A stretch of DNA of 64,000 nt from positions 101,655 through 165,654 of the forward strand of contig CAXKVV010002152.1 of assembly GCA_964058805.1 (NCBI GenBank), written 5' to 3'. Source of the DNA: Schoenoplectus triqueter. Taxonomy: Eukaryota; Streptophyta; Magnoliopsida; Poales; Cyperaceae. The first letter of the stretch is position 1, and the number at the start of each line of letters is the position of its first letter. Shown here piece by piece: positions 1-64,000 of this stretch. The notes below the pieces were generated by a model. That model searched no databases and had not been told where the DNA came from. It saw nothing but the letters and a program-made list of their open reading frames with translations. The translations under genes and the position numbers were made by a program.

Positions 1-1
1 A

Positions 2-3000
2 GCCGATCTGGCAAGCACTAAACCCAAGAAAGGGGAGTCAATGACAGATTTTATCAATAGATGGCGGAACCTCAGCATCAAATGCGACCGCACATTGACC
101 GAAGATGAAGCCGTCAACTTAATCATGAAAAACATTGACGGGTGGATGGGCATGCTTCTTGGTGTGACAAAGGTCAACACATTCAAAGACTTGCTCAGAT
201 CGGTATCCAACATGGAAAGGATGTCACCGCACACCGTGCCAAACTTTATGAATAATAGGCCGCAACGAGGGGCCCGAGCTGAAACCAAAGTGGCATTCAC
301 CTCGCTAAAAGACAAGATGGTTGTCAACGCAGACACCCAAGGCGGCAGCAGTAGCACAAATGGCAACAATTACAATAAGGGACCCAGGCCCAATCCAGGA
401 GGGAATTCACGGAGTTTTGAATCCCTTAAACAAAAGAAATCTAAACCGTACTCCTTCAGAAAAGATAAAGTTGCCCAAATCTTCAGGGGAGCACTGAAGA
501 ATGGTCTAACCCTGCCGGCCAGTAAACGTCCGGAAGATGCCGATAAATCGGACGAACCCAACTTTTGCCCATACCACAGAATAATAGGGCACTCAATTGA
601 AGATTGCTGGGTCTTCAAAGATTGGGTCGAGAAGGCGTATAAAAATGGTGAAATTACTTTACCAAAAGGGTTCTTGCAAAGCCCATCAGCCCATGAGCAG
701 GCCAACACGATCTCTCATGAGGAAGAGAAAGTCCCGGGCCAGTCATGCGAAGACCAGGAAGAACAATGGACTACGCACCTATCGAAGAAATCGATTAAAA
801 TGCTTAAAGCCCTTAAGAAAGAACCTGACATGAGATGGAAGGACGACATCACACCAGTGGTCCCACCAAAACCCAGGGTATATTATAAGGTGGACCAGAG
901 CCAAGATCAGGTTCTTAAGAAGAAAAAGAAGCATAGAAGCAACAAGTCCAGAAAGAATAAAATTGAAGAATGCGAGCAGGGCAGTCCCGAGGCGATTACC
1001 CTTCAACACTTCATCTCCAAAGAAGACTGGGAGAAGTTAACCCTAGGCCAAAAGAAAGAAGATGTAAATGAAGAAATAAATAAAGAAGAAAGCGAAGAGA
1101 TCTGGGGTGCTTCGTGCAATATGGTATATTCTTCTCACGACGAAGATATGCCAACATTAGAGGAGATGTTCTTCCCGAATGACGAAGGGGAAGCAAGCAC
1201 CTCTGGGACCAAGAACGAAGAGTGCAAAGCCGTGCTCCGGTCTGGGACTTATATACCCGAGAGACAGGCTCCCAAGGATTCCGATAAAGGAAAAGATAAG
1301 GCCCTGAATAAAGGTAAAGAGGTCGAGAATCCAAGCAAGAACCCAGAAAGGACCCGGTCGACGGGCGAAGAATATAATGTGTTGGCACATCTGCGTAAGA
1401 TTCCAGCGCTATTAAGCATATTTGACGCGTTGATGATGTCACAAGACCTAAGGGAGGTACTAATCCAGGCCTTGCAAGATCCCGAGAAGTACAAGTCATA
1501 CTTTGTCGAGCAAAATATGCAAGAAGCCCTATTCACCGCCAAACGGGCCGCCTGTATAAATTTCACAGATGATGACCTCCTGATAGGCACCGTCGACCAC
1601 AACCGCCCATTGTACATCACTGGAAATTGTGGAGGGCAAAAGATTGGCCGCATCTTGGTCGACGCAGGGTCTTCGATCAATATTATGCCGCTCAAAACCC
1701 TAAAGACCATCACCTTAGATGTGAAGAACCTATCTGATGAAAAGGTGATTATTCATGGCTTCAATCAAAACTCCCAAAAGGCCCTGGGAGCTATAACTCT
1801 GAACCTGCAATGCGGAAGCCTAAGAGCGCCTACTAAATTCTATGTCATTGACGCTGAAACCTCTTATCGGGCGTTGCTGGGTCGCCCGTGGCTTCACAGC
1901 AATCAGGTCATACCCTCTACTCTGCACCAATGCCTGAAATATATTGAGAATGGTAAGCAAAAGAGAATTGACGGAGATGTCAAGCCATTCGGGGTGCATG
2001 AGATTAAGTTCAATGACGCCCAATATTTTCTGCCTAAATCCGCCGTGGCGCCGAGCCGGCCAATGACAAAAGCAGGTCAGAAACCCTTCAGCAAAGGCCC
2101 TAAATTTGATACCTCATCTGGAGAAGAAGAAGAGGTTAAATTCAATATCAAACCCCGAGGTGCTCGAGCCCAAAGACCCGGAAGAAAGTCGGGTGAAGAA
2201 GCAACCTTCCGCTTCAAACAGGTGGCTGCGTATAAGGCCCAAATAAAGCCGAGCGAAATCAAGTCAAGTGATTCTGAAGAGGAGGTCATTTTCAATTTTA
2301 AGCCTGCCAACACCCCTCAAATTCAGATCATAGAGGCAACTTCGAGAGAAGACTCTGAAGATTCTGACGACTCGGGCGATACCACCTCGGGAGAAGAGTC
2401 TGGCCATGATCGTCAGCCCTGGGAAGAGGAATCTGACGAAGAGATCATCTATCACATCCTCAAAAAGCCATATAAAGGGCCCGAAACAGATAATGAAAGT
2501 GAGGAGTCATATATGATCAACACGGGACCCGGTAGCGGAAGGGATAACCCGGTTAGGCCGAGGCCTATAAATGAAGAACGCTCATGGCGGGAAAATTTCG
2601 AAGGTCGCGTCTGGAATGCGATTGACGAAATAAGGCACCAAGTTGAAAATAATAGAAGAGAGGTGTCTGAACAATGGGAAGTGATGCAGGACATCAAAAC
2701 GCAACATAACGAGATCATGATAATGATTGAAAACCTGCAAACCGCAATTTATAACTCCGAGCTACTCAAGGAGGTGACGAGCGAACCCCGTTCCGGGACC
2801 CCTGAAAGACAAGCACCCGATAGCGGCAAACGGGTAATTGTAATAGTAGATGAATCAAAAGGGGAAGAAACGAAAGCTAAACAATCGACCGTCATGCAAA
2901 CCCTCAAGGTCAAGAAGAGTAAACCATACTCTTTTCTAAAAAATAAAACAGCTCGGATATTTGAGCAGGCCTTAAAGAGTGGGTTAACACTTCCCGTCTG

Positions 3001-6000
3001 TAAAAGACCCGCAGACATGGAAAGAACCGGTGAAGGCGAATTCTGCCCCTATCATCGCATACTGGGCCATACAATTGAAGAATGTTGGGTATTCAAAGAC
3101 CTAATAGAAGAAGGGCACAGAAACGGGACGATCCAACTCCCGAAGAGCTTTCAACAAGACCCAGCTCCGCATAACTTGAATAACAAGGGCAAAGGGGTGG
3201 CTTATACGATCTCGCACACTCCCGTACCTAGTAAACCTAAGGTTGCGAGACGTAAGCCGATCAAAGAAATCTACCGCTCTAACTCAGTCATGAACATTGA
3301 GATAGAAGAAGAGATGGCAGCGCTAGAGATTACTGTGGTTCCCGAAAGGCATTTTAAAGACCTCATGCCAAGGGAAGTGAACCATATACAAACCCTGAAG
3401 ACCTTTGTTGTGCCGGCAAAGGTAGAGCGCATCAAAGGGAGAACTATCATCCACAAGGCTATAATTTTCTATCAGAGCGATTCAACCCAGTCTCTGAAGA
3501 ACCCTGATCGCAACACTTGGAAAAAGTGGGTGATAGAACAAGAATCGGAGAATGCAACGAGCGATGACGCTGCATCTCATCCCTTTGGAAAGGAGCTATA
3601 TAAATTGGCGAAAAGGGCAAGATGTCTGAGAGACATATCCAAGGCCGAGGCCAAGCGCTTTGATGAACTCTGGAATGGCGGCCAGAATAAAGTCCTGGGC
3701 CTGGATGGTAAAATAAAATACACCCGGGGATTAGGGTACAACTGCGATGACGCAGCATGCTTCGAGGGGTCTCTCAACGAATACCATATGAAAGAAAGCT
3801 GTTGCATGACTTCTGTTGAAATGCCGGATAATGAAACAGAAGAGGACAATACCCCGGTCCTGAAAAATGCTTTGAAACAGCTGGAAAAGGAACCTAACAC
3901 GGTCGATGAGTTAGCTGAAATCAATTTGGGGACGGAAGAAGACCCACGACCAACTTTTATAAGCGCGTCGTTGCCGGAAGAGGTGGCTGACAGGTTGAAG
4001 ACATTCCTTAGAAGCTATATGGACTGCTTCGCTTGGAGTTATAAAGAAATGCCTGGATTAGATCCCAATGTAGCGGTCCATTACTTAAAAATTGATCCAA
4101 CCTTCAAGCCGATTAAACAAGCACCGAGGCGAATGAGAATAGAACTCGAAGAGAAGGTCGTGGAGGAGACAAAGAAACTCATCGACGCCGGCTTTATACG
4201 GGAAGAAGAGACGCCAGAATGGGTGGCTAGCATTGTCCCGGTTAAAAAGAAAAATGGGCAAATCCGCATTTGCGTAGACTTTCGGGACTTAAATAAGGCG
4301 TGCCCTAAAGATGATTTTCCGCTCCCCGTAACCGAAATCATAATTGACCATACATCCTCTTATGAAGTCTTCTCCTTCATGGACGGTTATGCGGGTTATA
4401 ATCAAATCAAAATGGCGCCAGAAGATGAGAGGCATACGGCCTTCCGCACGCCGATTGGCATATATTGTTACAAAGTCATGCCGTTTGGGCTGAAAAACGC
4501 GGGTGCCACCTACCAACGGGCGATGACAAAGATATTCAACGATCTGATCCACAAGATAGTAGAATGCTATGTGGACGACCTAGTCATCAAGGCCATGTCA
4601 TATGAAGAACACTTCCAATATCTTGAGGTCGTTTTCAACCGCCTGAGAGAACATGCGCTCAAATTAAACCCGTTGAAATGCGCATTCATGGTATCTTCTG
4701 GTAAATTTCTAGGGTTTGTAGTACGCCATAGGGGAATTGAGATAGACCCGGGCAAAATCAAAGCAATAACTGAACTATCCCCGCCGAAGAATTTAAAACA
4801 ATTGCGATCTTTGCAAGGGCAATTGGCGTACATCAGGCGGTTCATAGCCAACCTATCGGGTAAAATCCAACCCTTCACCCGGCTAACTAAGAAGAATATC
4901 CCGTTTAAGTGGGATGGCGAGTGCCAGCGAGCCTTTGAAGAAATCAAGGCATATCTACTCAACCCTCCAGTATTGGCGGCGCCCATACCCGGGAAGGAAC
5001 TTATCCTATATACGACTGCCCTAGATGGATCCTTGGGAGCCCTATTGGCCCAAGAAAACCAGGATGGTAACCAAAATGCGCTATATTACTTAAGTCGCAT
5101 GATGGTAGGAGCAGAATATGGGTATTCACCGATTGAGATGCATTGTCTAGCCCTAATCTTCGCGGTAAAGAAGTTGAGGCACTACATGCTAGCCCACAAA
5201 ATCATTTTAATATCCAAGGTGGACCCTCTTAAGTATCTGATGACTCGGCCAATGTTGACGGGGAGGCTGGCCAAGTGGGCTATCATTCTCACCGAGTTCG
5301 ACATCACCTATACACCGCAAAAGGCGATAAAGGGGCAGGCGCTAGCAGATTTCCTGGCTGCACATCCGATTCAAGATGACTCCCCATTAAAATGTGACTT
5401 CCCTGATGAGGAAACCCTACATGTTGAAGAAGGAAGTCCCATATGGGAGATGTACTTTGATGGTGCTTCTTCAATCAAGCCGATCGCGGGCCCGGGAGTC
5501 CCAACTGTGCGGGCTGGCGCAGGACTAGTCTTCGTAACCCCGGAAGGCGGGATAATACGACATTCTCTGGCTTTAACCGAGCCATGCACAAATAATGAAG
5601 CAGAGTATGAGGCGCTTATCGCCGGACTAGAGCTATCACTGGAGCTAGAGATCAAGGCTGTGCGCATCTTTGGGGATTCACAGTTGATTATAAATCAAAT
5701 AATTGGCGAATACAAGGTCTTGAAGCCGGAACTAATACAATATCACCAGAAGGCCATGGAACTAATGAAGAAAATCCCATATGTGTCCATTGAGAAGGTC
5801 ACGAGGGCCGTGAATGGTGAAGCAGATGCGTTGGCCAAACTCGCCAAGGAGCTGGGTGAACCAACAGAGCCGGAAATCCATATCGTCGTCCGCAATAGGA
5901 GGCCATTATCATTGTGTCAGACGATAGATAATGCGAATAATGAAAATACTGGGCCAGAAAAGATAGAATGCCAAGAAACAATGATAACTGAAGAAGATGA

Positions 6001-7252
6001 TGATTGGAGACAGCCGTTCATCGAATATTTCCGGCATGGCACCCTCCCCAAAGACAAAAGAATCGCTGATCAACTAAGAAAACGGGTACTACGATATGCG
6101 TATGTGGGCAACACGTTATACCGTAGGTCTTATGATCAGTTGTGGCTAAGATGCGTATCAGGACCTGAAGCCGGGCAGGTGATGAAAGAAGTTCATTCCG
6201 GACTATGCGAAGCACATCAGTCTGGGCCAAAGATGAAACTAAAAATCAAGCGAATGGGATATTATTGGCCCACAATGGTGGCTGATTGTGAAGAGCATGC
6301 AAAGAAGTGCCGCATGTGCCAAATACACGGCCCTTTTATACATCAAGCGCCAAACCTGTTGCACCCCACGGTAGCATCCTGGCCATTTAATATGTGGGGC
6401 ACAGATATAGTGGGACCCATAGACCCTCCAACGTCGAGAGGTCACCGGTTCATCCTGGCGGCGACAGATTACTTTACGAAATGGGCCGAAGCCGTTCCAC
6501 TCAAAGAAGTTAAAGCGTCTGATGTGGTTAAGTTCTTCAAGACGCACATCCTTTACCGATTTGGTACACCACAACGAATAATATCCGATAATGGAACGGC
6601 CTTCAAGAGCTCCAAAGTCTATGCCCTGGCGGAGCAATTTAATATTGATTGGAGATTCTCGTCCATTTATAACCCGAGAGCCAACGGCCTGGCCGAAGCC
6701 TTTAACAAAACCCTAATAAATATCATGAAGAAGACCGTAGACGGCAACCAACGAGACTGGGATAACCGTCTACAGGAGGCATTATGGGCTTATCGGACCA
6801 CGTACCGAACGCCTACGCAAGCTACCCCATATTCTCTGGCTTTTGGGGTTGAAGCCGTCCTCCCTCTTGAGGTGGAACTACCGTCATTGCGGGTGGCTAT
6901 GCAAAATGATATGACCATGGACGAATGCCAACAACTTAGACTGGACGAGTTGGATGCCATGGACGAGAAGAGACTGATAGCCCAGCAGAACCTTGAAATA
7001 TATCAGGCAAAAATGGCAAGGGCATATGATAAGATGGCGCGAGTCAGGGCATTTCAACAAGGGGAGCTTGTTCTTGTCCTCAAGAGGCCGATCATTGGCC
7101 GGCACATCGGCCCGAAATTCTCTCCGAATTGGGAAGGGCCATATGTAATTGAGAAGGTATACGGGGGCGGCGCATACCAACTCATAGACCATGAAGGTGA
7201 AAGGCCCATGCCACCGATTAATGGGCGATATCTGAAGAAATACTACACATAG
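2..7252 (+). CDS. Tat-lineage Ty3/gypsy gag-pol polyprotein (5'-partial)
   Basis: A single open frame without stops encodes gag, protease, reverse transcriptase, RNase H and integrase. Residue 1 is the ATG at 41, but the frame stays open to the window edge and the upstream codons read like gag, so the true start lies outside. Visible in order: gag (TDFINRWRNL); a zinc-knuckle-like C176-H179-H184-C189; protease VDAGSS with D541; acidic spacer and coiled-coil-like stretch to about 955; a second knuckle C1002-H1005-H1010-C1015; reverse transcriptase with YVDD at 1510-1513; ancestral RNase H; a second, plant-type RNase H beginning FDG (D1807); integrase H2C2 finger and DDE D2122, D2183, E2219 (35 residues between the last two); and a GPY-like C-terminus. 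Two RNase H domains in this order are typical of the Tat clade (Ogre/Retand-like), from family knowledge. The intact frame suggests recent activity. Subfamily is not determined. Confidence 0.95.
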   Translation, partial: ADLASTKPKKGESMTDFINRWRNLSIKCDRTLTEDEAVNLIMKNIDGWMGMLLGVTKVNTFKDLLRSVSNMERMSPHTVPNFMNNRPQRGARAETKVAFTSLKDKMVVNADTQGGSSSTNGNNYNKGPRPNPGGNSRSFESLKQKKSKPYSFRKDKVAQIFRGALKNGLTLPASKRPEDADKSDEPNFCPYHRIIGHSIEDCWVFKDWVEKAYKNGEITLPKGFLQSPSAHEQANTISHEEEKVPGQSCEDQEEQWTTHLSKKSIKMLKALKKEPDMRWKDDITPVVPPKPRVYYKVDQSQDQVLKKKKKHRSNKSRKNKIEECEQGSPEAITLQHFISKEDWEKLTLGQKKEDVNEEINKEESEEIWGASCNMVYSSHDEDMPTLEEMFFPNDEGEASTSGTKNEECKAVLRSGTYIPERQAPKDSDKGKDKALNKGKEVENPSKNPERTRSTGEEYNVLAHLRKIPALLSIFDALMMSQDLREVLIQALQDPEKYKSYFVEQNMQEALFTAKRAACINFTDDDLLIGTVDHNRPLYITGNCGGQKIGRILVDAGSSINIMPLKTLKTITLDVKNLSDEKVIIHGFNQNSQKALGAITLNLQCGSLRAPTKFYVIDAETSYRALLGRPWLHSNQVIPSTLHQCLKYIENGKQKRIDGDVKPFGVHEIKFNDAQYFLPKSAVAPSRPMTKAGQKPFSKGPKFDTSSGEEEEVKFNIKPRGARAQRPGRKSGEEATFRFKQVAAYKAQIKPSEIKSSDSEEEVIFNFKPANTPQIQIIEATSREDSEDSDDSGDTTSGEESGHDRQPWEEESDEEIIYHILKKPYKGPETDNESEESYMINTGPGSGRDNPVRPRPINEERSWRENFEGRVWNAIDEIRHQVENNRREVSEQWEVMQDIKTQHNEIMIMIENLQTAIYNSELLKEVTSEPRSGTPERQAPDSGKRVIVIVDESKGEETKAKQSTVMQTLKVKKSKPYSFLKNKTARIFEQALKSGLTLPVCKRPADMERTGEGEFCPYHRILGHTIEECWVFKDLIEEGHRNGTIQLPKSFQQDPAPHNLNNKGKGVAYTISHTPVPSKPKVARRKPIKEIYRSNSVMNIEIEEEMAALEITVVPERHFKDLMPREVNHIQTLKTFVVPAKVERIKGRTIIHKAIIFYQSDSTQSLKNPDRNTWKKWVIEQESENATSDDAASHPFGKELYKLAKRARCLRDISKAEAKRFDELWNGGQNKVLGLDGKIKYTRGLGYNCDDAACFEGSLNEYHMKESCCMTSVEMPDNETEEDNTPVLKNALKQLEKEPNTVDELAEINLGTEEDPRPTFISASLPEEVADRLKTFLRSYMDCFAWSYKEMPGLDPNVAVHYLKIDPTFKPIKQAPRRMRIELEEKVVEETKKLIDAGFIREEETPEWVASIVPVKKKNGQIRICVDFRDLNKACPKDDFPLPVTEIIIDHTSSYEVFSFMDGYAGYNQIKMAPEDERHTAFRTPIGIYCYKVMPFGLKNAGATYQRAMTKIFNDLIHKIVECYVDDLVIKAMSYEEHFQYLEVVFNRLREHALKLNPLKCAFMVSSGKFLGFVVRHRGIEIDPGKIKAITELSPPKNLKQLRSLQGQLAYIRRFIANLSGKIQPFTRLTKKNIPFKWDGECQRAFEEIKAYLLNPPVLAAPIPGKELILYTTALDGSLGALLAQENQDGNQNALYYLSRMMVGAEYGYSPIEMHCLALIFAVKKLRHYMLAHKIILISKVDPLKYLMTRPMLTGRLAKWAIILTEFDITYTPQKAIKGQALADFLAAHPIQDDSPLKCDFPDEETLHVEEGSPIWEMYFDGASSIKPIAGPGVPTVRAGAGLVFVTPEGGIIRHSLALTEPCTNNEAEYEALIAGLELSLELEIKAVRIFGDSQLIINQIIGEYKVLKPELIQYHQKAMELMKKIPYVSIEKVTRAVNGEADALAKLAKELGEPTEPEIHIVVRNRRPLSLCQTIDNANNENTGPEKIECQETMITEEDDDWRQPFIEYFRHGTLPKDKRIADQLRKRVLRYAYVGNTLYRRSYDQLWLRCVSGPEAGQVMKEVHSGLCEAHQSGPKMKLKIKRMGYYWPTMVADCEEHAKKCRMCQIHGPFIHQAPNLLHPTVASWPFNMWGTDIVGPIDPPTSRGHRFILAATDYFTKWAEAVPLKEVKASDVVKFFKTHILYRFGTPQRIISDNGTAFKSSKVYALAEQFNIDWRFSSIYNPRANGLAEAFNKTLINIMKKTVDGNQRDWDNRLQEALWAYRTTYRTPTQATPYSLAFGVEAVLPLEVELPSLRVAMQNDMTMDECQQLRLDELDAMDEKRLIAQQNLEIYQAKMARAYDKMARVRAFQQGELVLVLKRPIIGRHIGPKFSPNWEGPYVIEKVYGGGAYQLIDHEGERPMPPINGRYLKKYYT
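439..700 (+). repeat. Gag knuckle module, copy 1 of an intragenic duplication
   Basis: This stretch (about residues 134-220) encodes SKPYSF, an alanine/leucine helix, LTLPxxKRP, FCPYHRIIGH, CWVFKD and xLPKxF. The same order and spacing return about 2.48 kb downstream in the same frame. The CX2HX4HX4C spacing equals a retroviral CCHC knuckle with the second Cys replaced by His; nucleic-acid binding is inferred. Confidence 0.85.
2918..3175 (+). repeat. Gag knuckle module, copy 2 of an intragenic duplication
   Basis: Residues about 960-1045 repeat the copy-1 module with conservative changes (SKPYSFLKNK, LTLPVCKRP, FCPYHRILGH, CWVFKD, LPKSF). It lies after the protease and before reverse transcriptase, an unusual place for a gag-like motif. 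Divergence between copies is clear at protein level, so the duplication predates this insertion. Confidence 0.85.
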
Positions 7253-7847
7253 CCCGGAGCGGGGCCAACCGAGTAGTATCTATTGTAAATAAATAAGGAG
7301 GGAATAAGTGTTCGCTTACACACACGTACACGAAACACAAACCCATGTCTAACCTCCACTTTTGCATAAAAATCCAAAAAACCCTACTTGTGCATCTGTA
7401 AATAGAATGCATCCAAAAATCCAAAACCACACAAACACGTATAGCCCTATAAAAAATAAAAAATATATAGAATAAGAGAATTCAAAGCCGAAACCACGCG
7501 AGAATGTAAGGCGAGAGCCTTGGTGTTTGGGCTCATAATACAAATACCACTGGGTTTGTCCATTTGATACAGAATAAACACAAAAATGGGCAGGGTTTGC
7601 AGTTTGTCCCTCAAACTATCTGTTGCCCAATGACGAAAGTTGCTCATATTGGTCGCCCGCGGCGCGAGCCAAGGGATAGGTCGAGCAAATTGGTGGCTAG
7701 TAAATAGTCGCTTCCGAGGGCATATAAATAAATAACTCTCGTACTATTAGTAACATGTATCACTAATAACAAAAATCTGCTCTCTTCTAATAAAATAAAG
7801 GGATATCTAAGTAAAACAATAAAAACCTATTTTCCTTACTCATTGAT
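7253..7847 (+). other. Retrotransposon 3' non-coding region with purine tract
   Basis: No coding sequence is seen. A purine-rich run after the gag-pol stop (7291-7306) is followed by TGTTCGC and is one candidate polypurine tract and LTR start. If so, the LTR would exceed 8 kb, which is long even for Tat elements, so this is only one of two options. Confidence 0.35.

Positions 7848-7896
<49 letters not shown>
7848..7896. repeat. Poly(A)/(TA)n microsatellite
   Basis: About 27 A residues run directly into a (TA)n tract of about 22 bp. It is a simple low-complexity repeat inside the retrotransposon's non-coding part. Confidence 0.95.
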
Positions 7897-7899
<3 letters not shown>

Positions 7900-7958
7900 A
7901 AATCTTTCCAATAAGGGGTTGCCACCTTTGTCCCCGACACCATGAGTGTTATACAAAG

Positions 7959-8423
7959 CCAGGTTGGGTGCATTCATCCGTAAAAGCACCACACGCCCGA
8001 AGAAATGGTGTGTCATAATCCCACGACATATCATGGAGGGGTCAGATCAAGGGTTTACGCTTGTACCCGACATCTCATGTTAAACAAAGCGGCTCGCTTA
8101 AAGAAGTGACTCAGGTCATGGAGAGCGGACCTACCCGATGAAAGCCTGTCTCGCAGGGATGCGTGATGGATGTTTGAGGGTAGCTAAAATATAAAAAACC
8201 AGGTTGGGTACATTCATTCGCAAAAGTACCACACGCCCAAGGAGGTGATCTGTTTCTAATCCCAAAATAGGTCATGGAGGGGTCAGATTAAGGGTTTATG
8301 CTTTGCCCGACATTCGGTGTCAAATAAAGTAATTCGCTTAAAGAAGTGACTCAGGTCATGGAGAGCGGACCTACCTGATGAAAGCCTGTCTCGCAGGGAT
8401 GCATGATGGATGTTTGAGGGTAG
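7959..8423 (+). repeat. 240-bp tandem duplication in element 3' region
   Basis: Two head-to-tail copies start at AGGTTGGGT (7961 and 8201) and end at GTTTGAGGGTAG (8183 and 8423), a 240-bp shift. The second half, around GACTCAGGTCATGGAGAGCG, is almost identical, while the middle parts have drifted. Tandem repeats between pol and the 3' LTR are characteristic of Tat elements. Confidence 0.88.
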
Positions 8424-9417
8424 TACCCCCACAAAACAAACTGAGTGGAGATGAGTGAACGTGAGTTTCCACTTCTGCACGCAACGATGCACAAATGAGG
8501 GGAGAGTGGGTGAGCTTCCACAAATAAATGTCAATTAAATATACAAGGAGCATCCACAAAATGGTGTTATCAATTGCATCCATAATCCAATTGATACTGG
8601 TAAGTTTATCCATCAGTAATAAAGGGATAAACGGGTTTATTCTGTACCCGGCCTAGAGGTCAATACAGACAGGTTCGGTATCCGTAAAATACCACGGTTA
8701 CTTCAGTTCTGTATTGTAATAAATAAAGAGAAGCTATGTATAGAATAAGTGCAATAGGGTGCTGTAAAGCTTTCCCTTTTTCTATTTTTGTACTTAGATG
8801 CTATGTGAAAATAAAAGCAGCTGTATTAGGCACTTTTACAACTAAGATTGAGAGTGTAAAAATGTAAAGAGCTTATGAAAAATCTCCCATACTGCGAGAG
8901 AAGAGATGAGAAAATAGCGAAGCAGGCGATCAGCATCCCTAACAGTGAAAGAAAAGAGAAAAGAAAGTGAAATAAGGTAGCCGAGAGATGCTATCTTTAT
9001 CTATCCCCATAGTGGCTGAAGCAGGTAGGTCAGCAGGAGGCTGAGTACATGCACCATTATCCCACGAGCGAGAGGCTGAGAGGACAGGCCCCACCATGTT
9101 GCGCTCATGAGAAGAATCTGATTAAAGGAAAATCTATCGAAGTCTAGCCTGAACCCTAAGAAGGAGAGAGGTGTGTCGAATATGTGCACCAAAGCAGGCC
9201 CTTCAAATTGCCAAATTCTTCAGGACCCGCTTTGGTGGGTGGCTCTTTGTTTACCCCTGAAAGGTTGAAGGAAGAAATACAAGAGAGAAAGCCAAGATCA
9301 AACCCTATGAGCTGAAGCAGTACAATCCCTGTACTACATGGAATAGTATCAATGCCAAGCCAGTATTTTGATACAACCAATCATGAGAAATCCCAATGTG
9401 ATTTTTGCTTTCAAGGC
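8424..9417 (+). other. Non-coding retrotransposon sequence, second purine-tract candidate
   Basis: No gene is seen. A purine tract at 9158-9171 (AAGAAGGAGAGAGG) is followed at once by TGTGTCG, matching the polypurine-tract then TG arrangement expected at a 3' LTR start. An LTR from 9172 to the terminus near 15540 or 15682 would be about 6.4-6.5 kb, within the large sizes known for Ogre-like elements. This is inference without the 5' LTR. Confidence 0.4.
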
Positions 9418-9625
9418 TGACCTGGTGCCAAAGCTGTGAGCAACCACCTAACCATGCTTTAATTTGTGTCAATTGCTGATAAGTAGTCAGCTCTATGACC
9501 AAATTACCCTCATGTTAAGGGATTGAAAGTCAATTTCACAAGACTGATCAGGTGCCAAAGCTGGGAGCAACCACCTGATCAAGTCTAGATTTGTATTAAT
9601 TGCTGATAAGTAGTCAGCACTTGAT
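9418..9625 (+). repeat. 127-bp-spaced direct repeat pair
   Basis: Two copies share GGTGCCAAAGCTG, GAGCAACCACCT, ATTGCTGATAAGTAGTCAGC in the same order at 9424 and 9551. The gaps between the shared words differ slightly. This is a local tandem duplication in the presumed LTR or 3' region. Confidence 0.85.
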
Positions 9626-11200
9626 CAAATCAAACCCTAATGAATATCAATATAAGTCTAATTGGTATTTAGTTAGGGTGGTTTTTGCAAGGAGAATTTA
9701 TTTGGCAGAGACACTGAGCTACAACTGATAAATAGGGATTTTATAAGAATAAAACAGGGTTTTATTGATCATGGAATTTTTAGCACAAGCAGACAGGGGT
9801 AAAAATGGAATATGAAAATACAGAGATAATAATCATGATTTTAGAGAATTTTGGTGAAAATTTTATGATTTTTGGATGAAGGGATCTATTAAAATTAATT
9901 GGAGAAAGAAAATCAGATAAATCCAAAGGTCAGGATTTGATCAAGGGCTTTTATGGGTGTAACTTGGAGCTGAAGAACTATCTGTGTGCAAATGGGAGAT
10001 GCTAAGCACATAAGGGATAAGTTGGCGCTGGAGGTGTTTTTAAAAAGGAGCAAACATTTGCATGAGCCCAGCGCACTTTATTTGTATCTCATTAAACCCG
10101 ACAAGTGGGGCCTGTTCATGTGCGCCGAGTTCACCCAAAAGCGGCCGCTTCCCATCTCTTACTCTTTCGCTGCTGCTGGGACCCACAGGGCAGAACTCTC
10201 TTCCTTTCTTCTCTGCCGCGATTTCTTCTTCTTTAACTCGATTTTTCAACAGAAGAAACGATTGAAAATGGAAATTGCTCAATCGGTGACGAAAATTTGT
10301 GAACTTTATATCGTTGGAAAGCCCTTGATGGAGAGAATGTGATGAAGCAACTCTCATCCTATTTGGTACATCACACGTCACTCGCATCCAAAGTGAAATT
10401 AGTTCGGCCAAAATACAATTGAAGCTGTCTGAGGCTCAATTACCCTACTTGATGATTCAGGGAGTACCTCTGGACCTCCACGACGCTGCCTAAACCCTAA
10501 ACTTGAGCTCTAGTACCTCTAAGCTTGAGAACCACCAACTTGCCAATCGGCAATGGAGAGAAGTGTTTAAAACCAGTGCCAGAGTGTGTAAATGGCCAAG
10601 GAAATGAATTGTACCTATTTCTGGGACCAATGTGATGTTAATAGGGCTTTCAATTAGAAGAATTGATCAAAAGACAAGTATAGCTAATTCAAGTGCTTAA
10701 ATCGGGCTTAAAATGGAAACATGAGTTTGGGATGCCTAATTGGTTCCTTCTATCATCTGAACCTACTAAGGAGAGTACTGAGGCAGTGTGGGAGTATCCA
10801 GAAGCTTCTGGAAGAGTCCAGAAAGAGGGAATTGTGTAAATGGCAGTTGAGTGGCATTGTTGTAATTTTAAACAAAAGCCTAACAGAATAAAACTACCAT
10901 CATTTCAGTTGTTGTGAATCAGCAACTGCCTCAGCATTGTTCAGTGGACCATAAGGTGCATCAAGAGAGTGATTAAACTGGAAATCAAAAGACCAAGTGC
11001 AGATGGGCTAAAAGGAGATGAAGTTGGCAGAAAACAGAAAAAATATCAATTGCCAAGCTGGCAATCCAGACTTCAAAGCACTCCCCTCAACAAACACGAC
11101 TGAGATCAGTCCTGGCCATTGGATTAGTGAAGGAGAGGTTGAGATTGTGCCATGTCAGTGATCTGTGGGAGGGAAAAAGCACAAACTGTGCTAAGAGAAA
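9626..11200 (+). other. Non-coding retrotransposon sequence without a supported gene
   Basis: Short frames exist on both strands near 10.0-10.4 kb but overlap each other and resemble no family I recognise. Composition resembles the flanking LTR-like DNA. It is assigned to the element by context only. Confidence 0.45.
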
Positions 11201-11231
11201 GCACAACTGATCAGTTAAAACCCAAACTGAC

Positions 11232-11275
11232 CCCTATATAAGCCCTAGCAACTGAGAAGTGGGGAGAGGGAGCCA
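11232..11275 (+). promoter_or_regulatory. Candidate LTR core promoter (TATA box)
   Basis: CCCCTATATAAGCCC (TATATA at 11235-11240) sits in an otherwise gene-free stretch in the same orientation as gag-pol and is followed about 25-30 bp later by purine-rich GTGGGGAGAGGG. This is the classical layout of a plant LTR U3/R boundary. No transcript evidence is available. Confidence 0.5.
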
Positions 11276-12423
11276 TTATATACCCTGAGTAGATCCAGTA
11301 GCTAAGGCAATCCCATTTTTGAAGAGGCATTCATGTACATACTACCCTCATCAGCAGAAACCTCACTCATGCTAATTGATCTCGGTCAAGAACTTGAGAA
11401 CTTAGCAAAAACAGTAGAATCCTAGCTAATTGGTCCCAATTGAGGAAAGGTGGAGGCTATGATCAAGATTCAAGAAGATTCAAGAAGAAATGGTGATTGA
11501 TCAATTGATAGTAGATTCAATTGAATCTCTCAATTAGATCATACCAATCCTCCTTCCACAGGCTTCATCAATTGTGTATACATTCTAAGGTTTGGTAATT
11601 TTGTAAGAAAAGATGAAGCTTTCCCTCCTTTATTTGAATTTTTTTTTATTTTCTGTTAAAACTTTCCTTTTTAATCCCTTGACTATTTCTTTGAAGTTTC
11701 TTTTGAAGATTTTTTTTAGCTTTAATTCATTCTTCTTGATTCACCTTTCATTTCGATTCTTCTACTGTTTTGTTTCAATTAGCCTAAATTGAGTATCAGC
11801 AATAAAAGGGAAGAAATAGCTTAACAAAAGGTTAGTAGTAGAGCAAATATATTGCCTCCTAACCCTCATCTATAGCTGGTCGAAGACTAAAGTCTCCCAG
11901 TTCCAATTAGTGATCTGATCAGATTGCAATTAGAGCATAATTTGGAAATCCACAAAGAAAATTGCTGTTAAACCGAGAAATGTGATATCCAACACTGGTA
12001 GTCCATACAAATTGATGCTTGAGCCTCGTGATATGATAGTTAGCACTAGGATTATAAGAATCGATGAAGAATTAGCTCAGGTAAGCATTCAAACATGAAG
12101 AAGTAAGAGCCAAGAACTCCTCGGTACCGAATTGGTACTAAACAGCAAAACGGTACAGGCTCAGCCGATTACCCACCGCATGGATGTGCTCAACAAAGGT
12201 ATTACTGTATTCACCTTGCTCCGGCGACGCTAGTGACATTGGCTGATCTCCGATCACCAAACCCGATCGACGGGAAGCCACCTCCGCGCGAATCTTGAAG
12301 TACCAACAAGTCGGGAAGGCTAAGGAGTTCCTCTGCGTAACTATTAAAGCACTCGCGAATCTTGAAGCTCGTCGATGCATGTGATCTATCAAGAGTTTAA
12401 GGGGTCAAAACAGGAAGAGGATC
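11276..12423 (+). other. LTR-like non-coding DNA with a GC-richer island
   Basis: Downstream of the TATA box there is AT-rich leader-like sequence, then a GC-richer patch at about 12120-12390 in which GCGAATCTTGAAG occurs twice about 65 bp apart. An open frame crosses the patch on the minus strand but shows no recognisable domain. A captured gene fragment is possible but unproven. Confidence 0.35.
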
Positions 12424-12664
12424 TGGGCCTTAAATTTATTGAATACACATCTCAATTGAATCCAACGGCCCAAGAGCATCTAAACATTTTAACTGAAATC
12501 TGCACTAATCTCAACATGATCCAACGGGTAGTATTAGATGCTGTATTTGATTGTGGCCCAGAGTAAGAGCCGGCCCAATTCAGAAAAAGTAAAAGGGAAA
12601 ATAAACTGGGCCCAATTCGTATTAAAATAAGAAGATTAAAACTTGGCCCAGTCAATTAAGCCCA
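12424..12664. promoter_or_regulatory. Cluster of GGCCCA/TGGGCC motifs
   Basis: GGCCCA or its complement occurs at least six times within about 240 bp (for example 12555, 12572, 12608, 12645), far above the surrounding AT-rich DNA. In plants this is the core of site II elements bound by TCP factors and is common in promoters. No downstream gene is visible, so function is uncertain. Confidence 0.35.
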
Positions 12665-14050
12665 TTAAGTTAATAACAGAATATTAAAATTAAATAGTAA
12701 ATAAATGATTTGAAAATGCTCCTGAACTCCAAATTGACTCAAATTTGTTTCTAAAGTTTCCTTATTTTTCATACTATTTTTCTATACAATAATATTCTAG
12801 TTTTAAAAATATAATCATGATAAAACAATTTAAAAGCAAAAGACACTACCTATATTGATATATTTGACCTAGCTTTGACTTGTCATTTTAAATACTATAA
12901 AAATTCCAAAAATACAAATAAAAATTATAAATAATAACTAGATATATTTTAGTGATTTTTCAAGTGATTTTCCATGAAATAATAATGATGATAGTAATAT
13001 ACTATAATAAATAGTGAGATTAGCTATATTCTTTGATAAAAAAAATATATAATAATAATAATAGATATTATATTGATATTTTCTGTAAAAAGAATAATAA
13101 AAATAAATAGCACAAAATATATAAAAATATAATACCATGGTAATAAATAGTAAAATACATTTTCTTTTATAATAAAGAATGATAATATAGTTTTATAATA
13201 TGAATTGTATTTCTTTTATTTCTATACAAACATATACAATAAAAAATATACTTTTGATGAATAAAATATAATAAAAAATAATAGTTGTAATAAAAACATA
13301 ATGAATTTCATCTCTTATGACTATTTTCAACTAGTAATAAAAAATCCTATACTTTTCTATAGATAATAAATAGAAATAATAAAAATAGATATAATAAATA
13401 GTATAATAAATAGGATAGAATATTAGTAATGATTTCTTTTTAGCTATTATAGATATTAAAAATAAAACAAAAAATAAAAAAAATAATAATAATAGTAAAA
13501 TAGTATAGCTAACCACCTTTTAATTTTGTAAATGATTCTTACATAATGAATAGCATTTCAATATAATAGAATATAATAATAAAATTCTATTACTTTGGCT
13601 ATTATAAACATTTTAAAAATACAAATAAAAATTATAGCCATTTTATTTTCTATTATTTTTGTAAGTGATTTTCTACAGAATAAATAGAGTTTAGAAATAA
13701 TAAAAAATAAAATTTTACTACTTTAGCTATTATAAAAATCCCAAAAATATAAATGAAACTCTAATTAATAGCTACCCCTTTTCTTATTATTTTTGTAAAT
13801 AATTTTCTACATAGATAAATAGAGTTTAAGAAATAAAAATAATAATAATAAAAAATATAATAATAGTAATAAGAATATAATAATAATAATAATAACAATA
13901 ATAATAATAATAATAATAAATAAATGCATCTTCATAATAGAAATAATAATGGAAGATATTACATAATAGACTTTGTGCATTTTAGAAATGAATAAACATG
14001 CTCACATAAGGAGTGTAGAGCCACGTAAGAATATTTGCACACGTGATATA
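12665..14050. other. AT-rich low-complexity DNA with (AAT)n
   Basis: About 1.4 kb is dominated by A/T-only words, with repeated short phrases such as TTTTGTAAATGATTTTCTACA at irregular spacing and a clear (AAT)n run at about 13840-13922. No coding potential is seen. Confidence 0.8.
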
Positions 14051-14059
14051 ACATTTAGA

Positions 14060-14600
14060 ATGATTAGTCAAGACGAGAACATCTTGACGTAAGATGATTA
14101 AGGCTTTAATAGCAATACAAGAAGATATGTCGAGACAAGAACATCTTGACGCTTAATGAAGAATAACAAGATACGTTGAGACAAGAACATCTTGACGAGA
14201 GATGAATAAGGCTTTGATAGCAACATGAAGGAACATGTCGAGACAAGAACATCTTGACACTTGATGAAGAATAACCAGAGCTATGATACTAACATGGAGA
14301 TGTATGTCGACTCTGAAGAAGAAGAACATTACGATGTCCTAGATAGGTGACATCTTAATGACTCGCTGCCATGAGCAAGTAACTCATGATTGAATACGCT
14401 CACACAAGGGGTGTAGGGCAACATAGTAATTTTGCACAAGTAATGCAACACGTAGAATGATTAGTTGAGACAAGAACATCTCGACGCTCGCTGAAGAATG
14501 ACCAAAGCTACGACATCAGCATGGAGAGATATGTCGACTTTGAAGAAGAAGAACATTACGATGTCCGAGCGAAGTGACATCTTAATGACTCGGTGTCATG
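14060..14600 (+). repeat. Minisatellite-like block, GAGACAAGAACATCTTGACG motif
   Basis: The phrase GAGACAAGAACATCTTGACG, or a one- to two-base variant, occurs at about 14069, 14132, 14177, 14241 and 14467, with alternating spacers related to ATGAAGAATAACAAG. The motif AAGAACATCTTGACG contains the near-palindrome AAGATGTTCTT in reverse. A second set around GAAGAAGAACATTACGATGTCC is duplicated near 14315 and 14540. Confidence 0.8.
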
Positions 14601-14639
14601 AACAAGTAATTCATGACCATTTGAGCTAGCAAGACTGAA

Positions 14640-15245
14640 CTCATCCGTCGATGGGTTTGTCTCCTGGTTCATCTCCCGAGACTGTGAGATTGAATCGGTC
14701 TGTAGGTAGATTCATCCACAAAACAGTGAATGTGAACCGTTCTGTAGGTATGTTCCTTCACTAACACATGCCTCAATGTTGAACTGGCTCAGCGCTTCAG
14801 GTTTGACATTGTGTGCAATTGTGTTTCCTAGGTTCATGAATCGGCTTAGTGCTTCGAATTCATGATCTAGAAGATCGGTGAGAAGAAACACGTGGGCCAT
14901 ATCCACCCTTTTCCTGATTCACCAACCTCAAGATCAACCGGCTCAGCGCTTCGAGTTGTATTTTGTGTGATTGGTTGTTGACTAGTTAAGATTGAACCGA
15001 TCTGTTTGTAGGTTTATCTTCTAGATCAACGGAGGTCGAGTCGTTCTGTATGTAGACTCACCTCAAGCCCCCTATGAAGAGATTAACCTGGTCTGTAGGT
15101 AAGGTTACATCTCGAGGTGGCATGGACTGAACCGATCTGTTTGTAGGTTCGTCCTCCATAGGACAAAACCGATCTGTTTGTAGGTTTGTCTTCCATAGAT
15201 TGAACTGATCTGTTTGTAGGTTCATCTTTCGTAGACCCCTTTTTA
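14640..15245 (+). repeat. Diverged repeats, GATCTGTTTGTAGGTTCATC motif
   Basis: About eight variants of an (A/G)ATCTGT(TT)GTAGGT(T/A)(C/T)(A/G)TC motif occur between 14695 and 15230, the last three at roughly 45-bp spacing and nearly identical. Repeats of this kind are common in LTR U5 or leader DNA; membership of the Tat element is inferred from position. Confidence 0.75.
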
Positions 15246-15453
15246 TGAAATTAGACGACCACTTGACCATCTTTTAACTATACTATTTGCTTCTCTCTTT
15301 CAAAGATCCAGAGGTGCCTCGAGGTTAGTAGCCCAGGGTAATTAACGGTGGGGGCTTGCGCCCACCGGAATCTACAAGAACTCACAATCACTAAAAACCC
15401 CCTGAATGTGCATCCAAATATCTCTAAACGGCAGAATCGGCCGACACCCAGCA

Positions 15454-15682
15454 GATGCACGCTCGGGAGGGATCTCCGTGTCCTTCTTCCGCAACCCATC
15501 GCCCAGCGGCGGTGCGGAGCGCGCGAAAAAGGGTCGCACAGGATCTGGCACGCCCAGTGGGACTATCAAAATAAACTCAGGGAATATAAGATTTGGATGC
15601 ACGCTCGGGAGGGATCTCCGTGTCCTTCTTCCGCATCCCATCGCCCAGCGGCGGTGCGGAGCGCGCGAAAAAGGGTTGCACA
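15454..15682 (+). repeat. Duplicated 87-bp LTR terminus flanking a PBS-like leader
   Basis: Two 87-bp copies (15454-15540 and 15596-15682) share GATGCACGCTCGGGAGGGAT through GCGCGCGAAAAAGGGT and both end GCACA; they differ at a few bases (GCAACCC/GCATCCC, GTCGCACA/GTTGCACA). The first is followed by a PBS-like motif and a short leader, the second directly by satellite. The simplest reading is LTR end, primer site, about 30 bp of internal sequence, then a second LTR end after a large deletion. Confidence 0.75.
15546..15563 (+). promoter_or_regulatory. Primer-binding-site-like motif
   Basis: TGGCACGCCCAGTGGGAC begins five bases after the CACA of an LTR-like terminus. A TGG start (complement of a tRNA CCA end) just inside the 5' LTR is how plant gypsy elements prime reverse transcription, and GC-rich sites of this shape are seen in Tat-clade elements. 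I have not assigned the tRNA. Confidence 0.65.
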
Positions 15683-18600
15683 GAACGTTCAACGATACTA
15701 ATTTTGCGTAAAAATTAAGTTAGATGCATTAAAAAGCTGTTGAAAGAAGTTGTTTGATTTTTTTATTTTTGGCTGAATAAATACTCAAAATATTGTGAAA
15801 ATTAATAAATTTACTCCTAATTATGCCAATTGTAAGATTGTCAAATTAACACTTCGATATTAATATCGTACGAGACTAATTTTTCGTAAAACATAAGTAA
15901 GATACATTACAAACAACTGTTTAACCAAGCTCTTTAAGATTTAAAACATTCATTGTCCATTACTACATATAATTTCATGAAAATTAATATAATTACTCCT
16001 AATTATACCTATTAGGAGAATATCCAATTAAAACTTCGATATGAATATTCTACGACACTAATTTTGCACAAAACATAAGTAAGATGCATTAAAAATAGCT
16101 GTTTAAACATGTTGATTGAGATTTTAAAATATTTTATCCGCATAACTGTATATAATTTCAGACAAATTCATATAATTACTCCTACTTATGCATATTATAA
16201 TACTTTCGAATTAAAACATCGATATGAATATTCTATGACGCTTATTTGTCATAAAACATAAGTAAGATGCATTAAAAAGTGCTATTTAAACAAGTTGTTT
16301 GACTTTTTTTAAATTTTTGGCCGCATAAATACACATAATTTCATGAAAATTAATGTGAATACTCTTAATTATGCCTATTGTAAGATTGTCCAATTAATAC
16401 TTCGATGTGAATATCCTACAACACTAATTTTTCATAAAACAGAAGTAAAATACATTAGAAACTACTGTTTAAACAAGTTATTTCAGTTTTTCAAAATTTT
16501 TGGCCGCATAACTACAAATAATTTCATGCAAATTAATATAATCACTTCTAATTATGTCTATTATAAGATTTTCTAATTAAAACTTCGATATGAACATTCT
16601 ATGATGCTAATTTTGCACAAAACATAAGGATAATGTGTTAAAAACTGCTGTTTAAACAAATTGTTTGAGATTTTCAAAATTTTTGGCCGCCTAGCTACTC
16701 AAAATTTCATGAAAATTAATATAATTACTCCTAATTATGCCTATTATGAGGTTGTCTAATTAACACTTCGAAATGAATTTCCTACGATACTAATTTTTCA
16801 TAAAACATAAGTAAGATATATTAGAAATTGGTGTTCAAACGAGTTATTTATGATTTTTAACATTTTTTTACCACATAACTACACATAATTTCATGAAAAT
16901 TAATATAATTACTTCTAACTATGCCTATTAGAAGATAATCCAATTAACACATCGATATGAACGTTCAACGACAGTAATTTTGCGTAAAAATTAAGTAAGA
17001 TGCATTAAAAGCTGTTTGAAGAAGTTGTTTGAATTTTTTTTCATTTTTGGCTGAATAAATACTGAAAATTTCATGAAAATTAATAAATTTACTTCTAATT
17101 ATGCCTATGGTAAGATTATCCATTTAACACTTCGATATTAATATCCTACGAGACTAATTTTTCATAAAACATAAGTAAGATACATTACAAACAACTGTTT
17201 AACCAACTTGTTTAATATTTAAAACATTCATTGTCCATTACTATATATAATTTCATCAAAATTAATATAATTACTCCTAATTAGACCTATTAGGAGAATA
17301 TCCAATTAAAACTTCGATATGAATATTCTACGACACTAATTTTGCACAAAACATAAGTAAGATGCATTAAAAATAGCTGTTTAAACATGTTGATTGAGCT
17401 TTTAAAATATTTTATCCGCATAACCGCATATAATTTCATGCAAATTAATATAATTACTCCTAATTATGCATATTATAATACTATCGAATTAAAACATCGA
17501 TATGAATATTTTATGACGCATATTTCGCACAAAACAAAGTAAGATGCATTAAAAACTTCTATTTAAATAAGTTATTTCACTTTTTTAAAATTTTTGGCCG
17601 CATAAATATACATAATTTCATGAAAATTAATGTGATTACCTTTAATTATGCCTATTGTAAGATTGACCAATTAATACTTAGATATGAATATCCTACGACA
17701 CTAATTTTCCATAAAACATAAGTAAAATACATTAGAAACTACTGTTTAAACAAGTTATTTCAGTTTTTCAAAATTTTTGGCCGCATAACTACATATAATT
17801 TCATACAAATTAATATAATCACTTCTAATTATGCCTATTATAAAATTTTCCAATTAAAACTTTGATATGAACATTCTACGATGCTAATTTTGCACAAAAC
17901 ATAAGCAATATGTGTTAAAAACTGCTGTTTAAACAAGTTGTTTGAGATTTTCAAAAATTTTGGCCGCCTAGCTACTCATAATTTCATGAAAATTAATATA
18001 ATTACTCCTAATTATGCCTATTATGAGGTTGTCCAATTAACACTTCGAAATGAATATCCTACAATACTAATCTTTCATAAAACTTAAGTAAGATGTATTA
18101 GAAACTGCTGTTCAAACGAGTTATTTAATATTTTTAACATTGTTTGCCTCATAACTACACATAATTTCGTGAAAATTAATACAATTACTCCTAACTATGC
18201 CTATTAGAAGATTATCCAATTAACACATCGATATGAACGTACAACGACACTAATTTTGCATAAAAAATTAAGTAAGATGCATTAAAAATCTGATGAAAGA
18301 AGTTGTTTGATTTTTATTTAATTTTTGGTTAATAAATACGCAAAATATCATGAAAATTAATAAATTTATTCCTAATTATGCCTATTGTAAGATTATCCAA
18401 TTAACACTTCGATATTAATATCCTACGAGACTAATTTTTCATAAAACATAAGTAAGATACATTACAAACTACTGTTTAACCAAGTTGTTTAAAATTTAAA
18501 ATATTCATTATCCATTACTACATATAATTTCGTAAAAATTAATATAATTACTCCTAATTATACCTATTTGGGGAATATCCAATTAAACCTTCGATATGAA

Positions 18601-20782
18601 TATTCTACGACAGTAATTTTGCACAAAACATAAGTAAGATGCATTAAAACAGCAGTTTAAACATGTTGATTGAGCTTTTAAAATATTTTATCCGCATAAG
18701 TGCATATAATTTCACACAAATTAATATAATTACTCCTAATTATGCATATTATAATACTATCGAATTAAAACATCGATATGAATATTCTATGATGCTTATT
18801 TTGCACAAAACATAAGTAAGATGCATTAAAAACTGCTATTTAAACAAGTTATTTGACTTTTTTAAAATTTTTGGCCGCATAAATACACATAATTTCATAA
18901 AAAATAATGTAATTACTCTTAAATATGCCTATTATAAGATTGTCTAATTAACACTTCGATATGAATATCCTACGACACTAATTTTTCATAAAACAGAAGT
19001 AAAATACATTAGAAACTACTGTTTAAACAAGTTATTTCAGATTTTTAAAATTTTTGGCCACATAACTACAAATAATTTCATGCAAATTAATATTATCACT
19101 CCTAATTATGTCTATTATAAGATTTTCCAATTAAAACTTCGATATTAACATTTTGTGATGCTAATTTTCCAAAAAAACATAAGGAATATATGTTAAAAAC
19201 TGCTGTTTAAACAAGTTGTTTGAGATTTTCAAAATTTTTTGTCCGCCTAGCTACTCATAATTTCGTGAAAATTCATATAATTACTCCTAATTATGCCTAT
19301 TATGAGGTTGTCCAATTAACACTTCGAAATGAATATCCTACGATACTAATTTTTCATAAAATATAAGTAAGATATATTAGAAACTGGTGTTCAAACGAGT
19401 TGTTTAAGATTTTTAACATTTTTTACCTCATAACTACACATAATTTCGTGAAAATTAATACAGTTACTCCTAACTATGCCTATTAGAAGATTATCCAATT
19501 AGCACGTCGATATGAACGTTCAACGACACTAATTTTGTGTAAAAATTAAGTAAGATGCATTAAAAAGCTGTTTAAAGAAGTTGTTTGATTTTTTTTTTAT
19601 TTTTGGCTGAATAAATACTCAAAATATCATGAAAATTAATAAATTTACTCCTAATTATGCCAATTGTAAGATTGTCAAATTAACACTTCGATATTAATAT
19701 CGTACGAGACTAATTTTTCGTAAAACATAAGTAAGATACATTACAAACAACTGTTTAACCAACTTGTTTAATATTTAAAACATTCATTGTCCATTAATAC
19801 ATATAATTTCATGAAAATTAAAATAATTACTCATAATTATACCTATTAGGAGATTATCCAATTAAAACATCGATATGAATATTCTACGACACTTATTTTG
19901 CACAAAACATAAGTAAGATGCATTAAAAACAGCAGTTTAAACATGTTGATTGAGATTTTAAAATATTTTTTCCGCATAACTGCATATTATTTCATGCAAA
20001 TAAATATAATTACTCCTAATTATGCATATTATAATACTATCGAATGAAAACATCGATATGAATATTCTATGATGCACAAAACATAAGTAAGATGCACTAA
20101 AAGCTGCTATTTAAAGAAGTTGTTTGACTTTTTAAAAAATTTTGGCCGCATTAATACACATAATTTTGTGAAAATTAATGTAATTACTCTTAATTATGCC
20201 TATTATAATATTGTCTAATTAACACTTCGATATGAATATCCTACGACACTAATTTTTCATAAAACATAAGTAAAATACATTAGAAACTACTGTTTAAACA
20301 AGTTATTTCAGTTTTTCAAATTTTTTGACCGCATAACTACAAATAATTTCGTGCAAATTAATATAATCACTCCTAATTATGCCTATTATAAGATTTTCTA
20401 ATTAAAACTTCGATATGAACATTCTATGATGCAAATTTTGCACAAAACATAAGGAATATGTGTTAAAAACTGCCGTTTAAACAAGTTGTTTGAGATTTTC
20501 AAAAATTTTGGCCGCCTCTCTACTCATAATTTCGTGAAAATTAATATAATTACTCATAATTATGCCTATTATGAGGTTGTCCAATTAACACTTCGAAATG
20601 AATATCCTACGATACTAATTTTTCATAAAACATAAGTAAGATATATTAGAAACTGCTGTTCAAACGAGTTGTTTAAGATTTTTAATATGTTTTACCTCAT
20701 AACTACACATAATTTCGTGAAAATTAATAAAATTACTCCTAACTATGCCTATTAGAAGATTATCCAATTAACACATCGATAT
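15683..20782. repeat. Satellite super-unit 1 (A-B-C-D, 5,100 bp)
   Basis: Blocks start at each GAACGT of the first monomer type: A 15683, B 16959, C 18235, D 19514 (1276, 1276, 1279 and 1269 bp). This copy, next to the retroelement, carries private variants relative to copies 2-4, for example ACTTCTAAC near 16912 where the others have ACTCCTAAC, and CAACTGTTTAACCAAGCTC near 15914 where they have CAGCTGTTTAACCAAGCTA. Confidence 0.95.
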
Positions 20783-23700
20783 GAACGTTCAACGATACTA
20801 ATTTTGCGTAAAAATTAAGTTAGATGCATTAAAAAGCTGTTGAAAGAAGTTGTTTGATTTTTTTATTTTTGGCTGAATAAATACTCAAAATATTGTGAAA
20901 ATTAATAAATTTACTCCTAATTATGCCAATTGTAAGATTGTCAAATTAACACTTCGATATTAATATCGTACGAGACTAATTTTTCGTAAAACATAAGTAA
21001 GATACATTACAAACAGCTGTTTAACCAAGCTATTTAAGATTTAAAACATTCATTGTCCATTACTACATATAATTTCATGAAAATTAATATAATTACTCCT
21101 AATTATACCTATTAGGAGAATATCCAATTAAAACTTCGATATGAATATTCTACGACACTAATTTTGCACAAAACATAAGTAAGATGCATTAAAAATAGCT
21201 GTTTAAACATGTTGATTGAGATTTTAAAATATTTTATCCGCATAACTGTATATAATTTCAGACAAATTCATATAATTACTCCTACTTATGCATATTATAA
21301 TACTTTCAAATTAAAACATCGATATGAATATTCTATGACGCTTATTTGTCATAAAACATAAGTAAGATGCATTAAAAAGTGCTATTTAAACAAGTTGTTT
21401 GACTTTTTTTAAATTTTTGGCCGCATAAATACACATAATTTCATGAAAATTAATGTGAATACTCTTAATTATGCCTATTGTAAGATTGTCCAATTAATAC
21501 TTCGATGTGAATATCCTACAACACTAATTTTTCATAAAACAGAAGTAAAATACATTAGAAACTACTGTTTAAACAAGTTATTTCAGTTTTTCAAAATTTT
21601 TGGCCGCATAACTACAAATAATTTCATGCAAATTAATACAATCACTTCTAATTATGTCTATTATAAGATTTTCTAATTAAAACTTCGATATGAACATTCT
21701 ATGATGCTAATTTTGCACAAAACATAAGGATAATGTGTTAAAAACTGCTGTTTAAACAAATTGTTTGAGATTTTCAAAATTTTTGGCCGCCTAGCTACTC
21801 AAAATTTCGTGAAAATTAATATAATTACTCCTAATTATGCCTATTATGAGGTTGTCTAATTAACACTTCGAAATGAATTTCCTACGATACTAATTTTTCA
21901 TAAAACATAAGTAAGATATATTAGAAATTGGTGTTCAAACGAGTTATTTATGATTTTTAACATTTTTTTACCACATAACTACACATAATTTCATGAAAAT
22001 TAATATAATTACTCCTAACTATGCCTATTAGAAGATAATCCAATTAACACATCGATATGAACGTTCAACGACAGTAATTTTGCGTAAAAATTAAGTAAGA
22101 TGCATTAAAAGCTGTTTGAAGAAGTTGTTTGAATTTTTTTTCATTTTTGGCTGAATAAATACTGAAAATTTCATGAAAATTAATAAATTTACTTCTAATT
22201 ATGCCAATGGTAAGATTATCCATTTAACACTTCGATATTAATATCCTACGAGACTAATTTTTCATAAAACATAAGTAAGATACATTACAAACAGCTGTTT
22301 AACCAACTTGTTTAATATTTAAAACATTCATTGTCCATTACTATATATAATTTCATCAAAATTAATATAATTACTCCTAATTATACCTATTAGGAGAATA
22401 TCCAATTAAAACTTCGATATGAATATTCTACGACACTAATTTTGCACAAAACATAAGTAAGATGCATTAAAAATAGCTGTTTAAACATGTTGATTGAGCT
22501 TTTAAAATATTTTATCCGCATAACCGCATATAATTTCATGCAAATTAATATAATTACTCCTAATTATGCATATTATAATACTATCGAATTAAAACATCGA
22601 TATGAATATTTTATGACGCATATTTCGCACAAAACAAAGTAAGATGCATTAAAAACTTCTATTTAAATAAGTTATTTCACTTTTTTAAAATTTTTGGCCG
22701 CATAAATATACATAATTTCATGAAAATTAATGTGATTACCTTTAATTATGCCTATTGTAAGATTGACCAATTAATACTTAGATATGAATATCCTACGACA
22801 CTAATTTTCCATAAAACATAAGTAAAATACATTAGAAACTACTGTTTAAACAAGTTATTTCAGTTTTTCAAAATTTTTGGCCGCATAACTACATATAATT
22901 TCATACAAATTAATATAATCACTTCTAATTATGCCTATTATAAAATTTTCCAATTAAAACTTTGATATGAACATTATACGATGCTAATTTTGCACAAAAC
23001 ATAAGCAATATGTGTTAAAAACTGCTGTTTAAACAAGTTGTTTGAGATTTTCAAAAATTTTGGCCGCCTAGCTACTCATAATTTCATGAAAATTAATATA
23101 ATTACTCCTAATTATGCCTATTATGAGGTTGTCCAATTAACACTTCGAAATGAATATCCTACAATACTAATCTTTCATAAAACTTAAGTAAGATGTATTA
23201 GAAACTGCTGTTCAAACGAGTTATTTAATATTTTTAACATTGTTTGCCTCATAACTACACATAATTTCGTGAAAATTAATACAATTACTCCTAACTATGC
23301 CTATTAGAAGATTATCCAATTAACACATCGATATGAACGTACAACGACACTAATTTTGCATAAAAAATTAAGTAAGATGCATTAAAAATCTGATGAAAGA
23401 AGTTGTTTGATTTTTATTTAATTTTTGGTTAATAAATACGCAAAATATCATGAAAATTAATAAATTTATTCCTAATTATGCCTATTGTAAGATTGTCCAA
23501 TTAACACTTCGATATTAATATCCTACGAGACTAATTTTTCATAAAACATAAGTAAGATACATTACAAACTACTGTTTAACCAAGTTGTTTAAAATTTAAA
23601 ATATTCATTATCCATTACTACATATAATTTCGTAAAAATTAATATAATTACTCCTAATTATACCTATTTGGGGAATATCCAATTAAACCTTCGATATGAA

Positions 23701-25882
23701 TATTCTACGACAGTAATTTTGCACAAAACATAAGTAAGATGCATTAAAACAGCAGTTTAAACATGTTGATTGAGCTTTTAAAATATTTTATCCGCATAAG
23801 TGCATATAATTTCACACAAATTAATATAATTACTCCTAATTATGCATATTATAATACTATCGAATTAAAACATCGATATGAATATTCTATGATGCTTATT
23901 TTGCACAAAACATAAGTAAGATGCATTAAAAACTGCTATTTAAACAAGTTATTTGACTTTTTTAAAATTTTTGGCCGCATAAATACACATAATTTCATAA
24001 AAAATAATGTAATTACTCTTAAATATGCCTATTATAAGATTGTCTAATTAACACTTCGATATGAATATCCTACGACACTAATTTTTCATAAAACAGAAGT
24101 AAAATACATTAGAAACTACTGTTTAAACAAGTTATTTCAGATTTTTAAAATTTTTGGCCACATAACTACAAATAATTTCATGCAAATTAATATTATCACT
24201 CCTAATTATGTCTATTATAAGATTTTCCAATTAAAACTTCGATATTAACATTTTGTGATGCTAATTTTCCAAAAAAACATAAGGAATATATGTTAAAAAC
24301 TGCTGTTTAAACAAGTTGTTTGAGATTTTCAAAATTTTTTGTCCGCCTAGCTACTCATAATTTCGTGAAAATTCATATAATTACTCCTAATTATGCCTAT
24401 TATGAGGTTGTCCAATTAACACTTCGAAATGAATATCCTACGATACTAATTTTTCATAAAATATAAGTAAGATATATTAGAAACTGGTGTTCAAACGAGT
24501 TGTTTAAGATTTTTAACATTTTTTACCTCATAACTACACATAATTTCGTGAAAATTAATACAGTTACTCCTAACTATGCCTATTAGAAGATTATCCAATT
24601 AGCACGTCGATATGAACGTTCAACGACACTAATTTTGTGTAAAAATTAAGTAAGATGCATTAAAAAGCTGTTTAAAGAAGTTGTTTGATTTTTTTTTTAT
24701 TTTTGGCTGAATAAATACTCAAAATATCATGAAAATTAATAAATTTACTCCTAATTATGCCAATTGTAAGATTGTCAAATTAACACTTCGATATTAATAT
24801 CGTACGAGACTAATTTTTCGTAAAACATAAGTAAGATACATTACAAACAACTGTTTAACCAACTTGTTTAATATTTAAAACATTCATTGTCCATTAATAC
24901 ATATAATTTCATGAAAATTAAAATAATTACTCATAATTATACCTATTAGGAGATTATCCAATTAAAACATCGATATGAATATTCTACGACACTTATTTTG
25001 CACAAAACATAAGTAAGATGCATTAAAAACAGCAGTTTAAACATGTTGATTGAGATTTTAAAATATTTTTTCCGCATAACTGCATATTATTTCATGCAAA
25101 TAAATATAATTACTCCTAATTATGCATATTATAATACTATCGAATGAAAACATCGATATGAATATTCTATGATGCACAAAACATAAGTAAGATGCACTAA
25201 AAGCTGCTATTTAAAGAAGTTGTTTGACTTTTTAAAAAATTTTGGCCGCATTAATACACATAATTTTGTGAAAATTAATGTAATTACTCTTAATTATGCC
25301 TATTATAATATTGTCTAATTAACACTTCGATATGAATATCCTACGACACTAATTTTTCATAAAACATAAGTAAAATACATTAGAAACTACTGTTTAAACA
25401 AGTTATTTCAGTTTTTCAAATTTTTTGACCGCATAACTACAAATAATTTCGTGCAAATTAATATAATCACTCCTAATTATGCCTATTATAAGATTTTCTA
25501 ATTAAAACTTCGATATGAACATTCTATGATGCAAATTTTGCACAAAACATAAGGAATATGTGTTAAAAACTGCCGTTTAAACAAGTTGTTTGAGATTTTC
25601 AAAAATTTTGGCCGCCTCTCTACTCATAATTTCGTGAAAATTAATATAATTACTCATAATTATGCCTATTATGAGGTTGTCCAATTAACACTTCGAAATG
25701 AATATCCTACGATACTAATTTTTCATAAAACATAAGTAAGATATATTAGAAACTGCTGTTCAAACGAGTTGTTTAAGATTTTTAATATGTTTTACCTCAT
25801 AACTACACATAATTTCGTGAAAATTAATAAAATTACTCCTAACTATGCCTATTAGAAGATTATCCAATTAACACATCGATAT
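20783..25882. repeat. Satellite super-unit 2 (5,100 bp)
   Basis: This copy is exactly in register with super-unit 1 at +5100. Line-by-line reading shows only scattered single-base differences over kilobases, so the copies were homogenised or amplified recently. Confidence 0.95.
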
Positions 25883-28800
25883 GAACGTTCAACGATACTA
25901 ATTTTGCGTAAAAATTAAGTTAGATGCATTAAAAAGCTGTTGAAAGAAGTTGTTTGATTTTTTTATTTTTGGCTGAATAAATACTCAAAATATTGTGAAA
26001 ATTAATAAATTTACTCCTAATTATGCCAATTGTAAGATTGTCAAATTAACACTTCGATATTAATATCGTACGAGACTAATTTTTCGTAAAACATAAGTAA
26101 GATACATTACAAACAGCTGTTTAACCAAGCTATTTAAGATTTAAAACATTCATTGTCCATTACTACATATAATTTCATGAAAATTAATATAATTACTCCT
26201 AATTATACCTATTAGGAGAATATCCAATTAAAACTTCGATATGAATATTCTACGACACTAATTTTGCACAAAACATAAGTAAGATGCATTAAAAATAGCT
26301 GTTTAAACATGTTGATTGAGATTTTAAAATATTTTATCCGCATAACTGTATATAATTTCAGACAAATTCATATAATTACTCCTACTTATGCATATTATAA
26401 TACTTTCAAATTAAAACATCGATATGAATATTCTATGACGCTTATTTGTCATAAAACATAAGTAAGATGCATTAAAAAGTGCTATTTAAACAAGTTGTTT
26501 GACTTTTTTTAAATTTTTGGCCGCATAAATACACATAATTTCATGAAAATTAATGTGAATACTCTTAATTATGCCTATTGTAAGATTGTCCAATTAATAC
26601 TTCGATGTGAATATCCTACAACACTAATTTTTCATAAAACAGAAGTAAAATACATTAGAAACTACTGTTTAAACAAGTTATTTCAGTTTTTCAAAATTTT
26701 TGGCCGCATAACTACAAATAATTTCATGCAAATTAATATAATCACTTCTAATTATGTCTATTATAAGATTTTCTAATTAAAACTTCGATATGAACATTCT
26801 ATGATGCTAATTTTGCACAAAACATAAGGATAATGTGTTAAAAACTGCTGTTTAAACAAATTGTTTGAGATTTTCAAAATTTTTGGCCGCCTAGCTACTC
26901 AAAATTTCGTGAAAATTAATATAATTACTCCTAATTATGCCTATTATGAGGTTGTCTAATTAACACTTCGAAATGAATTTCCTACGATACTAATTTTTCA
27001 TAAAACATAAGTAAGATATATTAGAAATTGGTGTTCAAACGAGTTATTTATGATTTTTAACATTTTTTTACCACATAACTACACATAATTTCATGAAAAT
27101 TAATATAATTACTCCTAACTATGCCTATTAGAAGATAATCCAATTAACACATCGATATGAACGTTCAACGACAGTAATTTTGCGTAAAAATTAAGTAAGA
27201 TGCATTAAAAGCTGTTTGAAGAAGTTGTTTGAATTTTTTTTCATTTTTGGCTGAATAAATACTGAAAATTTCATGAAAATTAATAAATTTACTTCTAATT
27301 ATGCCAATGGTAAGATTATCCATTTAACACTTCGATATTAATATCCTACGAGACTAATTTTTCATAAAACATAAGTAAGATACATTACAAACAGCTGTTT
27401 AACCAACTTGTTTAATATTTAAAACATTCATTGTCCATTACTATATATAATTTCATCAAAATTAATATAATTACTCCTAATTATACCTATTAGGAGAATA
27501 TCCAATTAAAACTTCGATATGAATATTCTACGACACTAATTTTGCACAAAACATAAGTAAGATGCATTAAAAATAGCTGTTTAAACATGTTGATTGAGCT
27601 TTTAAAATATTTTATCCGCATAACCGCATATAATTTCATGCAAATTAATATAATTACTCCTAATTATGTATATTATAATACTATCGAATTAAAACATCGA
27701 TATGAATATCTTATGACGCATATTTCGCACAAAACAAAGTAAGATGCATTAAAAACTTCTATTTAAATAAGTTATTTCACTTTTTTAAAATTTTTGGCCG
27801 CATAAATATACATAATTTCATGAAAATTAATGTGATTACCTTTAATTATGCCTATTGTAAGATTGACCAATTAATACTTAGATATGAATATCCTACGACA
27901 CTAATTTTCCATAAAACATAAGTAAAATACATTAGAAACTACTGTTTAAACAAGTTATTTCAGTTTTTCAAAATTTTTGGCCTCATAACTACATATAATT
28001 TCATACAAATTAATATAATCACTTCTAATTATGCCTATTATAAAATTTTCCAATTAAAACTTTGATATGAACATTCTACGATGCTAATTTTGCACAAAAC
28101 ATAAGCAATATGTGTTAAAAACTGCTGTTTAAACAAGTTGTTTGAGATTTTCAAAAATTTTGGCCGCCTAGCTACTCATAATTTCATGAAAATTAATATA
28201 ATTACTCCTAATTATGCCTATTATGAGGTTGTCCAATTAACACTTCGAAATGAATATCCTACAATACTAATCTTTCATAAAACTTAAGTAAGATGTATTA
28301 GAAACTGCTGTTCAAACGAGTTATTTAATATTTTTAACATTGTTTGCCTCATAACTACACATAATTTCGTGAAAATTAATACAATTACTCCTAACTATGC
28401 CTATTAGAAGATTATCCAATTAACACATCGATATGAACGTACAACGACACTAATTTTGCATAAAAAATTAAGTAAGATGCATTAAAAATCTGATGAAAGA
28501 AGTTTTGATTTTTATTTAATTTTTGGTTAATAAATACGCAAAATATCATGAAAATTAATAAATTTATTCCTAATTATGCCTATTGTAAGATTGTCCAATT
28601 AACACTTCGATATTAATATCCTACGAGACTAATTTTTCATAAAACATAAGTAAGATACATTACAAACTACTGTTTAACCAAGTTGTTTAAAATTTAAAAT
28701 ATTCATTATCCATTACTACATATAATTTCGTAAAAATTAATATAATTACTCCTAATTATACCTATTTGGGGAATATCCAATTAAACCTTCGATATGAATA

Positions 28801-30981
28801 TTCTACGACAGTAATTTTGCACAAAACATAAGTAAGATGCATTAAAACAGCAGTTTAAACATGTTGATTGAGCTTTTAAAATATTTTATCCGCATAAGTG
28901 CATATAATTTCACACAAATTAATATAATTACTCCTAATTATGCATATTATAATACTATCGAATTAAAACATCGATATGAATATTCTATGATGCTTATTTT
29001 GCACAAAACATAAGTAAGATGCATTAAAAACTGCTATTTAAACAAGTTATTTGACTTTTTTAAAATTTTTGGCCGCATAAATACACATAATTTCATAAAA
29101 ATTAATGTAATTACTCTTAAATATGCCTATTATAAGATTGTCTAATTAACACTTCGATATGAATATCCTACGACACTAATTTTTCATAAAACAGAAGTAA
29201 AATACATTAGAAACTACTGTTTAAACAAGTTATTTCAGATTTTTAAAATTTTTGGCCACATAACTACAAATAATTTCATGAAAATTAATATTATCACTCC
29301 TAATTATGTCTATTATAAGATTTTCCAATTAAAACTTCGATATTAACATTTTGTGATGCTAATTTTCCAAAAAAACATAAGGAATATATGTTAAAAACTG
29401 CTGTTTAAACAAGTTGTTTGAGATTTTCAAAATTTTTTGTCCGCCTAGCTACTCATAATTTCGTGAAAATTCATATAATTACTCCTAATTATGCCTATTA
29501 TGAGGTTGTCCAATTAACACTTCGAAATGAATATCCTACGATACTAATTTTTCATAAAATATAAGTAAGATATATTAGAAACTGGTGTTCAAACGAGTTG
29601 TTTAAGATTTTTAACATTTTTTACCTCATAACTACACATAATTTCGTGAAAATTAATACAGTTACTCCTAACTATGCCTATTAGAAGATTATCCAATTAG
29701 CACGTCGATATGAACGTTCAACGACACTAATTTTGTGTAAAAATTAAGTAAGATGCATTAAAAAGCTGTTTAAAGAAGTTGTTTGATTTTTTTTTTTTTT
29801 TTTGGCTGAATAAATACTCAAAATATCATGAAAATTAATAAATTTACTCCTAATTATGCCAATTGTAAGATTGTCAAATTAACACTTCGATATTAATATC
29901 GTACGAGACTAATTTTTCGTAAAACATAAGTAAGATACATTACAAACAACTGTTTAACCAACTTGTTTAATATTTAAAACATTCATTGTGCATTAATACA
30001 TATAATTTCATGAAAATTAAAATAATTACTCATAATTATACCTATTAGGAGATTATCCAATTAAAACATCGATATGAATATTCTACGACACTTATTTTGC
30101 ACAAAACATAAGTAAGATGCATTAAAAACAGCAGTTTAAACATGTTGATTGAGATTTTAAAATATTTTTTCCGCATAACTGCATATTATTTCATGCAAAT
30201 AAATATAATTACTCCTAATTATGCATATTATAATACTATCGAATGAAAACATCGATATGAATATTCTATGATGCAAAAAACATAAGTAAGATGCACTAAA
30301 AGCTGCTATTTAAAGAAGTTGTTTGACTTTTTAAAAAATTTTGGCCGCATTAATACACATAATTTTGTGAAAATTAATGTAATTACTCTTAATTATGCCT
30401 ATTATAATATTGTCTAATTAACACTTCGATATGAATATCCTACGACACTAATTTTTCATAAAACATAAGTAAAATACATTAGAAACTACTATTTAAACAA
30501 GTTATTTCAGTTTTTCAAATTTTTTGACCGCATAACTACAAATAATTTCGTGCAAATTAATATAATCACTCCTAATTATGCCTATTATAAGATTTTCTAA
30601 TTAAAACTTCGATATGAACATTCTATGATGCAAATTTTGCACAAAACATAAGGAATATGTGTTAAAAACTGCCGTTTAAACAAGTTGTTTGAGATTTTCA
30701 AAAATTTTGGCCGCCTCTCTACTCATAATTTCGTGAAAATTAATATAATTACTCATAATTATGCCTATTATGAGGTTGTCCAATTAACACTTCGAAATGA
30801 ATATCCTACGATACTAATTTTTCATAAAACATAAGTAAGATATATTAGAAACTGCTGTTCAAACGAGTTGTTTAAGATTTTTAATATGTTTTACCTCATA
30901 ACTACACATAATTTCGTGAAAATTAATAAAATTACTCCTAACTATGCCTATTAGAAGATTATCCAATTAACACATCGATAT
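25883..30981. repeat. Satellite super-unit 3 (5,099 bp)
   Basis: It is in register at a further +5100 and almost identical to unit 2, with small indels: a 3-base loss in block C (AGAAGTTTTGATTT near 28499) and T-run length differences near 29790. It shares the variants that distinguish unit 2 from unit 1. Confidence 0.95.
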
Positions 30982-33900
30982 GAACGTTCAACGATACTAA
31001 TTTTGCGTAAAAATTAAGTTAGATGCATTAAAAAGCTGTTGAAAGAAGTTGTTTGATTTTTTTATTTTTGGCTGAATAAATACTCAAAATATTGTGAAAA
31101 TTAATAAATTTACTCCTAATTATGCCAATTGTAAGATTGTCAAATTAACACTTCGATATTAATATCGTACGAGACTAATTTTTCGTAAAACATAAGTAAG
31201 ATACATTACAAACAGCTGTTTAACCAAGCTATTTAAGATTTAAAACATTCATTGTCCATTACTACATATAATTTCATGAAAATTAATATAATTACTCCTA
31301 ATTATACCTATTAGGAGAATATCCAATTAAAACTTCGATATGAATATTCTACGACACTAATTTTGCACAAAACATAAGTAAGATGCATTAAAAATAGCTG
31401 TTTAAACATGTTGATTGAGATTTTAAAATATTTTATCCGCATAACTGTATATAATTTCAGACAAATTCATATAATTACTCCTACTTATGCATATTATAAT
31501 ACTTTCAAATTAAAACATCGATATGAATATTCTATGACGCTTATTTGTCATAAAACATAAGTAAAATGCATTAAAAAGTGCTATTTAAACAAGTTGTTTG
31601 ACTTTTTTTAAATTTTTGGCCGCATAAATACACATAATTTCATGAAAATTAATGTGAATACTCTTAATTATGCCTATTGTAAGATTGTCCAATTAATACT
31701 TCGATGTGAATATCCTACAACACTAATTTTTCATAAAACAGAAGTAAAATACATTAGAAACTACTGTTTAAACAAGTTATTTCAGTTTTTCAAAATTTTT
31801 GGCCGCATAACTACAAATAATTTCATGCAAATTAATATAATCACTTCTAATTATGTCTATTATAAGATTTTCTAATTAAAACTTCGATATGAACATTCTA
31901 TGATGCTAATTTTGCACAAAACATAAGGATAATGTGTTAAAAACTGCTGTTTAAACAAATTGTTTGAGATTTTCAAAATTTTTGGCCGCCTAGCTACTCA
32001 AAATTTCGTGAAAATTAATATAATTACTCCTAATTATGCCTATTATGAGGTTGTCTAATTAACACTTCGAAATGAATTTCCTACGATACTAATTTTTCAT
32101 AAAACATAAGTAAGATATATTAGAAATTGGTGTTCAAACGAGTTATTTATGATTTTTAACATTTTTTTACCACATAACTACACATAATTTCATGAAAATT
32201 AATATAATTACTCCTAACTATGCCTATTAGAAGATAATCCAATTAACACATCGATATGAACGTTCAACGACAGTAATTTTGCGTAAAAATTAAGTAAGAT
32301 GCATTAAAAGCTGTTTGAAGAAGTTGTTTGAATTTTTTTTCATTTTTGGCTGAATAAATACTGAAAATTTCATGAAAATTAATAAATTTACTTCTAATTA
32401 TGCCAATGGTAAGATTATCCATTTAACACTTCGATATTAATATCCTACGAGACTAATTTTTCATAAAACATAAGTAAGATACATTACAAACAGCTGTTTA
32501 ACCAACTTGTTTAATATTTAAAACATTCATTGTCCATTACTATATATAATTTCATCAAAATTAATATAATTACTCCTAATTATACCTATTAGGAGAATAT
32601 CCAATTAAAACTTCGATATGAATATTCTACGACACTAATTTTGCACAAAACATAAGTAAGATGCATTAAAAATAGCTGTTTAAACATGTTGATTGAGCTT
32701 TTAAAATATTTTATCCGCATAACCGCATATAATTTCATGCAAATTAATATAATTACTCCTAATTATGTATATTATAATACTATCGAATTAAAACATCGAT
32801 ATGAATATTTTATGACGCATATTTCGCACAAAACAAAGTAAGATGCATTAAAAACTTCTATTTAAATAAGTTATTTCACTTTTTTAAAATTTTTGGCCGC
32901 ATAAATATACATAATTTCATGAAAATTAATGTGATTACCTTTAATTATGCCTATTGTAAGATTGACCAATTAATACTTAGATATGAATATCCTACGACAC
33001 TAATTTTCCATAAAACATAAGTAAAATACATTAGAAACTACTGTTTAAACAAGTTATTTCAGTTTTTCAAAATTTTTGGCCGCATAACTACATATAATTT
33101 CATACAAATTAATATAATCACTTCTAATTATGCCTATTATAAAATTTTCCAATTAAAACTTTGATATGAACATTCTACGATGCTAATTTTGCACAAAACA
33201 TAAGCAATATGTGTTAAAAACTGCTGTTTAAACAAGTTGTTTGAGATTTTCAAAAATTTTGGCCGCCTAGCTACTCATAATTTCATGAAAATTAATATAA
33301 TTACTCATAATTATACCTATTATGAGGTTGTCCAATTAACACTTCGAAATGAATATCCTACAATACTAATCTTTCATAAAACTTAAGTAAGATGTATTAG
33401 AAACTGCTGTTCAAACGAGTTATTTAATATTTTTAACATTGTTTGCCTCATAACTACACATAATTTCGTGAAAATTAATACAATTACTCCTAACTATGCC
33501 TATTAGAAGATTATCCAATTAACACATCGATATGAACGTACAACGACACTAATTTTGCATAAAAAATTAAGTAAGATGCATTAAAAATCTGATGAAAGAA
33601 GTTGTTTGATTTTTATTTAATTTTTGGTTAATAAATACGCAAAATATCATGAAAATTAATAAATTTATTCCTAATTATGCCTATTGTAAGATTGTCTAAT
33701 TAACACTTCGATATTAATATCCTACGAGACTAATTTTTCATAAAACATAAGTAAGATACATTACAAACTACTGTTTAACCAAGTTGTTTAAAATTTAAAA
33801 TATTCATTATCCATTACTACATATAATTTCGTAAAAATTAATATAATTACTCCTAATTATACCTATTTGGGGAATATCCAATTAAACCTTCGATATGAAT

Positions 33901-36900
33901 ATTCTACGACAGTAATTTTGCACAAAACATAAGTAAGATGCATTAAAACAGCAGTTTAAACATGTTGATTGAGCTTTTAAAATATTTTATCCGCATAAGT
34001 GCATATAATTTCACACAAATTAATATAATTACTCCTAATTATGCATATTATAATACTATCGAATTAAAACATCGATATGAATATTCTATGATGCTTATTT
34101 TGCATAAAACATAAGTAAGATGCATTAAAAACTGCTATTTAAACAAGTTATTTGACTTTTTTAAAATTTTTGGCCGCATAAATACACATAATTTCATAAA
34201 AATTAATGTAATTACTCTTAAATATGCCTATTATAAGATTGTCTAATTAACACTTCGATATGAATATCCTACGACACTAATTTTTCATAAAACAGAAGTA
34301 AAATACATTAGAAACTACTGTTTAAACAAGTTATTTCAGATTTTTAAAATTTTTGGCCACATAACTACAAATAATTTCATGAAAATTAATATTATCACTC
34401 CTAATTATGTCTATTATAAGATTTTCCAATTAAAACTTCGATATTAACATTTTGTGATGCTAATTTTCCAAAAAAACATAAGGAATATATGTTAAAAACT
34501 GCTGTTTAAACAAGTTGTTTGAGATTTTCAAAATTTTTTGTCCGCCTAGCTACTCATAATTTTGTGAAAATTCATATAATTACTCCTAATTATGCCTATT
34601 ATGAGGTTGTCCAATTAACACTTCGAAATGAATATCCTACGATACTAATTTTTCATAAAACATAAGTAAGATATATTAGAAATTGGTGTTCAAACGAGTT
34701 ATTTATGATTTTTAACATTTTTTTACCACATAACTACACATAATTTCATGAAAATTAATATAATTACTCCAAACTATGCCTATTAGAAGATAATCCAATT
34801 AACACATCGATATGAACGTTCAACGACAGTAATTTTGCGTAAAAATTAAGTAAGATGCATTAAAAGCTGTTTGAAGAAGTTGTTTGAATTTGTTTTTCAT
34901 TTTTGGCTGAATAAATACTGAAAATTTCATGAAAATTAATAAATTTACTTCTAATTATGCCAATGGTAAGATTATCCATTTAACACTTCGATATTAATAT
35001 CCTACGAGACTAATTTTTCATAAAACATAAGTAAGATACATTACAAACAGCTGTTTAACCAACTTGTTTAATATTTAAAACATTCATTGTCCATTACTAT
35101 ATATAATTTCATCAAAATTAATATAATTACTCCTAATTATACCTATTAGGAGAATATCCAATTAAAACTTCGATATGAATATTCTACGACACTAATTTTG
35201 CACAAAACATAAGTAAGATGCATTAAAAATAGCTGTTTAAACATGTTGATTGAGCTTTTAAAATATTTTATCCGCATAACTTCATATAATTTCATGCAAA
35301 TTAATATAATTACTCCTAATTATGCATATTATAATACTATCAAATTAAAACATCGATATGAATATTTTATGACGCATATTTCGCACAAAACAAAGTAAGA
35401 TGCATTAAAAACTTCTATTTAAATAAGTTATTTCACTTTTTTAAAATTTTTGGCCGCATAAATATACATAATTTCATGAAAATTAATGTGATTACCTTTA
35501 ATTATGCCTATTGTAAGATTGACCAATTAATACTTAGATATGAATATCCTACGACACTAATTTTCCATAAAACATAAGTAAAATACATTAGAAACTACTG
35601 TTTAAACAAGTTATTTCAGTTTTTCAAAATTTTTGGCCGCATAACTACATATAATTTCATACAAATTAATATAATCACTTCTAATTATGCCTATTATAAA
35701 ATTTTCCAATTAAAACTTTGATATGAACATTCTACGATGCTAATTTTGCACAAAACATAAGCAATATGTGTTAAAAACTGCTGTTTAAACAAGTTGTTTG
35801 AGATTTTCAAAAATTTTTGCCGCCTAGCTACTCATAATTTCATGAAAATTAATATAATTACTCCTAATTATGCCTATTATGAGGTTGTCCAATTAACACT
35901 TCGAAATGAATATCCTACAATACTAATCTTTCATAAAACTTAAGTAAGATGTATTAGAAACTGTTGTTCAAACGAGTTATTTAATATTTTTAACATTGTT
36001 TGCCTCATAACTACACATAATTTCGTGAAAATTAATACAATTACTCCTAACTATGCCTATTAGAAGATTATCCAATTAACACATCGATATGAACGTTCAA
36101 CGACACTAATTTTGCATAAAAAATTAAGTAAGATGCATTAAAAATCTGATGAAAGAAGTTGTTTGATTTTTATTTAATTTTTGGTTAATAAATACGCAAA
36201 ATATCATGAAAATTAATAAATTTATTCCTAATTATGCCTATTGTAAGATTGTCCAATTAACACTTCGATATTAATATCCTACGAGACTAATTTTTCATAA
36301 AACATAAGTAAGATACATTACAAACTACTGTTTAACCAAGTTGTTTAAAATTTAAAATATTCATTATCCATTTCTACATATAATTTCGTAAAAATTAATA
36401 TAATTACTCCTAATTATACCTATTTGGGGAATATCCAATTAAACCTTCGATATGAATATTCTACGACAGTAATTTTGCACAAAACATAAGTAAGATGCAT
36501 TAAAACAGCAGTTTAAACATGTTGATTGAGCTTTTAAAATATTTTATCCGCATAAGTGCATATAATTTCACACAAATTAATATAATTACTCCTAATTATG
36601 CATATTATAATACTATCGAATTAAAACATCGATATGAATATTATATGATGCTTATTTTGCACAAAATAAAAGTAAGATGCATTAAAAACTGCTATTTAAA
36701 CAAGTTATTTGACTTTTTTTAAATTTTTGGCCGCATAAATACACATAATTTCATAAAAATTAATGTAATTACTCTTAAATATGCCTATTATAAGATTGTC
36801 TAATTAACACTTCGATATGAATATCCTACGACACTAATTTTTCATAAAACAGAAGTAAAATACATTAGAAACTACTGTTTAAACAAGTTATTTCAGATTT

Positions 36901-38639
36901 TTAAAATTTTTGGCCACATAACTACAAATAATTTCATGCAAATTAATATTATCACTCCTAATTATGTCTATTATAAGATTTTCCAATTAAAACTTCGATA
37001 TTAACATTTTGTGATGCTAATTTTCCAAAAAAACATAAGGAATATATGTTAAAAACTGCTGTTTAAACAAGTTGTTTGAGATTTTCAAAATTTTTTGTCC
37101 GCCTAGCTACTCATAATTTCGTGAAAATTCATATAATTACTCCTAATTATGCCTATTATGAGGTTGTCCAATTAACACTTCGAAATGAATATCCTACGAT
37201 ACTAATTTTTCATAAAATATAAGTAAGATATATTAGAAACTGGTGTTCAAACGAGTTATTTAAGATTTTTAACATTTTTTTACCTCATAACTACACATAA
37301 TTTCGTGAAAATTAATACAGTTACTCCTAACTATGCCTATTAGAAGATTATCCAATTAGCACGTCGATATGAACGTTCAACGACACTAATTTTGTGTAAA
37401 AATTAAGTAAGATGCATTAAAAAGCTGTTTAAAGAAGTTGTTTGATTTTTTTTTTATTTTTGGCTGAATAAATACTCAAAATATCATGAAAATTAATAAA
37501 TTTACTCCTAATTATGCCAATTGTAAGATTGTCAAATTAACACTTCGATATTAATATCGTACGAGACTAATTTTTCGTAAAACATAAGTAAGATACATTA
37601 CAAACAACTGTTTAACCAAGTTGTTTAATATTTAAAACATTCATTGTCCATTACTACATATAATTTCATGAAAATTAAAATAATTACTCATAATTATACC
37701 TATTAGGAGATTATCCAATTAAAACATCGATATGAATATTCTACGACACTTATTTTGCACAAAACATAAGTAAGATGCATTAAAAACAGCAGTTTAAACA
37801 TGTTGATTGAGATTTTAAAATATTTTTTCCGCATAACTGCATATTATTTCATGCAAATAAATATAATTACTCCTAATTATGCATATTATAATACTATCGA
37901 ATGAAAACATCGATATGAATATTCTATGATGCACAAAACATAAGTAAGATGCACTAAAAGCTGCTATTTAAAGAAGTTGTTTGACTTTTTAAAAAATTTT
38001 GGCCGCATTAATACACATAATTTTGTGAAAATTAATGTAATTACTCTTAATTATGCCTATTATAATATTGTCTAATTAACACTTCGATATGAATATCCTA
38101 CGACACTAATTTTTCATAAAACATAAGTAAAATACATTAGAAACTACTGTTTAAACAAGTTATTTCAGTTTTTCAAATTTTTTGACCGCATAACTACAAA
38201 TAATTTCGTGCAAATTAATATAATCACTCCTAATTATGCCTATTATAAGATTTTCTAATTAAAACTTCGATATGAACATTCTATGATGCAAATTTTGCAC
38301 AAAACATAAGGAATATGTGTTAAAAACTGCCGTTTAAACAAGTTGTTTGAGATTTTCAAAAATTTTGGCCGCCTCTCTACTCATAATTTCGTGAAAATTA
38401 ATATAATTACTCATAATTATGCCTATTATGAGGTTGTCCAATTAACACTTCGAAATGAATATCCTACGATACTAATTTTTCATAAAACATAAGTAAGATA
38501 TATTAGAAACTGCTGTTCAAACGAGTTGTTTAAGATTTTTAATATGTTTTACCTCATAACTACACATAATTTCGTGAAAATTAATAAAATTACTCCTAAC
38601 TATGCCTATTAGAAGATTATCCAATTAACACATCGATAT
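30982..38639. repeat. Expanded satellite super-unit 4 (A-B-C-B-C-D, 7,658 bp)
   Basis: Block starts are A 30982, B 32258, C 33534, B' 34814, C' 36091, D 37371. An extra B-C pair (14 monomers, about 2,557 bp) is present. The end of the first C switches to A-type sequence near 34655-34685 (CATAAAACATAAG, then AAATTGGTGTTC), where other C blocks have CATAAAATATAAG and AAACTGGTGTTC. This marks a junction from unequal exchange between in-phase monomers. Confidence 0.93.
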
Positions 38640-39914
38640 GAACGTTCAACGATACTAATTTTGCGTAAAAATTAAGTTAGATGCATTAAAAAGCTGTTGA
38701 AAGAAGTTGTTTGATTTTTTTATTTTTGGCTGAATAAATACTCAAAATATTGTGAAAATTAATAAATTTACTCCTAATTATGCCAATTGTAAGATTGTCA
38801 AATTAACACTTCGATATTAATATCGTACGAGACTAATTTTTCGTAAAACATAAGTAAGATACATTACAAACAGCTGTTTAACCAAGCTATTTAAGATTTA
38901 AAACATTCATTGTCCATTACTACATATAATTTCATGAAAATTAATATAATTACTCCTAATTATACCTATTAGGAGAATATCCAATTAAAACTTCGATATG
39001 AATATTCTACGACACTAATTTTGCACAAAACATAAGTAAGATGCATTAAAAATAGCTGTTTAAACATGTTGATTGAGATTTTAAAATATTTTATCCGCAT
39101 AACTGTATATAATTTCAGACAAATTCATATAATTACTCCTACTTATGCATATTATAATACTTTCGAATTAAAACATCGATATGAATATTCTATGACGCTT
39201 ATTTGTCATAAAACATAAGTAAGATGCATTAAAAAGTGCTATTTAAACAAGTTGTTTGACTTTTTTTAAATTTTTGGCCGCATAAATACACATAATTTCA
39301 TGAAAATTAATGTGAATACTCTTAATTATGCCTATTGTAAGATTGTCCAATTAATACTTCGATGTGAATATCCTACAACACTAATTTTTCATAAAACAGA
39401 AGTAAAATACATTAGAAACTACTGTTTAAACAAGTTATTTCAGTTTTTCAAAATTTTTGGCCGCATAACTACAAATAATTTCATGCAAATTAATATAATC
39501 ACTTCTAATTATGTCTATTATAAGATTTTTTAATTAAAACTTCGATATGAACATTCTATGATGCTAATTTTGCACAAAACATAAGGATAATGTGTTAAAA
39601 ACTGCTGTTTAAACAAGTTGTTTGAGATTTTCAAAACTTTTGGCCGCCTTGCTACTCATAATTTAGTGAAAATTAATATAATTACTCCTAATTATGCCTA
39701 TTATGAGGTTGTCCAATTAACACTTCGAAATGAATATCCCACAATACTAATTTTTAATAAAACTTAAGTAAGATATATTAGAAACTGCTGTTCAAACGAG
39801 TTGTTTAAGATTTTTAACATTTTTTGCCTCATAAATACACATAATTTCGTGAAAATTAATACAATTACTCCTAACTATGCCTATTAGAAGATCATCCAAT
39901 TAACACATCCATAT
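38640..39914. repeat. Transitional satellite block (A-type changing to E/F-type)
   Basis: It follows block A almost perfectly until about 39600, then changes to another variant set (CAAAACTTTTGGCCGCCTTG, ATAATTTAGTG), while staying in the seven-monomer phase. This is the boundary between two homogenisation domains. Confidence 0.85.
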
Positions 39915-42475
39915 GAACGTTCAACGATACTAATTTTGCGTAAAAATTAAATAAGATGCATTAAAAAGCTGTTGAAAGAAGTTGTTTGATTTTTTTTTAA
40001 TTTTTGGCTGAATAAATACTCAAAATATCGTGAAAATTAATAAATTTATTCCTAATTATGCCTATTGTATGATTGTCCAATTAATACTTCGATATTAATA
40101 TCTTACGAGAATAATTTTTCGTAAAACATAAGTAGGATACATTACAAACTGTTGTTCAACCAAGTTATTTAAGATTTAAAACATTCATTGTCCATTACTA
40201 CATATAATTTCGTGAAATTAATATAATTACTCCTAATTATACCTATTAGGAGAATATCCAATTAAAACTTCGATATGAATATTCTACGACACTAATTTTG
40301 CACAAAACATAACTAAGATGCATTAAAAATAGCTGTTTAAACATGTTGATTGAGCTTTTAAAATATTTTATCCGCATAACTGCATATAATTTCAGGCAAA
40401 TTAATATAATTACTCCTAATTATGCATATTATAATACTATAGAATTAAAACATCGATATTAATATTCTATGATGCTTATTTTTCATAAAACATATGTAAG
40501 ATGCATTAAAAACTGCTATTTAAACAAATTGTTTGACTTTTTTAAAATTTTTGGCCGCATAAATACACATAATTTCATGAAAATTAATGTGAAAACTCTT
40601 AATTATTCCTATTGTAAGATTGTCCAATTAATACTTCGATATGAATATCCTACGACACTAATTTTTCATAAAACATAAGTAAAATACATTAGAAACTACT
40701 GTTTAAACAAGTTATTTCAGTTTTTCAAAATATTTGGCCGCATAACTACAAATAATTTCGTGCAAATTAAAATAATCACTCCTAATTATGCCTATTATAA
40801 GATTTTCCAATTAAAACTTCGATATGAACATTCTATGATGCTAATTTTGCACAAAACATAAGGAATATGTGTTAAAAACTGCTGTTTAAACAAGTTGTTT
40901 GAGATTTTCAAAATTTTTGGCCGCCTAGCTACTCATAATTTCGTGAAAATTAATATAATTACTCCTAATTATGCCTATTATGAGGTTGTCCAATTAACAC
41001 TTCGAAATGAATACCCTACAATACTATTTTTTCATAAAACTTAAGTAAGATATATTAGAAACTGCTATTCAAACGAGTTGTTTAAGATTTTTAATATTTT
41101 TTGCCTCATAACTACACATAATTTCATGAAAATTAATACAATTACTCCTAACTTTGCCTATTAGAAGATTATCCAAATAAACACATCGATATGAATGTTC
41201 AACGACACTAATTTTGCGTAAAAATTAAGTAAGATGCATTAAAAAGCTGTTGAAAGAAGTTGTTTGATTTTTTTTTAATTTTTGGCTGAATAAATACTCA
41301 AAATATCGTGAAAATTAATAAATTTATTCCTAATTATGCCTATTGTAAGATTGTCCAATTAACACTTCGATATTAATATCCTACGAGACTAATTTTTCGT
41401 AAAAGATAAGTAGAATACATTATAAACTGCTGTTTAACCAAGCTATTTAAGATTTAAAACATTCATTGTCCATTACTACATATAATTTCGTGAAAATTAA
41501 TATAATTACTCCTAATTATACCTATTAAAAGAATATCCAAATAAAACTTCGATATGAATATTCTACGACACTGATTTTGCACAAAACATAAGTAAGATGC
41601 ATTAAAAATAGCTGTTTAAACATGTTGATTGAGCTTTTAAATTCTTTTATCCGCATAACTGCATATAATTTATATACAGGCAAATTAATATAATTACTCC
41701 TAATTATGCATATTATAATACTATCAAATTAAAACATCGATATGAATATTCTATGACGCTTATTTGTCATAAAACATAAGTAAGATGCATTAAAACTGCT
41801 ATTTAAACAAGTTGTTTGACTTTTTTAAAATTTTTGGCCGCATAAATACACATAATTTCGTGAAAATTAATGTGAATACTCTTATTTATGCCTATTGTAA
41901 GATTGTCCAATTAATACTTCGATATGAATATCCTACGACACTAATTTTTCATAAAACATAAGTAAAATACATTAGAAACTACTGTTTAAACAAGTTATTT
42001 CAGTTTTTCAAAAATTTTGGCCGCATAACTACAAATAATTTCGTGCAAATTAATATGATCACTCCTAATTATGCCTATTATAAGATTTGCCAATTAAAAC
42101 ATCGATATGAACATTCTATAATGCTAATTTTGCACAAAACATAAGGAATATGTGTTAAAAACTGCTGTTTAAACAAGTTGTTTGAGATTTTCAAAATTTT
42201 TGGCCGCCTAGCTACTCATAATTTCGTGCAAATTAATATAATTACTCCTAATTATGCCTATTATGAGGTTCTCCAATTAACACTTCGAAATGAATATCCT
42301 ACAATACTAATTTTTCATAAAACTTAAGTAAGATATATTAGAAACTGCTATTCAAACGAGTTGTTTAAGATTTTTAATATTTTTTTGCCTCATAACTACA
42401 CATAATTTCGTGAAAATTAATACAATTACTCCTAACTATACCTATTAGAAGATCATCCAATTAACACATCCATAT
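39915..42475. repeat. Satellite E-F double block, copy 1 (2,561 bp)
   Basis: Block E starts at 39915 (1278 bp) and F at 41193 (1283 bp). Diagnostic features are CATCCATATGAACG at the E start, ATGAATGTTCAACGAC at the F start, and a TATATACAGG insertion near 41672. The 14-monomer period replaces the 28-monomer period seen to the left. Confidence 0.93.
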
Positions 42476-45037
42476 GAACGTTCAACGATACTAATTTTGC
42501 GTAAAAATTAAATAAGATGCATTAAAAAGCTGTTGAAAGAAGTTGTTTGATTTTTTTTTAATTTTTGGCTGAATAAATACTCAAAATATCGTGAAAATTA
42601 ATAAATTTATTCCTAATTATGCCTATTGTATGATTGTCCAATTAATACTTCGATATTAATATCTTACGAGAATAATTTTTCATAAAAGATAAGTAGGATA
42701 CATTACAAACTGCTGTTCAACCAAGTTATTTAAGATTTAAAACATTCATTGTCCATTACTACATATAATTTCGTGAAATTAATATAATTACTCCTAATTA
42801 TACCTATTAGGAGAATATCCAATTAAAACTTCGATATGAATATTCTACGACACTAATTTTGCACAAAACATAACTAAGATGCATTAAAAATAGCTGTTTA
42901 AACATGTTGATTGAGCTTTTAAAATATTTTATCCGCATAACTGCATATAATTTCAGGCAAATTAATATAATTACTCCTAATTATGCATATTATAATACTA
43001 TAGAATTAAAACATCGATATTAATATTCTATGATGCTTATTTTTCATAAAACATATGTAAGATGCATTAAAAACTGCTATTTAAACAAGTTGTTTGACTT
43101 TTTTAAAATTTTTGGCCGCATAAATACACATAATTTCATGAAAATTAATGTGAAAACTCTTAATTATTCCTATTGTAAGATTGTCCAATTAATACTTCGA
43201 TATGAATATCCTACGACACTAATTTTTCATAAAACATAAGTAAAATACATTAGAAACTACTGTTTAAACAAGTTATTTCAGTTTTTCAAAATATTTGGCC
43301 GCATAACTACAAATAATTTCGTGAAAATTAAAATAATCACTCCTAATTATGCCTATTATAAGATTTTCCAATTAAAACTTCGATATGAACATTCTATGAT
43401 GCTAATTTTGCACAAAACATAAGGAATATGTGTTAAAAACTGCTGTTTAAACAAGTTGTTTGAGATTTTCAAAATTTTTGGCCGCCTAGCTACTCATAAT
43501 TTCGTGAAAATTAATATAATTACTCCTAATTATGCCTATTATGAGGTTGTCCAATTAACACTTCGAAATGAATACCCTACAATACTATTTTTTCATAAAA
43601 CTTAAGTAAGATATATTAGAAACTGCTATTCAAACGAGTTGTTTAAGATTTTTAATATTTTTTGCCTCATAACTACACATAATTTCATGAAAATTAATAC
43701 AATTACTCCTAACTTTGCCTATTAGAAGATTATCCAAATAAACACATCGATATGAATGTTCAACGACACTAATTTTGCGTAAAAATTAAGTAAGATGCAT
43801 TAAAAAGCTGTTGAAAGAAGTTGTTTGATTTTTTTTTAATTTTTGGCTGAATAAATACTCAAAATATCATGAAAATTAATAAATTTATTCCTAATTATGC
43901 CTATTGTAAGATTGTCCAATTAACACTTCGATATTAATATCCTACGAGACTAATTTTTCGTAAAAGATAAGTAGAATACATTATAAACTGCTGTTTAACC
44001 AAGCTATTTAAGATTTAAAACATTCATTGTCCATTACTACATATAATTTCGTGAAAATTAATATAATTACTCCTAATTATACCTATTAAAAGAATATCCA
44101 AATAAAACTTCGATATGAATATTCTACGACACTGATTTTGCACAAAACATAAGTAAGATGCATTAAAAATAGCTGTTTAAACATGTTGATTGAGCTTTTA
44201 AATTCTTTTATCCGCATAACTGCATATAATTTATATACAGGCAAATTAATATAATTACTCCTAATTATGCATATTATAATACTATCAAATTAAAACATCG
44301 ATATGAATATTCTATGACGCTTATTTGTCATAAAACATAAGTAAGATGCATTAAAACTGCTATTTAAACAAGTTGTTTGACTTTTTTAAAATTTTTGGCC
44401 GCATAAATACACATAATTTCGTGAAAATTAATGTGAATACTCTTATTTATGCCTATTGTAAGATTGTCCAATTAATACTTCGATATGAATATCCTACGAC
44501 ACTAATTTTTCATAAAACATAAGTAAAATACATTAGAAACTACTGTTTAAACAAGTTATTTCAGTTTTTCAAAATTTTTGGCCGCATAACTACAAATAAT
44601 TTCGTGCAAATTAATATGATCACTCCTAATTATGCCTATTATAAGATTTGCCAATTAAAACATCGATATGAACATTCTATAATGCTAATTTTGCACAAAA
44701 CATAAGGAATATGTGTTAAAAACTGCTGTTTAAACAAGTTGTTTGAGATTTTCAAAATTTTTGGCCGCCTAGCTACTCATAATTTCGTGCAAATTAATAT
44801 AATTACTCCTAATTATGCCTATTATGAGGTTGTCCAATTAACACTTCGAAATGAATATCCTACAATACTAATTTTTCATAAAACTTAAGTGAGATATATT
44901 AGAAACTGCTATTCAAACGAGTTGTTTAAGATTTTTAATATTTTTTTGCCTCATAACTACACATAATTTCGTAAAAATTAATATAATTACTCCTAACTAT
45001 GCCTATTAGAAGATTATCCAAATGAACACATCGATAT
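42476..45037. repeat. Satellite E-F double block, copy 2 (2,562 bp)
   Basis: It is near-identical to copy 1 at +2561, including the private TATATACAGG insertion near 44233. Block F' begins at 43754. The shared insertion shows the two copies duplicated as a 14-monomer unit. Confidence 0.93.
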
Positions 45038-45472
45038 GAACGTTCAACGACACTAATTTTGCGTAAAAATTAAGTAAGATGCATTAAAAAGCTGTTGAAA
45101 GAAGTTGTTTGATTTTTTTTTAATTTTTGGCTGAATAAATACTCAAAATATCATAAAAATTAATAAATTTATTCCTAATTATGCCTATTGTAAGATTGTC
45201 CAATTAACACTTCGATATTAATATCCTACGAGACTAATTTTAAATAAAAGATAAGTAGGATACATTACAAACTGCTGTTTAAGATGAATTAAAAAGCTGT
45301 TGAAAGAAGTTGTTTGATTTTTTTTAATTTTTGGCTGGATAAATACTCAAAATATCATGAAAATTAACACTTCAATATTAATATCCTACGAGACTAATTT
45401 TTCGTAAAAGATAAGTAGGATACATTACAAACTGCTATTTAACCAAGCTATTTAAGATTTAAAACATTCATC
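45038..45472. repeat. Scrambled right edge of the satellite
   Basis: After 45038 the seven-mer order breaks. Near 45282, CTGCTGTTTAA jumps back to GATGAATTAAAAAGCTG of an earlier monomer, and near 45360 a monomer is internally truncated. The last recognisable words are AAAACATTCATCG at about 45460-45472, then unique sequence starts. Degenerate edges are expected where unequal exchange cannot homogenise. Confidence 0.88.
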
Positions 45473-45556
45473 GTAAGCTGCAAAACCAAGAAAATCAAAG
45501 GTAACATTGGTACATCCACACCCTGATTCTCCAAGCTTAGGTTTGTCGGTAATACT
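45473..45556 (-). other. Unique remnant of the gene's 3' flank/3'UTR
   Basis: Only about 84 bp of unique sequence separate the stop codon from the satellite. No AATAAA on the minus strand lies in this interval. The nearest I see is inside the satellite at 45173-45168, so the transcript may use a satellite-derived polyadenylation signal. Confidence 0.7.
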
Positions 45557-48500
45557 CTAAACCGGTATGACATCAACCTCTGAGGCCTCCTTGCAGTGAA
45601 TGATGATCCCATTTAGTGTTGAAGGGAGGAGGCACTGGGCCCACTGGCAGCCTGTTGATACCGGCTCCAAAGGTGGTACGATCATCAACACGCTGCCGTT
45701 TCTCTTTACCACCCCCATTACACTCACAGTACTCCCTTCTTTTATGAACCTACATCCAATATGCTAATTAGATGTTTGAATAAATAAAAATATGCAAAAA
45801 TAAATAATAAATAAAGTTGGTATAGTACCAGTAATGTACCAGATATACCACTTACCCTTCTCTGATGCGCATGGTGCGGTCGTCAGAGGAGAGGTTATGC
45901 TGAGTGAGCCACTTTACCAAATCCGGAGGCAGATTCTTAGTTTTAGCGGCATTTATGTCAGAGACTGTGCATTCATCCACAAAAGGGATTACTTTTGCGC
46001 CATTTCCAGCCTTGATGAGAGTTCTCAGTCCCGATTGGAAATCTGACACATAGAAATCCACCACGTGTGTCTGCCACAGACGTTTGAGATTGTTATTAAT
46101 TTTTTTTTGAGAAAAAGATTGTTAATAAAATTTTATATGATATAAATTGGAGAAAATTCCAATATAGGCATTCACCCTTTAATCCGTAGAACAGATAGAT
46201 ATCGACTATATTTATATCATATGCTTTTTTCCTTTTCGAGAAGGTTAAACATAGGACTTACTAATTTTCCCTGGGTGACAATGTCTTGCAAAATTTTGAA
46301 AATATTCCTCAAATAATATGAAAGTCCTTGATGAGATTGGAAGTAATTTGTCTATAACCTATGAAATAATTCTAATCATCCATCACAACTCTGCTATGCG
46401 TTAAAATCATTTTTTCAGAAAAAAATTGAATATGGCTCACCGATTCGAGAATCAAGGCAGATTGACTGGTAGAGAGCCTGGGTAGTGGTTTTCTGTTCTT
46501 TTGTTCCCCTTCTTCTGTGATGGGTGTTCCTTTTTTATTTGTTGGGGGAGGGGGGAGGGGAGGTTTTGTACTTTGCATGTTTTCAGTAAAATAATTATAT
46601 ATATAGTTTTTTTTATAGACCAAGGAAACGTTTTTGAAGATTCAGCTTTCAGGTTCATGTGCATGGAAGTTCAAACAAGCAAAAAAAAAATGATAGTCTT
46701 GACAAAAATACCTCATCAAAGCGACTTCCCCAGGAGAAGACTTGCTGATCTGGGTTTACAGCTGCCTTGGAGCACCAGCCCCGGTATTCGTACAGTCCCG
46801 TAGAGGTGTATACACACCGAGGCACCTTCTGAAAGGATGTCTCCAAGGGCATGTTGCCGCATGTCACTATCTGCACAGAATAAGTCTCAGATTTTAGTAC
46901 CATACCAATAAATACTAGCCCACAATAGCAGAAGGCCTGGTTTTTGATGAGAAAGATATAGGGACGGACAAAGCAAATGGTTGCTCTTATACAGGAGTGG
47001 ATTTTTATTTTTTTTATTAAGAGGTGTGTGTGTGTCTAGCAATAGTTGTAACCCCCATATATATGTTGAGTGGAGAGAATACCACTTAGTCATTTAATGT
47101 GCACACCAAATTCACATTAAGTTCACTCAAAATATGAACTTTCGGTTTCTTACTTTGAAAATTCTGAGGTTAAGAATTTCTTGGTTGCAAGTGAAAATTA
47201 TACTGCAAGCAATTTTTTGGGTAAATGGTTGTTGTTAAAATAAAATTTGCCAAATGCCCCCAGCTCAGGTTTTTTTTTTCATGATAACATACATAGTATG
47301 CCATTCTTATTATGATAACATCTATTAGCTTTTGCAAGGAATACCGTTTGTCCCTTTAATATAGTATGCCTTTTTCTGACTAATGTGTAGCTTTGGTCAC
47401 TGTCATGGATTTGTTTTGCAGTCATTACCAGGCCTTATTTACATAAAAAAAATGAAATATGATCATGTCATATGCAGTATGAGGAACCAACTAAAAAGGC
47501 AATTAACAACACTTGTTTTATTGGTAATACCAAGCTAACAGTATTTTCTAAGGGTGTGTTTGGATTGTGAAAGGATTAGTGCAAGAATAACACTGTTTGG
47601 GTTAGTAGTTGAGAATATTGTGAGGTTAGTGATATCTCAGGAAATGTGAGAAGAGCGCTAATTTTTACTATTTTGGGTTAGTAAAATATTGTTTGAATAG
47701 TAACTTGAGAATAGTGGAGAGAATAGTTAAAATAATTAATTATTTTTTAGTATTTCATTTAATACTACTCCATACTGATATAAAAAATATATTTTTTTTT
47801 ATTATTTTCACTACTCTCATGGCCACTAATCCGCTAACCCAACGTTTTTTATGGTTTAATGGATTAGCACTGTTCTGCTGCTATTCTCGATTTTATTTTT
47901 GTGTTTAAATAGTTGCTAATCTTAGAACAATACTGCTATTCCGAGAACAATGCTATTCTGCACCATCCAAACACACCCTAAGTTTTTACAAGACATGACA
48001 GAGAAAACAAGTAACTTAACAGAAGGAATTTATGTAAATTTGGTAATTTAGTGAGAATGTCAAAGTAAAATTCTAACTGCAAGGGCTGCCACAAAATTAT
48101 TACAAAAAAGGAAAGTTCATGCATACCCCAGTAACCTTCACAAGCTGTCCGTCCTTCGCTGATTTGAGATCTGAATCAGCATACCTTGCTATAAACCCTA
48201 GCAGTGTTCGTGGGCCCCGCCACCAGTTCCAACACCACAAGCTTAGAACCACCACAAATGCAATCCCCACAACAGCCAAAAGTACCACGTTCTTCACTTC
48301 ATAAAATATAAATGCACCGGCACCAAAACCCACAACGAACAATGCCACCATGAGACACGCCAGGACCTTCGGTGGGCCCTGCTTCACCCTACCATGGTTA
48401 GATTTCCCGGTCAGTTTGGTCACAGCCGGGTTATTTAAAATAGAACTGCCCTTGAGGGCGAGGTTAGATCTGGAGCCTGCCCCAGATGGCTCGGTCAATG

Positions 48501-48951
48501 GTCCAGATGACTTCAAAGGGCCCGAGGTAATCAATCCAGTGGCAGGGAGTGGCACGGTCATTGGTGTGGAGCCACCAGACAGGGGCCCAGAACGTTTGAC
48601 TGGGTCTCCATGCTTGTTTATAGGACCTGAGCTAGATTTTTGTTTAGCCAGGCCAGTACTGGTACCAGACTGGGGCCCAGTAATAGGACCTGACTTCTGC
48701 CTGGACCCTGACATAGGACCAGATTTCTGTCTGGCACCAGAACCATACATGGGACCGGATTTTTTCCGCCTGGCTGGATCAGTTGCTGGGATGTCAAACA
48801 TTTTTCCCAGCTCATCAGAGTTTTTCACATCGCCTCCAGTGTAAGGGGCAGAAATTGAAGATGAAGCAGCAGGTTTCTCTTTGGGTTGGTCAGGCCGGCC
48901 TGAGACATAGAGGCCACTGGTCAAGTAGTAGCCTGGTTCCCTGGTGCTCAT
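45557..48951 (-). CDS. Membrane protein of the At1g16860 type (four coding exons)
   Basis: Exons by splice-site reading: 48951-48127, 46870-46712, 46070-45856 and 45749-45557, all introns GT-AG, giving 463 codons plus stop at 45557-45559. The start gives MSTREPGYYLTSGLYVSGRP, a typical family N-terminus. Residues about 65-160 hold repeats of SGP(M/L/I) with basic residues, probably disordered. Two hydrophobic segments at about 200-245 (ACLMVALFVVGFGAGAFIFY and LLAVVGIAFVVVLSLW) suggest membrane insertion. The C-terminal part contains PRCVYTSTGLYEYRGW, DFYVSDFQSGLRTLIKAG and SSDDRTMRIREG. Arabidopsis homologues (At1g16860, At1g78880) have been labelled ubiquitin-specific protease C19-related, but I see no protease catalytic motif and assign no activity. 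The satellite lies just past the stop. Confidence 0.93.
47552..47978. mobile_element. Tourist/Harbinger-like MITE in intron 1
   Basis: The 427-bp element has perfect 14-bp terminal inverted repeats GGGTGTGTTTGGAT and ATCCAAACACACCC and is flanked by TAA on both sides (47549-47551 and 47979-47981), the 3-bp target duplication of PIF/Harbinger elements. The ends fold further through GGATTAGTGCAAGAATAACA and its counterpart. No coding capacity is seen. It sits in the intron between the first two coding exons. Confidence 0.9.
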
Positions 48952-50430
48952 TGCTGACCTGTTATTTGCTTAACTATTTCAAATCTGGTATGAGGAAGAG
49001 ATGAGATGTCAATTCAACAATGAAATTAATCAAAGAAGTTTAATACTATTTTAAAACTAGAGATTTTTCATGATGGCTATGCCAAGTATCGTTCTGGTAT
49101 CTGACAACACAGGTAATTTAACAGATAACATACTGCATGTGTGCTGAGATGTATATATTATGGTCGACCTGATAAAGCATGTGTTCATGATAATTTTATT
49201 TGTAATTATTGTTGTTGGTGCACATAATCGACCAACTCTGGAGTTGTTTGGAAATTATACAGCTAAGCACAAGAATTAATAATAAGAAAAAGTGCGGGTC
49301 GGCGACTAGATTGTAACGGCTATTCATTATTCAAATTAATAACTGTCATAACGAACAGGAAGTGGACAAGTTCAAAGTGTACAGATTTCAGACATTCAAA
49401 CTGAGTCATGAATTTGCTGCTTTACATAGCGCTTTCTATGGAGATATTATTAAGAGATAAAGGGTATTAGCCTCTGAATAATTATCATCATGTGCTAATT
49501 AAGATATAGATGTCATCCAACCTTGTAATTAAAATAGGAGTTACATCTATCTTTTTTATTTTTAGAAATAGGGACAGTACCGTTGGCACTAATGGTACCA
49601 ACGGGAACTTTGGTACCAATGATAACTTTATTACCGTTTACAGCCACTTGTAAAGTTACTCAGTATTGATAATAAAACAAGTTATCAATCATTTAATCCT
49701 TCTCTCAAAAACTACAGATATTTTTACATGTACATGTCGCTTGGTTTATCAAGATAAAATTATGGAGAAAATTTATCTATTTGAAACAGAGCAAATGTGT
49801 CATTTCTACAATATACAACGCACATAGCTAAACTTGTGTACAAGTTATCAAAACAAAAGTTTCATTCGTATACTGCTGAACAAAACAATTTATGGATAAC
49901 TGATACCAAAACAAAATAGATCCCCGAAGTGTGTAACGATGTCACTTAAACCCCACTCATAATTTCAAGGGAACAAATAAGCTCAATTCCTTAAATACAA
50001 TCTACAATTTGCAAATTGAATAAAGACCATAAATCTACATCCGGCACAAGAAATAAAATAATAACAAATCTATAAATTCAAACCCCAGCTCAACCCACAT
50101 TTCAGGGATAACGCTTGGCTTACAACTGCTAGAGAAAGTAGGAAACAAAAAAAAAAGTTGTAAAATTTGATTTTTCTTAAAGAAAAAATGTGATTGAATT
50201 GTGTCTCAATCTGTACTGGCCCATCTTAATTTTGAGTAAACAAAAAAGTACGATAAATTGTCACAGCAACTAAAAAATCACCATAACCTATAAAAAAAAA
50301 GTTTAGCTGAAATACTGACCACCCAAAACTCAAACATAAACCAAAAAAAAAAACAAAAGAAGGAAAGGAAAATTTGGAAAAAGAACCCGAACAAAAAAGA
50401 AATAACAACTTCAAGTTATGAGATCCATAC
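48952..50430 (-). other. 5'UTR segment and 5'UTR intron of the membrane-protein gene
   Basis: Reading the minus strand, a donor CGTAAG/GTATGG at 50431/50430 and an acceptor ATACCAG/ATTT at 48985/48984 would join a leader exon to the coding exon 33 bp before the ATG. The 1.45-kb intron is AT-rich and contains a small GGTACCAACGG/CCGTTGG inverted motif near 49580-49620 but no gene. The splice choice is inferred from consensus only. Confidence 0.6.
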
Positions 50431-50605
50431 CTTACGAGAATGCTCAAGAGAAGAGGTGGAGAAGAAATGTCGGTTCTTTGCCAGAGAATTCGACCTGTAG
50501 AAGGAAAAGGAAGCCTTCTCCCTCTCTCTCTCTCTCTCTCTCTGAGTTTATTCGCACAGCCACAGCAAGCACCTCACTTCTGAGATGGAGAGAGGAGACT
50601 GACAG
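50431..50605 (-). other. Predicted 5'UTR leader exon with (GA)n
   Basis: The interval contains a (CT)n tract on the plus strand at 50521-50543, read as (GA)n in the transcript, typical of plant 5'UTRs. The exon would start about 30 bp after the TATA box and end at a GTATGG donor. Confidence 0.55.
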
Positions 50606-50635
50606 TAAGAATTTATCTTATTTTATTAATTGGTT

Positions 50636-50643
50636 TATTTATA
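50636..50643 (-). promoter_or_regulatory. Candidate TATA box of the membrane-protein gene
   Basis: TATAAATA on the minus strand lies about 30 bp before the GA-rich leader exon, at the right distance for a transcription start near 50606. Confidence 0.55.
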
Positions 50644-50649
50644 ATATAA

Positions 50650-51787
50650 AGCGAGATAGGCTCATTGTATTTACTGCTGTAAGAAAAATTAGTAATTCAT
50701 TCCGCGATTGATTCGATTTTAGTTTTAGTTAGTTTAGTTCGATTATATTTTTTTTGTCAGTTCGATTTGAATTCGATTCGATGATTTTTTTTTAATGAAC
50801 TAATTCTCATACTCGTAATAGTTTAATATGTAGTTATTTATACACATTTTTATTTATTTAGTCAATAATATATATAATAATATATTTATTTTATTATAAA
50901 ATTAATAAATATTAGTTATTTTTTAAAATTTTAACATTAAAGTAATAAACTATTAATTATTTTAGCTCTAATTGTTTATGAATATGAAAATAAATATAAA
51001 AATTAAAATAATTTAGTTCGTTTAGAATTCAATTTTAGTTTGAATTTAATTTAATTTGAGTTCAATTTAGTTCAAAATAATTTTAAATTAAACTTAAATA
51101 CTAATTAATTTGATCAAATTTGACTTGTTTGCGACTCTAAATGTTTGTAAATATTTTAGAATGACCATGTTATCCTCTGTAGATATATTGGTGCCGCTTA
51201 AATGCGTGCATGGATCCCTTCAACATGTAAATTCACGATTTCGTTAGTTATACTTATCTATTTGACTGTTTCAGATCTGACAGTTGGAATTAGATCTGAC
51301 CAGATGTAGTGAACTGTCAAAGTGTCAAGTCCAATATGAACTACTGAAGTTGTTTATAATTAATTATGTATGGAAAACGCCTCTATATGAAAAAAATCTT
51401 AACATAAATATTGTATCGATATTTTATTTTAAAGATGTTAAATCATATAATTAAATTATGATTTAGTAAATGTAAAATTTTTAGGGCTGTGTTTTTTTAT
51501 CCTTTTAACATTTATGCATTAATCTAGAAAATTATACTGGAATCCAGCTTAATTAGGTCAATGATTTTTTATAATGTAGTTTTGTGCATAGAACGAAGTA
51601 ATTAATGTTGAAGTTAGCTGATAAATTATGTGCAACTAGAGAGGAACCGATACCCTCCACTGGGATTTTAATTCTTTGATCGATCGATATCAATCGGGGC
51701 TCCAATTTCCTAATTAAAAAGAAAGTCGATCTTTGTTCAAAAAATTTCAAAAAAAAAAGATAATTATTTTGTGATGAAGAACGCTAG

Positions 51788-51849
<62 letters not shown>

Positions 51850-52792
51850 AGTTCTTTATATTATACCATGTTCGTTAAAATTGGAACATAAACCTCTTAA
51901 TTAGAAGTTGTTTTAATAGCTTACGACGTGAGCAATTACATGAATTTAAAAAGATACAAGTTTTTTTTTTATGTATTTGATGTTGTTTCAATAAGTTTAT
52001 TGTATCAGACCGGTCTTTAATCTTTCGAAAATTTTAAACTTGCCTTATTTTTATTTTTCACTGAATTGATCTTTAATTTATTGTATCAGTGACATCAGTT
52101 CAGATGATCATTTCAGATCAACTTGCTTCGAATTTTTTAAAGGACCGATCGAACTGAATTCAAAACCAAATCATTATAAACTATACCTGTTTACAAATGG
52201 CATCTAATAACAGTAATCCGCTCTGGAAGTATTCTATTATTTTTATCATATCCAAATCAGTAGATGCCAATTATATTTATTCAAATCAATATCACTGAAA
52301 ATTGACTTGGTGGATCCAAACCACTAAAATAATTAATACAGAGATACTAACAAATAGTTAAAAATTCTCTGCTGGCGAAGAGGGTTCAAAGACTAGGGCT
52401 ATCATACAAATTTATATAGTTCGGGGACCGTCCATAGCATGATCGATTCAAATTTGATTCGCTTGTTAAGTTAATAAATTGAATTTGAATTAGGTTTAAT
52501 TCGGTTCTTTAAACTCATTAAGCTCATTAAACTCGTTAAATCATTAATATTTATAATTTTATTGTGATTTTTTAGTGTATATTAAAATTATAATTCAATA
52601 TATATTAAATTATTATATGAAAAAATGTATAAAACTTTATTGTGATTGATTCCTATTAACAAACCAGCTCTGCTCACTTTACAAATTAATTTTAAACTAA
52701 TATTTTTTAATTTATTAAATTAATAAGTTAATTTCAAACTTAGTTCTGCCTAGTTGACACCGTATAGAAAACAATGGGATGTAACTCTTGGT
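50650..52792. other. AT-rich intergenic DNA without a gene
   Basis: Imperfect runs of TTCGATTTGAATTCGATTCG and TTAGTTCAATTT words at about 50700-51100 and related words near 52440-52560 look like decayed transposon remnants. A (TA)n run occupies about 51789-51846. No coding exon is supported on either strand. Confidence 0.7.
51789..51846. repeat. (TA)n microsatellite
   Basis: An uninterrupted TA dinucleotide tract of about 58 bp. Confidence 0.95.
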
Positions 52793-53099
52793 TAGAGGTG
52801 GTAGAATTCGACCCGATCCGACAAACTCGCCCGACCTGTCCGGATCTGAATCCGATCCGACCCGATTGTTTAGGAATTTTTAAGAAAGTCAAACTGACCT
52901 GACCCGACCTGAACCTGACCTGACCCGACCCGACCCAAGATCAAATGACTTTCAATCCAATCGAAATCTATCAATGATCTGAAAAAACACAACATGTAAA
53001 TTGACCCGACCCGACCCGATTTCTTCCAGAAAGTCAAACTGACCTGACCCGCTTGACCTGAACCCGAACCCGACCCGACCCGCCCGATTGCGACCTCTA
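52793..53099. mobile_element. hAT-type MITE with perfect 8-bp target duplication
   Basis: The 307-bp element begins TAGAGGTGG and ends CGACCTCTA (inverted, one mismatch). Perfect direct duplications CTCTTGGT flank it at 52785-52792 and 53100-53107, diagnostic of hAT insertion. Both subterminal regions are filled with GACCCGACCTG-type tandem words, as in a known plant non-autonomous hAT family with TAGAGGTGGC ends. It has no coding capacity. The perfect duplication suggests a fairly young insertion. Confidence 0.93.
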
Positions 53100-53107
53100 C
53101 TCTTGGT

Positions 53108-55649
53108 GTTTTGGGAAATGCAAATTATGCAATGCAATTGCACCGACAGTAATTTAAAGAGAGAACATATTTCTTCATCTCTCATTTTTGTCTCTTGTAC
53201 CAGTTTGTGTGCACTCGGTTCACCTTGTACAGAACTAATATTCTATGTAACATACATTATGAAGTACATATCAATATGATATTTTAATCAACTGAAAAAA
53301 AATTACATATATCAATGCTAATGTTTGTATTATAAATCTTGTTGTTGTGGATATTAGTATTCATTCAACTTGATTTTACTTATGCAACTACTACATCAAT
53401 GTTATTTTTATGCAAAAATTAAAATGATAATTATTATCTGTATATGGGGATTTTAAGGGAAATTTTATTACGCTATGCAACGTTTACAAAACTGGAATTT
53501 CAATAAAGTAGTATATATTTCGATCTACATAACAAAAGTTCCAGTACTAGAAATAGAAAACTTGAAATGCAAATTTATCATTTAAGAGGGTGATATTCAA
53601 AATAAAAGTTTCTTCGCTGGGTTCGCTCCGCGCAGCCTCGCCTCCACTTGTTGAGTAGATTGAGCGCACATTTATTGTTAAAAAAATGATACATTAGCCG
53701 TTATACCCTCCAAAAATGTACTATTTGTTATCACTCTTGACCGTTGAAAAGGTTCTTGTTAAACATTAGGCTTAATTGTTTGCATATTTTTTTCATTACT
53801 GTTGGCCACATTATTATAAAGAACGCAAAACGGAATATATTTTAGTTTGTGACTTCGGGTGAAGATTAACATTAGAATATAGATCTTGACTTGCATCATT
53901 TGGTGGTTGTTTTATGCTAATTTCGAGCATTACGAAAAACTAGTTGGTTCTGAAGAAAGAAAGGAATCCCATGCAATTTCATATGCTATCATCAGCCCAA
54001 GATATGATGGGAACTTCTGAAATCGTACCATATGTAATTGCATATATAAAAATAATACAATGTGTCTACAACGCCGACACTCTTATCTTCATAATAAAAA
54101 TTGGTCATACAATTACGAGATGTATTGTATCATGTTGTGACTTTTCATCTGATTGAGATAATCTTTTATTATTATTATTTTTACGTTAATTCTTTCAATT
54201 GTATCGTCGCCTCAAAATTTTGTTTTTGGTACTTTTTTTTTTTCCAACAAAACTCCGGAGACAGTCAAAAGTCTCATTAATTACAACGGTGAAATTATGA
54301 ATAAAATTAAAATGCGCTTGTAAAATTGATATTATGATACATAAATAAAGTAAAAATAAAATGAACTAAATACTAAACCACTTTAAAGTATTGATATTTG
54401 ATGTTAGAAAAAAAAAGTAAGTACGTGAAATAGTATAAAATAAAAAATATTAAGTTATTTTCATGCTTGTGTAGTGAAATAATGAAAGGCACTTTCACAT
54501 GATATATTAAGTGTCTTAAAATACTTAAATAATCATTACAACATTTACCAAACATCCTTTATTGTCCAATTGATTACATACTCTTCCTTCAATTAATGCG
54601 TTTTGTTTAAAAAAGATGAGAAAAAGACCTAAAAAACAGGGAATATTTTTTTATCGTTTGTAAATGATCTGACTCATTCAAATAGAAGTATAACATAAAT
54701 AAATGAAATTCTAACTTAACTAGTTCCATGCATGTAAATTCTGACACGTGAAAGCTAATGTGAACATTGGGTATTGATTTTGACCACTATATTGCGCCAG
54801 CGCCATCAACACATCAACATAATTAATCTTTGTTAGTGCTTGAAACACTGATCGGAATTTTTTTTATTTTTCAAAAAAGAAAGTGAGAATGATTAAACTG
54901 ACTACTAAAATAGTAAAAAAAAAGAATTTAGATATTATATTGTTAATTTATGTGTTAATAACAAAACAATTGCTCTTCTTTAATACAATTATTTAACATG
55001 TATTTAGCTTTTTACAAAATTGAGCTCTTGCATTCCTGGTATAAATTTAGTCACACTTTGAAGCCCAAGACTCTGTTTGCTGAGAAATCAATAGGGCCTA
55101 ATTGGGTTGCATTGTCCAAATCCGAGAGGTGCGCATCTAATTTGTGGCTTGAGATTTCATTTGCTTGCTCTTGCAATAAAAAAAAAAAATTGCATATCAG
55201 CCTAATGTTGGTTCAATTTAGCCATAGACACAAACTGTAGAAACCAAAATCCAATCTCCAGACCAAATTTTTTTTTATTGGAAATATGAGAGTCAAGTTA
55301 TTAAATTTCATGATAGTTTATAAAGACTTCATTCGAATTTTGAATCACGACCTCCAAATAGAAGGTGCTGTCTTTTATCACAAGATCAAAGCTTGATTCT
55401 CTCCGAACCAAAGTTTTACAACTTGACCTTATTTTCTATGTTGTGGAAATAACCTTTCACACTTCGGTTTAATTGTGGAGTAGGCTTAGTTCTCTGCTCT
55501 TGGAAACAAATATTGAATTGAAACAAAAGTAATTAGAAAAAAAATATGGAATTTATATCCGTGTTGTTTTGAAATCAAGCGGACATGATTTCAAACAAAA
55601 ATGAACTTCCTTTCATTATTTTGGAATTAAATTTAAATTTAGCTCTATG
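53108..55649. other. Intergenic DNA without a supported gene
   Basis: AT-rich sequence with short poly-T and poly-A runs. The longest frames have no start context or recognisable domain. I see no RNA gene. Confidence 0.7.
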
Positions 55650-56491
55650 GTTCGCAAAATCGGCCGATTCCGAGATGAGTTTTACCGATTTTTATGAATG
55701 GCCATTTTTTCAAAAGAAAATCGCCAAAATCGGCCGAGTCAAGGCGGAGTCAGCCGATTTCAAGTCTGAGACTGTCGTAGGAAGAGTTTTGAGGAATAAT
55801 AGTGATCAAGCGAAAACTTAAAGGTTTTAATTTGTAAAAAAATAATGATTCAATTCAATTGATACTTGATCGGTTGCTGATGTATTAATTTATAAATGTC
55901 ACATATATAATGTTTATAATATTGACAACGGTTTTATATGTTATATAATTGTCTATTATTTCTTTTATTTATTTACGCATAGAAAAATCAGAATTAAAAA
56001 TTTAAGAAAGTACTTGGCAACGCCTTCTAATTTCTATTGACAGAAAATAACATGCACAAACATGCAATCATAATGACCAAGTGATCCAGCTAGCTCAACA
56101 TAATTTCTGACAATAAATGAATGTGTTTCAATTGTAATTATATATAATCTAAGTTTGAATTTATATATACATTTTGATTTATCATCAATTAAATATTTTT
56201 TATTTTTATATCTTTTTGTTCTAAATGTGAGAATGTATCAGGTTATTTGATCAGTTTGAATGTTTATATTATATTAATATAGTAGATTATTTGAGTGTAA
56301 TGTGTTGCTTTAACATTATTTTGTGATTAAATATTTTTTTATTTTGTCTATTTTTTAATGAAAAATAAGTTTTTTTTCAAAAAAAAAAAATCTGATTTTC
56401 TGATCTAATTCAACTGATTCAGACTGATTTTTTCGATTCTGATTTCAAAGTCAACTTGCCGATTCTGAATCCGATTCCGATTTTGCGAAAC
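55650..56491. mobile_element. Inverted-repeat-bounded non-autonomous element
   Basis: The left end reads GTTCGCAAAATCGGCCGATTC and the right end, in reverse complement, GTTTCGCAAAATCGGAATCGG, an inverted repeat over about 15 bp. Subterminal regions repeat CGATT, CCGATT and AGTCA words. I could not find a convincing target-site duplication, so the superfamily is open. The interior is AT-rich and non-coding. Confidence 0.6.
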
Positions 56492-56768
56492 TTGAGTAAA
56501 ACACCTTTACCCTTGAATAACCCAAAACTACCAGGGCTCTGGGCTCAAATTGTTGCGAGATCCATCAATATGTTGTATAACAAGAGAGAACGATTAAATT
56601 TGCTGGCGGCAACAAAAAAAATTGTTTTGTTTTGTTTTTTTGTTTAATGCAATCTCATTGTATACATTAATCAAAACTAAAAGTTACATTATTGAGATAA
56701 CATTGTACACAATTAAGAGAAAACAACTCAATCTATGATTGGCATTGCTTCTATAAGTTAAATTTCTT

Positions 56769-59146
56769 TTAAGCATTTATGGGGTGAAATGCGATGGTCG
56801 AGTGCTTGGCAAGGTGAAGGCTAAACTGGCCTCCTTTCTCAGTCATGTCGAGCTTGTCAACACCAGGCGGCGTAACGAGATCAAAATCCTTAACTAATTT
56901 TCCAACAATAAGCCCGAGAATCGGCAATGCCAATATAATTCCAGGACAACTGCGCCTCCCCACTCCGAAGGGCAAAAATCTAAAATCAACCTTTCCACCT
57001 CCAACGGTTGCATCGACCTGGTTCTCTTCCTCCAAAAACCTCTCCGGCCTGAACTCCTCGGGGTCACGCCACATCTCGGGGTTGTTTTGGAGCCACCAAG
57101 CATTTACCACCACCTTTGAACCTTTTGGAATGGTGTAGCCTCCAAGTTTGGCTTCCTCTAGGTTCATGTGTGGGACCAGGAGAGGGATTGGTGAGTGCAA
57201 TCTCAGGGTTTCCTTTACAACTGCTTGTATGTAAGGCAGCATGTGGAGGTTTGCCTCGGTCAACGGCTGGTCTCCAAGGGTTTTGCTGAGTTCTTCTCTG
57301 ATCTTTTGTTGAACGGATGGGTGGTTCACGACCTCTGCTATGGCCCACTCAATTGACCAGAGGGTGGTTTCTATGGCTGCACATTTGATTTCAAATTAAC
57401 AAATAATTGGTTTAAAAATAAGTCAAATTACTGACGAGTCAAACAGTTTATAAGATATTTTTGTATATATATATATACCTGCAACATTGATATTCTCCAC
57501 AATATAAATGACATTGTCTGTACTGATCTCTCCATTCTTCTCTGCCTCTATTATGTGATCCATTGCACACCTCAACTTGTTCCTGTCTCCAGGGGCTGCC
57601 ATCACCTTCCTTTTAACAATTACAAGTATTTAAAATTTTAGAATTGACACCAACAATCATCTCCAAAATTTAATTAATTATAGACAAGAATAGGGCCTTT
57701 ATTAATGAGCTTCGAAATAGGAAAACAATGGTGATGTAGTCAGTGTTAATGGGTAGGTATGCAAGAAAATCTATTATAAGAAAAGGGAATTGCACATCCT
57801 TTTGTTGACCAGTCAAAATTGGAATATTACTTACATACCCTATGAAAGTCATAAAAATTTTCACATCTACATTTTACTTAGATTAACCAAATAGGTACCT
57901 TCTCTGCTCTACATAGTTGTTATTGAAAAAGGCCAGTCTCCTACTCTGCAAGTCCTTGCACTTGTTCAAGTAACCCCTAAGAAAAGGCCGTAATATTGGG
58001 ATGAAGTCTCCGTAGTTGTACTCGAAGCTTTGCGCAAGACGGCTCCTCTCCGAATTGAATTCGGTGGCCTGAATGAACATCGGGTCAGTCTCGGACTCGA
58101 ACCTCGCATCAAACATCATACGGTACATGATGTTATACAGCATCAGCTGCAGTCTGCGGCGCACCACCACACCATCTCTTTGGGCTATCGTGTTGCCGCG
58201 TAAGTCAGACACGACCATGTCCATCTCGTCCTCCCACATGTTGCGGTATTGTTGAACGACCTGTATGTCATTGCATTAATACAACATAATCAATCAACAA
58301 TCTGCACAGGTTATATCATCGGGAAAGCACAAAAATAGTGGAAGAAGAAATGGTTGAAAAATAAGAACTGAGATCGAATATTGGACATTCTTTTGACTTG
58401 TCTTATTGAATTCTGACAAGGTCCGGATGAATATAGCATTTAAAATCGAAAACACAGAATAATGGAATATTAATTAATTCCCTTTCTTCATAAAAACTGT
58501 CATTTGTTTCTCAGTTTATATCTACTTATAAATTAAGTACCTTTTGGGTGAAAAATGGGAGTGTCATGATACGACGCATCTTGCGCCAGTGATCGCCATA
58601 CTCGGTGAACACCATATCTTGCCCGTTTGCAGTAAAGATATCAAACACGACATTTCGTGGCCGGGACCCGAACTCAACTCCTTGTGTATGCAATACCTCA
58701 GTCGCCAATTTTGGATCAGAGACCACCACCAAGTTTCGGACACCTAACCGTAGCAGAAACACGTTGCCATATTTCTTTGCCATGCGTGCCAAAAACCTGT
58801 GGTTCAGGTCATTTCCAACCTGCATTTGTTTTTATCACAATGACAAGAGATCAATCTCCAAGAAGACCAAACCATTATCTAAATTGGTAAATTTCATATG
58901 TAAGAGAAGTTAAGGTATATATCGATGTGAACTACATACCTGAAGCCAGTTGCCGAAAATGGGTACGGCCATGGGTCCGGGGGGAGAATTAGGTGCAGCA
59001 TTGGAGACGAGAAGAGGTGCCAAGAAGACGATGAAGGGAATAGGGATTGTGAACAAAGATTGTGTTTGGAAATAGGATTTGATAACCCAAATTGAGGCTA
59101 AGGAGAGGAAGGTGGAGAGAGCCACCTTTGGAAGGGAGAAAGCCAT
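56769..59146 (-). CDS. C4H: Cinnamate 4-hydroxylase, CYP73A class II-like (five exons)
   Basis: Exons by splice-site reading are 59146-58940, 58819-58541, 58260-57899, 57609-57479 and 57376-56769, all introns GT-AG, totalling 528 codons plus stop. The enzyme is a cytochrome P450 that hydroxylates trans-cinnamate to p-coumarate, the second step of phenylpropanoid synthesis, on the ER membrane with cytochrome P450 reductase. Visible are a hydrophobic N-terminal anchor longer than in ordinary 505-residue C4H, the hinge [55 protein letters not shown]-helix AAIETTLW (AIETT at 327-331), E382-x-x-R385, FRPERF, and heme motif [10 protein letters not shown] with ligand C470. The extended N-terminus fits class II CYP73A proteins. 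Introns 3 and 4 appear to match the usual C4H positions; introns 1 and 2 (after LQ and after TQK, both phase 0) are additional. The frame is intact throughout. Confidence 0.95.
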
Positions 59147-59229
59147 ACTGGTACCAAATCCTTCTGATACTTCTTTTTAATTCGTGTGTGTGTGGTTCTT
59201 TATGAATATACAGTGAGCGTTTTTGGGTT

Positions 59230-59290
59230 GTTGGGTAGGGATGATGGAAAGGGAGAATTTATAGGTAAGTGATGGAGAGTGGTTAGGTGT
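59230..59290 (-). promoter_or_regulatory. C4H core promoter: TATA box and AC element
   Basis: On the minus strand, CCTATAAATTC (59265-59255) lies about 115 bp before the ATG. ACCTAACC (59288-59281), an AC-III type element bound by R2R3-MYB lignin regulators, lies about 20 bp upstream of it. A CCTACCCAAC word follows near the expected start site. AC elements are well established in phenylpropanoid gene promoters; use here is inferred. Confidence 0.65.
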
Positions 59291-61420
59291 ACATTTCAGA
59301 GTTCAAAAAGAATACACTTGAATCTTTGAGTGCATGTGAGACCGATAAGCTTTTATGCTGCATAGGATTATGATTTTATTGCCTTTCCATGAGAAATTTT
59401 AGAAATTCATGTAAATTGTTGAGAACATGATTGATATATTTTTGTCATGTTTTCTATCAATTACCCCATAAATGCTTGCAGAAGATATTTATTTTTGGAC
59501 TTTAGAAATGTGTAGTTACAATGCCATGGGATGATAAGAACGACTATTGGTGCCAGGTTGTAGATTGAAGAAAGATACACTAGTTTAATATTTTTACTTT
59601 TCAATTTGCATAAAGATAGATATATAAATGATTTTATGCACTCATATTTTTTTTGAAGAAAGATATACACTAAGATTTATTTTTAATTAATGTTCTAGTA
59701 GCATTTACTTCTTATTGTAATCAGAGTTGCTTTTGATCTCTATTTAAAATGGGGAAAAGTTACAATAAATTCATAGGTACACTAGCGTGTCTTGTAAGAA
59801 CGAATTATGACGCCATATCTATTATATTTGTCTTTCAAATGTTGTATAATAAAAAATAATAAAATTAGATTATATTTCAACGTTTTCTTTTCTAAAAACA
59901 TAATATAATTTGGCACAATGAATTTTGATCAGTTGATTTTTATATACAGAAAGATATTTTCAGTACTATAATAATTTTAATAGCAGATCCGAAACCATTG
60001 GCTCAGAGAATCAAGTATTCTAAAAAAAATTGTATAATAACAACAAGCAAAATTCAATTGTATTGTTTTGGTGATGAAATCAATGGGCTGAATGAAACAA
60101 GGTTGGAGAGGATTGATTGAATGGCAGCCTGGCTACGTGGACCAATCACCGCTTTGAATGTAGGTAGGACCGCAGAAGAATAACAATTTTTGAAAGATGG
60201 TTAGTGGGATGCGGTTTACCATTACTTTTCACTTTCAGACTTCAAGAGTATAATGATATATTTAAAGACCAGCATATGAAGATGGTTAGTTGCTGTTGCT
60301 ATATTTGTAATATTTGTATAATTTTTTATTAGGCAGGAAATTGTTTTACTTAGTTCTATATATGATACATTATAGAGGAAAATAAAATATATATAGTTTT
60401 TATTTGTTATGATATAAATGAGTCTAGAGAAAATATAAAAGAAAAGAAGATATAATATGAATTTGTGTTAGATGCACACATTTCTAATAGGAAACACAAA
60501 ACTAAAAGTTTACAAATTCAGTATTATTAATAAAGAAGTTATCGGGTAAACATTAAATATAACAAAGTTTGAGTGTCTAAAAATTGAAGTCTTATATATA
60601 CAAAAAAAAAAAATCTATTTTTTTAATCTTCTATTGGGTTTAGAAAGAGTCAAGGGAAAAAAAATGTGCCGTGTCAATCGTCAAAATAGGCATGTTGACA
60701 GAGTTGGTGGTCGTCTTCCTGGACTTGATTAACTTTGATGTTATGTGGCCCCACTGTCTCAAATGAGTATGTATCCTTTGTAGTACTCTACTCATAAAAT
60801 AATTATCTGAATTTTCACATACCGTTAGATTTGAACTGCGGACGGAACAATTACACCAATGATGTTTAAATTCATGAGGACTGCAATAATAATAGACACT
60901 TCACGCATCCATTACTTCAGACGATGTGAATTCGTATTGATTCCCAATATGTCATTTTGTTGCTTTATTTGTTCTTAGTTCTAACCTCCAACTGTTATCT
61001 AAATTATTGTACACCATTTACTCACACAATTCCTTCTCTCCTCTTTCTTCATGGGAAATAAAGTTCAATACAAGATTTTTTTTTCTTTTGAAAATAGTAA
61101 GTATATGATAGTCTGCTACATTTCTTGAACCAAATAAAGACATCCTAGGTGATTATTTATTTAAATATTGTGAGGATAAAGAAAGAAAAATAAATGCATC
61201 TTTCTTTTTCAATATTATTCTTGTATAAACCTAAACAGATATCATTGATATATAATATTATTTATCAACCACTTTATGATTTTATCACTAATATTATTTT
61301 ATTCATAATTGATAACATTTAATGTATTAGAAAAAATTAAAGGACGCGTAATATTATGATTCATCAACCACTTTTATGATTCTTTACCGCTGCTAAACTG
61401 CTAATATTATATTATCCTCA
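59291..61420. other. C4H upstream region and intergenic DNA
   Basis: No gene is seen. A GC-richer patch near 60090-60180 contains TACGTGG, CCAAT and GTAGGTAGG (CCTACCTAC on the C4H strand), which could be a distal promoter module about 1 kb upstream of the ATG. The rest is AT-rich. Confidence 0.5.
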
Positions 61421-61424
61421 AATA

Positions 61425-61850
61425 TATATATATATATGAGTAAAGATACCGTGAGCTTAAACTCACATAGGCTTTCTATGAAATTAACTACAAAATCATA
61501 TCAAATTATTTTTAAATTTTAATTTATTATGCTCATTAAATTATTTATATGAAAATCTTATGAGATGCAAAAATTTAAAGTGATTTGAGTTTTTTAAGTC
61601 ATGATTTTTAATTTTTGAAAATCAGTCCTAAAAATAATAATAATATATTCAATACTTGAACATCATTTTAAAAAATTAAAAATGATGACTTAAAAAACTT
61701 AAAACACTCTAAATTTTTGCATACAATAATATTTTTATATAAAGAATTTAATGAGAATGATAAAGTAAAATTTGAAAATAATATGATGTATTTTTTGAGT
61801 TTCCGTGAGTTTAAACTCACGATATCTTTGCTCATATATATATATATATA
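61425..61850. mobile_element. Foldback MITE 1
   Basis: The left end TGAGTAAAGATACCGTGAGC and right end, in reverse complement, TGAGCAAAGATATCGTGAGT continue through TTAAACTCAC. Inner arms also pair (ATGCAAAAATTTAAAGTG with CACTCTAAATTTTTGCAT; TTTTTTAAGTCAT with ATGACTTAAAAAA). The whole unit could form one long imperfect hairpin. It is flanked by TA runs, so a TA target duplication is possible but cannot be proved. Confidence 0.85.
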
Positions 61851-62130
61851 ATATGCAATGAAACTAGTTGCATTCATAGCGTAATAATTAGTAAAATGGT
61901 TGACTTGCAATTAGGAACCTAGTACAAAGTGCCAACTAGCAGTGCTCTTATGAGCACGGAAATGAGAGAAATGTAAGCCACAGAAAATCAACACAGCATG
62001 CCAACTAATTTCGTTTAGACGACAGACAGCCTTTACTGAAATATCCTTTTTACCTTTCCGCCCATGGTTTTTCCATTCAATTGTTTTGACTCGTTTTGAT
62101 AGATATCTTTCAATATATATATATATATAT

Positions 62131-62533
62131 ATATAGAGTTTAACTATGGTGTTATACATAATACGGATCGTCTCAATGTTATAAATTAGTTCTTCATTAT
62201 TAAAGTGTAAATGATCGATCCAATCGTACAAAATAATTTTCGTATGAATATCTCGATATAGACTAAATTTTATATTTTTTAGAATGTTTTTTTTAAATAG
62301 TTAGGAAATCGTCTCTTTTAAATGGCTCATAATAATTAAATCAAGTGATTTTTTAACTATATTAAAAAATAGTAAAAAAATTCTAAAAAATATAAAATTT
62401 AGTCTACATCAAGATATTCATATAAAAATCATTTTGTGTGGTTCAGATCGACCATTTAAACTTGAAAATCAAGAACTGATCCATAGCACGGGGGTGATCC
62501 GTACTATGCATATCACCATAGCCAACTATATAC

Positions 62534-62536
<3 letters not shown>
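62131..62536. mobile_element. Foldback MITE 2
   Basis: The left arm has AACTATGGTG, ATACGGATC, GATCGATCC, CGTATGAATATCTCGATATAG, ACTAAATTTTATATTTTTTAG; the right arm carries their inverse complements in reverse order, ending CACCATAG near 62519. Paired arms cover nearly all of the element, with (TA)n at both borders. Confidence 0.85.

Positions 62537-62539
<3 letters not shown>

Positions 62540-62592
<53 letters not shown>
62540..62592. repeat. (TA)n microsatellite
   Basis: A TA dinucleotide run with one GT interruption lies directly beyond foldback element 2 and is followed by a short (GA)n. Confidence 0.9.
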
Positions 62593-62593
<1 letters not shown>

Positions 62594-62751
62594 AAGAGAG
62601 AGAGAAAGAGTCTATGGTGCTTCGTGAAGTATAAAATTTTTCGTACTTCGTGAAGTATAAATTTTTTCAGGTTTATAAGTTCAAATGATTGATCCAAATC
62701 ATTGAATAAGATCTCTATACTGAAATATCATTAGAGATCAAATTTTATATT

Positions 62752-63150
62752 TTTTTAAAAAGAGAGGATCAGTTGACAATGAGTTATTTTAACAACCTTG
62801 ACAACGAACTTCGAAAAAAATAGAAAAAAATCTTAAAAATAATTTTTTTTATAGATGTGTTCTACTACCTATGGATTGATGTTCATTCAAATTTCATTAT
62901 CGTTTGATAGTCCATCAAATACCGTTAAATTGAAACTTTTACAAATTACATAAACAAATGATGATCTTTGATGGACTACCAAATGATAATGAAATTGCAT
63001 GAAATTTGAATGAACATCAATTCTTAGGTAGAATAACACATTTATAAACTTTTTTATTTTTAAGATTTTCTTTTTATATTTATTTAGAGATTCGTTGTCA
63101 AGGTTATCAAAATAACCCGTTGTCAACCGATCCCCTCTTTTTTTTTAAAT
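62752..63150. mobile_element. Foldback MITE 3, possibly nested in another repeat
   Basis: AGAGAGGATCAGTTGACAAT, GAGTTATTTTAACAACCTTG and GATGTTCATTCAAATTT on the left pair with their complements on the right, ending near CCGATCCCCTCT (63127-63138). The loop is near 62920-62950. Outside it, ATCAAATTTTATATTTTTTT at about 62737 pairs with AAAAAATATAAAATTTGAT at about 63255, suggesting insertion into an older inverted-repeat element. Confidence 0.85.
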
Positions 63151-63344
63151 ATTTACTATTTTTTAGATAGACTGACAATTACTAGTATTGAACGGTGCAA
63201 CTATCATTAGATCAATAAAATTTGAACTCATCTAAAAATAACAAAAAAAATTAAAAAAATATAAAATTTGATGCAATTTTGTTGTACATGCATGCATAAT
63301 TATGTGTATTAACCTATTATTGTTATATTTATAATTATTATTAG

Positions 63345-63611
63345 TGCCCTACACAACCTAGCAGCAGTGAGTACGAATATTATGTCATGCGAAATATGAT
63401 TGAAATTATCAGGAATTACCCATTAAATTGTTTTCCTAAAGTGAGTAGAAATTAAATATACATAATTAAATTTATTAGTTTTTTCAATATATATTTACGT
63501 ACTAATCATTTTTTCTTTTTTCAGAGCATCAAAACCTACAATCCTTTAACATCGACCGAGTATGAGGAAGTAAAAAAATTTTGGGTTGAGTTTGTGATTT
63601 CCTTGTTTTGA
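63345..63611 (+). pseudogene. C-terminal end of a CACTA-element Ulp1-like protease
   Basis: Reading from an acceptor-like TTATTAG, 63345-63440 encodes CPTQPSSSEYEYYVMRNMIE followed by IIRNYPLNCFPK and a GTGAGT donor. After an 84-bp intron ending TTTTTTCAG, 63525-63611 encodes SIKTYNPLTSTEYEEVKKFW and ends in TGA. This resembles the C-terminus of Ulp1/SENP-like cysteine proteases carried by plant CACTA transposons, where QPxSxxCGYYVMR holds the catalytic Cys. Here the CG is replaced by YE, so the copy is expected to be inactive. Upstream catalytic regions are not seen and may be displaced by the foldback elements. Confidence 0.65.
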
Positions 63612-63830
63612 CATTTTTTATCAAGTTTTAATATTTTATAAATATTTGTTATATTTTATTGTATTATGTGTGTATGTTAGATAAATTAGTTAATTAGATG
63701 TAGTTAATTAGTAATTAAATGTAGTTATTATTATTTTTGTGAAAATGCATGTGATGAAAATATTATATATGGCTAGCATATATAGGCTAGTCACAGAAAT
63801 AAAAAGAATAATTTAAAAAAATATATATTT

Positions 63831-64000
63831 TTACAGCGGTTTTTATGAAGAAACCGCTGCAAAACAATTTAAAAAAAAAATTACAGCAATTTTTATGAAA
63901 AAACCGCTGCAAAAATAATTTTACAACGGTTTTTAAGGTAAAAACCGCTGTAAAAGGTGATGTTTACAGCGATTTTTAGTTAAAAACCGTTGTAAATGGT
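63831..64000. mobile_element. CACTA-type subterminal hairpin repeats (3' part, runs off edge)
   Basis: Four imperfect hairpins follow one another at about 45-bp spacing (63831-63864, 63881-63915, 63921-63954, 63964-63997), each made of TTACAGCGGTTTTTA and its complement TAAAAACCGCTGTAA with a short loop. Arrays of such short inverted words near the ends are typical of plant CACTA (En/Spm) elements, and the Ulp1-like tail just upstream fits. The terminal CACTA motif lies outside the window. Confidence 0.75.

What the first reader, a model, noticed from the sequence alone, without database searches (positions are those of the whole stretch)
15683..45472. Three-level higher-order satellite: 182 bp x 7 x 4
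Seven ordered monomer types make blocks of about 1,276 bp, and four block types make a 5,100-bp, 28-monomer super-unit repeated in exact register at 15683, 20783, 25883 and 30982. Nested higher-order structure this regular is well known for primate alpha satellite but unusual in plants. It implies successive rounds of amplification with larger units.
Basis: seen in the sequence. Interest (0 to 1): 0.9.

Follow-up and report, generated by a model that had tools for sequence, protein, structure and literature searches.

The report
Nested satellite repeat in a sedge
A tandem DNA repeat in a sedge-like plant is built in three nested layers (single units, blocks of 7, super-blocks of 28) whose top layer was found at this one spot only, while sampled arrays of the same repeat elsewhere have their own block sizes, so scattered repeat arrays in a plant can evolve much as human centromere DNA does.

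Summary
Window 15683 to ~45482 is a 183-bp satellite in strict 7-type order; four 7-blocks make a 5,100-bp, 28-monomer unit with starts exactly as quoted. Identity is ~79% between adjacent monomers, ~91-95% between 7-block types and 98.9-99.8% between five complete 28-mers. Corrections: three complete 28-mers lie in the window, the fourth carries a 14-monomer duplication, and the last ~5.7 kb keeps the 7-order but not the 28-order. Position 15683 is not the array start: it is the 3' LTR end of a retrotransposon complex inside the array, which continues 23.6 kb upstream with the same 28-mer. The whole array is ~53 kb, homogeneous in its core and decayed at both edges. A marker of the 28-mer has 8 hits in the 82-Mb assembly, all on this contig. 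22 of 24 sampled segments of this family (17 contigs) show a higher-order period, of various lengths; one group shares the same A-G monomers in order. Two flanking genes point to a sedge, a family known for holocentric chromosomes, so these may be dispersed centromere units: untested. New variant of a known kind.

The parts
15683..30981 (+). Three complete 28-monomer super-units (15683-20782, 20783-25882, 25883-30981), each four 7-blocks of about 1,276 bp
   Evidence: monomer decomposition, clustering and unit lengths
30982..39736 (+). Fourth super-unit with a 14-monomer duplication (positions 0-19, then 6-27), followed by positions 0-5 of a fifth
   Evidence: assignment to super-unit positions
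39737..45482 (+). Right-hand layer: 14-mer order VWXCDUK YWZCDUK twice, 7-phase kept but 28-order absent, then shortened and rearranged monomers; the end is read by eye
2..7249 (+). Open frame of a Ty3/gypsy retrotransposon (protease, RT, RNase H, second RNase H, integrase); Tat lineage suggested by domain order (recalled)
   Evidence: Pfam on four pieces
5923..15682 (+). Right copy of a 9.77-kb direct repeat (end of pol plus LTR); its LTR end GCACA abuts the satellite; the partner copy lies left of the window and is 99.86% identical
   Evidence: self-BLAST of adjoining stretches of contig C2065
48103..48969 (-). Flanking open frame, membrane protein of the At1g16860 kind; best named relatives are sedges
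56769..58819 (-). Flanking cinnamate 4-hydroxylase-like (CYP73) gene, exons as spliced by me, 5' end not included

Best explanation
This is one locus of a dispersed 183-bp satellite family in a sedge-like plant. Shown: three nested repeat tiers; a homogeneous core with decayed edges that keep the older 7-order; duplications and losses of whole monomers; a 28-mer marker found only at this locus; other arrays built from the same seven monomer types in other multiples. Inferred: an ancestral 7-mer was amplified at several loci, and each locus then re-amplified its own multiple by out-of-register exchange or replication-based copying (unequal crossing-over, gene conversion or break-induced replication); here the multiple became four 7-blocks. 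A Ty3/gypsy complex came to lie in the youngest layer, after the 28-mer had amplified. Inferred and about even odds: the arrays are, or recently were, centromere units, possibly of a repeat-based holocentromere.
For: Identity tiers and permutation controls; five complete 28-mers on both sides of the insertion 98.90-99.82% alike, and a divergence gradient from 26-37% at the far left to about 0% in the core to 3-6% at the right; whole-monomer jumps, nearly all keeping the 7-phase; same 28-mer upstream; 28-mer marker 8 of 8 hits on C2065; C44, C315, C136 and C2084 read in the same A-G alphabet as 7-, 14-, 12- and 4-mers; higher-order periods in 22 of 24 segments. For the centromere role: sedge host, three separate satellite stretches on the 1.0-Mb contig C22, one a bounded 20-kb array, similar in size to Tyba units, and WW dinucleotides strongest at 10.13 bp.
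Against: No reads, CENH3 data or karyotype were available; no genus was identified; spacing rests on one long contig, where only places suggested by exact hits were fetched. Sampled arrays were chosen from strong hits, so homogeneous arrays are over-represented, and two of 24 segments show no higher-order period. Some contigs could be haplotypes or pieces of one array (C2047 and C1337 carry the same 13-mer). The left junction of the retrotransposon complex is truncated within pol and about eight monomers are missing there, which also an assembly error could make. Centromere types other than holocentric are reported in some sedges.
Confidence: 0.7

Rival explanations
1. The structure is as described but the satellite is not centromeric: a dispersed heterochromatic or interstitial satellite whose arrays homogenise locally.
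For: Salicaceae arrays without CENH3 peaks also show higher-order repeats and homogenisation (passage); in Luzula many arrays of centromeric satellites lack CENH3 (passage). No functional data here.
Against: Nucleosome-sized monomer, strongest WW harmonic near 10.1 bp, a 20-kb bounded array, about 2% of the assembly by extrapolation. None of this is decisive.
Confidence: 0.4
2. The species has one centromere per chromosome and the many satellite contigs are fragments of a few large centromeres.
For: Several fetched contigs are short (C116 30.8 kb, C134 31.5 kb, C20 32.4 kb, C2047 17.9 kb) and their fetched 10 kb are satellite throughout. Other centromere types are reported in some sedges.
Against: C22 (1.009 Mb) holds three separate stretches; the window array lies 2.6 kb from a gene-like frame; sampled arrays differ in monomer types and periods.
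Confidence: 0.12
3. Assembly artefact: copies of a shorter array were multiplied or misjoined, making the regular register.
For: Near-identical units are hard to assemble; the left junction of the retrotransposon complex is odd; contig C60 shows a pattern repeated at 219 kb.
Against: Copies carry private substitutions, a two-monomer loss, a seven-monomer loss and a 14-monomer duplication; divergence changes gradually to both edges; other loci show different periods.
Confidence: 0.08
4. The satellite arose from tandem repeats of the neighbouring retrotransposon.
For: LTR ends of this family abut the satellite at several loci, and the element has short tandem repeats of its own. Such origins are reported elsewhere (PMC7004042, title and start of abstract only).
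Against: BLASTN of the satellite consensus against the 27.6-kb complex found nothing at E up to 1. LTR ends meet the satellite at different points of the monomer and on both strands, as insertions would.
Confidence: 0.03

Closest known systems
Primate alpha satellite higher-order repeats
   Same: Divergent monomers in ordered multimers, unit copies nearly identical, edges disordered, shared monomer classes with multimers private to a site (passages of PMC8997354)
   Different: Unrelated sequence; arrays here are tens of kilobases and several can lie on one contig; three regular tiers
Tyba of Rhynchospora (repeat-based holocentromere)
   Same: Sedge host, monomer of similar length (172 bp), dispersed arrays of about 20 kb (passages)
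   Different: No match to Tyba primers; CENH3 not tested here; the passages I saw do not mention higher-order repeats for Tyba
Higher-order repeats in plant centromeres (Arabidopsis, Populus, Brachypodium, Papaver)
   Same: Multimers that differ by chromosome (passages)
   Different: For Papaver and Arabidopsis a negative exponential length distribution is stated; how regular the others are I did not read
Satellites CR1 of Carex and Chio1/2 of Chionographis
   Same: Higher-order periods in a sedge (61, 93, 124, 248 bases) and in a holocentric plant (passages)
   Different: Units of 23-31 bp; no locus-private multimers described in the passages seen
Local-nested higher-order repeats of human centromeres (HiCAT)
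   Same: Repeats within repeats (passages)
   Different: There a sub-unit is amplified inside a unit; here whole 7-blocks diverged and were then amplified together as a group of four

Membership tests
Higher-order repeat satellite (alpha-satellite-like organisation) | Divergent monomers, nearly identical multi-monomer units | tested here: met
   about 79% against 98.9-99.8%
Higher-order repeat satellite (alpha-satellite-like organisation) | Unit private to a chromosome or locus | tested here: met
   28-mer marker, up to 3 mismatches: 8 hits, all C2065; chromosome assignment unknown
Higher-order repeat satellite (alpha-satellite-like organisation) | Homogeneous core, disordered edges | tested here: met
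Higher-order repeat satellite (alpha-satellite-like organisation) | Monomer classes shared between loci | tested here: met
   five contigs share the A-G alphabet
Tyba satellite | Sequence similarity to Tyba | tested here: not met
   forward primer 0 hits with up to 3 mismatches in the assembly; both primers match the window array no better than shuffled primers; full Tyba sequence not available
Repeat-based holocentromere | Many arrays of about 20 kb spread along chromosomes | tested here: inconclusive
   three stretches on the 1.0-Mb contig C22; no chromosome-scale map
Repeat-based holocentromere | CENH3 on the arrays, holocentric chromosomes | not testable with these tools
   needs ChIP-seq and cytology
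Tat lineage of Ty3/gypsy (inserted element) | RT, RNase H, second (archaeal-type) RNase H, integrase in this order | tested here: met
   Pfam RVT_1, RT_RNaseH, RVT_3, rve; that this order marks Tat is recalled; no phylogeny was made

The most novel reading that the evidence does not exclude
A holocentric sedge whose chromosomes carry many small centromere units, many of which have evolved their own, sometimes three-tiered, higher-order repeat from a few shared monomer lineages: alpha-satellite-style evolution run in parallel at many sites of one genome.
Probability: 0.4. Interest if true: 0.78.

Novelty: new variant of a known kind. Interest (0 to 1): 0.6.

Why it matters
How higher-order repeats start and spread is an open question, and megabase arrays are hard to read. 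Here one whole array of about 53 kb can be read with both edges, and further loci show different multiples (4, 7, 12, 14, 28) of the same seven monomers. That gives replicate histories of one process in one genome. If the arrays carry CENH3, it would also show that local homogenisation gives separate centromere units their own sequence identity even where a chromosome has many of them, which bears on models of centromere drive and homogenisation.

Tried and rejected
First species guess, Utricularia (from the 82-Mb assembly size), was dropped. Of 729 hits to a flanking open frame, 120 were listed; the best named are Carex littledalei (80%) and Rhynchospora tenuis (79%), the other named ones 50% or lower; three unnamed records from metagenomic or similar sources reach 86-99%. 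A CYP73-like gene spliced by me is 93% to Rhynchospora pubera and 94% to an unnamed JGI record, against 85% for Typha and Elaeis; a Hibiscus and a Cocos entry of unusual length rank high by score at 62-65% identity. Neither search names the genus.

A palindrome (TTTCATGAAA) was considered as a binding motif and dropped: exact in 41 of 163 window monomers and absent from some arrays (C134, C44, C2047, C1337).

Origin of the satellite from the retrotransposon: no similarity at E up to 1.

Preference of the LTR family for one zone of the monomer: of 11 LTR ends followed within 30 bp by CTAATTTT, 8 read as satellite by eye and 1 more (C514) is possible; two of the 8 (C461, C2062) have the same sequence and may be one insertion. 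A mid-monomer motif gave 1, but its exact motif misses real cases such as C44, so this stays a lead. An earlier count said 9 of 11; the figure here replaces it. The LTR family is widespread (795 end matches), so insertion in satellite need not be targeted. A reverse-strand test did not complete.

A 57-base exact consensus pattern found nothing, and a 1,276-base DNA query could not be scored.
Full report
What is in the window. TRF finds one 183-bp array at 15688-45282. Aligning the array to its consensus with wrap-around dynamic programming gave 165 pieces, of which 164 longer than 100 bp were kept. Average-linkage clustering at 15% divergence reads ABCDEFG over and over to monomer 162, with two odd terminal monomers; at 5% divergence the order is ABCDEFG HBCIJKL MNOPEQR ASOTUKR three times complete, then a fourth copy with a duplicated stretch, then a different order.

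More than chance. Mean identity at monomer lag 7 is 0.933, against 0.812 +/- 0.005 (maximum 0.826) in 1000 random orders. At lag 28 it is 0.9695, against 0.941 +/- 0.005 (maximum 0.960) when 23 whole 7-blocks are shuffled 1000 times. The third level is real beyond the second. In the 23 x 23 block matrix four block types are about 91-94% alike between types and 98.4% or more alike within a type, apart from transitional block 18 (97.7-98.0% to its type); the last four full blocks alternate between two further types, 99.2-99.6% alike within and 96% between.

Outside the window. The left edge, 15683, is where a retrotransposon LTR ends (GCACA) and satellite begins. The open frame at 2-7249 carries aspartic protease (weak), reverse transcriptase, RNase H, a second RNase H and integrase domains. 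A 9,765-bp direct repeat, 99.86% identical, starts inside this frame at 5923 and ends at 15683; its partner lies left of the window, and beyond that partner the satellite resumes. So the complex (27,565 bp) lies inside the array. Its left end is truncated within pol, no target-site duplication is seen, and about eight monomers of the 28-mer are missing at the join. The satellite continues to C2065:66208 with the same 28-mer in the same order: of 131 pieces 110 are at least 98% identical to a window monomer, and the six at the far left are poor, 63-79%. It ends next to a 58-bp GC-rich satellite. The whole array is therefore about 23.6 + 29.8 kb.

History written in the array. Against the super-unit consensus, monomers differ by 26-37% at the far left, then ~5%, then mostly 0-4%, then ~0% around the insertion and through the window's first units, and 2-7% in the right-hand layer. 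Five complete 28-mers (two left, three right of the insertion) are pairwise 98.90-99.82% identical. Breaks in order are whole-monomer jumps: one copy lost two monomers (11 to 14), one lost seven (10 to 18), one gained fourteen (19 to 6). Apart from the two-monomer loss and the poorest monomers at the far left, the jumps keep the 7-phase, at both edges too, which is direct evidence that the 7-order is older than the 28-order. This is the pattern expected of out-of-register exchange or replication-based copying with a growing unit, as in the models described in PMC8997354 (passages). The insertion lies in the youngest layer with the same 28-mer on both sides; I infer that it came after that amplification.

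Other loci. A 26-base core of the monomer has 9,705 matches (up to 3 mismatches, both strands) in the 82,091,230-bp assembly and none for the reversed control. In the window the same rule finds 145 hits for 164 monomers, so I extrapolate about 11,000 monomers, ~2 Mb, ~2.4%. I decomposed 24 segments from 17 contigs, taken from strong or first-listed hits and so biased to homogeneous arrays. Of these 22 show a higher-order period: C116 17 monomers (0.999), C134 14 (0.999), C136 12 (0.999), C354 20 (0.997), C1725 18 (0.997), C361 13 (0.995), C22 20 (0.994), C315 14 (0.992) with a 7-mer inside (0.886), C2047 and C1337 13 (0.999), C44 7 and 14 (0.977, 0.986), C2084 4, 8 and 12 (0.93-0.98) with one 11 (0.924), the two halves of C2065, and less cleanly C20, C15, C4 and C1199 (0.85-0.92). 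Two, both on C22, show none. A nested period is clear in C315 besides C2065.

Shared alphabet. Mean best-hit identities sort arrays into groups. C2065, C44, C315 and C136 share monomers at 92-95%; C2084 monomers find partners in them at 92-95%, while theirs find partners in C2084 segments at 87-93%, as C2084 mostly lacks types A-C. C22 and C354 share 20-mers at 97.6-97.7%; C2047 and C1337 carry the same 13-mer; other comparisons lie at about 76-90%. Read in the A-G alphabet, C44 is (ABCDEFG)n, C315 two 7-blocks with one altered monomer, C136 ABCDG+ABCDEFG, C2084 mainly DEFG with one stretch DEFGABCDEFG. In-order steps are 54/54, 46/53, 48/53 and 68/89 (five C2084 segments summed), against 12-31% in the other arrays except C15 (12/24). 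A 25-base marker of this group has 289 hits; the 100 listed fall on 11 contigs, many at ~1,270-bp spacing. A marker of the C2065 28-mer has 8 hits, all on C2065. So a 7-mer is shared among contigs and the 28-mer is private; that the contigs are separate loci and not haplotypes is not proven.

Host and setting. Two flanking genes have their best named matches in sedges (numbers under Tried and rejected), and telomere repeats are TTTAGGG. I conclude a sedge, genus unknown. Sedges are known for holocentric chromosomes, but a passage of PMC11583847 says that mono- and heterogeneous centromeres are reported in Scirpus and Bolboschoenus. On the 1.009-Mb contig C22 the satellite occurs in three separate places (about 53.0-54.7 kb, 376.3-396.2 kb, and from 994.5 kb), the middle one a 20-kb array bounded on both sides; only places suggested by exact hits were fetched, so there may be more. 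Tyba arrays of Rhynchospora breviuscula have a median of 17.4 kb and spacing of ~355 kb (figure legend in PMC10954556). The sequence is not Tyba as far as two primers tell. The strongest of 60 WW harmonics of the array is 10.13 bp, 6.5 times their mean, in keeping with rotational phasing of nucleosomes. The centromere role remains untested.

Literature. Searches on Tyba with higher-order repeats, holocentric with higher-order repeats, nested or multimeric plant repeats and sedge assemblies with satellites listed no paper whose title or abstract start reports locus-private nested higher-order repeats in a sedge. Related reports exist: higher-order periods of a 31-bp Carex satellite (PMC9526063, passages) and a higher-order repeat cluster in holocentric Chionographis (PMC10264360, passages). 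The library lacks most subscription papers; the main Rhynchospora genome paper (Hofstatter et al. 2022) I know only from citations, so I claim no priority. Of the papers named I saw search listings and the passages returned by 'find', never a whole text.

Verdict. It is the private third tier of one among many arrays, cut by a retrotransposon, in a sedge-like genome. Structure and amplification history are well supported; centromere function is a hypothesis.

Noticed in passing
L009 (C2065:1-10000), C2065:65254-66186, L028 (C22:50580-53006), L023 (C1725): A second, GC-rich 58-bp satellite; beside the 183-bp satellite at C2065 and C22, and its 174/232-bp periods also appear in the C1725 stretch.
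   Followed up: partly
window 1-15682, L010, L030; LTR ends at C2084 (L005), C15 (L025), C44 (L035): A Ty3/gypsy family whose LTR end directly abuts the 183-bp satellite at several loci and in both orientations; 795 LTR-end matches in the assembly.
   Followed up: partly
contig C60 of G000: LTR ends at 89054, 96917 and 136420 recur 218,953-218,960 bp further on (308007, 315870, 355380): a 219-kb duplication or an assembly error.
   Followed up: no
C22:53.0-54.7 kb and from 994.5 kb: Two satellite stretches without higher-order structure and with low identity between neighbours (lag-1 0.70 and 0.75), possibly dying arrays.
   Followed up: no
window 48103-48969: Open frame of 289 residues whose best sedge relatives are 450-460 residues long: one exon or a truncated gene.
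   Followed up: no
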